From: Medicago truncatula
Lineage: Eukaryota; Streptophyta; Magnoliopsida; Fabales; Fabaceae
Direction of reading: 5' to 3'
Assembly: GCF_003473485.1 (NCBI RefSeq)
Contig: NC_053045.1
Coordinates: forward strand, 54,106,494-54,170,493
Length of the DNA: 64,000 nucleotides
The position numbers and the translations under genes were made by a program. Positions 1-64,000 of the stretch are shown in pieces. The notes below the pieces were generated by a model. The model made no database searches, was not told the DNA's origin, and saw only the letters and a list, made by a program, of their open reading frames with translations. The first letter of the stretch is position 1, and every line of letters starts with the position of its first letter.

Positions 1-615
1 AAAGTAGTCATCATAAAGATTACAACTTGTCAAAAGAATGCTGCAAAATTTTACTAGGATGTTTATATATAAAAAAAAAAACTAATTATTTAATAGATAA
101 TATACACACAATGCATAAAAATGTAATAATTGTTACAATTTACGGTAATATTTTTTCCCGACTAACATGTATAGTATTCACTATCACGTGACATGCATGA
201 CTATAAAATTCACATTTAATACTCAAAGAATTATAAATAATAAATTTAAAATTCATGTATGTAGTTGGTCATAGGTGTTTTCAGTGATTGATATTTTTGA
301 TAATTGATATGCATGACTTCAAACGTCATGTTCAATATATGAGAATAAAGGAAAAACAATTTTGAATAATTTATCTAATATTCTAAAACATAAAATTCAA
401 CGATATACTATTTGTGTCTTCATCGTTTCTTTAATTAAAATTTTGGATGATTTAGATGTTGTGGTAAAACAGGGCGCGCAGTGATTTATAGGCTTAGGAG
501 CTACTATACCTTTTTAAGGTGTTCCTTAGCTTAAGGACGATTTATCCTTGTCCACGACTAATCAAATATTTGAGCCTTTGTTGCAGGTGAAATTGTGTGA
601 TTTATTGACCAGGAC
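1..615. other. AT-rich intergenic stretch
   Basis: No gene, RNA gene or terminal inverted repeat was recognised. The last 50 bases or so may belong to the LINE remnant that follows, because its reading frame can be followed slightly upstream of 616. Confidence 0.5.
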
Positions 616-1530
616 TTGAAGGTTTGGAAAGCTCCCCTAATTTATAATTTATTTGATGCGCCCAATGCACAACTTATCCTTAACACACCGCTACAACCTC
701 TTGTTGTGAAAGATAAATTATTTTGGAAAAGGGAGGAGAGTGTTAAGTATTATGTTCAAAGTGCATTTCGTATATGCATGTATGAAATTGCAGATAATTC
801 TCATTTGCATGTCCCTGACCAATGGAATTTAATATGGAAGTTAAAGGTGCCTCCCATAGTTAAGATTTTTTTATGGCGCATGTGTCGTGGTTGCTTTCGA
901 ACACGTGCTCGTCTTAGTAATAGAGGTGTACCTTGCCCACTTGATTGTGTTCATTGTAATAACAATTATGAAGATAACCTCCATGTGCTCGATCCAACAC
1001 AGTCCAAGCACATGTTATAAGGCAGGATGACAAAGGATGGAAGAAACCGACATCTTACATGTATAAATGTAATATTGACGCATACTTTTTCTACCTCTCT
1101 TAATATGGTAGGTTTGAGAATGTGTCTTAGAGATGATGCAAGTTATTTTGTCCTTGCCAAAACGGACTAGTTTGCTCCCTTGTGTGACACATATGTAGGG
1201 GAGGCTGTCAGGTTACATACAACTTTGAGACGAGTATCATATCTCCAGTTTAATAATGTGGACTTTGATCTTGATTCTAAAAGAGTTGTTGATTTTGTGA
1301 ATTCACGTGTAGATGATAACAACGAGTTTGGTTGTATTATATCTGCTTGTAAATAGTTATCAGTTAATAGATTTTCAGAACTCTCATGTCGAGCTCAACA
1401 AGAGGCAAACAAATAGGTCGCTCACGAGTTAACTTAGACACCCTACCTAATCCTAGCCCCCATGTTATAGACGACTTACCTTCATGTATTTGACACATTT
1501 TAGCTAATGAAATGCAATGAATTTCTTTCT
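616..1530 (+). mobile_element. Decayed LINE (non-LTR retrotransposon) 3' part
   Basis: The 134 codons from 616 read as the zinc-binding domain found after plant L1-type reverse transcriptases: a WNLIWKLKVPPIVKIFLWR stretch, then CPLDCVHC with its cysteines, then the start of the usual 'LHVL' segment. After a stop at 1018-1020, broken frames between about 1035 and 1480 resemble the RNase H-like tail (WKKPTSYMYKCNIDAYFF, then FNNVDFDLDSKRVVDFV, then FQNSHVELNKRQ). The first part of the reverse transcriptase is missing and stops interrupt the tail, so the copy is dead. Family assignment rests on motif recognition; no poly-A end or target duplication was found. Confidence 0.75.
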
Positions 1531-2048
1531 TAAGTTATAATGTCCCTGTAACAATTTTATTATTATTAGGTTATATTATCGCCTATATGAAATCATAAAA
1601 ACAATCATTTTTCGTATATTTAATTAAGTTTAAAGACAAAATAATAAATTAATTTCAAAATCCTTCCTCTCACCTAGTGAACAAAACGCATTTTTAATTA
1701 AAATTATTCTCATCCCCTCTTTTAAACCAAACACATGTTTAATTAAAATATCACCTATCTCCTCCTTTTCCGTCCCCTTCATTAAAACCTCTTCCCTCTC
1801 CTGTGTCTTATAAAAGAAATACATATTAAAATCCCAAATCAAAACATTATACAAGCGGGTTAATTATTAGGTTATATTATCGTCTCTATGAAATCGTAAA
1901 AACAAGCATTTTTCGTATATTTAATTAAGTTTAAAGACAAAAGAATAAATTAATTTTAAAATCCTTCCTTTCCCCTTGTGAACTAAACACATTTTTAATT
2001 AAAATCATTCTCATCCCCTCTTTTAAACCAAACACATGTTTAATTAAA

Positions 2049-3505
2049 GGGTTAATATGTTTTTACCCCCTGTAATTTGGGCGAGTTCCGGTTTACCCCC
2101 TGTAAAAATAAAAGTTTAGATTCCAACCCTATAATATGAAGATTCTTCACAAAACACCCCTATAATATTAAGATTCTCCACAAAACACCTCCTGACCGAG
2201 AAATACTTGGATGACATAGTTTTTTGGTGCCATTGATGACATAGGTTCATTTTAGATGAGAGAGAATGATCAATGAATGATTAAAATAAATTATTTAGAT
2301 GAGAGAGAATGAGTTGTTAAGAGACAGATAGACACAAATGTGCTAATGGCACCAATGACACCAAAAAACTATGGCACCCAAGTGCCACCCCCTCTGACCC
2401 CATAAGACGCTGATGTGGCACGCCACTGTGTAATTATTTTAATTTTAATTTTTTTTTTAAAACCTGACACATGTGTAATGGACGCTGATTGTATAATTTT
2501 TTTTAAAGGATACACGTGGCATTTGTGATTTAAAAAAAAAATTAAATAAATTATGGTAAAATGAAAAATATTCTAAAAAATAAAAAAAACGAAAAAATTA
2601 ATTAAAATAAAAAATATGATTAAACAAATTAAAAAAATTCTGCAAAAATTTAATAAAAATGAAAAAGAATCTAGTAAAATGAAAAATAATGAAAAAAAAT
2701 TGGAAAAATTAATAAAAATTTAAAAAGTTCTAGAAAATTATAAAAAAATCCGGAAACAGTTAAAAATATGAGAGAAAAATATATATTTCAAAAAATTTAT
2801 ATTTCTGGAAAATTCAGGAACTTAATATATTTCGAAATTCATGAATATAATAAGAAAATACATTTTATTTTTTTAAAAAAAAAGTTCAGATTTTTCTTTC
2901 GAAATTAAAAAGTTTCTTTTTTTTTATTTTTTATATAAAAAATAAAAATATTTCAATAATTAAAAAAACATAACATTAGATCATGAAGAATAGAATTAAG
3001 GGCTTGTTATTCAATAGTATAACATGACTTATATACCGGTGTCAATCAAAATCCATTGTATCTTGTTATTCGATTTTTTTATAATTTTAATTTAATTCAG
3101 AATTTTTTTATATTTTTTGAAAATTTTGATATATATAAATTTTTTCCAGAATTTTTTATTTTTTTTTAATTTTTCCAGATATTTTTTTCTTAAATTTTTG
3201 TGATTTTTTAATTTTTTCAGATTTTTTTATATTAAATTTTCTATATTTTTTCATATATTTTTTTTCATTTTAATAATTTTTCCAGATTTTTTTTTTTTAT
3301 TAAAAAAAAATACAAATGCCACGTGTACCGTTTAAAAAAATTAATAATACAGTCATCACGCCACATAATCAGTTCTGCACAGTCACATAGGTCAGGGGCT
3401 AAAATCAAAGAATCTTATTTTAGAGGGTTGGAATCTAAACTTTTTCTTTTACAGGGGGTAAACTGGAACTTATCTAAATTACAGGGGACAAATACATATT
3501 AACCC
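2049..3505. mobile_element. Non-autonomous Mutator-like (MULE-type) element, 1457 bp, 9-bp TSD
   Basis: Terminal inverted repeats of roughly 100 bp start GGGTTAATATGTTTTTACCC on the left and end CATATTAACCC on the right, both containing repeated 'CCCCCTGTAA' blocks. The element is flanked by the perfect 9-bp duplication TTAATTAAA (2040-2048 and 3506-3514), and copy A of the surrounding repeat has this site once, uninterrupted. A 9-bp duplication with long inverted repeats is the Mutator pattern. The interior is extremely A/T-rich with no transposase frame. A smaller inverted-repeat element sits inside at 2205-2383. Related ends occur at 10977-11360, 16955-17204, 41210 and 42451. Confidence 0.85.
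2205..2383. mobile_element. Short TIR element nested in the MULE-type element
   Basis: Left end ACTTGGATGACATAGTTTTT and right end AAAAACTATGGCACCCAAGT are imperfect inverted repeats of about 30 bp that include TTTTTTGGTG / CACCAAAAAA. The interior (TTAAAATAAATTATTTAGA) is shared with the element at 39050-39197. No clear target duplication was found, so the ends are approximate. Confidence 0.55.
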
Positions 3506-3527
3506 TTAATTAAAATATCACCTAGCT

Positions 3528-4159
3528 AAGGATGGCAATGGGTACCCAATGGATAGGGTACTATAGTACCAATCCCCATACCCTCATTTGTAAAAAATGC
3601 CCGTACCTGTGTCCGTAGCCTCGTGGGCAACAACTTTAGTGTCATTCTCCATACCCTATGAGCACTTAAGTGTCCATACCCGCACTCATTACCCACACTT
3701 TCTCTATGAAAAGACAATAAAAAAACATCACAATTGAAATAAAACTATGATATAAAATTATTTAAATCAATTGATAAAATAGTACGAATCATAGTATTTA
3801 GCCAAATAAAAAAACATCCAAAATATCCCTAAAAAATTAAAATAAAAACATTAAAATAATCGTAGTATTTAGGTTTAAACTTAAATAGCTTAGATTTTAG
3901 GTTTAGGTTTAGATTTAAATAGTTAAATAAATTAAATAATTGTACACCAAAAATAAATAAAGTATTTATTATATTATATAAATATGTACATGCGGGTTGC
4001 GGGGCTGGTAGTATAATACCCTTACCCGTGTCCATATCCATTAAAATTTGCGCGTAATTACCCTACCCGTGCCCATACCCATGAAAGCGGGGTTTTACCC
4101 TACCCATTGTGGATATTTTTTGCGGATGCTCATCGAATCTGGGTCCAATTGTCATCCCT
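3528..4159. mobile_element. Non-autonomous hAT element, 632 bp, 8-bp TSD
   Basis: The ends AAGGATGGCAATGGGT and (reverse complement) AGGGATGACAATTGGA are imperfect inverted repeats resembling Ac/hAT termini. They are flanked by the perfect 8-bp duplication ACCTAGCT (3520-3527 and 4160-4167); 8 bp is the hAT size. Subterminal regions repeat GGGTA/TACCC motifs in both orientations, plausible transposase-binding sites (inference). No transposase is encoded. Confidence 0.85.
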
Positions 4160-4330
4160 ACCTAGCTCCTCCTTTTCTCTCCTCTCCATTAAAATCTCTT
4201 CCCTTCTCTCGTGTCTTATAAAAGAAACACATATTAAAATCCTAAATCAAAACATCAGACAAGCGGGTTAATTAAAAAAAATATTAATCATTTTCACAAC
4301 GGTGAGAATCCACGTTTAGATTTTAGAAAT

Positions 4331-4666
4331 GGCTTAAATCAGAAAATAGTCCCTCCAAATATCTGACATTTTTGTTTTAGTCCCTATAAAAATATTTTTT
4401 TGGTTTTGTCCCTGCAAATATGAAAATTTTGGTTTTGATCCTTGCAATATGTAGAATATTTGATTTTAGTCCCTCAAAATGAGGACTAAAATGAATATTA
4501 TAGGGACCAATTTCAATATGAAATGATTTTACAAGGATTAAAACAAAATACCAAGGACCAAAACCAAATATTCTATATTTGCAGAAACTAAAACAAAAAA
4601 TATATTCTCATAAGGATTAAAACCAAAACGTCAGATATTTGCGGGAACCATTTTCATATTTAAGGC
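4331..4666. mobile_element. MULE-type MITE, 336 bp, 9-bp TSD
   Basis: Left end GGCTTAAATCAGAAAATAGT and right end (reverse complement) GCCTTAAATATGAAAATGGT form long imperfect inverted repeats built of 'GTCCCTCCAAATATCTGAC'-like blocks. The 9-bp duplication TTTAGAAAT is perfect (4322-4330 and 4667-4675). It resembles the 'GGCTAAAATATGG' family at 10696 and 38311. Non-coding. Confidence 0.85.
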
Positions 4667-4675
4667 TTTAGAAAT

Positions 4676-5327
4676 ATGGATCATAATTTGCATCTATTAA
4701 TTTTGAGAAATATATTTGGACAACCACTATATTACAGCTTTATTTTTCATACTTACATTATATTTTTATTCTCTCTTTTCCCTTTTCTATCTCTATTATT
4801 TTGGACCAATGAGAAGAGAGCAAATGAAAGTTGTCGTTAAAATTGTACCGTTGTACAAATATCACTACTCATTAATGTTAGAGACTAATTTGGACAATTT
4901 TAAGTAGACTAAAATAAAATAAAATAAAAATAGGCAGTTTGCAATATGAATCGGACATTATGTGGAGCCGGATTAAGTAGGTGCGCGTGTCAAGGAGTAA
5001 GTGGAAAACGCGTTTTGGGTAATGTGTGTTGCCCTAATCGTATGCTTGCTCGCTCGCAACAACAAGAATTGGTTCTCTTATCCATCTTGTAAGTAAGTGA
5101 ATAAACCATTCTCTTCTCCATTAATTTATATATCAACCCAACCCAACCCAACCATGTCTTCACCCTCTGCGCCTCCTCCTTCATTGTCTTCGTCTTCAAG
5201 CATCTCAATTCTTCTTCATTTCAATCGGTAATTTCTCTCTCTCTCTTCCTTCTTTCCAGATCTGCAATTTTTGTCTTCTTTTCTCTCTATTTATCAATTT
5301 TTTGTAATTATTTTTTTAGGTTAAATT
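4676..5327 (+). promoter_or_regulatory. Upstream region and 5'UTR of DR1
   Basis: Between the MITE and the DR1 start there is no other gene. The segment from about 5150 is C/T-rich, typical of plant 5'UTRs. A 5'UTR intron is predicted at 5228-5319 (TCG|GTAATT to TTTTTTTAG|G), 8 bases before the ATG. No convincing TATA box was chosen. Confidence 0.5.
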
Positions 5328-8300
5328 ATGGATCCCATGGATATCGTTGGCAAATCGAAGGAAGATGCTTCGCTTCCTAAAGGTTTTCTCTCTCGGTTAC
5401 TCTCTATATATATTTGTTTTATCGGTGAATTTCATTGAATAGTTTGTATCGTGTTGCTTGGAAAATTGGAATCAACTTGTTATCGGCGTTGATGAATTTT
5501 GTTTCTCTGTTAATTTGGATGAGGATGTAATTGGTAAATTTTAATATGCAATGCCTCTAGGTTTTCGTGAAATCATAACACAAATTTTGCATGATGCATT
5601 TTTTCATTTTCAAATTCCCTACGAGAGGGGAGCCTTGGCGCGACGGCAAAGTTGTTGTCGCCGGTTCAAGTTCTGGAAACAGCCACTCTTAAAAATAGGT
5701 TAAGGCTGCGTATTATACACAATAATGGTGAGACTCCTTCTCGGACCCTGCATATGCGGGAGCATTTAAAAATAGGTTAAGGCTGCGTACTATACACAAT
5801 AATGGCGAGACTCCTTCTCGGCCCTGCGTATGCGGGAGTGTTAGTGGACCGGGCTGTCCCTAGATTTGGAATATGAGTTTTTAACAAACATAATGACTTG
5901 ATAAAGCCGTTTTTAAACTGTACTCTGTGAAATACGTGTTTTCAACATACCTAACGACATAAGCAATCCAGCAGAGTATATAATATTTGGATAATCATAG
6001 ATGTTTTACTTAGCTTCAGGTCTCTTTAATATTCACCGAAACTCAATTTGTACCTAAACATACACCAACATGTCTTAGTTATCTGCATGGATTTTGTTTT
6101 TCCAGTTTTGATTTTTTTTTTTAGGTTTGCAAGTATATGAATGTCATGCTATAACTCTATTGTATTACTGATTTGTGAAAATTGGTCTTTTTTTAATTAG
6201 CGGTTGTCGAAAGGCACCAATGGACAATTTTTTTAAATAAGTTTAATTGATTAAGTATAGAATGATAATTAATAGTGGTATATGATTTTCCTCAAGTTTT
6301 GTTGGCACCAAGCGCTCTATTTTATTTGTTTCTAGGGCATAGTTTTTGCATCGCTTACTAAAACTTTAATTTCTTGACAGCAACGATGACAAAAATAATT
6401 AAGGAGATGTTACCGCAAGATGTTCGTGTGGCGAGAGACACCCAGGATTTATTGATCGAGTGCTGTGTAGGTCAGAATTTCACCATCTATGACTATTTTA
6501 TTCTCACTATACTGTGTTTGTTTACTGAGTTTATTATTTTATTTCAGGGTTTTATTTATGTAAATTTATTGAGTTTCTTCTTTTATTTTATTGAACATCC
6601 TGGTTGCTCGAAACTTGATATTGCTATTCAGCTATGTCGACAAACTTTTTCCATGGATTATAATTAAAATGTTATTTTTTAAATTTTTAATTATTTGAGG
6701 GGAATTTAAATGGTTGTAATTAAAATGTTTTTTATTTTTATTTGAGGGGAATTAAAATGGTTGTTGTGGACTAGTGATATTTGGTTATTATTTCTCTTGT
6801 TCTGCACTGTTTCTCTTAATGATACACTATGAAGCATGGACACTCCTCTTATAAGGCGTGTCCCCGCGTCAGACACGTGTCGTGTCCGATACTGACACGA
6901 CACCGACACATATAATTACACTAGATTATGTGATTTACTAAAACAATTAGCTGTGTCCGGTGTCCGTGTCCGTATCCATGCTTCATAGATACACAATCAA
7001 TATATCTTTTTAGGGTTAATTTAGATTCAAATCTGAGGAATAATAACCCAACCATAACATACCATATGATCCATAAATCACCAGAATCTACAGTTAAAAT
7101 AGTATCTTTGGCGATAACTGATAAGATTATATAAATTCGCCGTCTTGTTTTTAGATTTATTACGCCGGCCATAGTAATATCTTTGGCGATAACGGCATGC
7201 CATTTTTATTTTATGTCCGTTTTTTTTTTTGTGGCTGTTTAGGCTTACTAGATTACGGTGACCATTTATGTTTGCTAATCTTAGCTTACGACTGTACTGA
7301 ATAAGGTTTTGTTGGTTTATTTTTTTTGTTAAGAGTTTATAAATCTCATCTCATCGGAGTCCAATGAAGTATGTAGCAGAGAGGACAAAAGGACTATTGC
7401 GCCTGAGCACGTATTGAAGGCTCTACAGGTATTTGTTCTCTTTTTATAAATCCAAAGTTCTGCACAGCCATCTGGTTCTTGTCTGTTATTCATATTAAAT
7501 TTGACTTTTCAAATGGGACCATACAATTATCTTGGGCACTGTATTGTTTGGCCAAGGTTCTTAATGATATGATGTAAACAAGCTATGCTTTAGGATTTAC
7601 TTTAGTTTAATTCCTCTCTCTACCGTAACTGATGTGAAAAAAGGCATTTTTGCCTTCATAGTCAAAATTGAAACCACATTTATTTCATTTCACTTTTATC
7701 TGAAAGAGACTCGAGCCAAACTTTCCAACACCTAAAATTTAATTACTCAATACTTGATCAGACCCTCCTTTATTGATTAAAGATTTATTGCTTGATCTTA
7801 CTAAGTATACTGCCCTGTTTCCCAGACCATAAAATGTGTGCACTCACGAGATATTACCTCGTCCTGAAGCACAATAGCAGTTGGCCCATATTATTTTTTT
7901 TAGTTAAGTTAATACTCTGTTATCCAACTTTTCCTGCCAACTGGTGGTAATCAATCATATTGAAATGCATCTTACCTGCCTTACATACATATTTATCTCT
8001 GTAGAATGCCTCAACTAAAAAAATTCCATTTCATTCGAAACAAATTTATTTCAATTCTAAAATCGGAGTTTTACAAATACAGCATATAACATACATGATA
8101 TTGTCAATTGTATTTTCATCGGATGCTTTTAAACATGCCTGATATGATTTCGTCTATTGATTTGCACATTTTCCCCAGGTGCTTGGATTTGGTGAGTACA
8201 TTGAAGAAGTTTATGCAGCATACGAACAACACAAGCTGGAGACCATGGTAATTTTTATTATGAATGTCCCATATGCATGCTGAATACTTTAGTATCACAC

Positions 8301-9183
8301 AAATTAGCATATCAGTCATCTTTCCTTTAAAATGTATGAATACTTGCTACCAAAACAAAAAATAGTGTAAAATGTATGAATACTTGCTATTGCTACCTAA
8401 ATAAAAGATATTGTAGAGTGCTCTCAAAGAAGAACCATTTTAGTTTATGTTTTTAAATCGGGGCAGATGACAGACAGACAGACTGCATTGAGGGGCACCT
8501 GCAGAGCTTATTGATGGTTCTCTAATAAAGAAGCCTCAAAATTCGTCACTGTTCCTGCCTAACCTAACTGACGTGGAGAGCTTAGGAATTGGTGTCGTAT
8601 AGACATGCACACCATAAAGATTTTAATGGGGTGTTTTCAGCATAGCATTCAAGAGAATGCCCTGTGCTTTCTGTTAAAATTAAAATATCCTACAAATTTC
8701 TTAGTAGTTATTATTGTCTATGCCCGCAGAATTCTTGGACTTTCTGTTAAACTCCCCAAAAAATAGCTGGGTGTTCTGTAGTTATGAGGAATGAGGATTT
8801 TGTGCTCGTACAAAGATAACCCCATCTGGGATTTATTTGAGTTCACGAGTGTTCTGGATTTCATTACATGAACTCTCATTGACACTGGCTATTGAGAGAC
8901 TAGAGGGTCTATTACTATGTATTTATTGATCTTGGATCAACTAAATTATCACCATTGCACATGATTTTACTTTTTTAAATGAGAAACTAGTTTCTGATAG
9001 ATTTTATTTTTACTATTTCAGCAAGATACTTTAAAAGCTGGTAAATGGAGCAATGGAGCTGAGATGACTGAGGAACAAGCATTAGCAGAACAACAAAGGA
9101 TGTTTGCAGAGGCCCGCGCTAGGATGAATGGTGGGGCCATTGCTCCTAAACAGCCAGATGGTGACCAAAATAAGATTAGCTAG
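5328..9183 (+). CDS. DR1: Dr1 homolog, NC2-beta subunit (histone-fold transcriptional repressor)
   Basis: CDS exons join 5328-5382, 6381-6470, 7334-7428, 8179-8247 and 9022-9183, all with GT-AG introns and 156 codons plus stop. The product pairs with NC2-alpha (DRAP1) to bind TBP on promoters and block TFIIA/TFIIB entry; it acts in the nucleus. The start MDPMDIVGKSKEDASLPKAT and the NF-YB-like histone fold (about residues 19-100, with MTKIIKEMLPQDVRVARD and KRTIAPEHVLKALQVLGFG) match plant Dr1 closely. The C-terminal part has the family's EEQALAEQQRMFAEARARMN segment. The first ATG fits because the exon join gives the conserved LPK-AT sequence. Length is normal and nothing is broken. Intron 1 of the CDS carries a SINE and intron 2 a TIR element. 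Confidence 0.95.
5623..5862 (+). mobile_element. Au-type SINE with internal tandem duplication
   Basis: The element starts GAGAGGGGAGCCTTGGCGCG, has a tRNA-like A box (TTGGCGCGACGGCAAAG) and B box (GGTTCAAGTTC), continues GGAAACAGCC and AAGGCTGCGTA, and ends GGACCGGGCTGTCCC. This is the layout of the Au SINE family found across flowering plants. A block of about 76 bp (5690-5765) is repeated almost exactly at about 5767-5840, so the 3' body is longer than usual. It lies in the first coding intron of DR1 in the same orientation. Confidence 0.8.
6828..6987. mobile_element. 160-bp TIR element rich in GTGTC/GACAC
   Basis: Ends TATGAAGCATGGACAC and (reverse complement) TATGAAGCATGGATACGGAC are inverted repeats. 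Flanks share the 7-bp string GATACAC (6821-6827 and 6988-6994), probably the target duplication. The interior repeats GTGTC/GACAC words. Located in the second coding intron of DR1. Possible relatives lie at 25363-25535 and 37655-37805. Superfamily not assigned. Confidence 0.65.
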
Positions 9184-10695
9184 GAAGGACCTCTGCTATA
9201 TTGGAGCACATAGGAGGAGCACCTCTGACTCCTGTTCGTGCTTCCTGTGAGCTCGATTGTGTACAAAAATTATTCACTAGTTTGCTGGCCAATGTGGATG
9301 TGCTCTCTCCATTTGTATTTTATCGATGAATTAGTGAGAGTTCATGAAGACCCTCTTCTGTTTAGAATGACATGTAATTATTTTATTTGCTTTTTGGATC
9401 TTCTACACACTAACAGCTTCTTGCACGAGCCTGACAGCTATTTCGATTGTAACAAATAATTCACTACCAAAAAAAAAGATTGTAACAAATGATTAAACAC
9501 CATTGTGTTCCGTTTATTTCTGTTACATTCATCAATATCGGAAATATTAAAAAGGTTATAGCTTGAGATGAATGAATTTTTTTTAGCAAAACAAACTTAA
9601 TGCATTTCATTTATAATAATGCGTTCAATACATATTGGAATTTTGTAGTGAATGCGGAAACTAGCTTCCAACAGAGCTTTCCTAGCCAAACTATGAGCAG
9701 TCGACTAAAGAACTTAACATGAAAGTTCACAAGATCATTGCAAAGTAGGCGCACACAATTTTTGGTTATTTCACTAAATTCTGAGATGCCTTCATGTTTT
9801 CCATAGATGCTGTCAACTATTGTACTTCAAAATCTTTGTTCCACAATTGGAGATCCCTTACCATTCCACTGCCTTCCGCAAGCTGAGAGCCTCCCCAATG
9901 TTGACCAGCTTGAGATGAATGATGATAACTTAAAATTCCTTCACCATCCATCAATTTGCAGTATAGTAATGAATTAACTCATGGTAATTATCAATGTACA
10001 CACATCCCTTTCAAGTAATCCCAATAAAGCACTTGTCTCTATTAACCTAAATCTAAATAAGCCCTCACAGTTTATACCGGGTATAAGGTCAATAATGTTG
10101 TTATTAGCGTAATAGGATTGAGTGCTTGTGGGGCTAACCCTACACTACAATGAAATGTCAGTTCGTAGATACTTGTAATGTAGTCTCAGTAGCCAACATA
10201 AGGCATGGAAATTCAGTATGAAAATTCAGTAAACCTTAACCTGATGTGACCATTGTGCGCCATTGAACTACAGGACATGTTTGCAGCAGTAGTGTGCGCT
10301 AAGTGGAACAGTGACGGCTTTGTGTTTTGTTTTTTTTGCCTTGAACATTTTTTAATATCTTTTTTACTGTTTTTAGCACCAAGTCAAAAGAGTTTAGTCA
10401 AGAACAACATCACAAAAACCCTTCTCATTTCTCACTCACTCTCTCTCACAATGCTCTCTATGCCCTACCCCACAAGAAAGTGAAATAACAAAACACATTG
10501 TCCCCTCAGATTCCTCTCTGCTCTATAAAAAATTGCACTCTATCCAAGTTTTTCTCTTTCTGATTTCCTATATCAGCCTGTGGGACTGCCCTATGTTTCT
10601 TTTGTCAGGATTCTCTTGCACTCACTATATTAATCAAAAGTGATACTATAGAATCAAGATATCTACCTAGAATTAGGATAGAACCGATTAATTTA
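9184..10695. other. Intergenic region after DR1
   Basis: Contains the DR1 3'UTR (from 9184, end not defined) and about 1.2 kb of sequence without a recognisable gene, RNA or transposon terminus. Confidence 0.4.
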
Positions 10696-10967
10696 GGCTA
10701 AAATATGGTTTTAGTTCTTGGTAAAAAAAAATTTTGTTTTTGGTCCCTGCAAAATTTTTTGTTTTTGAAAATAGTCCCTGATCCCATTTTTGTGATGATT
10801 TGCATACGTGACATTATAACTGAACCAATTTTGTAGTTTTTGGTCCCTGCAAAATATTTTGTTTTTAAAAAAGGTCCCTGCAAATTTTTTTGTTTTTGAA
10901 AATAGTCTCTCCAGGGACTAAAACCAAAACGAGACATATTTGCAGGGACTAAAACCATATTTTAGCC
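10696..10967. mobile_element. TIR element of the 'GGCTAAAATATGG' family
   Basis: Left end GGCTAAAATATGGTTTTAGT and right end ACTAAAACCATATTTTAGCC are exact inverted repeats, with repeated 'GGTCCCTGCAAA' blocks inside. It is the same family as the element in the helicase intron at 38311-38676, which has a clean 9-bp duplication. No intact duplication was found here. Confidence 0.75.
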
Positions 10968-10976
10968 TAAATTATT

Positions 10977-11360
10977 GGGATTGTGATATAGATCATTTCC
11001 GGTTTTTCTTCTGTTAAATTTTCCTTTTGAATTCCATCCTTGTAATTTTTTTTTGGTTTTCGACCTTCATGAATTTTGACTGTACAAAATCGATGATATG
11101 ACATGGGGGTAAACCGAATTTTTTTTTCAAATTAATAAGAGTGTAAACCGAAATTTGTTCAAATTGCAGGTGGGTAAACCGAAATTTTCTCAAATTACAG
11201 GGGGCAAAGATTTTCATGAAGGTCTAAAATAAAAAATTCTTCAAATTATAAGGACGAAATCCAAAAAATTTATTTTACAGGGGGAAAACCGAAAATGAAC
11301 TATATTACAGGGGAAAACCGAAAATGAACTATATTACAGGGGGTAAAATACTATTAACCC
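10977..11360. mobile_element. Degenerate MULE-type element of the 'GGGTTAATA' family
   Basis: The right end is ATACTATTAACCC and blocks of 'ACAGGGGGTAAA' precede it, as at 2049-3505. The left end is diverged (GGATTGTGATATAGATC), recognisable only because it is roughly the inverse of the right part. A short block (GGGGAAAACCGAAAATGAAC) is directly repeated at about 11281 and 11310. Ends approximate. Confidence 0.55.
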
Positions 11361-11967
11361 TTTATTATTTATACAACTAATTATTTTTTTTTTTTATAAT
11401 TATTATATGGGAAATGTTAACAAGTAACTTTAAATAGTAAGTTTTTGTCAAAGTTTATGAAATCAATGCATTGGAAATTGAAGTTTTTGATTTTTTTAAG
11501 GAATAATTTCTTTATTAGGAATTCTTAAAGAGTGTCCTTATGATACTTTTAACAAAACCTTTATTTTTTTTGAAGGAAGACCTTTATTGTATTGTGATAA
11601 TTTTTTTTATACTTATATTATACGACTTACATTACGTTTTTTACTTTATTATTTTAGTTTTTGTATTAATATCTCTTTTTTTTTTTTTAAATTTAGGATT
11701 TTATCAAAAGTTGTCTTAAAATTGGTTGTTTAAATATTACAACTATTTATTAATTAAATCATAATTAAAACTCCAATATATCTCTCAAAACATTATATTA
11801 GAATTTTTTTTCAATTTCAAACCCCAACATACAAAAATCCTTAATAGTAAAAAAGAATGATAAAATATCTCTTTTAATTTAATTTAATAATCCAACTATG
11901 CATATTTCGTTCAGACAAAAAATCCATAATAGCAAAAAGAAAAAGGAACAAAAAATAAAAAATCAGA

Positions 11968-11975
11968 TTTATATA
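11968..11975 (+). promoter_or_regulatory. Candidate TATA box of the MIZ1-like gene
   Basis: TTTATATA lies about 75 bases before the ATG at 12047 and is followed by a CT-rich leader (CTCTCTCTGTCTCTCTGTC). The spacing suits a short 5'UTR. Inferred from motif and position only. Confidence 0.4.
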
Positions 11976-12046
11976 CTCTCTCTGTCTCTCTGTCTCTCTT
12001 CACTATCTGTTTTTAAAGCTTTGGTTTTTTCTCTTTCTATCTGAAA

Positions 12047-12829
12047 ATGAAAACACTAATCATGGAAGACACAAACACAACTCCTCAAGACCCATCTTCC
12101 AAAAGACACTTTCATTGGACAAACAAGGTTGGAAATGAAGACTCTGAAGAACCATCACCCACCATGTCCAAAATCATACAAGAACAAAACACCAAAAAAC
12201 ATGAAGAAAAACCTGTTTCAGGAGGACATGCAGCAACTAGGAAGAAGCTACAGACCGTAGCAATTTCAAGAATACGTTCTGTTTTAACAGTATTCAGCAA
12301 AAACCGTTCAAATCTACCCTCTGGTCTTGGTTCACGTGTTGTTGGAACCCTCTTTGGTTACCGTCGTGGCCATGTTCATTTCGCTTTTCAGAAAGACCCT
12401 ACTTCACAACCAGCTTTTCTCATTGAGCTTGCAACACCAATTAGTGGTTTGGTTCGTGAAATGGCTTCTGGGTTGGTACGAATTGCTCTTGAATGTGATA
12501 AAGTTAAGGAGAAAGAAGGTGAGAAGAAGAGTTTGAGATTGTTGCAAGAGCCACTTTGGAGGACTTATTGTAATGGAAAAAAGTGTGGATTTGGTAATAG
12601 AAGAGAATGTGGTGAAAAAGATTGGGAGATTTTGAAAGCTGTTGAGCCTATTTCAATGGGTGCTGGTGTTTTGCCAGGTGGTGAAGCTGGTTGTTCTGAT
12701 GGTGAAGTTATGTATATGAGAGCTAGGTTTGAGAGAATTGTTGGCTCTAGAGATTCTGAAGCTTTCTATATGATGAATCCTGATAGCAATGGTGCTCCTG
12801 AGCTTAGTGTTTATTTGCTTAGAGTTTAA
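12047..12829 (+). CDS. MIZU-KUSSEI 1-like protein (DUF617)
   Basis: Single-exon gene of 260 codons. The C-terminal two-thirds (about residues 90-260) is the DUF617/MIZ1 domain: TLFGYRRGHVHFAF at 101-114, then FLIELATPISGLVREMASGL, then WRTYCNGKKCGFGNRRECG, then AVEPISMGAGVLPGG, and a C-terminus reading ARFERIVGSRDSEAFYMMNP and ending ELSVYLLRV. The founding member MIZ1 of Arabidopsis is needed for root hydrotropism and is associated with the ER membrane; other paralogues are poorly characterised, so the exact role here is open. The N-terminal 70 residues are polar and low-complexity, as is usual. A second in-frame ATG at codon 6 could also serve. The gene is intact. Confidence 0.93.
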   Translation: MKTLIMEDTNTTPQDPSSKRHFHWTNKVGNEDSEEPSPTMSKIIQEQNTKKHEEKPVSGGHAATRKKLQTVAISRIRSVLTVFSKNRSNLPSGLGSRVVGTLFGYRRGHVHFAFQKDPTSQPAFLIELATPISGLVREMASGLVRIALECDKVKEKEGEKKSLRLLQEPLWRTYCNGKKCGFGNRRECGEKDWEILKAVEPISMGAGVLPGGEAGCSDGEVMYMRARFERIVGSRDSEAFYMMNPDSNGAPELSVYLLRV

Positions 12830-14962
12830 TCTCTTATTAACAGTATTAGCCTCTTGAAAAGCTTTGCTAATTACTGTTTAGTTAATACTTTAATTTTCCT
12901 TTTTTAGTTTTTGTTCTTTGTAGACTTGATGCATGTTTGGAATCACGGTAAATTTAACAAAATCATAGTAGCACCGTGATTTTGTTGAAGCTATGAGGTG
13001 TAGCTTTTGTCAAAAGTACGATAGTATACCGTGATTTTTTTGAAACTCCGATGTGGTATATGGTGATCCTGGGAAGCTCATTGCCATCTAAACATGCACT
13101 TGGAACGGAACACTAGGTTAATCCTATTCAACTTGTTTAGTTCTTCAATCAAGAAAATGGAGACCTAGTGTTGTCTTTAGGGTTTTATTTCTTTCCTCCT
13201 CTTCTTCCAAGAGGTAGAAGATGTGGGGTTCTGTTCTTTTTTTTAGGCTAGGGAGAAAGGGGGAAAATTGTGGGTAATCAATACTTTACAGCTTGGTGGT
13301 GGGGTGGGTGATGAAAGGTGTATATGTATAGTTTTCTTTTCAATCCTTTTGATTAGTGATATGAAATGGATGTTAATGCAAATCATGATTGTGTTCACAT
13401 TTTTATTTGGTTTAATTAACTTTAGCTATTTCATTATGCTATCTTATTTTTCTTTTTTCATTTCCCTTATGTCCCTATTGACTTAATGATTCAACTCATT
13501 TCCCACAATTGAAGTGCTTCTTGAACTACTGCATATTAAAAAGTATGATGCTACTATTGTGGGTTGTATTTGTTAATTCCATCACCATTGCTCTCTCATA
13601 GAAAGAGTCTCAGTCTCTTTCGATTGACTTATTTGAACTTATCTGATTGACTTATTTGAACTTATCTACCTGACATTAACATTTGTGAGACTGTATGAGA
13701 TAGCTTATGAAAACAGCTTAAGACATGTTCGTTAGTTGTTTTCAGCCTATTTTCATAGCTCTCCATGATAGCTTGTGAAAATAACTTCTAGATTTTATGA
13801 AAACAATTTCACTTTATGTATGTTTTTGTTACAAAAATAACTCATACACAAGCGTTTATAGATAAACGTTTAATTAAGTTGTGATTTACTTTTTCACGAT
13901 ATTCATGTGTTGGACTTTATTTCATTTGGATTCTATTCCATGCTGCAAGTTCTACTCTTACAGATTCTACAAATGATACTTTCTTTGCTTTTGTGTAGAA
14001 GAAGATTGCTTGTTTTTTGGTGTCTGTTTGATGATAACTTCATTATTACTTGTTTCTTTCTGATGCTCTTTCCCACCTGTTTTTAGTTAGTTTTCCTTCA
14101 TCAACATGCTATTTTAATTCAACAAAATTTCAGTATTCTGTCCAAAGGTTAAGTTAAGATTGTTCCAATCATTGCTTTTTATGCATGATTTTGTTTGTGA
14201 AGTGATCCCAAGAATTTTTCGTTAGTGCCTAATCATGGAAGCAATCAAAAAACAATAGTATGGGAAAAGAAAAAGAAAATCTATATCCAGTTACTTACAA
14301 TGTGACAGCAGGAGCCTCATCTTTTCCTCACTTTTTCTTTGTTTATATACACTCTACCATTTGCTTTTCCTTTTGTTGACTGCTTTATTTTTGTTGGCCT
14401 GATTCAAATATGTTATATTCTCACCAATTTGTGACTCATAGTAACTTGTGCAGCATGAGTCTCAAAGTGTAGACTTTAGCCCACCACCATACAATAGTGG
14501 TTGAGTCTTACTCACACTGATGAGATGAATTGCTGTTCAAATCTCTTGTATTGAGAGATACTCATACATTTCGTGTCCGATTACTTTTCGAAGAAGATTG
14601 TGAGTCGGTGATGTGCCGTTTCATCCAAGAAAACCATAATCGTCAACATATATGACAACTAATTAACCTAATACTTTAAAAACCGAATCGGGAATTTCAT
14701 CTGGTTAAGCATTGTATTGATTTTAACTACAGTTAAATTGAGTTTTCGTCTTGTTTTATACCGATTCAAGCAATTTAAATTGGTTGAATCATTATTCAGA
14801 GATCTTGTCGGGTCGATATTCTTTTCAATTTGAAAACATTGATTTAACCCAAAGGAAAACAATTCTTTTTCCTGGATAATTTGATCATATCAGTGACAGT
14901 CCTTTACCTTCCCTTTTCCTAGTTTTCAGGCTTTCAAAAGCTTCCTACCGTTCCCTACAACC
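12830..14962. other. Intergenic region after the MIZ1-like gene
   Basis: No gene recognised. At 12930-13095 the word ATCACGGT/ACCGTGATT recurs in both orientations between GCATGTTT and AAACATGC, possibly an old TIR element. At about 13690-13860 there is AGCTTATGAAAAC-type sequence resembling a segment in intron 1 of the helicase gene (about 33100-33200). Neither has clear ends. Confidence 0.35.
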
Positions 14963-15046
14963 TACTAGAGAAAGAAAAGATGAGGATATATTGCTTACAG
15001 CTAGGACTATTAGTTGTGAGCATATATCTTTCACCAAACCAAAGAT
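14963..15046 (+). repeat. 84-bp repeat with hairpin, copy 1
   Basis: Identical over 84 bases to 20612-20695, same orientation. Inside, 14985-15028 folds: GATATAT(T)GCT pairs with AGCATATATC and ACAGCTA pairs with TAGTTGT (one G-U), leaving a 7-base loop GGACTAT. Function unknown; it has no reading frame of note. Confidence 0.8.
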
Positions 15047-16954
15047 ATTATTTTCTAACCTACATTTTTCCTATGTGTCACCTCACAAACATCCCCCTTT
15101 CAAACTATTTTTCTAACTATCTCTTTATATGCATTCTCTCTCATTCTAAGCTACACTTTGCTTATGTGTCACCTCACCAATAATTCTTATTTCTTCATAT
15201 GAATTTTATTTCCTATCTATCTTTCATTTTCCATCGGTTACAAAAACTTGCCATTTACTTCACTTCATGCAAGTTACACAATGAATGCATTATAATCCAT
15301 TTTATTAATATTGAGGGGTTACATTTTAAAATTATTCATATTCTTAATCAATCCTCTTACACACACAAGTTTATTACTATAAAGCTCCTCATTTTTTTCT
15401 AAGCTTATATATATGTTGCTTATGTTATCCTTTTCATTTCTTCTTCCATTTCATTTTTTGATAGTTTTGATTTTCTCTTTAAGCTTTGTGTGTGTGTGTG
15501 TGTTTCTATTTCTATAATTTTTCGTATTCTCTAATAGATATTTTTTCTTTGATTTCAAATACACAGGTTTTGGAAAAGAGAGAGTTTTGTTGAAAAGACA
15601 CTTCATATATGAAATGGTGATTGTATATTTTTCATTGAAATTAAAGTTTTTTTCATTATTATTTTTTATTTAACATTGTTATGAGATCAAGAGTTCACTA
15701 AACATGTGGAAGGAAACATATTAAAAATGCATAAAAAATGAATATTTTTTTATTCATTTTTATTCCAAGCCAACATGTGGTTGTTGCTATAACTATTAGA
15801 GATTTTTCCTTCTCAACTAATTGCAATAAGATGGAGGAGGATTTGGTTGGATCTTACAAGAAACTCAAAACTCTCAACACCAAAAATCCTAAAGGTCGAA
15901 TAAGAGAAAGTAAGAATATTTATCCATAGATGTTAGTTTAATTTGATCAAGTATCCGTGTCTTTGTAATAAGTGAAAATACTCTTATTATATTTTTAATT
16001 GAATAGGTTCTTATAAGATCACGTATCCTAGGTAACTAATTGTAGAAACACACATCTATTCAAGGCCTAGGTAACTAATTGTAGAAGCACTCATCTATTC
16101 AAAATTTTAATGGAATGTTCTTGATCTTCATGAAATTGGAGAGTCAAAATCATGTTTTGATGATTTACATGGAAATTTAACCTTTGATCATGGAATTGGC
16201 TGACCTTCATACTTTCCATCAATTGAGTTTCCTACAATAAGAGTAAATTTGGGTGCATCTTATGAAATTGTCTAACTATACTCACATTCTTTTAGGGAAG
16301 TTTTATTATTACTTTATTTTAAGGATAATTAAATGGCATTATTGCCATTTAGTTGTTTTCTTTTAATTAAGGTTTAATAAATTTATTAGCAATATTTTTA
16401 GATTTAATTTAAGAAAGTTTATATGGATTTTATATATTTGAAAGTATGAGGTTAAGGTTGAATGTATAAGTGTTTATATCAATTATATATTTGTGTTCTA
16501 TATTTATATTGTAAAGTAAGTTTGAGTTACTCTTGATCTAGCATTGTGATGATATGGTACCTCAAAGATATTCCCATAAATTAAATATGACTCATTATTC
16601 TTAAGCTATGATTATGCATATGCGTCACCTCTAAAAAATCATTCTCCCATATAGTATAATAATTTCTCACCCTTTCTTATTCTATCTAATCTATCTAAGT
16701 TTAAGTTACAAAACTTATCATCCTTTCTTAATATATTTGTAGTTATTATTTATCCTCCATTAAAAAAGGCATAAAGAGTAGAAAATGCGAGAAAGAGTTA
16801 AAAAAAAGAAAAAAAAAAAAAAGAGAATGAGAATGTGAGGTAATCATGTAGCGTATAATTGATGAGTTGTAAACAAATAATTTCGAGCTCTATTTTAATA
16901 TATTATAAGTTATGGGAAAAGAATGTGTGAAGATTAGAAACCATATTAAATAAA
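15047..16954. other. Non-coding region with small repeats
   Basis: Holds a (TG)n run at 15488-15503, a tandem pair of about 37 bp at 16027-16102 (CCTAGGTAACTAATTGTAGA), and the motif TATGTGTCACCTC at 15072 and 15163, with variants at 16619 and (beyond) 17594. Short frames here look random. No gene recognised. Confidence 0.4.
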
Positions 16955-17204
16955 GGGTTAATAGGTTTTTTTCCCTGTAAAATATTTTTTTTTATTTACC
17001 CCCCTGTAATTTTTTTTTGTTTTGATTTATCCCCCTAATATGCCAAACAAAAACGAAAAATTCTGGAAAAAAAATTCGTTTTTGTTTGGCATATTAGGGG
17101 GTAAATCAAAAAAAAATTTTAAAGGGGGTAAATCAAAAAAATTATTTTACAGGGGGAAAAACCGGAAATGACCTATATTACAGAGGGTAAAGACCTATTA
17201 ACCC
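16955..17204. mobile_element. 250-bp MULE-type MITE
   Basis: Ends GGGTTAATAGG and CCTATTAACCC are inverted repeats, followed inward by CCCCCTGTAA-type blocks and a central palindrome (CCTAATATGCCAAACAAAAA against TTTTTGTTTGGCATATTAGG). Flanks TTAAATAAA and ATAAATAAA match at 8 of 9 bases, compatible with a slightly decayed 9-bp duplication. Confidence 0.75.
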
Positions 17205-18307
17205 ATAAATAAATTATTATTTTTTACTTGAACCATTTGAAATACAATGTAAATCAAGAAAAAAATTATAAGTTGTCATATTTTTCTCCAATCTAATTGT
17301 TAAACTTAAATTAAACAATATGAAACTTTACCTATCTAAAAAAATATTGTGACATTTTACCGTAAACACAGTGAGACAAGGAATCACGAGATCAAGTAAA
17401 TAAAATGAGACTACAACCGTTACATTGTCCTACTGCTATATATGAAGCAGACGTTCCAGCAAAATTTGTGAAGCATGACAAGTTTAAGGAGCTGAGGAAC
17501 AAGATGGGTGTCGCATCTTTGGAGCATCTATCTATCTATATCTTCTTCTCTTTGTAAACTAAACTTGACTATCTCTAATGCTAGGATTGTGCCTATGTGA
17601 CACCTCTAAAAAAGGTTTAATTTCTATTCTCTAATCATTCTATCTAATAAACTAATCTAATACGTAACCTCTCACATTTTTTTTCTTCACAATAATGCTA
17701 ACTCAATTATACAATGCATTAGAATACAATGGGTTATGATCTCACTCTAGACAAAAAATAACAAAGATGTTACGTTAATGAGCATAAACATCATTGTTTT
17801 TCTATAGCCATGTTTTAAGAATCTAATAGTAACGGTTTATGCACCTACAAACTATTCAAATGTTCTGTAATTTCTTACACCATCATCATTGGATGTATCT
17901 TAACATTCCTTCAATTATAACCTACAAAATGGAAAAATTTAAAGTGTATTTTTTTTTTATAATTCCCACTCACCGTTTATAACCACAACTTATGCCACAT
18001 TCATTTTCAGTCAATCCCGGGATGTTTCCATCATGCCTTCTATTGATATCAATTTCACAACAAATACTTCTTTACACTTTTGTTGAAAATTGGTTGGTTA
18101 TAATTTTAATTAGGGGCTATTGTCATATCCTTCTGTGTATAAATTTCGGTGGTATTGTTTTGGTTTTGGATCACCATTATCACTTTCTTCAACCAACTTT
18201 TGGATGATATTCTTCAATTTTGTATCATTATATATTGAAAGAGCACATTATTTTCTTAACAAGATTGTTGCTGTGTTTTATTTTTAGAGAGAGCACATTA
18301 TTATTTT
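17205..18307. other. Non-coding region
   Basis: No gene recognised. Contains the fourth TATGTG(A)CACCTC motif at 17594. Could be the interior of a Helitron whose 3' end lies at 19410, but no 5' end was identified. Confidence 0.3.
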
Positions 18308-18848
18308 GAGTAAATTACATTCCCCTCCCCTCAAAGATGCTTGAATTACACTCTCCTCCCCTCTTAAGTTAAAATATACACTCCCCTCCCCTCTTATTCA
18401 AAACATATTAGAAAAAATTTCACCCCCCTCCCCTAAGAGAAGCTTGAATTACATTCCCCCTCCCCTCTTATGTTAAAATCTACACTTTACTCCCTCAATA
18501 TTCTTTTTTATTATTTCTAATAATCTAGCAAAAAATAATAATTTAACACACTTAAAAAAATATTATTGCGGGTCTATTTTAATATAATAAAAAATTGAAT
18601 ACATATTTTTCGCTATTTTTTATTCACAATTTCATTAACATGTAGTTTTAAACTCTATTATAAAACATGAAATAACCCAAAACAAAATTAAAATATGTGA
18701 AAAATTACTAAAATCATTAAAACATGATTATTTAAAAGTTAATTTTATACTCTAATTTATAAAATCAATAGCAATATATTTAAATTTAATTATCATGACA
18801 TTTAAACTATAAAGAAATGAATTAATTTTTCTTAAATGGTGATTCAAA

Positions 18849-18897
<49 letters not shown>

Positions 18898-19104
18898 GAA
18901 TATTTATTTATGTTCAAATAGATTAAAGTGTAGTGCATATTTAATTATTAAGGGAAAAGTTTGTAATTCAAGCATCTTATAAGAGAGGAGAGTATAAATT
19001 TTAACATAAAAAAAATATTGAGGGAGTAAAGTGTATATTTTAACTTAAGAGGGGAAGGGAGTGTAATTCAAGCATCTTTGAAGGGAGGGGAGTGTAATTT
19101 ACTC
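18308..19104. mobile_element. 797-bp MULE-type element with C-rich inverted repeats, 9-bp TSD
   Basis: Ends GAGTAAATTACATTCCCCTC and (right, reverse complement) GAGTAAATTACACTCCCCTC are inverted repeats extending well over 100 bp with 'CTCCCCTCCCCTC' blocks. The 9-bp duplication TATTATTTT is perfect (18299-18307 and 19105-19113). The interior has a (TA)n run at about 18853-18893 and no transposase. Confidence 0.85.
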
Positions 19105-19380
19105 TATTATTTTTAACAAGATTGACGTTGTTTTTCTTTTAATTTTGTTTTTAGGTTCTATACATAACAATACGAGAGAACATTTTAGAGCTTTGTTATA
19201 AAAGTCATATAAAGAAATTTAAGCAATTGGTTTGATTGGCAACAATATGGTGCATTTAAAATATTAGAAACAATATTATATTTTAAGGTAGGATGGATAA
19301 TGTAGGAAAATTGGTGGATCCAATTAAAAATATTGTTTGGGTATGGTTCTTGGGCAAATTGCAAGCAGTATTTTGATCAA

Positions 19381-19410
19381 ACCCGTGCAACGCACGGGTT
19401 ATATACCTAG
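19381..19410 (+). mobile_element. Helitron 3' terminus
   Basis: ACCCGTGC-AAC-GCACGGGT is an 8-bp-stem hairpin (19381-19399) followed 7 bases later by CTAG at 19407-19410 and then T. This is the Helitron 3' end signature (hairpin, CTRR, insertion before T). The 5' end upstream was not found. Similar termini occur at 29369 and, on the minus strand, 45097 and 58231. Confidence 0.75.
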
Positions 19411-20611
19411 TGATGATTAATAATTAAAGATTCACTAAGCGTAGTCACCATCAAAGGACTTAAATTTGATGGGTTTGGCCATTATAGGTTACAAAAACTA
19501 CATGAAGTATGATTCTATCATGTACAATGTACATATTATATTCCCTTTTTTCTTGGATGGTAGGATTGTTGCTATTTCATGATATTGTACTGTTGTGTTT
19601 GCTTGCTACATGATGCTGCAAGATTAGGGAACTTGATTTTGAGGTATATGAATTCTGTTTTGCATCAATGTAACATCTTTTGAATGTAGCATGTGTCAAT
19701 TGTTGAAGTGTGCAATTGAATCACTAATTGTAAACATAAAAGGAGGTTTAAGCATCCAAGTGCTTTAGTAGTGTGCAATTGGTTGATCACAATCTTTGTT
19801 TGATGCAAGTATTTGAGAATAGAAGGGTTTTCATTTGTTTATAGTGTAGATTGTAGATGGAAGAAAAGACATAAAGAAAACAAAAGAGAATTATTCAAAT
19901 CAGTTGTGATATATTTAGACATCCAACAAATCGATCAACACCATTTTACTCGTGTGTCTCAGCCTTATGCAATGTATCAACAACAATTCTCTTTTCTCCA
20001 TGCTCTCCATCATCTAGCTATTACAATCATCACTTCCCTCTCTTACATCTTCTATATTTACCGCTCTCTAGATGTAAATTGGCATTTGGACGTCCAAACA
20101 AAAAAAATCGATGCAAATATACCTTTAAAACTATTTTCTTTCATAGCAATGTTAAACTACCTAAATAAGCCTCAATTCAATGCCAGAAAAAAGCAAAACC
20201 CGAATTACAATGAAAAGAACAAAACGATTACAATACCAAAAGTAAAAACAATTGCAAGAAACAACGAGGTATGACAAAAAACCTAGAATCAAAGATAAGA
20301 ACAATATGATTTCATACTTCACCAAACCAAATTAATAGAGCTATGGTGACGATGACGACACAAAGAGGAAGACAAACAGTGATAGGATGAGAAGACACAC
20401 AAAAGATTTTAACGTGTTGAGATTAGGTGCTAAATAGTTTAATCATATATGGCTTAATTTTTTTTGTTGAAAATCCTAGGAACTAATTTATTTTGTAGCC
20501 GATGACAACACATTTGTATTTTGTAATAATGTATATATTTTGTGATATTTGTATTCCATGATTTATGTTGAGCTTTGTTGGGATTTTAAAACAAATTCTA
20601 AATTAGGTAAT
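19411..20611. other. Non-coding region
   Basis: No recognisable gene. A 153-codon open frame at 19813-20274 has no recognisable domain and base composition like the surroundings; I do not call it. Confidence 0.35.
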
Positions 20612-20695
20612 TACTAGAGAAAGAAAAGATGAGGATATATTGCTTACAGCTAGGACTATTAGTTGTGAGCATATATCTTTCACCAAACCAAAGAT
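20612..20695 (+). repeat. 84-bp repeat with hairpin, copy 2
   Basis: Exact copy of 14963-15046; hairpin at 20634-20677. Flanks on both sides differ from those of copy 1. Confidence 0.8.
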
Positions 20696-23080
20696 TTCTT
20701 ATTTTTTTTTTAAATAAAATAAAATCATATAGTCATCATTCTTCCAAAATGAGTAAAAGCTAATTGCTTCACATAAAGTTGGGTCACTGGTTTATATCAC
20801 TATTGTTCTTAAAAATGCACCAAGAACTCCATTAACCCACCACCAATAAGAAAAGATACATAAATATAGAATTTAAAAGAGTGCATTAAGGTTGTCTAAG
20901 GTACATCTCCACAGGTCAACTGGTTACATCTTTTGCATTTTTAATAATTGGATTGTGTGGTCCTTCATTCTCATTTCAACCAATATAAGCTTAATGGATA
21001 ATTATTTTATTTATGTGTGATATGCCCCTGATGTGAGTGTGAGGCTCCCTGTCATCTCAGGTTTATGCTGTTCAAGGAGTTAGTTTTTGTATGTTTATGT
21101 TTGGTAGGGCAGGGTGGACTTCTCTCCTAACCAGTTTGAACTTGAGTGACTAACAATATGTTTGGACCCAAATCACATCTTCAAGACTCAAAATGTTCTT
21201 TTGTGATTTTTGAAAATGTTTACAAGCACAGTTACATTATTTTTTCAAACAAAGTTTAGGGGTTGAAAGGTGGTTTTGATAGAAGTAAAGCAACTCCATA
21301 TAACTTTTGGTTTGAGTGGATGAAATTCAAACATAGGTCATTTTACTTCAAATATACTCGTAACCAAATCAAATTTACAAAATCAAGTATTACCAAATAA
21401 AATAATTTTAGGCTGAATGGTGAAAATTCTTGTCACTTAAGAAAATGATAAAAGATTCAAATCATGTAAAGTGCATAACTGAGAGTTCTTCTTTCATTTT
21501 GGTTCGAAATAAACCACCAATTTCACACTTAAATTATCATTGTTATACAAATTTGATTCCTAAACTATAAGAATGTGAGTTATTCTCAATCCATCAATTT
21601 AGTCCTTAGACTTTCACACTCTCTCCTATTTTGAAAGTGGTTGATATGATTTGATTGATTTTTAACAGTCCATGACTATTTATTATATTTCGATAGTTCA
21701 TGAACCAAATGGTTGAGAGACCGATAGATTAATGATCAAATTGAAAGTCTATTCTTTTATTTCCTTTACACTCTCAGAAATAATCCGTTCCTATAATATA
21801 TAGAGATATATATTTTTTGTATAAAACACAAGCCAAAATAATAGTAAAAAGTATATAAGAGAGTTTGGAAAATGTTTACCCAACTATTAGTGTTGGAATA
21901 TATTTGCGTTTACACAGCATGGTGAATGTTGGATTTAGGCAGGACAGTTTACAATATATGCAGATTTTGATCTTAATATTTGTTTGAAAATTCTAAACAC
22001 CAAGCTTAATAATGTCCATCTTGCCCAATAGTCACCGATGTGAGGACTCCGTGAGTTAAGGGTATGCAGACAGAATACATTGATCATAATAAATCTAGTA
22101 TTTGATAGATGAAATTGATGGCATTCTTGGGTTGTGAACGACATGACAACTTATCCATTATATTGTCTTTTCGTAACTGATTGCTTGCAAGATGTATAAT
22201 ATCTGCCACAAATGTAATATGTGATTCTATCAACTTCTGTTTTCTTTTACTTTATTTTCAAAGATGATTAGATGTTTAACTCTCCAACTCTCCATCATGG
22301 ATGTAGGTTACAACAGTCACTTGTAGTTTTAAGTTTGATTACACAATCACAATCAAGAGACTGCAAAACATTGAGAGTAAGTTGATAGGTCTATCGCTTG
22401 ACAACAGTTTCTTTATTTAAAATTAAATAATTAAATTAAATTAGTGTTTGAAACAGTGAAAATTTATTCACGGTTCAATAATATGGACATAAAACTTTGG
22501 CTGCATTTACATTTGATTCAAATAAAATGACCACTATATTTTATGATAAACATTAAAAATGATATAGTTGAGCAAGAATTTTCCAACTAAAAAGTGCATG
22601 ATAATATATATCAAGCCAATTCCAAGTTCATTTTTGGAGAGCATTAGAGAGCTGTAATTTGTTATTATAAATTTATAATGTAAGTGCATGATAATTTATA
22701 TATCAAGGCAATCGTGAATTTACCAACTCATGGCATCTGGTTTTCTGTAATAATAAATCTACCTATGTCATAAAAATCAATGAATGTACATCTACAATGA
22801 ATTTTTTTTTTTTTTTGGAGTTTTACACCAATCTCATCTGTGTCTACCTCTCAGATAAATGGAGCCCTCCATTTCTTTTGAGAAAAGGAGAGGAGGATCT
22901 TGACCCGATATGAAAGTGGTGGTGAATGAAGAAGCATGCAAAGGACACTCGGGTTTGCAGATGACTGCACTATTATCCTTTGAGCAGTTGCATAAAAGAT
23001 GGCCACAAAGGAGGAGCTTTTATACACAGAGCTTCCCTGTAATCTGGCAACTTCCTCTTCCACTCCTTCATAAAACACTC
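20696..23080. other. Intergenic region and 3'UTR of the kinesin gene
   Basis: No gene or transposon terminus recognised in 20696-22800. The stretch nearest 23080 should hold the 3'UTR of the minus-strand kinesin gene; its polyadenylation site was not placed. Confidence 0.4.
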
Positions 23081-26000
23081 TTAACTATTGGCTTGTTGCC
23101 GAGCAAAACCAGGCTGAACAATGAAAATGAAAAATATGGTCAACTAGATGTTTCGGTTACTTGCTTGGTAAGTAAGGAATGAGGAAGGAATTAAATATCA
23201 ATTTACCTGAAGAAGCATGGATGGAGGAGGTGCTGTAGCTGTAGGTTCTGAAAGTACATGACTTCTGGTTTTTCTCCCATTTAACGTAGTAACTGATGGA
23301 CTATGATTGGTGGTTATGTCCCAAAAGCTTCGTTTCTTTGCAGTTGGAGCTGGTGATCGAAGCCGGTGGCTCTTCAATTCACCATTGTTTGGCTCCTTTT
23401 CCTGTACGCTAGCAGCCCTGGTTGCCACTTTCTTTCCAACTTCACCGTTTGTTAATGCCTGTTTTCCACACTTTTGAGAAACCTCACGAATGAGATCATC
23501 TTTTTGCTTTAGTTGTAAGCTATGATCTTTCTTCATTCTCTCTATCTCAGCCTCCAGTGCTTTCACCGTCTGTTGTAGTGTCCTCACAGTTGCCTCAGCT
23601 CCTTTCTTCTTGATTTCTGGAGTGAAACAAGTTCCAGCCAAGAAAGAGGGTCTAGTCCTTCGTTTTTCACTAGGTTGGGAAGAAATTGGAGTGGAAAGAG
23701 TTGCAGCAGAAGGTTTCGGAGTTGAAGAGGATTGTGAAGCTAAGGACTGTGCTTCTAGAGTCAAGAGCTTTTGTTGTTGTTGTGCTAGTTGCGTTCTTAA
23801 TTCACGGTTCTCCTTTTGCAGCTCAAGTACTAGCTTGGTCTGGTCAGTTTCTGTCTCGGGCATAGGCAATTGATCCTCATTGGTGTCACTTACCTGTACC
23901 CAGACAAAGAACAAATTAAATAATTCAACTTCATCATAAAAGCATGTCAAGCTTATGCCTTAAGGCCCTTGACAAAATAAATATTAGCTTGACATGGTAC
24001 GGGGATTCAACCTTCAAACGTATCTCTTTGGCTCTATCAGCCCAGTGAACGGTGTTCTGGGTTTCACCAAATGAGAGGCTACTTGGGCTTATGTTTGCAA
24101 TCATGACAGTATTGCAAATTCCTCCAAGTGAATCCTTCAGAAGTTGAGTGAGTTTTGAATTTCGATACGGTATGTGTTTCTTTCCTTCTACAAGAGCATT
24201 GATGCAGCTGCTGAGTGCAAGAAGAGACCGGTTTATATTGGCACCCTCAAGAGATCTAAGTGTTCTTTGATCTGTGGCAAGAGCTCTCTCAGACCCTGCA
24301 AGATCAATTAATGAGAGTTTGCCCACTCGGTTAACAATGCTCATTGTTGTAGCATCTCTAACTCGGTATTCAACCACAACCTAGATGTAACAAAACAATG
24401 TGCATTTGGTTAGTTAACACAATTCTGCAACAACTCACAATCACAACATTAAATGGATCTTTTTTCCCCTCAAAATCCTAAATGATTCACCTGCAAGATT
24501 GCATGGGAACGCGAAGATGTTTCATTTACACGAGTTGGTTCTGTGGTTCGGTTCCGATTTCCTTGTTGAAGCAATGTCATCACCTGAAGCAACCAGAGAA
24601 AAGAAAAGAAAAACATGCTAAATCAAGGTTCAGATTAGAAACACCCCTCTAAAGTTATACTCTTCTAAAAACGATCAGAATATTAATTACCTCATCTGCA
24701 GACGAAGCTCTATATTGCGTAAGACCCGCCGCCACAATCCCCTATAACAAAACCAAGCTATTCATTAAACTTATCATTCCAAATTACAACTTAAAATATA
24801 ATGCAAATTTGTCATATATTACTTATTAAATTACGTAAAGATTTACATGATCTTCAGATGCATTTATCGAATACTTGTAAATACCATTTCTTAAAAGCAA
24901 AAATCTGCGAAATGTTAAACTTTCATTTTAATAATGAAAGAAAGTGAACCTGTTTATCTTCTCTAAGGACTAAAGGTCTTCCAGGGCACAGCAAATCTCT
25001 GACAGTTTCATTGTAAACCTCAAGATACGAAAGATGAACCACATGGCTTCCATCACAGCTTCTCTGCCTGATTTTACCAAAAAGATCCTTAATAGCCAAA
25101 ACCATCACCCCTGGATTCTCCACAGTACCAAGCATTGTATAGGTTTTTCCAGCTCCCGTTGCACCATAACAGAAAACCGACCCATTCCTCCCCTGCAAAA
25201 CCGCTTCCACAAGGTCCGAGGTTCTGAAAAAAAGCTGAAATTAAACCTATATACAACACACCTCTAAAGACACAGCATCATCAACTATGAATACATATCC
25301 AACATATAGGTACCCTAATCAACTATATGATCAGCATCATAAATAGAAAGTATATGATCAGCCTATGGAGCACCGGCATTTCGGATTGAAGGTGTGTCCG
25401 GACGTGGCCAACACATGTTTGTGTCTGACACAGATACATACATGGACAAAAGTGATTACATTCAAACAATTCACGTTTTCAAACTATCACTAGTGTCGAC
25501 GTGTCCATGTCTGTGTCTCTATCAACGGTTCATAGTGAACAGCATCATAAATAGAAACTATAAACTATATGATCAACAATAACGATACTATTATCCTCAA
25601 TTTTAAGGACACATCATCATAAATAGAAACTGCAAGCAATTAAAAACAATAAAACTAAATTAACGAAATTCTATCTTAAAATTAAAATGATTGATCCAAA
25701 ACAACTAATGCAAATAGCTACAATTATAGAAAGTAAATTATGAATTAAACTCCAAATTTAGAAATAAAATGAGAGAATGAGAGAAACTAACGTAGTAGCA
25801 TAAACTTGTAGCTGAGAAGCTGAATCAGTAAATGAACCATCAAAAGTAAAATGTCTACCCTTAACCCTGTTCAGTCTAAGATAATCATTTTCATTAGCAA
25901 ACTCCGTTAAATAAACATCACGTTGATTCACAATTCTCACACAACACCGTGAATTCAATTCCTTCTCCTTCTTATTCATCGGTCTAACCCTCACAAACAC

Positions 26001-26375
26001 CATTATCCTGCTCCCACATTTCCCTATCTCTTCCTCTTTCACCTTCGCCGGCATTGACAGTCTCCGAGCAACCACTGGAACTGCATTTTTCGTTGATGTA
26101 ACTTTTTTTGGATAGGAAAAGGCAACAATGCGATCAGATCCAACGGTGAGATTATGATTTTCTTTGGAATCTTGGTTAGGTGGTTGAGGTAAGACGAAGG
26201 TTTTAGTAACGGTTGTTGTGGTAGGGATTGAGGAGTTTCTATCACGCATGGCGGTGAGAGATTGTTGTTTCTGTTGTTCGTATAAGAGAGTGAGGGTTTT
26301 GAGTTTTTCTTTGAGTCCATGGTGTGGATTTAAGTCGTTTTCAGAAGTGATTTTAGATCGAGTTGAAACAGGCAT
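23081..26375 (-). CDS. KIN8A: Kinesin-8 motor protein (KIN-8A-like)
   Basis: Exons in gene order: 25792-26375, 24950-25223, 24691-24741, 24491-24583, 24012-24380, 23207-23893 and 23081-23113; all introns GT-AG and the frame closes at 696 codons plus stop. The protein is a microtubule motor of the kinesin-8 class, which in other organisms walks to plus ends and limits microtubule length. The N-terminal extension starts MPVSTRSK and has [18 protein letters not shown], as I remember for plant KIN-8A. The motor has P-loop GATGAGKT (215-222), switch I NETSSRSH (323-330), switch II DLAGSER (360-366) and [19 protein letters not shown]. The C-terminal 240 residues hold two coiled-coil stretches and a Ser/Pro-rich basic tail. 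The last exon codes only [10 protein letters not shown]; it was chosen because the reading through the exon 6 donor gives a near-immediate stop. The A versus B clade call is from memory. Confidence 0.92.
25363..25535. mobile_element. GTGTC-rich TIR element in kinesin intron 1
   Basis: Bounded by CTATGGAGCACCG and CGGTTCATAG with GTGTC/GACAC words inside, like the element at 6828-6987. The flanks share AGCATCATAAATAGAAA (about 25333 and 25541), either part of an older repeat or a side effect of insertion. Ends approximate. Confidence 0.5.
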
Positions 26376-26493
26376 TTTTTTTTAGAATCGATTATTGTTA
26401 ACCAAACATGGCCTTAGAAGAAGAAAGAAAGAGGGGTAAGATTTGAATGATGATACACTTACACTGAGTGTGGAGTGTTTGGACTTTGGATGC

Positions 26494-26523
26494 AACGGTC
26501 AAATCTGAGCTTTGAAACGGTTA
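26494..26523 (+). promoter_or_regulatory. Two MSA-like (AACGG) elements upstream of the kinesin
   Basis: AACGGTCA at 26494-26501 and AACGGTTA at 26516-26523 match the core of the mitosis-specific activator element (AACGG followed by YYA), recognised by three-repeat MYB (MYB3R) factors in plant G2/M genes. They lie 119 and 141 bases before the kinesin ATG, on the strand opposite to the gene. Fits a motor needed at division; function is inferred. Confidence 0.6.
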
Positions 26524-27068
26524 CATATTATTTCAGTGGTCCTACATGTATTTCCACAATATCTCAACGCACGAGAATCATCTGTTTCTCTTAAATGATG
26601 AATTTAATTCTCATCAATGTAATAGGGAATACTCACCAACAAATATTCCAATAATTTTTCACAAAATAACTTTTCCATTTTTCAAAAGTGTAAATTATCC
26701 TAAAATAATCTAAACTAAAAATACCTATGTTTTTATAGGGAGCAAAATAACAACATATGTCACAGTTACATAGTTGCTCTATCAAGATTCAAAGCCATGT
26801 TACTACCACGTCACGATCCATGTCATAATCAACACGTGACAACCAGATTATCAATCCATATTTCTGATTTCTGACCTTATAACTTCAACAAAGGCCAAAA
26901 TGTTAGACAACAAATATTAAAATAACAAAGGTATGAACGCTTATTTTCTTAAAAAAAAGGTATAAACACTTGTATCAAAATTTTGACAAAACTAAGAAAA
27001 TGAAAATTACATTAAAGATTTTAAACTCACTCTAAATTATATACTCGTTGATTTATCTAAAGACTAAA
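26524..27068. other. Intergenic stretch
   Basis: AT-rich; no gene, RNA or element end recognised before the Helitron start at 27069. Confidence 0.4.
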
Positions 27069-27783
27069 TCTTCTATATACTAATACTAATACTAATATAA
27101 AAGTTAATGTCCATTGATTTTACCATTTTGCCCCAATGAGGGGCAATTTGGTAAATTACAAATTGGTTGAGTTTTTTTTTAAAAGGTTGGCCTATGAATT
27201 TCCATTTTTGCCCCTAACCAATTTTTTAATTATTTTCTAATTTTTAATAACTTTTAATTATTTTCCAATTTTTATATTTTTAACTATTTTTAAATTTTTT
27301 CCCCCAAATTCAGTTGCTTCTACATTGCTGTTGTGGGAGATTAAGGTATCGTTTGACAAACTTCTCTACATTTTTAGGAGAAGTTAGGCCAAATACAATA
27401 TCAAATTGTTGAATGCTACTTCAAAAAATTGAATGGAATGAGCTTTGGCCAAAAGTTGTTGAATGCTACTTCAAAAAACTATTTCTCAACAATTTATTTC
27501 ACAAATATCTCTCTTCAATTCACGTTGGGAACCTTTTATTTTATTTTTTAATATTATTTTTGGATAATATGTAATCATAATTCACACATCATTGGTTCCT
27601 TTTTTGTTTCAATTATTTTCATCCTAAACATTATGTCAATTCCTAATCTCATAAACTGATTATATTATCTCTAAATCAGCCCATACATATTTTATAATGA
27701 ATCACAATGTTCCGTTGTTTTAACATCTTTTCTTTCGAAGAATTTTTTTTTATGTCGTGATTATTTAAGGTTATTATTTGACC

Positions 27784-29165
27784 TTAGATAAACATTAAAT
27801 GTAAAAGTATGGAGGGAAAAATTAGGTTAAAATTAGAGCTGACATTTTGTATAAATTAAATCTAGGGTTAATATAGTAAAGTCACGCGAAAAAATATGTT
27901 AAATGTAGGGTTAATATTGCGTCACATATTAACATTTAGAAATAAGATATGACATTTTGCATAAATTAAATCTAGGGTTAATATAGTAAAGTCACACGAA
28001 AAAATTAGGTTAAATCTAGGGTTAATATTGCGTCATGGTTTAACATTTGGAAATAAGAGATGCCATTTTGCATAAATTAAATATAGGGTTAATATAATTT
28101 GTTTAGTAAAATTAAAGAGAAAAATTAGGAGCGATTTTTTTATTTTGATTTCCCTAACAATTAACATTAACATTTTGATTAAATTAAACAGGGTTAATTA
28201 AATAGGGTTAATACAGTAAAATTAAGCAAAGAAGTTAGGTTAAATCTAGGGCAAAATTTTGCGTTCGGGTTAACTTTAAGAAATAAAATAGGTTAAGTAT
28301 AGCAAGACAGGTTAACATTTATAAGTAATAGATTATGTTAAGTATAGCGAGACGGGTTAACGGTTATTCCTTTCCAAAAAAACAGCATATAATTGGGAAC
28401 ATCATTTTATTTTACTTTAGATAAACATTAAATGCAATCCCCGTGAGCTTAGCTCAGTTGGTAGGGATATTGCATATTATATGCAGGAGCCGGGGTTCGA
28501 ACCCCGGACACTCCACTTCTCCACAATTAAATTGTGTGAGCTATAGCCATTAGGCTACTTGACCAAAAAAAAAAAAAAAAAACATTAAATGCAAAAGTGT
28601 GGAGGGAAAAATTAGGTTAAAATTAGAGATGAAATTTTGCATAAATTAAATCTAGAGTTAATATAGTAAAGTCACGCGAAAAAATAGGTTAAATCTAGGG
28701 TTAATATTGCGTCACGGATTAACATTTAAAAATAAGATATGACATTTTGCATAAATTAAATCTAGGGTTAATATAGTAAAGTCACACGAAAAAATTAGGT
28801 TAATTATAGGGTTAATATTGCGTCACGGGTTAACATTTAAAAATAAGAGATGACATTTTGCATAAATTAAATATAAGGTTAATATAGTAAAGTCACACGA
28901 AAAATTTAGGTTAAATCTAGGGTTATATTGTGTCACGGGTTAACGTTTATAAATAAGATATGACATTTTCCATAAATTAAATCTAGAGTTAATATAATTT
29001 GTTTAGTAAAATTAAGGAGAAAAATTATGTGTGATTTGTTTATTTTGATTTCCCTAATAATTAACGTTAACATTTTGATTAAATTAAATAGGGTTAATAC
29101 AGTAAAATTAAGCAAAGAAGTTAGGTTAAATCTAGGGCAAAATTTTGTGTTCGGATTAACTTTAA
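27784..29165 (+). repeat. Minisatellite inside the Helitron, about 110-bp period in two 0.6-kb blocks
   Basis: Block 1 (about 27784-28437) and block 2 (about 28580-29165) each start AAACATTAAATG and carry units with AAATCTAGGGTTAATAT, ATTGCGTCAC and TGACATTTTGCATAAATTAA. GTCACGCGAA at 27881 and GTCACACGAA at 27991 give a 110-base period. Both blocks end near a GGGCAAAATTTTG(C/T)GTTCGG segment. The SINE lies exactly between the blocks. Confidence 0.8.
28438..28579 (+). mobile_element. tRNA-derived SINE with 15-bp TSD
   Basis: Reads CGTGAGCTTAGCTCAGTTGG (A box) and GGGGTTCGAACCCC (B box), then a body ending GGCTACTTGACC and a long poly-A. The duplication AAACATTAAATGCAA is present at 28423-28437 and 28580-28594. 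It looks like a tRNA at first sight but does not fold into a proper cloverleaf. The right target copy is also the start of minisatellite block 2. Confidence 0.85.
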
Positions 29166-29491
29166 GGAATATGATATTACAATAGTTGTTATGTTATTTT
29201 TTATGTAGTGCTTTAGGCTCTGTGTTGCAAAATTTTGGTTTACGCAGCCTTGATTTTCACATTTATAAATGACAACAATTTTCCGTAATTTATAAGATTT
29301 CTCGTTCGGAGCTAAATTAAAAAAAAAAAAATACGTTATTCAACCCGTGCGAAGCACGGTTTTAACTAGTTTACACGAAAGTTCAAGGTCGCGTGTCTAC
29401 TTTAAAATGTGTTTATTAACATATAACCATTGTCGTCAATATTCCCTAAAAAAAATAAAACGATTGTCGTCAAGATTAAATTGAAGGCCCT

Positions 29492-29497
<6 letters not shown>

Positions 29498-29541
<44 letters not shown>

Positions 29542-29826
29542 ATTTGCTAGAACACACCCACTAGTTTTTATGTGGGAGTGTTTTAGCAAGCTCCACCTTA
29601 AGGTGTATTCAACTACTTTTTAGTTATAACTTGCTAAAACACACATTCTAAAAAATAAGTGGGTGTATCCTAGCAAATGCCTATTGGAGTTGCTAACATA
29701 CACCCACTTATATTTTAGGAGGTGTGTTTTAGCAACATTCACCTTAAGGTGTATTTAACAATTTTTTAGTTATATCTTTGCTAAAACACACTTTAATAAA
29801 AACTAGTGGGTGTATCCTAGCAAACC

Positions 29827-29869
<43 letters not shown>
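29498..29869. mobile_element. Two tandem foldback elements inside a (TA)n microsatellite
   Basis: Between (TA)n runs at about 29498-29538 and 29829-29869, two units of about 145 bp follow each other. Each begins with a GGAxTTGCTA-type end and ends GGGTGTATCCTAGCAAA, has ACACCCACT/AGTGGGTGT as inverted repeat and CACCTTAAGGTG in the middle. TA-rich target and foldback shape suggest Tc1/mariner-like MITEs, one next to the other. No protein coded. Confidence 0.65.
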
Positions 29870-29874
<5 letters not shown>

Positions 29875-29960
29875 AGCCCATAATAGCTATATAGTAAAGT
29901 AACTAAAATATCTAACTACATGCGTGTTTGTGGGTCAATTGATAATATCGTGTTAATCTT

Positions 29961-30091
29961 CGTGAGGATGGCTCAGTTGACTGAGACATGCATTCTTATA
30001 TGTGGGGTTAGGGTTCGAACCCCGAACACTTCACTTATTCCCTCTAAAAAATGTGAATTCTATCCAGTAGGCTACTTTGACCAAAAAAAAA
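29961..30091 (+). mobile_element. tRNA-derived SINE
   Basis: A box GGATGGCTCAGTTGACTGAG, B box GGGTTCGAACCCC, then a body ending GGCTACTTTGACC plus A-tail, the same 3' end as the SINE at 28438. No clear target duplication found. Confidence 0.75.
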
Positions 30092-30290
30092 AGGCAGTGT
30101 CATAGTTCTTAATTGCTTATTTTTACCATATGTGATTTATTAATTCAATGGAAAAAATAAACTTGATGGAAAATTAATTTATCTATGCACGTTACACAAA
30201 AACTAAAAATACACCAAGTTAAAACTTATCAAAGTAATAAATACATTATTTTCTAAAAACAAAAATGACCTATTAAATGTCTTAAGCAAT

Positions 30291-30432
30291 GTCCCATCAG
30301 TCCTAGTTCAACTGATAAAAATGTCAAAATTATTAGATCAGACGTCATGATCGAGATTCGAACCCCGATACCTCCACTTTATGTGTGTGAATTTATGATG
30401 AATTTGCCAACTCTTCTATCTACCAACAAAAA
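30291..30432 (+). mobile_element. tRNA-derived SINE with 16-bp TSD
   Basis: A box CAGTCCTAGTTCAACTGATA, B box GAGATTCGAACCCC, tail CTACCAACAAAAAA. The duplication AAATGTCTTAAGCAAT is perfect at 30275-30290 and 30433-30448. The 5' head differs from the other two SINEs, so it is a separate family. Confidence 0.85.
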
Positions 30433-30448
30433 AAATGTCTTAAGCAAT

Positions 30449-31927
30449 TCCTTGAAACCTTGTTAACATTTTCCCTAATATTTAATATAATTGAAATTGA
30501 TAACTTTTATGATTCTTCTTTACTGATAAATAAGTATGAGAGAGTGCTATAAAATATTTCTTAAAACAACTAATGTTAGTATTATTAACGATTGTTAATA
30601 TATTAGAAAAAGAAGTGAGATTGAATTTTCGACCTTCTTAAATCCCCCACTCCAACCACCAACCCTCTTTATATCTCTTAAGATTGAGTTAACAATTGAA
30701 TGTTATCAACGAATCTTCAAAGCAAGGTATACCGATAATAATCATTTCATGCCCCCTAAAATAATTATGCAGATAATAGTGCAATTATTAGTCCTATAAT
30801 GTTTTTCCCATGAACATTCTTCTTTTGATTGGGTAAGCTAAGCTAGTGGGACATGCTAAATGTTGTTGATCCAACGATTATTTTTAATGAGAGGGGTTGA
30901 TCCACTAAACTTAACAATGAGTGAAATGAACTTTTTTTTGGGTTGAATTGAATTGAATGAATTATGTGAACATCCATCGATTAACTATCTCTATGGTGGT
31001 AGGCATTCATTACTTAATACTACTCAGCAGTCAGCATTGCTTTGCAGTTGATAGTATCATTTTCATTTTTTTCCTTTCGGTTTACGAGAAAACATTGTAA
31101 TGGGGTCAACAATGTTGTTGCCTGTTGGTGATGTATTTGTGAAATAAAATTGTCCAGTTATCTATCCTTTTCTTATTTAATTTATTTGTGTCCTTTTCCA
31201 TATTTAATTGTATTTTGGTTACTGTGCATTGTGGGTAGGAAAATGGTAGTAATACAATGAAGCACAGTCGTCATGATGAAGATTGTGACCCAAGTAATGA
31301 GATGAACTAGATATTATGGACTATTTTCTTTTTTTTTTTTTATTATAAAAAATAAACAGTTAACTTAGTTCTTAAATCATTACTCTCTCACCATTTAGTT
31401 CTAAATTATTAATCAACTAAATATTTTTTCAACTTATAATTGTTTCTTTGTTTAAAGACACTCTTTAACAACTTTCTAATATTAATAGATCAATGCTATT
31501 ATGTGCAAACAAATCTCATCACTAAAGAGTCAATAATGTCATATTCTCCATGGAAGAAAATGCGTGTAATTCAAAACCTGCTGAGTAGTATCCGGGAAAT
31601 ACCGGGTTATCACCAGGGGAACAACATTTGGCTAGTGCGCATGCCTCTACGCATGAGCCAGATTAGTCGTCCACTTTTGATGGGTCGGAAACCGATGCAA
31701 AAAAAAAAAAAAACTGCTGGAAATCGTAGATAATTGAGTGATAACGAGTCAACTACATGTTACCACCTCATTTCATAAAAACGTTTGTCATATTTTCCAT
31801 ACTAATAAATTACCATAACAGTTATCCAAAGGAAAAAAAAAATCTAGTCTCACATGATAAGCCATTTACAGATCGTGACACCCTCTCATTACAAGCCAAT
31901 TCTTCAGAAATGATTAAATTTAATATA
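30449..31927. other. Intergenic region
   Basis: About 1.5 kb without a recognisable gene, RNA or element end. The open frames at 31440-31984 show no known domain and their frame is kept through poly-A runs. Confidence 0.4.
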
Positions 31928-32199
31928 CTCCCTCCGGTCTCAAATGTAGGGAAAAAACAAAAAAAATTGTGGTCTCAAATGTAAGAAAAAGTATAGTAAA
32001 AGCAACCTAATAAATGCTACTATTCCAATTTTACCCTATCTCCATGAGTTCAAAAGTCACTTTCATTAATTATTACTAAAACATGACAAGGGCAAAATTG
32101 GAAAGTTGTACATTTTTTAACATGACTTCAATGTAATCAATTCATTTTTTTAATTGGTGTGCTTTTTTTTTTTTCCACTACATTTGAGATCGGAGGGAG
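31928..32199. mobile_element. Stowaway-type MITE (Tc1/mariner), 272 bp
   Basis: Ends CTCCCTCCGGTCTCAAATGT and (right) ACATTTGAGATCGGAGGGAG are inverted repeats with the classic CTCCCTCC start, flanked by TA on both sides (31926-31927, 32200-32201). Lies about 300 bp before the helicase gene. Confidence 0.9.
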
Positions 32200-32356
32200 T
32201 ACGAGTTTAACATGGTATCAAAGTCTATCCGAAGCTCAAAATAATTCTTCATTTCAAAGTTAAGTTAGGAAAGAGATTTTTCAGTTTTGTACGAAAAAGT
32301 AAATCGGGGGTTGAAATAATAACAACCTGCTAATAATGGCGTTGATTAAAATAACA

Positions 32357-32423
32357 GGCCCAAATTCGTCCTTCTACAACGCACGTGCACGCACACATAC
32401 GAAACATTTCGTAGTTAGGGTTT
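32357..32423 (+). promoter_or_regulatory. Site II motif and telo-box upstream of the helicase
   Basis: GGCCCA at 32357-32362 (site II TGGGCC on the other strand) and TTAGGGTTT at 32415-32423 (telo-box AAACCCTAA) lie 137 and 76 bases before the ATG. The pair is a known promoter signature of plant ribosomal-protein and ribosome-biogenesis genes, which fits a Has1-type helicase. The duplicated copy at 47 kb lacks it. Confidence 0.65.
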
Positions 32424-32498
32424 AACGACAAAGCAAAAAGAGTTGAAACAACGAAGAACAAAGTCTCAAAGTTTCAGCAAAATCGTATCAATTAATTC

Positions 32499-35400
32499 AT
32501 GGCAGACCCTGAAATCAATCTCCAAGCTTCTTCACCAATGAACGAAACCAATAACAATAACAAAAACAAAAACAAGAAGAAGAAGAAGCACGATAAGAAG
32601 CGAACCCGTGATATCGTTGAAGAAGAGGAACACGCCGAAGAGATTGTGAATGATACTCATAGCAACGAAGAGTCCTCAAAAAAGAAGAAGAAGAATAAAG
32701 AGGAAGAAGATGTTGTTGAAGTAGAAGATGAATTGGAAGAGAAAAAAGTGAAGAATAACAAAGGTTCTGGAATTATGAGTTCTGAATCATTTTCTTCTCT
32801 TGAATTATCTGAAAATACTTCTAAAGCTATTGTGGATATGGGATTTCAACACTTAACTCAGGTAAAGTAAATCAACGTTTTTCTCTTAATTTCTTGTAAG
32901 ATAACCCTTTTCTAATGATAATGTATTAAGCAATTTTTTTTACTCTAAATTAATTGTGTTTGAAGAAAAATTAGACCTTGTTTTGATATAGAGCTTAATT
33001 GAAGTCCTTATAGCATAATCACTTGTCATGTAAATTGTAAAAGCTATTTTAGTATTTTTATAATTTTAGATGAAATAAAGTCAAGCCATTTTTATACTTG
33101 CTATAAACTGTTTTCATAAGCTATGATTGAGAGCTTATAGAAATAAGCTGAAAACAACTTATGAGTATATCATAAGTTGTTTTCATAAGTGCCTATGCTA
33201 GTAGATAAACTCAAACTAGTCAATTCAAAGAGTTCTTAAGTAGAGTGGATTATGGCTTATAGGGTGTGGTATGTTAGAGATAGAATTGACCAGTTTGTTC
33301 TTGATGTAGATTCAAGCAAGAGCGATTCCACCACTTTTGAGTGGAAAAGATGTTCTTGGTGCTGCAAGGACTGGTTCTGGAAAAACTCTTGCCTTTTTAA
33401 TTCCTGCTGTGGAGCTTTTGCACAAGCTTAAGTTTAATCAGCGAAGTGGAACCGGTGTTGTTATCATATGCCCTACTAGAGAGCTTGCCATTCAGGTATT
33501 ATATTTCGTGCGCTATACTTATCATAAACTTTGCTGTTGGAATTATGGTGCAATTTGGATCAGTTTCTAGCTTATGATTTCTGAGAGCTTCTCAATTAAA
33601 ATATGTTTTTGGTCTTGACAAGCTTGTGGGTGTGCATGGACAAGTTAAGTTTTAGATATACAATTTGGACCAGTTTATAGGTTGGAAGATTCTCAGTTAA
33701 AATAACTTTACTTTACTGTTCTTTCTCATATGGAAATTCCGTACGGAGAAGTTTACAGTTTGTAAGTATATATGAAGAAGTTTAATAAAGTGCTTTTGAA
33801 AAATAATAGAGATACAGAAGATCATTTTGACTTACATGAGAAACTATTAATTAAAAGCCTCAATAGTTTTTACAAGATTCTTATAATATTTAAATTTTCA
33901 CCAGTCTTGTTGTGAAGTTTAATCAAACTGACTCAGGGTTTCTGAAAATATTGGGATTTGGAAGATAATCTCAACTTATACGGGAAACTGTTTTTTGAAA
34001 AACTCATTATTGCAAGATATTATTTTCTATTTTCAAAATTGCTTGTTTTGCAGTTTATCCAAACTGTTTTTTTTCTTTCTTTCTTTTCTTTGCTTGATGT
34101 TCCTCAGATTTCGTTATTCTTTCTATTCTCTTGGGTGTTTTATCATGTTTGAAGTATACGAATTTTATCATCTAATTCTCCTTATTTGCTGATTGTCTAT
34201 TTCTTTAAGACACACGAGGTTGCTCAGAAGCTTCTAAAGCATCATCGTCATTCACAAACTCTTGGATTGGTTATTGGAGGTTCAGCTAGAAGAACTGAAG
34301 CTGAAAGCCTTGCTAAAGGGATAAATATAGTGGTAGCTACTCCTGGTCGTCTTCTGGATCATCTACAAAATACCAAGAGATTCATATATAATAACCTGAA
34401 GGTAGATTATGAGTTGTTCATTCATATAATTGTTTCTCTATTTTGCTCCACTAAAAAATGAATATATTTCATTGCTGATGCTGGTATTGAGTTTTAGTGT
34501 TTTAGATAAGGAAGGAGAGAAGAGGAAGAATAAAAACTTTGACTTGTAATTGTGGTTTAATAGTTTACAAGACTAAACACTGATCCATATTTATAGTTTC
34601 TAGGCTCCTAATCCTAATTAAATATAAAAACCAATAAAGATAGAATAAACACATAAAAACATTCCTAAGAGATAATCTGAAACACTTTAAGATCAAGATA
34701 CCATACATTATTTTCCTGCAATCTTACATCTTGTACTTATTATTGATGTATTTTTTATCATCAGAATATTTTGTGAGTGTTTGATGCTTATCACTTATCA
34801 GTAATGCCAGCATTGCTCGTAGATTGTCCACACGAGTGTTTAATCAGAAGTTCATTCATCATGTATACTTGCTGATTTTATTTTATGTTCACATGCGTTG
34901 TATTGTAACATTCTTCATTTGTCCTTCACTGGCTCTTGAAAATAGCATGGATGCATATTACTGTAGATTCAGGCTATGCTCTTACTCTTAAATTCCTGAA
35001 TTCTTTGGCAGTGCCTCATTATCGATGAAGCTGACAGGATATTGGAAGCAAACTTTGAGGATGAATTGAAGCAGATTATCAAGCTCCTCCCAAAGGTATC
35101 TATAATGTTGCCCCCCCTTCTCCTTTCCCTTTCTGTCATGCATGAGCCTGTGAAATTATAGTGGCAGTTTCAAGTTGCTTTGTCCAGCCCATTTTCCTTA
35201 CAAGGGTTGGATGACTGAACCAGAAAACCCTAGCAAAGAGGACTTCAATAATTTAAAATTTACAAATATTATCTATTTCTTACCATAGATTAAAAGTACA
35301 GCTATAAATTCTACCCAAAAGTCTGTTGCCTTCGAATGTCAGCAGCTGCTTGCAGTTGGCTTAAAAATACATGGTCTTGGAGATCATATTTTTAAATTAT

Positions 35401-38400
35401 GGCCAACAATTTTAGGCTGAGATGTGCTGCTATATTTCCTGTTTGATTTTGCTTCAATAATTTACACTTATTATAAGTGAATATTTAGTGTGTTTCTAAC
35501 TGATGTCTGTGGGCTTGGCTAATTGATCTACTTCTCATTCAACAGAACAGACAGACAGCTTTATTTTCAGCTACACAAACAAAGAAGGTTTGTTCTTCAT
35601 TTTCCATCTTCTGTCTAGTTCTTTCGCCAAAAGTTTATTTTAATCTAATCTCAATTTATAAGAATTTTAATACAAGTTTTTTTGTTTAATTTGAAATTCT
35701 GATACACACTGTACTTGAAATACATCAGTAATTTTTGGCTCAATCTATTAGAATTCGATACTTGATAGTGAGCGGTATACTTGCAGTTTTGGTTCTGAAT
35801 CATATTATCCCTCAAATTCTAGGTTGAAGATCTTGCTCGCCTGTCATTTCAGACGACTCCTATCTATATTGATGTAGACGATGGGAGAAAGAAGGTGAAG
35901 TGTCCACTTGAATTTATTATAGTCTTTGAACTTTGTTCATCAACATTATTATCTTACCTGAGAGAAACGCATAAATGCAGGTTACAAATGAAGGGTTGCT
36001 TCAGGGTTATGTTGTTGTTCCCTGTGCCAAGCGATTTATGGTTCTTTATTCCTTCTTGAAGAGGCACAAATCGAAAAAAGTGATGGTCTTTTTCTCTTCA
36101 TGCAACAGTGTCAAATTCCATGCAGACATTTTTAATCACATTCATTTGCATTGTTCAAGTATTTACGGAAAACAAAAGCAGCAGACCCGGACAACTACTT
36201 TTGTTGACTTCTGCCAAGCAGAAAAGGGCATCTTGCTCTGTACTGACGTTGCTGCTCGTGGACTGGACATACCTTCTGTGGTATATACATCTTTCATATC
36301 TACCTACATGAAATTTTTTAAATAGTAAAATATGACTGATTTCTACTAGGTTTATTAAGTCTTCTCCCCTAGTATTAAGTATAAAGTTAGATAATCTAAT
36401 CTAAGTACTACCTATAGAAAATAAGTATAAGAGAAAGAGAGTAAATATTAACAAAGGATACAATATTGGGGTAACCTAACCTACGACACCTCCAGAAAAA
36501 GAAACATTGGAGCAAAGAATAGAAAATCTTCCCACATACAACTATATAAAAATTAGAATACACATGAAAGTCACATTAACTCAGTAAAGGTTGCTCTATC
36601 TGCTTATTTAATGACAAAACCTCTAACCACTAACTGCGTGGTTAAGCGAGGCTAAGAAGATAAACTTTTCCTGCAAAAAGATGCAATGTCAAAAGCTATA
36701 CTTGAAAATTCTGTCATTTAGCTTTATTTTTCAATCATAACCAAATTTCACAATACAATGTGCACGCTCTCAATGACATTTAAGAAAGTGTGCACAACTT
36801 TCAAGACATATCCATTACTCACAAAAGCATGAGTCTACACCAGAAATACCTAGCAGCTAGGGGATGGAAGGTAAATGGCTACCAGTCTCTGAATATGGGA
36901 ATACAAACTTGTTCCTGCCTGCAAAGTTTCAGTGAACTACTCCATAAATATATTAAGTAAACAGTACTGTTGTTCAAATGAAAGATTTGATCTAATAAGG
37001 CGACCTGGATTTCCAAAGTTTGGATTCTTGCGTAGATTAGTCCTCCATGTGTGTGTATTTATTTAGATTTGTATACAGTTAACATTAAACAAAATTTAAA
37101 TGAACTATTGTGCTGATGCAGCTATATATTCTGTTGATTGAAAATCATTAAAGGTAAAAGTTTTTATCTTTTTCTCTCTTCTTTATGTTGTAGGACTGGA
37201 TTTTGCAGTACGATCCACCTGATGAACCAAAGGTACTACCTGTTCTTCTACTGATGAGCAGTAATCATTTTTCTTAGCAGTTTCATATATTGACTCACAC
37301 TATAATACATTTTATTATGCTACCAGGAATATATCCACAGGGTCGGTAGAACAGCTCGTGGGGAAGATGGAAAAGGCAATGCTTTACTTTTCCTGATTCC
37401 TGAAGAATTGCAATTTCTTCGCTATCTGAAGGTCAGTTTCTCTCACTTAACAGTAGGGATAGTAAGCTAGCTGACGCTGAACCCAAATTTATTAAGTTGA
37501 TAATGTATACATTTACTTCATCTGAGAAAGTATCCAAGTAAAAAGGGAAACATAGTGCTATGAAGACCTCTCATGGCCGGGTCCAGAAAAGAGTTTAATC
37601 TGTTGTTGGTTTAATGTTAAGACTGGCCAGCCTTACCTTACAGAACATCAACTCTAAGTATTGTGACTTATGAGACATGGACACATAGACACCTGTCACA
37701 CCACTATTGTCTAAAATGTGAAGCATCGACAATGACACACACGAAGTACAAGTGTTGTATGGGTGTTGGTTTCCAATGTGTGTCGGACATGGGGAAGGCA
37801 TAATTTGATGTCACCTAAAACCAGAGGTGTGGGATTATTTGAGGAAACCTTGAGAGTTTCATGCCTAGAGTACATGATAAACGGGAATGGGATGTGCAGT
37901 GATTGCTATTTTCCCTAAGCCCAGGACTCTGTCCCTTTTTTGCAAAAAAATTATTCTTGAATCATCCCAAATCTTAATATTTTATGCTTATTTCAGGAAG
38001 CTAAGGTCCCTGTGAAAGAATACGCTTATGATGAAAAGAAGGTGGCAAACATACAGTCTCACCTGGTATATTCTGTCTTCCTTGTGTTTTAATAGAATTT
38101 TATTTATTATAGTAACCAACTGCAGCTGATGTTACAAAGGAACTTCTGCATTGTGTAGGAGAATTTGGTTGCTGAAAATTATTTTTTGAATAAAATGGCT
38201 AAAGAAGCTTATAAATCATACATATTAGCATACAATTCACATTCTTCAAAGGATATATTCAGTGTTCAACGCCTTGATATGCAGGTACAGCTCTTAGAGT
38301 ATTTTATATTGGCTAAAATATGGTTTTGGTCCCTGCAAATATGCCTCGTTTTGGTTTTAGTCCCTGTAAAAAAAATTTGTTGTTTTTGGTCCTTGCAAAA

Positions 38401-39824
38401 TATTTTGTTTTTGAAAATAGTCCTTGCAGGGACTATTTCCAAAAACAAAATATTTTGCAGGGACCTTTTTCAAAATCAAAAGATTTTGCAGGGACTATTT
38501 CTCTAATAAATGGGTTTAGTCATCATGTGCCACGTGTGCAAATCATCACAAAAGTGGAGCCAGGGACCAAAACCAAAATAAGGCATATTTGCAGGGACCA
38601 AAAACAACAAATTTTTTTTGCAGGGACTAAAACCAAAACGAGACGTATTTGCAGGGACTAAAACCATATTTTAGCCTTTTATATTTTACAATTTTCATGA
38701 ATATGCATGTTAATGAAATATATAGTCTAAATAGATCTTCTGCAGTTAAGCACTTATTCCTCTGCTTGATAATTTAAATCACCTGTTACTGGGAACTTCT
38801 ATATGTTCTTTTCATTTTGATTAAAAGCTTCAAGGATAGGGGCAAAATGAATGGTTGATTGGTAAGAATAAATTACTGAACACAATCAATCAGAGTGGCA
38901 ACATATAGATTAAAGGAAGCTTTTTATGTTTGAATTCCTAGTTAAAAGATAACATCATTTACGAAACCATTTTTTAAGATAAGTTCATCAATCGTAGATC
39001 TAGATAGAGACTGGAAAGGGCTCTGATTGAGTTAGATCTGAAAAAATTGGGGAAAGGATTCTCTACCTTTACTATTTGGTGACTTTAGTGTATTTTGTAG
39101 ATAGATTGATGGTTAAAATAAATTATTTAGACGAGTGAGAAAGTTAAGTTAAGAGAGAGGGAGAGACAAAGTCACCAAAGGTAGACAATCCCATCCCAAA
39201 AAATTGGTATCACCATTCGTAGTTTTTTTTTTTCCTTTGTTTTATTTTAATAGTTGAAGAAACACGGAAAAGAATGAATTATTGTCTTAATTTAATAGGA
39301 GCGATCAGAAGATTCATTTAATTCAGGATTTTTATATTAGTTGAAGAAACACGAAAAATAATGAATTATTGTCTTAATTTAATGAGAAAGATGTCATAGA
39401 CGCCCCTGTGTATTGAGGGGTAGGCTGGAGAAATAATCATTTCATTTTCTAAAATTTCTCAGGGAAAGCTGTATAGTTTTTTTTTGCTTTCAAATAAGCT
39501 ATAATCCAAAATGCATCAAGTACTATGGTATAGTCATGATCATGATAGCTTGGCCAGAGAAAAGTATCATATTTGTTGAGCTTAAATTATTTTGATTCTA
39601 AAACATGTATACAATGTCATGATACCAGTTCGTTTTTATACCTTGAGCAGGCTGTTGCTGCTTCATTCTGTTTTTCGAACCCTCCAAATGTGAGTCTAAA
39701 CATAAACATGAGCAAGCAAAGGAAGAAAACTCGCAGAGTTGATGGAAGTAGACATGGGTTCAATCCTAACAATCCTTATGGAAAGCGAAATGCTGATGAT
39801 AAGCGGCAGTTTGTGAGGCATTAA
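32499..39824 (+). CDS. RH51: DEAD-box ATP-dependent RNA helicase, Has1/DDX18 type (RH51-like)
   Basis: Twelve exons: 32499-32861, 33310-33495, 34210-34401, 35012-35095, 35546-35587, 35823-35894, 35981-36280, 37194-37232, 37327-37431, 37997-38065, 38159-38284, 39651-39824; GT-AG introns, 583 codons plus stop, every exon a whole number of codons. Yeast Has1 and human DDX18 act in the nucleolus in ribosomal subunit assembly; plant RH51/RH27 are the closest relatives. A Lys/Glu-rich N-terminus (about residues 20-90) is followed by the Q motif, ARTGSGKT (140-147), PTRELA (176-181), DEAD (252-255), SAT (283-285), TDVAARG (401-407) and HRVGRTARG (430-438). The tail has [19 protein letters not shown] and a basic end. 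All motifs are intact. Intron 9 and intron 11 carry small transposons. Exons 3-12 are repeated downstream. RH51 versus RH27 is not resolved. Confidence 0.95.
37655..37805. mobile_element. Possible GTGTC-rich element in helicase intron 9
   Basis: GACATGGACACATAGACACC at the left and GTGTGTCGGACATG at the right resemble the ends and interior of the 6828-6987 element. Ends and target duplication not defined. Repeated at about 50786-50936 in unit B. Confidence 0.4.
38311..38676. mobile_element. MULE-type MITE in helicase intron 11, 366 bp, 9-bp TSD
   Basis: Ends GGCTAAAATATGGTTTTGGT and ACTAAAACCATATTTTAGCC with repeated 'GGTCCCTGCAAA' blocks in both orientations. The 9-bp duplication TTTTATATT is perfect (38302-38310, 38677-38685). 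Present identically in unit B. Confidence 0.88.
39050..39197. mobile_element. Short TIR element in helicase intron 11
   Basis: GGATTCTCTACCTTTACT... GGTGACTTT at the left mirrors AAAGTCACCAAAGGTAGACA at the right; interior shared with 2205-2383 (TTAAAATAAATTATTTAGA). Ends approximate. Copy in unit B at about 52181-52328. Confidence 0.5.
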
Positions 39825-41209
39825 AAGCAAGCATGTCATGGCCATTATAACCAAAAAGTTTTGGTAGAATTTTATACAACCAGGTTTTGTAACTTAGTCA
39901 AATTAGTCAACATATGATTATTCAAGAGATCAAAATTTTGTACAATTGGACATATGTTTCCACATTCTCTTGCCTTGTACCTGAATAATAGCCCTCCATT
40001 CTTATGATTTAGTTTGTAATTATTTTTTTATTGTAAGTTCTATCATTAACTTTTATTCAATCAGGTTTAAATGCAGTTTGATTTTGAATTTCTGAATAGT
40101 TTTTTCTTAATTTGATCTCAATTTTACTTCATCTAATTTCATCTTCATCTACTTCATCGATTTCACATTATTTTCAGTTGTTGTTGTTGTTATTTCAATT
40201 TGGTTAAGATGCAGTTGTCATCCTCCTCTTGAGGAACAATATGAGCTGTTGCTCAACGCCCACACTCTAGTCTGGAAGGATCAGTGGTTCAGTGGTTATG
40301 TAGTTTCGTTACACAATTTGCTCGTTTGGTGGGAGAAATTAATTAAAGTTAAAAACTCAAGCTGAGAAGAAGTGGTTAATGACTGATAGGAAAGAAACAA
40401 CTTGTTTTTTATGCTGTAAAAGTTTCAATTTAAGAGGATTTGAGGTTGTTCAGATTCATGAGTGAAACAAGGATACTGTGTTGTAGTGTGTGTATTTGTG
40501 AGATGTTCAATTCTCTAAAGAGTTTAAATTGTTGAAAGATTTCTATTTTCTATCTTAGGTTCTTATCCCTCCTTACATTACATCTATGTTTAGAGTCATA
40601 TCTTTTGGTTGCATATGTTTACACACTTTTCAAATTTATAGTTAATATAATTTAAACACTATTGCAAATTTGGTTCTCTAATAAAAACTTCTGAATTATT
40701 TGGACAAAAATGTGTTCAATTGCAAATTACTATTTGGACCTTTGTCCATCTAACTAACTCCCACAGTTTGATTAGAACAATCACCATTCGATATTATCTC
40801 TAGTCTTGGTTTATGAAACGTAAACATATGTTTTATGAAAGTATGTATCTTATACAATTGAGCTTATAGAGAAAACACGACTAATTTCAAGACTGAGAAG
40901 ATGTCTAGCAATAGAGAAGATTCCAAAACATGAGATTTTATAATTATGATTCACTGCATTTAATTTTTTCACACAGTCACTCATTTATTACATTAATAAC
41001 CGTTTGATCTTGATCAAACAGTTCAGGAAAAAAGTATTTAATTTTTATTTATAATTCTGTTCTCAAATTAGGACCATCCGGTCATGATTGGACGGCCGAG
41101 AATGCATGACTGTGTGAATGCGGTAAATTGCTGACTGCAGTCAATCACAATCCGAGATTCTGTGGCACATTTTTTTTAAAACCAAAATGAATTTCATTAA
41201 TAAAACAAT
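39825..41209. other. 3'UTR of the helicase and intergenic sequence
   Basis: No further gene recognised up to the truncated element at 41210. The same sequence recurs at 52956-54340. Confidence 0.4.
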
Positions 41210-41546
41210 GGGTTAATAGTGTTTTTTTTCTCTGTAATATAGTGCACTTTTGGTTTTAGCCCCCGTATTTTTTTTTTAGATTCCACCCTTGAAAAATAAA
41301 AATTCTTCAGGATTGACCCCTCACCCCAATGTGGCAGCAGAATCTCCTACGTGGCAGTAACGTGTCAACTTTTTTTCATGCCACGCGTGTAAATGAACGC
41401 CATGTGGCATTTGTGATTTTTTTTAAATAAAAAAAAAAAAAACGAAAAAAAATTAATAAAATACTAAAAAAAATTTAAAAAAAGGAAAAATTAATAATGA
41501 TTAAAAAATCTGGTAAAATAAAAAATAAATGAAAAAAATCTGGAAA
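41210..41546. mobile_element. Truncated MULE-type element ('GGGTTAATA' family)
   Basis: Starts GGGTTAATAGTGTTTTTT and follows the left part of the 2049-3505 element (TTTTAGATTCCACCCTTGAA, CACGCGTGTAAATGAACGCC, CATGTGGCATTTGTGATTTT), then stops without the matching right end. Just beyond, AAATGCTCACAAGTCTCCAATTCTA is directly repeated (about 41547 and 41612), a possible repair scar. Copy in unit B from 54341. Confidence 0.65.
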
Positions 41547-42450
41547 ATGCTCACAAGTCTCCAATTCTAAGTTACTAAGTTGTCCTCATACTCTTGTATC
41601 TAATTACCAACAAATGCTCACAAGTCTCCAATTCTAATTAATTCTATATACAACCTGTCTTTTTTGTTTTAATACACTTTGGAATTGGATCACTTATAAT
41701 TGGATACTAATTGGGATTCTAAGTTTTTGGGATGTTACATTCTACCCCTTTAAAAGATTCTATCTTCAAAATTCAAAGCAACAACAACCGAAAAATAATA
41801 ACATACAAGCAATATCACATTAATTAATAGAAACATAATTTAAGATACGCATTTAACATGTTTAACATGCTTAAAAAAACGTGTTTAACGAGCTACAAAA
41901 TGATTGCGTCAGATTCAACGTTATAGTGTCCTCTTATTTGATAGATTGTGTAATACTTTTCGCTTTTGAACGCACTGTGTAGCGCTTTAGACGGGTGAGA
42001 ATAAATTAACTCTCCTTTTCTTCATCGACACTGAAGTTTCTTTAACTATTGTTGGTTTCCCTTTGTCTCATTTCTTTCTTTTCTTTATTCATTTTTCTCC
42101 TCCTTTCTCTCATTTCTTCTCTTTCACCTCCTTTCATCTCTTTGAATGTGTTTACAATATGTTACAAAAAGAGTGTATAAATAAGAGTCTTGTTAACATT
42201 TTGTGTATACACTTGTCTAAGTTTTTTAAATGCTCTTGTTAAACTTTTATGTAGTTGCATGTCAAGTAAACTCAAGTGATTTGTTGAAAAGTGATTGATT
42301 AGACTGGTTAATTGAAAATAACTTTAAAACGAAATAATATAGTTTAGATCAATGAAATAATTTGTTGAAATGTTTATTAAATATATTTTTGCTAATATGA
42401 ATATTAAATGTGACCAAATAATCATTGTCATCTCATAAGTAGATTTTTTA

Positions 42451-42625
42451 CCCCTATAATATAGGTCATTTTCGATTGTCCCTCCTGTAATTTTAATTTA
42501 CCCCCTGTAAAAAAAAAATTATTTTGATTTACCCCTAATAGGTCAAACAAAAATCAATTTTATTTTATTTTTTTTCAAGAAATTTTCATTTTTGTTTGGC
42601 CTATTAGGGGTAAATCAAAACAATT
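42451..42625. mobile_element. Degenerate MULE-type MITE
   Basis: Contains GATTTACCCCTAATAGG and CCTATTAGGGGTAAATC as a central palindrome around TTTGTTTGG, as in the element at 16955-17204, but the outer ends are worn. Copy in unit B at about 55585-55759. Confidence 0.5.
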
Positions 42626-42906
42626 TTTTTGAAGAGATTAGCAAAAAAAAATTGGAGGGAAAACAAGAAGAAAGATGAATTTCCAACTTGAAGATCAAAT
42701 TGGATGCACACAAGTTATTTAGTCAAGAGAAGTGTTGAAAATAATATGCCTAAATATATTTTTGAAGATTTTACATTTAGATATATTTTAGATTATATTT
42801 AAAATAAGATATCATTAGGATTTATAATTTATATATCTATTTAAAATACTCTTAGGTTTTGTTCCTTATTTAAATATATAATTTAGAAATATTTTTTGTA
42901 TGACAA

Positions 42907-42966
42907 TTTTTTTTTGTGGTGGCCGGGGTTCGAACCCCAGCCTTGCATATTTTATGCATTATATAA
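42907..42966 (-). mobile_element. SINE 3' fragment
   Basis: On the minus strand it reads ATGCAAGGCTGGGGTTCGAA then CCCCGGCCACCAC and poly-A: the B-box half of a tRNA-derived SINE. The A-box half is missing. Copy in unit B at about 56041-56100. Confidence 0.6.
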
Positions 42967-43497
42967 AAATATGTTTCATATGATTTAATACACTCAAAAA
43001 AACCATCACTTGCATATTGGTTTCTTTCATTCCCTAAAAAAATATTGGTTTCTTTAATTAAAATCAGAATCAATATTTCATAATATCATCTTTTAGTGTC
43101 GAATTTTGAACGAGTTTTTCAACGCAAGAGATACTCTCGACCAAGTGACCTCTAGGGAGAGAGGAATTTCATTATATCATCCATTCATTATGAAAAAATT
43201 TCATACTGTATAAAAAATTCACATAAAGGAAGATATATTTTTTTTTTGACAAAACATAAAGGAAGAATGTAAATCACGTTAATTAAACATAGGAAAAGTT
43301 AATACAAACTTCTTTTTTTGGGGGAAATAAAAAAGTCAATATAAACTAACTAAAAAGAAAACAATACCATCGTGATGACAATAATGACCAAAGCAACAAA
43401 ATAAACTAAACAACTAAAAACACAAGAAAATAAAAAGCTCTAGAATTAGACCACACTCTTGAATTAAACCTAAATTAAAAGATCACGAATTAGTGCT

Positions 43498-44345
43498 TCA
43501 AGCATAAATCATGCCAAGGAATGACAAAGCAAAGAGTGTGAACGCTGTGATAGTAATAGGAGTTATTTGAGCAGCTTTAGAATGTGCTATTGGTGCATTC
43601 TCATTTGCAGATTGTGGTGAGGATGCTGTTGGTTCAGGTTCAACATCCAAAACCTTGATGATCATTTTCTGTCCTCTTGTACAATGACCACTAACACCAC
43701 TAATGAAGTAGAACAATCCTGGTCGTTCAAATTTGAAAACTGTGTTGCCATTGTTTCCGAAGAAGAGTGGACGAGTCGATTTGCAATTCTCATATTCTTC
43801 TTCACTAACCACCATCACTGAATCTTTCTCGTACTTGAAATCTAACCAAAAATTCAAAATAAAGGTTATATATTACATTTACAAAAAGGTCCACGACAAA
43901 GATTAAAAACATAAGTTTTGCAATCTATACACATAAAGAAGTCTTGATAGTATGAAAAATCGTCGAGAATTGCTATCACAATTTTTTAGAAAATGGATCG
44001 AAAAATAAAATGGTGACATATATATCATGCATTTCCCTTCAAAAATAAAATATATCATGCATTTAGAAATGAAGATGATCTCAACTCAAACATAACATAC
44101 ATACATGTATCTTAAAATTAAATTGGTAAGAAGTGGTACTTACGAATAGTGTCATCAATTTTGAATCTGTTTTGAGAAGCCCATTTGTTGTACATTTCAT
44201 CACCGTCCTTTGAGTTAGGGACGACCCAACCAGTTTTGCCACCGACTTCAAATTCAGTACAATTGATGAGCAAAAATTGGGAAGCAGAAAAAAGAATCAA
44301 GCAAAGGAAAAATGTGTGTGAGGAAGCTTTGAAGATGGCAGTCAT
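43498..44345 (-). CDS. Early nodulin-like protein (phytocyanin domain, GPI-anchor signal), unit A copy
   Basis: Two exons, 44144-44345 and 43498-43841, joined through ATTC|AT (I-H), 181 codons plus stop. Signal peptide about residues 1-29 (FFLCLILFSASQFLLINC), phytocyanin domain about 30-130 (EVGGKTGWVVP, FKYEKDSVMVV at 69-79, YFISGVSGHCTRGQK at 112-126), a short Ser/Pro/Glu linker and a hydrophobic C-terminus typical of a GPI-anchor signal. Disulfide cysteines C87 and C121 are present. Copper ligands of true plastocyanin-like phytocyanins are partly absent (Ser near 75 instead of His, S115 instead of Cys; H120 remains), as is usual for early nodulin-like proteins, so it probably does not bind copper. 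Expected at the plasma membrane outer face. The gene is intact and repeated exactly in unit B. Confidence 0.92.
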
Positions 44346-45741
44346 ATTTGGATTTTCTATAGGGAGGTCTAGTGAGTGTACTTTTGATACAAGTGAAAAA
44401 TGTGTTATGAGAAATGGTAACTTTGGACTTAAAAAAGAGAAGTGAAGTTGAAAAAGAGAGTTTGTTAACGAAAAAGAGGGAGCACATTGAGGTACACGTT
44501 TTAGAGGAAGTGGGTTTTGTTGTGAGTGATGGCTTCACAAAGTGGCCTCTGACTTTGTCCAATTAGTTGATATGTGGAATTTGGAATTTTTCTAATTTTC
44601 TCTCCAATTAATTCCATTATTATCCATGTGCTCTTGGCTCATTTGATTTGACTTTGTACCCGTAATTATATCCACTTTGAATGAAACGTTTTTATTTTTA
44701 CAAAAATTAAGGTCCCGCAAAAAAATAAGACACCTGCTAAAATAAAATGTTTTAGCTTATCAAATATTTAAATTCTCACAGGTTGTTAATTAAATACTCT
44801 TTCTATGAATATATCTAAAATTATGGTGCTTTGGGCTGCCGCCCCCTTGGCCCGTGTTCAGGGCCACCCCTTTATACAACGTTCCAATCAGTTGAGTTAA
44901 TCTCATGTGATCATCTATATCTATATTTCTATATCTAAAATAATAAATAATAATATAAACATTTGAGAGTTTTCAAACAAACAAAATGATTTTCATACAA
45001 ACTTTTTTTTTTTTTTTTAAGGAAATTGTTGTTCGTCATGCTCTTACTTGTTTGTTGTGTCATCCATTTCACATTTAACCTTTAAATTAAAACTAACTAG
45101 GGATACAACCCGTGCGTTGCACGGGTTTGATTAAATTGTTTTAGTTGATGCATCAGATCATTATTTAGTTATATAAAAAAAATGTTGGACATTTTATATT
45201 TTTAAAATAACATTATTTTAGCAAATATTTAAAGTAAATGATACAATGATATCAAGTATATTAAAAATTGAGTTCTTTAATAAAAAAATTGATTCCATCA
45301 TTAAAGATTATATTTGACCGCAATTAAAGTTCTTCAGTTCCAAAAAATCAGATGTTTACTGATCAAAAAAATAAAATTAATGGTTTGTAGGTCCATATTT
45401 TTAAGGTAAAAACTTGGACTATCACAAAAAAAAAGGGTAAAAACTTGGATGCATTTTTGTTAGTCGAAAATATGAAAAGGGTTTTTTTTTTTTTTTTTTT
45501 GTTTTTATCAAAAAGTGTTATAATTTCATACTGAAGTAGTAGTTGATTGAATAAAAAATAAAAAGTTATTAATGACATATCTAATCAAAATTAAAGAGTA
45601 AGATTTTTAATTTTTTTGTTTAAAAAAAAGAAGGAAAAGTTACGAACAATATAAAATAAAAAGGAATTTTTTTATATTTAAACATAAAAGTGATTTTGAA
45701 AGAAAAGAGAACACAACTGAATCCCTAAAAACGTGAATTTT

Positions 45742-46260
45742 TTAAACTCCTTTCAACCAAGATGAACACGGCAATCCTCGATAATTTGGAAAGGCAAAGC
45801 AATTCTTCGAAAGCCTATATGTTTCAAAAAAAGCAATTCTTCTTAAGCCTATATTCTTGATAATCGTTACAGAAATTCTTGAGTTGAAAGTTACATCCTC
45901 CCCATCAAATTGAGATTTCGAAAGCCTATATGTTTCAAACAATCCATCTCCTCCATGGACAACAATTCGCAACCTATTATTCGTTTTCTGTTGATGCAGC
46001 AAATTTTCCTTTGACAGGTTATGGTTCTTATCTCTACGTATTATTTTGACCACTTTCAAGACATCGTTGGATCGTTCCTTTTTATCACTACTCGTTCCAA
46101 AAGAATGATGTTGATGAGACGAACGCTTCTTTCTGACACCAATAGAAGCAACTTTCTGCAGATAATCCTCAGATAACACTTTGTGCCTATTTCTGATGCC
46201 AGCAGTGTTATTATCCGAGATGGTTCTTCGTTGATGTCGAGTGAACGAACGACGGTTCAA
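45742..46260 (-). CDS. Uncharacterised basic protein ORF inside the Helitron, unit A copy
   Basis: A 172-codon open frame starting MNRRSFTRHQRR. I do not recognise a domain. It is rich in Lys, Arg, His and Ser, and its C-terminal third repeats a motif: GLFETYRLSKSQ and AFFETYRLSKNC, mirrored by a DNA-level repeat of CGAAAGCCTATATGTTTC. It lies between the Helitron 3' end and the Rep/helicase gene, on the same strand. It could be a captured host gene fragment or a chance frame; no intron or promoter evidence was found. Confidence 0.4.
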   Translation of the reverse strand: MNRRSFTRHQRRTISDNNTAGIRNRHKVLSEDYLQKVASIGVRKKRSSHQHHSFGTSSDKKERSNDVLKVVKIIRRDKNHNLSKENLLHQQKTNNRLRIVVHGGDGLFETYRLSKSQFDGEDVTFNSRISVTIIKNIGLRRIAFFETYRLSKNCFAFPNYRGLPCSSWLKGV

Positions 46261-46410
46261 TCGCAGAACCGTTGAGCACCGAGAAGAAGGTGATGTCAGT
46301 TGTCTTCTTCTTTATCTTTTGTTCTTGTTTGTGGGTTTTTTCGGTTGAGGCCCAACTTGAATCCGGTAGTGAGATCGGGATATTGTTTTACACATTTTTT
46401 TAGTTATTTT

Positions 46411-47151
46411 CAATTTTGTTCTCGATGTATTCTTAATTTGTTGAACTCTGTTCATTTTTGTCAGTGTTGATGAATTGTGTTATTTGTTTTAGGTATGTGA
46501 GTTCAACTATGGAAGTTGTTTGGCAATTAGCAGTGGAACACATCATAGACGGTACATTGATAAATTGATATGATAATTTTAGTCATTGATTCAACACTGG
46601 TTGTTCATTTGGAACCATTTATGCGTAAATTTGATATTTTTTTTTTTTTTTTTGTGGTTTTGACCATTAATAAGTTTTTCCACCAATGAAACTATTAAAA
46701 TGGTTATATTAAAATGTAGAAACTATTAAAATGTAAACATTTGAATATTTTGTTCTTCATCTCTGGGTTAGTTTCCGTTGAGCTGTCTGTTGAATTCGTT
46801 ACCGAGTTCGGCGACAATCATCCTCCTACTATTGTTGTACACATGTTACTTATATTAAATTTTGTTTTGGATTTAGTTTCAATTTGTTGAACTCAGTTCA
46901 GTTTTGTAATTGTTGATAAAATGTTTTTTTTTTAGGTATGTGAGTTAAAGGATCGATAGTGTTTGCCAATTAGTAGTGGGCTGCTTCGTATAAGGTACAT
47001 TGATCAATTGATATGATAATTTTAGTTATTGGTTTAACATTGGCTGCTCATTTGGAACCATTTATGCTATTAGTTGATGTGTAGATAGAAACTTACGGTT
47101 GTAACCATTAATAAGTTTTTTCACCATTGAAACGATTCAAATGGTTATTGT
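46411..47151. repeat. Two diverged direct repeats (period about 443 bp) in the Helitron
   Basis: 46411-46706 and 46858-47151 share TTTGTTGAACTC, AGGTATGTGAGTT, TTGATATGATAATTTTAGT, TCATTTGGAACCATTTATG and TGAAAC..TT.AAATGGTTAT in the same order. Older than the 13-kb duplication, since both appear in each unit (unit B 59546-60286). Confidence 0.75.
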
Positions 47152-47298
47152 TGTGTTTGTAGGATTTTACTTTATTAAGGTTCTGAAGTTTAAATTCTGT
47201 TATAAAAAGTCCGATTACTTGGGATTCGCGGTTATTATTGTAAAAAATCAATGGTACAAATCGAAGTGTGTTAGTTAACAATGAATAACGTAGTTGCT

Positions 47299-47310
47299 AT
47301 GTGCTGATAA
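47299..47310. other. 12-bp filler at the duplication junction
   Basis: ATGTGCTGATAA lies between the end of unit A (TAGTTGCT) and the start of unit B (TTATTTGCTGATTG) and is absent from the other ends (34181 and 60434 continue differently). GCTGAT in the filler also occurs 6 bases into unit B, as expected for templated end joining. Confidence 0.85.
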
Positions 47311-47338
47311 TTATTTGCTGATTGTCTATTTCTTTAAG

Positions 47339-50300
47339 ACACACGAGGTTGCTCAGAAGCTTCTAAAGCATCATCGTCATTCACAAACTCTTGGATTGGT
47401 TATTGGAGGTTCAGCTAGAAGAACTGAAGCTGAAAGCCTTGCTAAAGGGATAAATATAGTGGTAGCTACTCCTGGTCGTCTTCTGGATCATCTACAAAAT
47501 ACCAAGAGATTCATATATAATAACCTGAAGGTAGATTATGAGTTGTTCATTCATATAATTGTTTCTCTATTTTGCTCCACTAAAAAATGAATATATTTCA
47601 TTGCTGATGCTGGTATTGAGTTTTAGTGTTTTAGATAAGGAAGGAGAGAAGAGGAAGAATAAAAACTTTGACTTGTAATTGTGGTTTAATAGTTTACAAG
47701 ACTAAACACTGATCCATATTTATAGTTTCTAGGCTCCTAATCCTAATTAAATATAAAAACCAATAAAGATAGAATAAACACATAAAAACATTCCTAAGAG
47801 ATAATCTGAAACACTTTAAGATCAAGATACCATACATTATTTTCCTGCAATCTTACATCTTGTACTTATTATTGATGTATTTTTTATCATCAGAATATTT
47901 TGTGAGTGTTTGATGCTTATCACTTATCAGTAATGCCAGCATTGCTCGTAGATTGTCCACACGAGTGTTTAATCAGAAGTTCATTCATCATGTATACTTG
48001 CTGATTTTATTTTATGTTCACATGCGTTGTATTGTAACATTCTTCATTTGTCCTTCACTGGCTCTTGAAAATAGCATGGATGCATATTACTGTAGATTCA
48101 GGCTATGCTCTTACTCTTAAATTCCTGAATTCTTTGGCAGTGCCTCATTATCGATGAAGCTGACAGGATATTGGAAGCAAACTTTGAGGATGAATTGAAG
48201 CAGATTATCAAGCTCCTCCCAAAGGTATCTATAATGTTGCCCCCCCTTCTCCTTTCCCTTTCTGTCATGCATGAGCCTGTGAAATTATAGTGGCAGTTTC
48301 AAGTTGCTTTGTCCAGCCCATTTTCCTTACAAGGGTTGGATGACTGAACCAGAAAACCCCTAGCAAAGAGGACTTCAATAATTTAAAATTTACAAATATT
48401 ATCTATTTCTTACCATAGATTAAAAGTACAGCTATAAATTCTACCCAAAAGTCTGTTGCCTTCGAATGTCAGCAGCTGCTTGCAGTTGGCTTAAAAATAC
48501 ATGGTCTTGGAGATCATATTTTTAAATTATGGCCAACAATTTTAGGCTGAGATGTGCTGCTATATTTCCTGTTTGATTTTGCTTCAATAATTTACACTTA
48601 TTATAAGTGAATATTTAGTGTGTTTCTAACTGATGTCTGTGGGCTTGGCTAATTGATCTACTTCTCATTCAACAGAACAGACAGACAGCTTTATTTTCAG
48701 CTACACAAACAAAGAAGGTTTGTTCTTCATTTTCCATCTTCTGTCTAGTTCTTTCGCCAAAAGTTTATTTTAATCTAATCTCAATTTATAAGAATTTTAA
48801 TACAAGTTTTTTTGTTTAATTTGAAATTCTGATACACACTGTACTTGAAATACATCAGTAATTTTTGGCTCAATCTATTAGAATTCGATACTTGATAGTG
48901 AGCGGTATACTTGCAGTTTTGGTTCTGAATCATATTATCCCTCAAATTCTAGGTTGAAGATCTTGCTCGCCTGTCATTTCAGACGACTCCTATCTATATT
49001 GATGTAGACGATGGGAGAAAGAAGGTGAAGTGTCCACTTGAATTTATTATAGTCTTTGAACTTTGTTCATCAACATTATTATCTTACCTGAGAGAAACGC
49101 ATAAATGCAGGTTACAAATGAAGGGTTGCTTCAGGGTTATGTTGTTGTTCCCTGTGCCAAGCGATTTATGGTTCTTTATTCCTTCTTGAAGAGGCACAAA
49201 TCGAAAAAAGTGATGGTCTTTTTCTCTTCATGCAACAGTGTCAAATTCCATGCAGACATTTTTAATCACATTCATTTGCATTGTTCAAGTATTTACGGAA
49301 AACAAAAGCAGCAGACCCGGACAACTACTTTTGTTGACTTCTGCCAAGCAGAAAAGGGCATCTTGCTCTGTACTGACGTTGCTGCTCGTGGACTGGACAT
49401 ACCTTCTGTGGTATATACATCTTTCATATCTACCTACATGAAATTTTTTAAATAGTAAAATATGACTGATTTCTACTAGGTTTATTAAGTCTTCTCCCCT
49501 AGTATTAAGTATAAAGTTAGATAATCTAATCTAAGTACTACCTATAGAAAATAAGTATAAGAGAAAGAGAGTAAATATTAACAAAGGATACAATATTGGG
49601 GTAACCTAACCTACGACACCTCCAGAAAAAGAAACATTGGAGCAAAGAATAGAAAATCTTCCCACATACAACTATATAAAAATTAGAATACACATGAAAG
49701 TCACATTAACTCAGTAAAGGTTGCTCTATCTGCTTATTTAATGACAAAACCTCTAACCACTAACTGCGTGGTTAAGCGAGGCTAAGAAGATAAACTTTTC
49801 CTGCAAAAAAGATGCAATGTCAAAAGCTATACTTGAAAATTCTGTCATTTAGCTTTATTTTTCAATCATAACCAAATTTCACAATACAATGTGCACGCTC
49901 TCAATGACATTTAAGAAAGTGTGCACAACTTTCAAGACATATCCATTACTCACAAAAGCATGAGTCTACACCAGAAATACCTAGCAGCTAGGGGATGGAA
50001 GGTAAATGGCTACCAGTCTCTGAATATGGGAATACAAACTTGTTCCTGCCTGCAAAGTTTCAGTGAACTACTCCATAAATATATTAAGTAAACAGTACTG
50101 TTGTTCAAATGAAAGATTTGATCTAATAAGGCGACCTGGATTTCCAAAGTTTGGATTCTTGCGTAGATTAGTCCTCCATGTGTGTGTATTTATTTAGATT
50201 TGTATACAGTTAACATTAAACAAAATTTAAATGAACTATTGTGCTGATGCAGCTATATATTCTGTTGATTGAAAATCATTAAAGGTAAAAGTTTTTATCT

Positions 50301-52955
50301 TTTTCTCTCTTCTTTATGTTGTAGGACTGGATTTTGCAGTACGATCCACCTGATGAACCAAAGGTACTACCTGTTCTTCTACTGATGAGCAGTAATCATT
50401 TTTCTTAGCAGTTTCATATATTGACTCACACTATAATACATTTTATTATGCTACCAGGAATATATCCACAGGGTCGGTAGAACAGCTCGTGGGGAAGATG
50501 GAAAAGGCAATGCTTTACTTTTCCTGATTCCTGAAGAATTGCAATTTCTTCGCTATCTGAAGGTCAGTTTCTCTCACTTAACAGTAGGGATAGTAAGCTA
50601 GCTGACGCTGAACCCAAATTTATTAAGTTGATAATGTATACATTTACTTCATCTGAGAAAGTATCCAAGTAAAAAGGGAAACATAGTGCTATGAAGACCT
50701 CTCATGGCCGGGTCCAGAAAAGAGTTTAATCTGTTGTTGGTTTAATGTTAAGACTGGCCAGCCTTACCTTACAGAACATCAACTCTAAGTATTGTGACTT
50801 ATGAGACATGGACACATAGACACCTGTCACACCACTATTGTCTAAAATGTGAAGCATCGACAATGACACACACGAAGTACAAGTGTTGTATGGGTGTTGG
50901 TTTCCAATGTGTGTCGGACATGGGGAAGGCATAATTTGATGTCACCTAAAACCAGAGGTGTGGGATTATTTGAGGAAACCTTGAGAGTTTCATGCCTAGA
51001 GTACATGATAAACGGGAATGGGATGTGCAGTGATTGCTATTTTCCCTAAGCCCAGGACTCTGTCCCTTTTTTGCAAAAAAATTATTCTTGAATCATCCCA
51101 AATCTTAATATTTTATGCTTATTTCAGGAAGCTAAGGTCCCTGTGAAAGAATACGCTTATGATGAAAAGAAGGTGGCAAACATACAGTCTCACCTGGTAT
51201 ATTCTGTCTTCCTTGTGTTTTAATAGAATTTTATTTATTATAGTAACCAACTGCAGCTGATGTTACAAAGGAACTTCTGCATTGTGTAGGAGAATTTGGT
51301 TGCTGAAAATTATTTTTTGAATAAAATGGCTAAAGAAGCTTATAAATCATACATATTAGCATACAATTCACATTCTTCAAAGGATATATTCAGTGTTCAA
51401 CGCCTTGATATGCAGGTACAGCTCTTAGAGTATTTTATATTGGCTAAAATATGGTTTTGGTCCCTGCAAATATGCCTCGTTTTGGTTTTAGTCCCTGTAA
51501 AAAAAATTTGTTGTTTTTGGTCCTTGCAAAATATTTTGTTTTTGAAAATAGTCCTTGCAGGGACTATTTCCAAAAACAAAATATTTTGCAGGGACCTTTT
51601 TCAAAATCAAAAGATTTTGCAGGGACTATTTCTCTAATAAATGGGTTTAGTCATCATGTGCCACGTGTGCAAATCATCACAAAAGTGGAGCCAGGGACCA
51701 AAACCAAAATAAGGCATATTTGCAGGGACCAAAAACAACAAATTTTTTTTGCAGGGACTAAAACCAAAACGAGACGTATTTGCAGGGACTAAAACCATAT
51801 TTTAGCCTTTTATATTTTACAATTTTCATGAATATGCATGTTAATGAAATATATAGTCTAAATAGATCTTCTGCAGTTAAGCACTTATTCCTCTGCTTGA
51901 TAATTTAAATCACCTGTTACTGGGAACTTCTATATGTTCTTTTCATTTTGATTAAAAGCTTCAAGGATAGGGGCAAAATGAATGGTTGATTGGTAAGAAT
52001 AAATTACTGAACACAATCAATCAGAGTGGCAACATATAGATTAAAGGAAGCTTTTTATGTTTGAATTCCTAGTTAAAAGATAACATCATTTACGAAACCA
52101 TTTTTTAAGATAAGTTCATCAATCGTAGATCTAGATAGAGACTGGAAAGGGCTCTGATTGAGTTAGATCTGAAAAAATTGGGGAAAGGATTCTCTACCTT
52201 TACTATTTGGTGACTTTAGTGTATTTTGTAGATAGATTGATGGTTAAAATAAATTATTTAGACGAGTGAGAAAGTTAAGTTAAGAGAGAGGGAGAGACAA
52301 AGTCACCAAAGGTAGACAATCCCATCCCAAAAAATTGGTATCACCATTCGTAGTTTTTTTTTTTCCTTTGTTTTATTTTAATAGTTGAAGAAACACGGAA
52401 AAGAATGAATTATTGTCTTAATTTAATAGGAGCGATCAGAAGATTCATTTAATTCAGGATTTTTATATTAGTTGAAGAAACACGAAAAATAATGAATTAT
52501 TGTCTTAATTTAATGAGAAAGATGTCATAGACGCCCCTGTGTATTGAGGGGTAGGCTGGAGAAATAATCATTTCATTTTCTAAAATTTCTCAGGGAAAGC
52601 TGTATAGTTTTTTTTTGCTTTCAAATAAGCTATAATCCAAAATGCATCAAGTACTATGGTATAGTCATGATCATGATAGCTTGGCCAGAGAAAAGTATCA
52701 TATTTGTTGAGCTTAAATTATTTTGATTCTAAAACATGTATACAATGTCATGATACCAGTTCGTTTTTATACCTTGAGCAGGCTGTTGCTGCTTCATTCT
52801 GTTTTTCGAACCCTCCAAATGTGAGTCTAAACATAAACATGAGCAAGCAAAGGAAGAAAACTCGCAGAGTTGATGGAAGTAGACATGGGTTCAATCCTAA
52901 CAATCCTTATGGAAAGCGAAATGCTGATGATAAGCGGCAGTTTGTGAGGCATTAA
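47339..52955 (+). pseudogene. 5'-truncated copy of the DEAD-box helicase (exons 3-12)
   Basis: Exons 47339-47530, 48141-48224, 48676-48717, 48953-49024, 49111-49410, 50325-50363, 50458-50562, 51128-51196, 51290-51415 and 52782-52955 equal exons 3-12 of the gene at 32499. Exons 1-2 are missing, so the Q motif, the ARTGSGKT P-loop and PTRELA are absent and no ATP-driven helicase can result. The promoter with telo-box is also missing. The acceptor of exon 3 with 28 bases of intron remains, so a spliced read-through or chimeric transcript is possible. No stop or frameshift has accumulated. Confidence 0.92.
51442..51807. mobile_element. MULE-type MITE, unit B copy
   Basis: Copy of 38311-38676, with the same flanking TTTTATATT. 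Arrived by segmental duplication and not by a separate insertion. Confidence 0.88.
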
Positions 52956-55900
52956 AAGCAAGCATGTCATGGCCATTATAACCAAAAAGTTTTGGTAGAA
53001 TTTTATACAACCAGGTTTTGTAACTTAGTCAAATTAGTCAACATATGATTATTCAAGAGATCAAAATTTTGTACAATTGGACATATGTTTCCACATTCTC
53101 TTGCCTTGTACCTGAATAATAGCCCTCCATTCTTATGATTTAGTTTGTAATTATTTTTTTATTGTAAGTTCTATCATTAACTTTTATTCAATCAGGTTTA
53201 AATGCAGTTTGATTTTGAATTTCTGAATAGTTTTTTCTTAATTTGATCTCAATTTTACTTCATCTAATTTCATCTTCATCTACTTCATCGATTTCACATT
53301 ATTTTCAGTTGTTGTTGTTGTTATTTCAATTTGGTTAAGATGCAGTTGTCATCCTCCTCTTGAGGAACAATATGAGCTGTTGCTCAACGCCCACACTCTA
53401 GTCTGGAAGGATCAGTGGTTCAGTGGTTATGTAGTTTCGTTACACAATTTGCTCGTTTGGTGGGAGAAATTAATTAAAGTTAAAAACTCAAGCTGAGAAG
53501 AAGTGGTTAATGACTGATAGGAAAGAAACAACTTGTTTTTTATGCTGTAAAAGTTTCAATTTAAGAGGATTTGAGGTTGTTCAGATTCATGAGTGAAACA
53601 AGGATACTGTGTTGTAGTGTGTGTATTTGTGAGATGTTCAATTCTCTAAAGAGTTTAAATTGTTGAAAGATTTCTATTTTCTATCTTAGGTTCTTATCCC
53701 TCCTTACATTACATCTATGTTTAGAGTCATATCTTTTGGTTGCATATGTTTACACACTTTTCAAATTTATAGTTAATATAATTTAAACACTATTGCAAAT
53801 TTGGTTCTCTAATAAAAACTTCTGAATTATTTGGACAAAAATGTGTTCAATTGCAAATTACTATTTGGACCTTTGTCCATCTAACTAACTCCCACAGTTT
53901 GATTAGAACAATCACCATTCGATATTATCTCTAGTCTTGGTTTATGAAACGTAAACATATGTTTTATGAAAGTATGTATCTTATACAATTGAGCTTATAG
54001 AGAAAACACGACTAATTTCAAGACTGAGAAGATGTCTAGCAATAGAGAAGATTCCAAAACATGAGATTTTATAATTATGATTCACTGCATTTAATTTTTT
54101 CACACAGTCACTCATTTATTACATTAATAACCGTTTGATCTTGATCAAACAGTTCAGGAAAAAAGTATTTAATTTTTATTTATAATTCTGTTCTCAAATT
54201 AGGACCATCCGGTCATGATTGGACGGCCGAGAATGCATGACTGTGTGAATGCGGTAAATTGCTGACTGCAGTCAATCACAATCCGAGATTCTGTGGCACA
54301 TTTTTTTTAAAACCAAAATGAATTTCATTAATAAAACAATGGGTTAATAGTGTTTTTTTTCTCTGTAATATAGTGCACTTTTGGTTTTAGCCCCCGTATT
54401 TTTTTTTTAGATTCCACCCTTGAAAAATAAAAATTCTTCAGGATTGACCCCTCACCCCAATGTGGCAGCAGAATCTCCTACGTGGCAGTAACGTGTCAAC
54501 TTTTTTTCATGCCACGCGTGTAAATGAACGCCATGTGGCATTTGTGATTTTTTTTAAATAAAAAAAAAAAAAAACGAAAAAAAATTAATAAAAATACTAA
54601 AAAAAATTTAAAAAAAAGGAAAAATTAATAATGATTAAAAAATCTGGTAAAATAAAAAATAAATGAAAAAAATCTGGAAAATGCTCACAAGTCTCCAATT
54701 CTAAGTTACTAAGTTGTCCTCATACTCTTGTATCTAATTACCAACAAATGCTCACAAGTCTCCAATTCTAATTAATTCTATATACAACCTGTCTTTTTTG
54801 TTTTAATACACTTTGGAATTGGATCACTTATAATTGGATACTAATTGGGATTCTAAGTTTTTGGGATGTTACATTCTACCCCTTTAAAAGATTCTATCTT
54901 CAAAATTCAAAGCAACAACAACCGAAAAATAATAACATACAAGCAATATCACATTAATTAATAGAAACATAATTTAAGATACGCATTTAACATGTTTAAC
55001 ATGCTTAAAAAAACGTGTTTAACGAGCTACAAAATGATTGCGTCAGATTCAACGTTATAGTGTCCTCTTATTTGATAGATTGTGTAATACTTTTCGCTTT
55101 TGAACGCACTGTGTAGCGCTTTAGACGGGTGAGAATAAATTAACTCTCCTTTTCTTCATCGACACTGAAGTTTCTTTAACTATTGTTGGTTTCCCTTTGT
55201 CTCATTTCTTTCTTTTCTTTATTCATTTTTCTCCTCCTTTCTCTCATTTCTTCTCTTTCACCTCCTTTCATCTCTTTGAATGTGTTTACAATATGTTACA
55301 AAAAGAGTGTATAAATAAGAGTCTTGTTAACATTTTGTGTATACACTTGTCTAAGTTTTTTAAATGCTCTTGTTAAACTTTTATGTAGTTGCATGTCAAG
55401 TAAACTCAAGTGATTTGTTGAAAAGTGATTGATTAGACTGGTTAATTGAAAATAACTTTAAAACGAAATAATATAGTTTAGATCAATGAAATAATTTGTT
55501 GAAATGTTTATTAAATATATTTTTGCTAATATGAATATTAAATGTGACCAAATAATCATTGTCATCTCATAAGTAGATTTTTTACCCCTATAATATAGGT
55601 CATTTTCGATTGTCCCTCCTGTAATTTTAATTTACCCCCTGTAAAAAAAAAATTATTTTGATTTACCCCTAATAGGTCAAACAAAAATCAATTTTATTTT
55701 ATTTTTTTTCAAGAAATTTTCATTTTTGTTTGGCCTATTAGGGGTAAATCAAAACAATTTTTTTGAAGAGATTAGCAAAAAAAAATTGGAGGGAAAACAA
55801 GAAGAAAGATGAATTTCCAACTTGAAGATCAAATTGGATGCACACAAGTTATTTAGTCAAGAGAAGTGTTGAAAATAATATGCCTAAATATATTTTTGAA

Positions 55901-56631
55901 GATTTTACATTTAGATATATTTTAGATTATATTTAAAATAAGATATCATTAGGATTTATAATTTATATATCTATTTAAAATACTCTTAGGTTTTGTTCCT
56001 TATTTAAATATATAATTTAGAAATATTTTTTGTATGACAATTTTTTTTTGTGGTGGCCGGGGTTCGAACCCCAGCCTTGCATATTTTATGCATTATATAA
56101 AAATATGTTTCATATGATTTAATACACTCAAAAAAACCATCACTTGCATATTGGTTTCTTTCATTCCCTAAAAAAATATTGGTTTCTTTAATTAAAATCA
56201 GAATCAATATTTCATAATATCATCTTTTAGTGTCGAATTTTGAACGAGTTTTTCAACGCAAGAGATACTCTCGACCAAGTGACCTCTAGGGAGAGAGGAA
56301 TTTCATTATATCATCCATTCATTATGAAAAAATTTCATACTGTATAAAAAATTCACATAAAGGAAGATATATTTTTTTTTTGACAAAACATAAAGGAAGA
56401 ATGTAAATCACGTTAATTAAACATAGGAAAAGTTAATACAAACTTCTTTTTTTGGGGGAAATAAAAAAGTCAATATAAACTAACTAAAAAGAAAACAATA
56501 CCATCGTGATGACAATAATGACCAAAGCAACAAAATAAACTAAACAACTAAAAACACAAGAAAATAAAAAGCTCTAGAATTAGACCACACTCTTGAATTA
56601 AACCTAAATTAAAAGATCACGAATTAGTGCT
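52956..56631. other. Intergenic part of unit B
   Basis: Copy of 39825-43497: truncated MULE-type element from 54341, degenerate MITE at about 55585-55759 and SINE fragment at about 56041-56100. No gene. Confidence 0.6.
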
Positions 56632-57479
56632 TCAAGCATAAATCATGCCAAGGAATGACAAAGCAAAGAGTGTGAACGCTGTGATAGTAATAGGAGTTAT
56701 TTGAGCAGCTTTAGAATGTGCTATTGGTGCATTCTCATTTGCAGATTGTGGTGAGGATGCTGTTGGTTCAGGTTCAACATCCAAAACCTTGATGATCATT
56801 TTCTGTCCTCTTGTACAATGACCACTAACACCACTAATGAAGTAGAACAATCCTGGTCGTTCAAATTTGAAAACTGTGTTGCCATTGTTTCCGAAGAAGA
56901 GTGGACGAGTCGATTTGCAATTCTCATATTCTTCTTCACTAACCACCATCACTGAATCTTTCTCGTACTTGAAATCTAACCAAAAATTCAAAATAAAGGT
57001 TATATATTACATTTACAAAAAGGTCCACGACAAAGATTAAAAACATAAGTTTTGCAATCTATACACATAAAGAAGTCTTGATAGTATGAAAAATCGTCGA
57101 GAATTGCTATCACAATTTTTTAGAAAATGGATCGAAAAATAAAATGGTGACATATATATCATGCATTTCCCTTCAAAAATAAAATATATCATGCATTTAG
57201 AAATGAAGATGATCTCAACTCAAACATAACATACATACATGTATCTTAAAATTAAATTGGTAAGAAGTGGTACTTACGAATAGTGTCATCAATTTTGAAT
57301 CTGTTTTGAGAAGCCCATTTGTTGTACATTTCATCACCGTCCTTTGAGTTAGGGACGACCCAACCAGTTTTGCCACCGACTTCAAATTCAGTACAATTGA
57401 TGAGCAAAAATTGGGAAGCAGAAAAAAGAATCAAGCAAAGGAAAAATGTGTGTGAGGAAGCTTTGAAGATGGCAGTCAT
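56632..57479 (-). CDS. Early nodulin-like protein (phytocyanin domain), unit B copy
   Basis: Exons 57278-57479 and 56632-56975, 181 codons, protein identical to the unit A copy. About 0.9 kb upstream of the start codon is the Helitron 3' end, and both lie within the duplicated unit, so the promoter is copied too and both genes should be expressed alike if the duplication is real. Confidence 0.9.
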
Positions 57480-58876
57480 ATTTGGATTTTCTATAGGGAG
57501 GTCTAGTGAGTGTACTTTTGATACAAGTGAAAAATGTGTTATGAGAAATGGTAACTTTGGACTTAAAAAAGAGAAGTGAAGTTGAAAAAGAGAGTTTGTT
57601 AACGAAAAAGAGGGAGCACATTGAGGTACACGTTTTAGAGGAAGTGGGTTTTGTTGTGAGTGATGGCTTCACAAAGTGGCCTCTGACTTTGTCCAATTAG
57701 TTGATATGTGGAATTTGGAATTTTTCTAATTTTCTCTCCAATTAATTCCATTATTATCCATGTGCTCTTGGCTCATTTGATTTGACTTTGTACCCGTAAT
57801 TATATCCACTTTGAATGAAACGTTTTTATTTTTACAAAAATTAAGGTCCCGCAAAAAAATAAGACACCTGCTAAAATAAAATGTTTTAGCTTATCAAATA
57901 TTTAAATTCTCACAGGTTGTTAATTAAATACTCTTTCTATGAATATATCTAAAATTATGGTGCTTTGGGCTGCCGCCCCCTTGGCCCGTGTTCAGGGCCA
58001 CCCCTTTATACAACGTTCCAATCAGTTGAGTTAATCTCATGTGATCATCTATATCTATATTTCTATATCTAAAATAATAAATAATAATATAAACATTTGA
58101 GAGTTTTCAAACAAACAAAATGATTTTCATACAAACTTTTTTTTTTTTTTTTAAGGAAATTGTTGTTCGTCATGCTCTTACTTGTTTGTTGTGTCATCCA
58201 TTTCACATTTAACCTTTAAATTAAAACTAACTAGGGATACAACCCGTGCGTTGCACGGGTTTGATTAAATTGTTTTAGTTGATGCATCAGATCATTATTT
58301 AGTTATATAAAAAAAATGTTGGACATTTTATATTTTTAAAATAACATTATTTTAGCAAATATTTAAAGTAAATGATACAATGATATCAAGTATATTAAAA
58401 ATTGAGTTCTTTAATAAAAAAATTGATTCCATCATTAAAGATTATATTTGACCGCAATTAAAGTTCTTCAGTTCCAAAAAATCAGATGTTTACTGATCAA
58501 AAAAATAAAATTAATGGTTTGTAGGTCCATATTTTTAAGGTAAAAACTTGGACTATCACAAAAAAAAAAGGGTAAAAACTTGGATGCATTTTTGTTAGTC
58601 GAAAATATGAAAAGGGTTTTTTTTTTTTTTTTTTTGTTTTTATCAAAAAGTGTTATAATTTCATACTGAAGTAGTAGTTGATTGAATAAAAAATAAAAAG
58701 TTATTAATGACATATCTAATCAAAATTAAAGAGTAAGATTTTTAATTTTTTTGTTTAAAAAAAAGAAGGAAAAGTTACGAACAATATAAAATAAAAAGGA
58801 ATTTTTTTATATTTAAACATAAAAGTGATTTTGAAAGAAAAGAGAACACAACTGAATCCCTAAAAACGTGAATTTT

Positions 58877-59395
58877 TTAAACTCCTTTCAACCAAGATGA
58901 ACACGGCAATCCTCGATAATTTGGAAAGGCAAAGCAATTCTTCGAAAGCCTATATGTTTCAAAAAAAGCAATTCTTCTTAAGCCTATATTCTTGATAATC
59001 GTTACAGAAATTCTTGAGTTGAAAGTTACATCCTCCCCATCAAATTGAGATTTCGAAAGCCTATATGTTTCAAACAATCCATCTCCTCCATGGACAACAA
59101 TTCGCAACCTATTATTCGTTTTCTGTTGATGCAGCAAATTTTCCTTTGACAGGTTATGGTTCTTATCTCTACGTATTATTTTGACCACTTTCAAGACATC
59201 GTTGGATCGTTCCTTTTTATCACTACTCGTTCCAAAAGAATGATGTTGATGAGACGAACGCTTCTTTCTGACACCAATAGAAGCAACTTTCTGCAGATAA
59301 TCCTCAGATAACACTTTGTGCCTATTTCTGATGCCAGCAGTGTTATTATCCGAGATGGTTCTTCGTTGATGTCGAGTGAACGAACGACGGTTCAA
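58877..59395 (-). CDS. Uncharacterised basic protein ORF inside the Helitron, unit B copy
   Basis: Identical to 45742-46260. Here it stands in the undivided Helitron, about 1.1 kb downstream of the Rep/helicase stop codon. Confidence 0.4.
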   Translation of the reverse strand: MNRRSFTRHQRRTISDNNTAGIRNRHKVLSEDYLQKVASIGVRKKRSSHQHHSFGTSSDKKERSNDVLKVVKIIRRDKNHNLSKENLLHQQKTNNRLRIVVHGGDGLFETYRLSKSQFDGEDVTFNSRISVTIIKNIGLRRIAFFETYRLSKNCFAFPNYRGLPCSSWLKGV

Positions 59396-60473
59396 TCGCA
59401 GAACCGTTGAGCACCGAGAAGAAGGTGATGTCAGTTGTCTTCTTCTTTATCTTTTGTTCTTGTTTGTGGGTTTTTTCGGTTGAGGCCCAACTTGAATCCG
59501 GTAGTGAGATCGGGATATTGTTTTACACATTTTTTTAGTTATTTTCAATTTTGTTCTCGATGTATTCTTAATTTGTTGAACTCTGTTCATTTTTGTCAGT
59601 GTTGATGAATTGTGTTATTTGTTTTAGGTATGTGAGTTCAACTATGGAAGTTGTTTGGCAATTAGCAGTGGAACACATCATAGACGGTACATTGATAAAT
59701 TGATATGATAATTTTAGTCATTGATTCAACACTGGTTGTTCATTTGGAACCATTTATGCGTAAATTTGATATTTTTTTTTTTTTTTTTGTGGTTTTGACC
59801 ATTAATAAGTTTTTCCACCAATGAAACTATTAAAATGGTTATATTAAAATGTAGAAACTATTAAAATGTAAACATTTGAATATTTTGTTCTTCATCTCTG
59901 GGTTAGTTTCCGTTGAGCTGTCTGTTGAATTCGTTACCGAGTTCGGCGACAATCATCCTCCTACTATTGTTGTACACATGTTACTTATATTAAATTTTGT
60001 TTTGGATTTAGTTTCAATTTGTTGAACTCAGTTCAGTTTTGTAATTGTTGATAAAATGTTTTTTTTTTAGGTATGTGAGTTAAAGGATCGATAGTGTTTG
60101 CCAATTAGTAGTGGGCTGCTTCGTATAAGGTACATTGATCAATTGATATGATAATTTTAGTTATTGGTTTAACATTGGCTGCTCATTTGGAACCATTTAT
60201 GCTATTAGTTGATGTGTAGATAGAAACTTACGGTTGTAACCATTAATAAGTTTTTTCACCATTGAAACGATTCAAATGGTTATTGTTGTGTTTGTAGGAT
60301 TTTACTTTATTAAGGTTCTGAAGTTTAAATTCTGTTATAAAAAGTCCGATTACTTGGGATTCGCGGTTATTATTGTAAAAAATCAATGGTACAAATCGAA
60401 GTGTGTTAGTTAACAATGAATAACGTAGTTGCTAAAGTTATTGTGAATGATAGATAGATTTGAAAACAGTGCA

Positions 60474-61854
60474 TCAAATATATTTACATTGAGGAAGACC
60501 ACTAAATACCTCATGGTACACTACATTTTTCGTGTATTGTACATAATTCTCATCACGCTCAACAATTAGAATTTTCAGTCCCTCTGGGGAAGTGACTCTT
60601 GAAAAGGCAACATATAGTTGTCCATGACTAAATACAGGTCTTGGCAAATATAATCCCACATAATTTAATGACTGGCCTTGACTTTTGTTTATTGTCATTG
60701 CATAGCACACCTTAATTGGAAACTGCCTCCTGCGCAACAGAAAAGGCCATTTAGAGTCGTTAGAAGTAAGAACAATTCTGGGGATTAGCACCTTTGAACC
60801 AACGTTAGATCCTGTAATTATTTTAGCCTCTATTACTCGCTCTCCTAGATGCGTAATAATAAGTCTTGTTCCATTACACATTCCTAATGCCGGATTGATA
60901 TTCCTCAATAACATAATAGGCATTCCTTCTTTAAGCTCCAAACAATGTCTTGGAAATCCATTAATATTTAAGGAGTTTAGAAATTCCACAGGATACATGA
61001 GCTCTTGATCTGATATGTTGTCAGTTGTCTTGTCAATCTCGTCTGAGCTTCTGTATTGTTTTGTTTCTCCATCAGTAAACTGAACAATATAATTATTGAT
61101 TTCATCAACTGTTTCATTTAGAGGAGTGAGTATTGCTCTTTCCCTGAAATATTCTTCATCCCACAGATGGCTCTTTAATTCTGGGTAAGTGTTATCCACA
61201 ATTTGTTTGAGTGGATCACCCATTGGTGGGATAAGATATTGATCTGGTATCGTCGTCCACGATGCAAAATCTTCACCACGTCGGCTTTGTGCTTGAATGT
61301 TTCCATCACCAAGTTGAAGTAGCCATTTATTGAATTCACGTATCACATCATGTTCTTTGCCTGTAGAGGTAGTATTTCTGACCCTCATGCTTTTGGACAA
61401 TGAAAATATTGTACAGTAGTCCCACAAAAAAGACTTGTTGATGCATGATTGAATTATATCATGTATTCGACCTTTTGGTATTACAGGAAGTATTTGCCTA
61501 AAATCTCCTCCAAGAAGAACTGTCATTCCTCCAAATGGTTGCTCTGCCCTATCCGGAAATTTGAAACCAATTATGTCTTTAAGTGTCCTATCAAGAGCTT
61601 CAAAAGCATATCTTTGAGTCATTGGTGCTTCATCCCAGATTATGAGATCTGTTTGAACCATTAGATCAGCTAGATGAGTATTTTGGTTTATTGAGCATGT
61701 GCTGTCTTCATAGATCTCAAGAGGAATTTTAAATCTACTATGAGCGGTCCTTCCTCCAGGAAGCAAGAGGGATGCAATACCTGTCAAGAATGAAATTAAA
61801 AAAAAAATTGAAAATATATTTATGCATGCAAGCATATGTGTGTGTCTATGTCTA

Positions 61855-61915
<61 letters not shown>

Positions 61916-64000
61916 TTGAATAAAAATTGTATGTTTTTTTTTATATTTTGTGTAGAAGAAAAGCATATAATATTAGATAGATTATAGCATATAATAGTTG
62001 CTAATTTGGTACATATAGTAATTTGTACAATAAATATTGCAATGAAGCGCAGAAATAAGGGTGTATGGACTGACATATTTATAAGTACAAATAGACAACA
62101 TGTAAATTTATATAAGGGATTGAAAAAGTGATGGGTTACCTGAAGAAGCAACAGCAAGTACTATCTTTTTTTCTGACCTGAGTTTTGCAATAATTGTTCT
62201 GTATAGAAAAGTCTTGCCAGTCCCTCCATGGCCATACACGAAGTAGAGTCCACCAATATTAGTGTTGACAGCATTTATAACATTATTATATATATCAATC
62301 TGCTGTTCGTTCAACAATGGATGACATCTTTCGTGTTCTTTTTTCAGGTCATCAACATTATAACTAAGCTCTTCCACAATAAGTCGGTTTTCCGTGGCTT
62401 CAAAGGATTCACTATTTGGCAACGGCATTCCATCAAAATCAGAAAGGTAACTTCCAGCACGAACCAAAATCTTGTCAATTTCAATCAAGCAGTATGATTG
62501 AATCTGTTCATCATTAAGCTCCAATCTGGAGTGTTGAAACAATATTCTCTTTTTGTAGACAATATCGTCAGACAACGTTTTCCAATTAGTTTCCCATAGT
62601 TTCCCTATATCTGCCACTTCTCCATAAAGCAAAATGGTAACAAATAACTCTCTTAATTGAGTGCCTGTGGCCCACTGTGATGCTTCATTCAATGCATCAT
62701 TCCACTCTCTGTTATCATTCAATAGCCCAAGAGCATTACATGTTTCTTTGAATGTCTGATAAGTCACCCCTCCCACTGTCTTTATTTCTTCATAGCTTGT
62801 TGGACCATGAACAATATTCAGTAAAATTCTGAGGTAATATTTCTCCCCGCTAGTTGGATGTGCATAATAAATTCTTCCGATTGTTCTTCCAGCTTTCCGT
62901 TTTTTCCACTTTTTTTTTGTCTCGTCCCAAACAAATTTTTTGGGAAACTCAGAATACGTTAATGTACGTGCTTCCGAGCTCATTGAATTCATTAGCATCC
63001 ATTCTGTAAACATAGTATGTTCAACTCCTTCCTTTGAAATTACGTCTGACAATTGCTCTGAATCTCTTAGAGTGATTGAGTGTTCTTCTGGCAAATGAAA
63101 GCTCAATCTCATAACAGCCGGATTTCTGTAGTGTATGTCAAAATTGAATATCCTCCAACATGCTTCACATGCCGATACATACCTACAATGAATAATGCAT
63201 AAAAGATGAAATGGTTATAAATTCATTGTGATCATTATTAGAGTATTCCCTATAACTACCTTGACGTACCTACAATCCAAGAATGTTTTGACCTCATCAA
63301 CCATTGTTATATGAGTTGCATTTGTGCTTCTGTTGCCCAAAACATTATCTTCTATTACCATTATTGCTCTATCTGGGCCCTTGTGAAGATATTTAAATAG
63401 GTACTTTATGGCCCTTGACTTGTTGCACCATTCAACATTTAGATGTGCTTGAAATGCCAGCAACAAACCTCGATTGTATGGAACCACATACCGATTGTCT
63501 AAATTGATATCTCCTTTTATCACATGTCTTCCATCGTCCCTCCTTCTATACGTCGGGAACCCATCTCTATCTATTGTTGTTTCATCGAAAAAACTTTTGG
63601 GAAATTTTCGACTACAAATACCATCAATCATGCAAGGTGCATTTATATTTGCATCTCCACACGGTCCATGCAGCATGAACTGTTTTACCGCATTAAAACA
63701 TTCTGGATCATCTTCCTTAGATGGCATTTCTGCAGTAATAATCTTATCTATATCCTCCGGGGTGGGATACTTATTGCTTGGGTGCAACCATAATAGTATG
63801 TGTGCATGTGGCAGACCTCTTTTTTGAAACTCTATGGTATAAATGGCTGTCAATTTGAAAAGAGAGAAAAAAAACAAATCTTTATTAGTATAACATGTAT
63901 GTATCATATAGATTGAATAAACAATTTGAATCAAATTGATCTTTAATTTTTTTTTTTTTAGAATGTGAGAACATTTATTCCATGTACTTTTACCTGATAT
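60474..64000 (-). CDS. Helitron Rep/PIF1-type helicase (RepHel), N-terminal part outside the window
   Basis: Exons in gene order: 63994-64000 (partial), 63270-63846, 62140-63182 and 60474-61780, with GT-AG introns and one continuous frame of about 975 codons. It encodes the rolling-circle transposase of Helitrons. The Rep part has the HUH motif in RGLPHAHILLWL (about 63795-63830) and the two-tyrosine motif YLFKYLHKG (about 63380-63408), whose tyrosines cut and join DNA. The stretch CEACWRIFNFDIHYRNP (from about 63171 down) is typical of the linker. The helicase part has Walker A GHGGTGKTF (about 62209-62235), split from ASLLLPGGRTAHS by the last intron, Walker B IIWDEAPM (about 61620-61645), LGGDFRQILPVIPKG, and a C-terminus with TINKSQGQSLNYVGLYLP and QLYVAFSRVTS. 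No stop or frameshift is seen in the visible part, so the element may be autonomous. The last intron (61781-62139) holds a (TA)n microsatellite at about 61856-61908. Confidence 0.9.

Follow-up and report, generated by a model that had tools for sequence, protein, structure and literature searches.

In the 64,000-bp window analysed here (32% GC, 0 Ns) there is a single long direct repeat, its two copies almost side by side. This raises the question of whether a plant chromosome was caught shortly after a 13.1-kb tandem duplication or whether one region was written twice during assembly. The initial annotation had posed this dilemma as an extremely recent duplication or an assembly/haplotype artefact, and we find the framing to be right, with both readings keeping weight.

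Architecture and gene content of the repeat

Self-BLAST aligned 34182-47299 with 47311-60434 at 99.954% identity, with 0 mismatches and 6 gaps, a 13-kb match that is impossible by chance. Together with a base-by-base walk along the two copies in full, this confirmed the 13.1-kb tandem duplication without substitutions that had been reported, with its end moved from 60433 to 60434. The copies are direct and head-to-tail, and the outer flanks are intact, the helicase gene running unbroken across the left edge and a Helitron-like element across the right one. Each unit contains exons 3-12 of the helicase gene, a whole early-nodulin-like gene and approximately 2.2 kb of the Helitron-like element. 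The features are as follows.

34182-47299: duplicated unit, copy A, 13,118 bp (self-BLAST and base-by-base walk)
47311-60434: duplicated unit, copy B, 13,124 bp (self-BLAST and base-by-base walk)
34181/34182: left breakpoint, 28 bp ahead of helicase exon 3, in intron 2
60434/60435: right breakpoint, within the Helitron-like element and ~40 bp away from where a PIF1 ORF stops
47300-47310, plus strand: junction filler TGTGCTGATAA, 11 bp, no microhomology with the flanks
32499-39824, plus strand: complete Has1/DDX18-type DEAD-box RNA helicase gene, 12 exons, 583 aa; exons 1-2 left of the unit, exons 3-12 in copy A
47339-52955, plus strand: 5'-truncated helicase copy, exons 3-12 only, without the start-codon exon and the GSGKT exon
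43498-44345, minus strand: early-nodulin-like (phytocyanin) gene, copy A, two exons, 181 aa; PF02298, E 3.1e-19
56632-57479, minus strand: early-nodulin-like gene in copy B, no different from its counterpart in copy A (same ORFs, none of the six differences between copies)
58231-63214, minus strand: Helitron-like element, running right from copy B; extent from candidate 3' terminus to ORF end
45097-47299, minus strand: Helitron-like element truncated by the junction in copy A, 3' part; placed from copy B and the copy offset
60474-61907 and 62108-63214, minus strand: PIF1 helicase ORFs; PF05970, E 1.4e-62 and 2.3e-20; PF21530

The helicase model was assembled manually by joining open frames at GT-AG borders, giving 583 codons with all introns in phase 0, and its 12 exons bear out the earlier assignment of exons 3-12 to the unit. 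The predicted protein contains PF00270 and PF00271 and matched six distinct PDB sequences at E values up to 1e-60 (best, 1.7e-199), five of which bear the name Has1 or DDX18, the sixth being entered as 'RNA helicase'. The GSGKT motif is encoded in exons 1-2, outside the duplicated unit. Because these two exons fall outside, the helicase sequence in copy B is a fragment; peptides of exons 3-12 were all found in 47311-54300 (18 of 18), and those of exons 1-2 were absent from it (0 of 4).

The second gene assigned to the unit was likewise found there, complete at 181 aa. Its profile match, PF02298, is to the plastocyanin-like domain; the label early-nodulin-like comes from the initial annotation. 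The part of a Helitron that had also been placed in the unit was recovered as well, the unit ending inside a Helitron-like element with PIF1 ORFs. Helitrons terminate at their 3' end with a hairpin and CTRR, before a T. The sole candidate for such a terminus in 57000-60480 lies at 58231, where a hairpin with a 9-bp stem (AACCCGTGC AAC GCACGGGTT) is followed by 6 nt, CTAG and then T. The 3' part of the element sits upstream of the early-nodulin-like gene.

Other features were observed in the window. A 57-bp sequence is common to 10912-10968, outside the unit, and to 38621-38677 and 51752-51808, in the two unit copies (98%). Further repeats include an exact 84-bp direct repeat (14963-15046 and 20612-20695), two arrays of a ~110-bp tandem unit at 27790-29171 (2.4 and 3.4 copies, 88-94% alike) and an imperfect inverted repeat at 29499-29869 (376 bp aligned, 79%) with AT dinucleotide runs at its borders, possibly a MITE-like or foldback element. 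Plus-strand ORFs at 12017-12829 and 601-1017 encode, respectively, a DUF617 domain (E 3.1e-69) and a reverse-transcriptase zinc-binding domain (PF13966, E 1.1e-13), the latter probably a retroelement remnant. The only Rfam hit reaching its gathering score in the window, at 4350-4586 on the minus strand, was to the MIR2630 precursor family (148.6 bits against a gathering score of 144), which we take to be of Medicago type and which points to a legume.

Differences between the two copies

The walk through both copies revealed 0 substitutions and exactly six differences, all 1-bp homopolymer indels, in line with the approximately six 1-base differences noted previously. The run lengths in copies A and B were C3/4, A5/6, A14/15, A4/5, A7/8 and A9/10, such that copy B was longer by one base in every case. 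Three of the six lie within 41443-41484. Relative to the hand-made gene models, two fall in helicase introns and four outside both modelled genes; thus, the exons are identical in both copies. Each of the five A/T differences affects an A run, although A runs (184) and T runs (180) of at least 4 are equally common in copy A. In the homopolymer census, the T runs of 16, 17 and 19 showed no length difference between the copies.

The likeliest source of these six differences is sequencing error left in copy A, not mutation. Six indels without a substitution misfit normal mutation, whereas consensus error fits. Assuming indel-to-substitution ratios from 0.1 to 1, the probability that all six would be indels is 5.6e-7 to 0.016, and the concentration of three of them at 41443-41484 likewise led us to reject ordinary mutation. 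Relating the hits to run length gave results that hinge on the assumed slope: for exponents of 1 to 6, the probability of no hit in runs of at least 16 fell from 0.92 to <0.001, and that of at least three hits in runs of 5 or fewer fell from 0.99 to 0.0002.

The shorter state of all six runs in copy A suggests that it is the less polished copy. The two-sided sign test for this one-way direction gave p = 0.031, or 0.125 if the cluster of three is taken as one event. A shortfall in one copy is expected of an unpolished redundant contig end, and it counts in that respect against a real duplication. One-sided polishing is also possible in a real identical repeat, however, and the direction of the differences therefore separates neither reading.

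The junction and the origin of the second copy

The filler TGTGCTGATAA between the copies is 11 bp long rather than the 12 bp initially given; this length is unambiguous because on either side the bases disagree with the true flanks. It matches neither true continuation, which would be AAGTTATT... after the right breakpoint and ...TAATTCTCC before the left breakpoint; the right-flank sequence beyond the unit is AAGTTATTGTG. Microhomology at the junction is 0 bp; TTGCT, a 5-bp match shared by the unit's two ends, is at chance level (3109 of 20,000 random pairs). Allowing at most one substitution, the filler had no match in the whole window besides itself. Shorter pieces do recur nearby: the 7-mer TGCTGAT is present at 34187-34193, 5 bp inside the unit, and 6 bp of the reverse complement of the filler (TTATCA) occur at 34140 and 34165.

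The 7-mer is a hint of templated synthesis, not proof. When 20,000 breakpoint pairs were drawn at random, matches of at least 7 bp arose in 1.8%, 3.9%, 6.6% and 13.2% with flanks of 15, 30, 50 and 100 bp, and among 20,000 random 11-mers of the window compared with the real flanks, in 4.5%, 11.6%, 17.7% and 33.0%. The initial view that a filler with local similarity favours a real event is thus upheld weakly, by one 7-mer and by the mismatch to both true continuations, and is tempered by a chance expectation of 1.8-12% at 15-30 bp flanks and 13-33% at 100 bp. Its premise, that an artefact cannot create new bases, does not survive: Ko et al. describe false duplications as mostly gap-separated and sometimes joined by incorrect gap filling (PMC9516828).

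From the sequence, we propose, with a modest lean in its favour, that this is a real head-to-tail duplication in a legume-like plant genome, 13.1 kb long and of very recent origin, in which end joining closed the junction with the addition of 11 bp. This grading and those that follow, including the slight weight left to explanations other than a real or a false duplication, are judgements and were not computed. With no microhomology and no repeat linking the breakpoints, end joining with insertion would be the simplest real route. A comparison of the 2-kb stretches centred on the two breakpoints yielded nothing convincing, the best of 38 rows being 42 bp at 79% (E 0.012) and lying hundreds of bp away from the breakpoints. 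Unequal crossing-over between repeats was therefore rejected: no convincing homologous repeat is present at both breakpoints in these stretches, microhomology is 0 bp, and such crossing-over is not needed when no credible repeat joins them. Duplication or gene capture mediated by a Helitron end was also discarded, as the lone candidate 3' end (58231) lies 2.2 kb inside the unit and the breakpoints are elsewhere.

The simplest course of events would begin with a broken or stalled fork and proceed by polymerase-theta-type joining, with 11 bp added at the junction. Across one outer edge each, the helicase gene in its original copy and the Helitron-like element would remain uninterrupted; the event would have newly created a single junction, another complete early-nodulin-like gene and a helicase fragment truncated at its 5' end. 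With a plant mutation rate of 7e-9 per site and generation, the 0 substitutions in 2 x 13,118 bp would place an upper bound of approximately 16,000 generations (95%) on the age of the event.

Over 450 generations, BRCA1-deficient C. elegans acquired 15 tandem duplications, the majority of ~10-20 kb, with microhomology and occasional insertions, and their formation was suppressed by loss of polq-1; wild-type animals yielded none in 240 generations (PMC7368036). We count the mutant duplications in favour of the proposed event, and the wild-type result, like the lack of microhomology at the junction, against it. In mouse cells, according to PMC5730883, small tandem duplications at protruding ends are made mainly by classical end joining, so that polymerase theta may have acted here but is not compelled. 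The fuller proposal, that a spontaneous BRCA1/polymerase-theta-type 13-kb duplication, young enough to be perhaps line-private or still segregating, doubled an intact early-nodulin-like gene and its upstream region in the plant, is tentative, and taken as a whole we think it unlikely.

The strongest alternative, which we hold to be a serious possibility if a less than even one, is a false (homotype) duplication: two contigs sharing 13.1 kb of sequence at their ends would have been placed in series rather than merged, and the gap closed later by 11 unsupported bases. Copy A would then be an unpolished end, which would explain its six missing homopolymer bases, and differences confined to homopolymer indels, with 0 substitutions and all six runs shorter in A, are what this reading anticipates if they are, as is probable, errors; one-sided polishing would, however, also occur in a real identical repeat. 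A length of 13 kb would also be plausible for a read or for an overlap between contigs. In Bionano scaffolding, contigs that overlap are written out as C1, 13 Ns and C2, such that the shared region is duplicated (PMC7649008; PMC8389630), and the BiSCoT authors state that short reads tend to align to one redundant copy while the other stays unpolished (PMC7649008). One Medicago assembly, not necessarily the source of this window, was optical-mapped and gap-filled, with 415 of 522 gaps closed (PMC5545040).

Against this reading, the assembly gap that usually, though not invariably, marks a false duplication is absent (0 N in 64,000 bp), although a filled gap would still be compatible. Correct reads used in gap filling would have supplied the true continuation, so that a filler foreign to both sides, and sharing 7 bp with a breakpoint, counts against an artefact. 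Moreover, duplications of the Bionano type 'usually correspond to allelic duplications' (PMC7649008), which would carry substitutions unless the plant were inbred.

Far less probable is a tandem duplication of greater age that gene conversion recently made uniform, or an extrachromosomal circle that re-integrated. Each would yield near-identical adjacent copies, but conversion would need to span all 13.1 kb to both edges, and re-integration by homology at the same site, which would give the same structure with the filler as the circle closure, calls for an extra step. Least credible is that two haplotypes of one heterozygous locus were assembled in series: such heterotype duplication was the main source of false duplication in the assemblies studied in PMC9516828, but a heterozygosity of 0.1% would leave 13,118 bp free of substitutions with a probability of 2e-6, and one of 0.05% with a probability of 0.0014, which nearly excludes two divergent haplotypes unless the plant is near-homozygous or the haplotypes are identical by descent here.

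Consequences and comparison with known systems

The kind of event is already known, whether the duplication is real or false, and the interest of the locus lies in its copy-number consequence if real. A genuine event would be a plant gene duplication caught before any substitution, in which one complete gene was gained, one truncated copy was born and the host gene was spared. It would also provide a natural marker for copy-number change, identical 13-kb repeats presumably being prone to further gain or loss. If the duplication is false, the second early-nodulin-like gene and the truncated helicase models in that assembly do not exist.

Plant tandem duplications are said to arise from adjacent nicks (Schiml 2016) or patch-mediated breaks (Vaughn and Bennetzen 2014). 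The duplication that we favour would share with them an attribution to break repair but differ in length, theirs reportedly being much shorter than 13 kb. In comparison with unmerged contig ends, as represented by the Bionano 13-N cases (PMC7649008) and the homotype class (PMC9516828), the locus is alike in having adjacent direct copies of several kb that differ by probable consensus errors only, with one copy less polished, and differs in having no N gap and 11 letters foreign to both flanks. The polymerase-theta duplications of BRCA1-deficient C. elegans (PMC7368036) occurred in another organism; here there is a single event with no mutant background known, no microhomology and a pathway that we infer. 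The two are nevertheless alike in being head-to-tail, in a size that in C. elegans is mostly ~10-20 kb, and in the insertions occasionally found at junctions.
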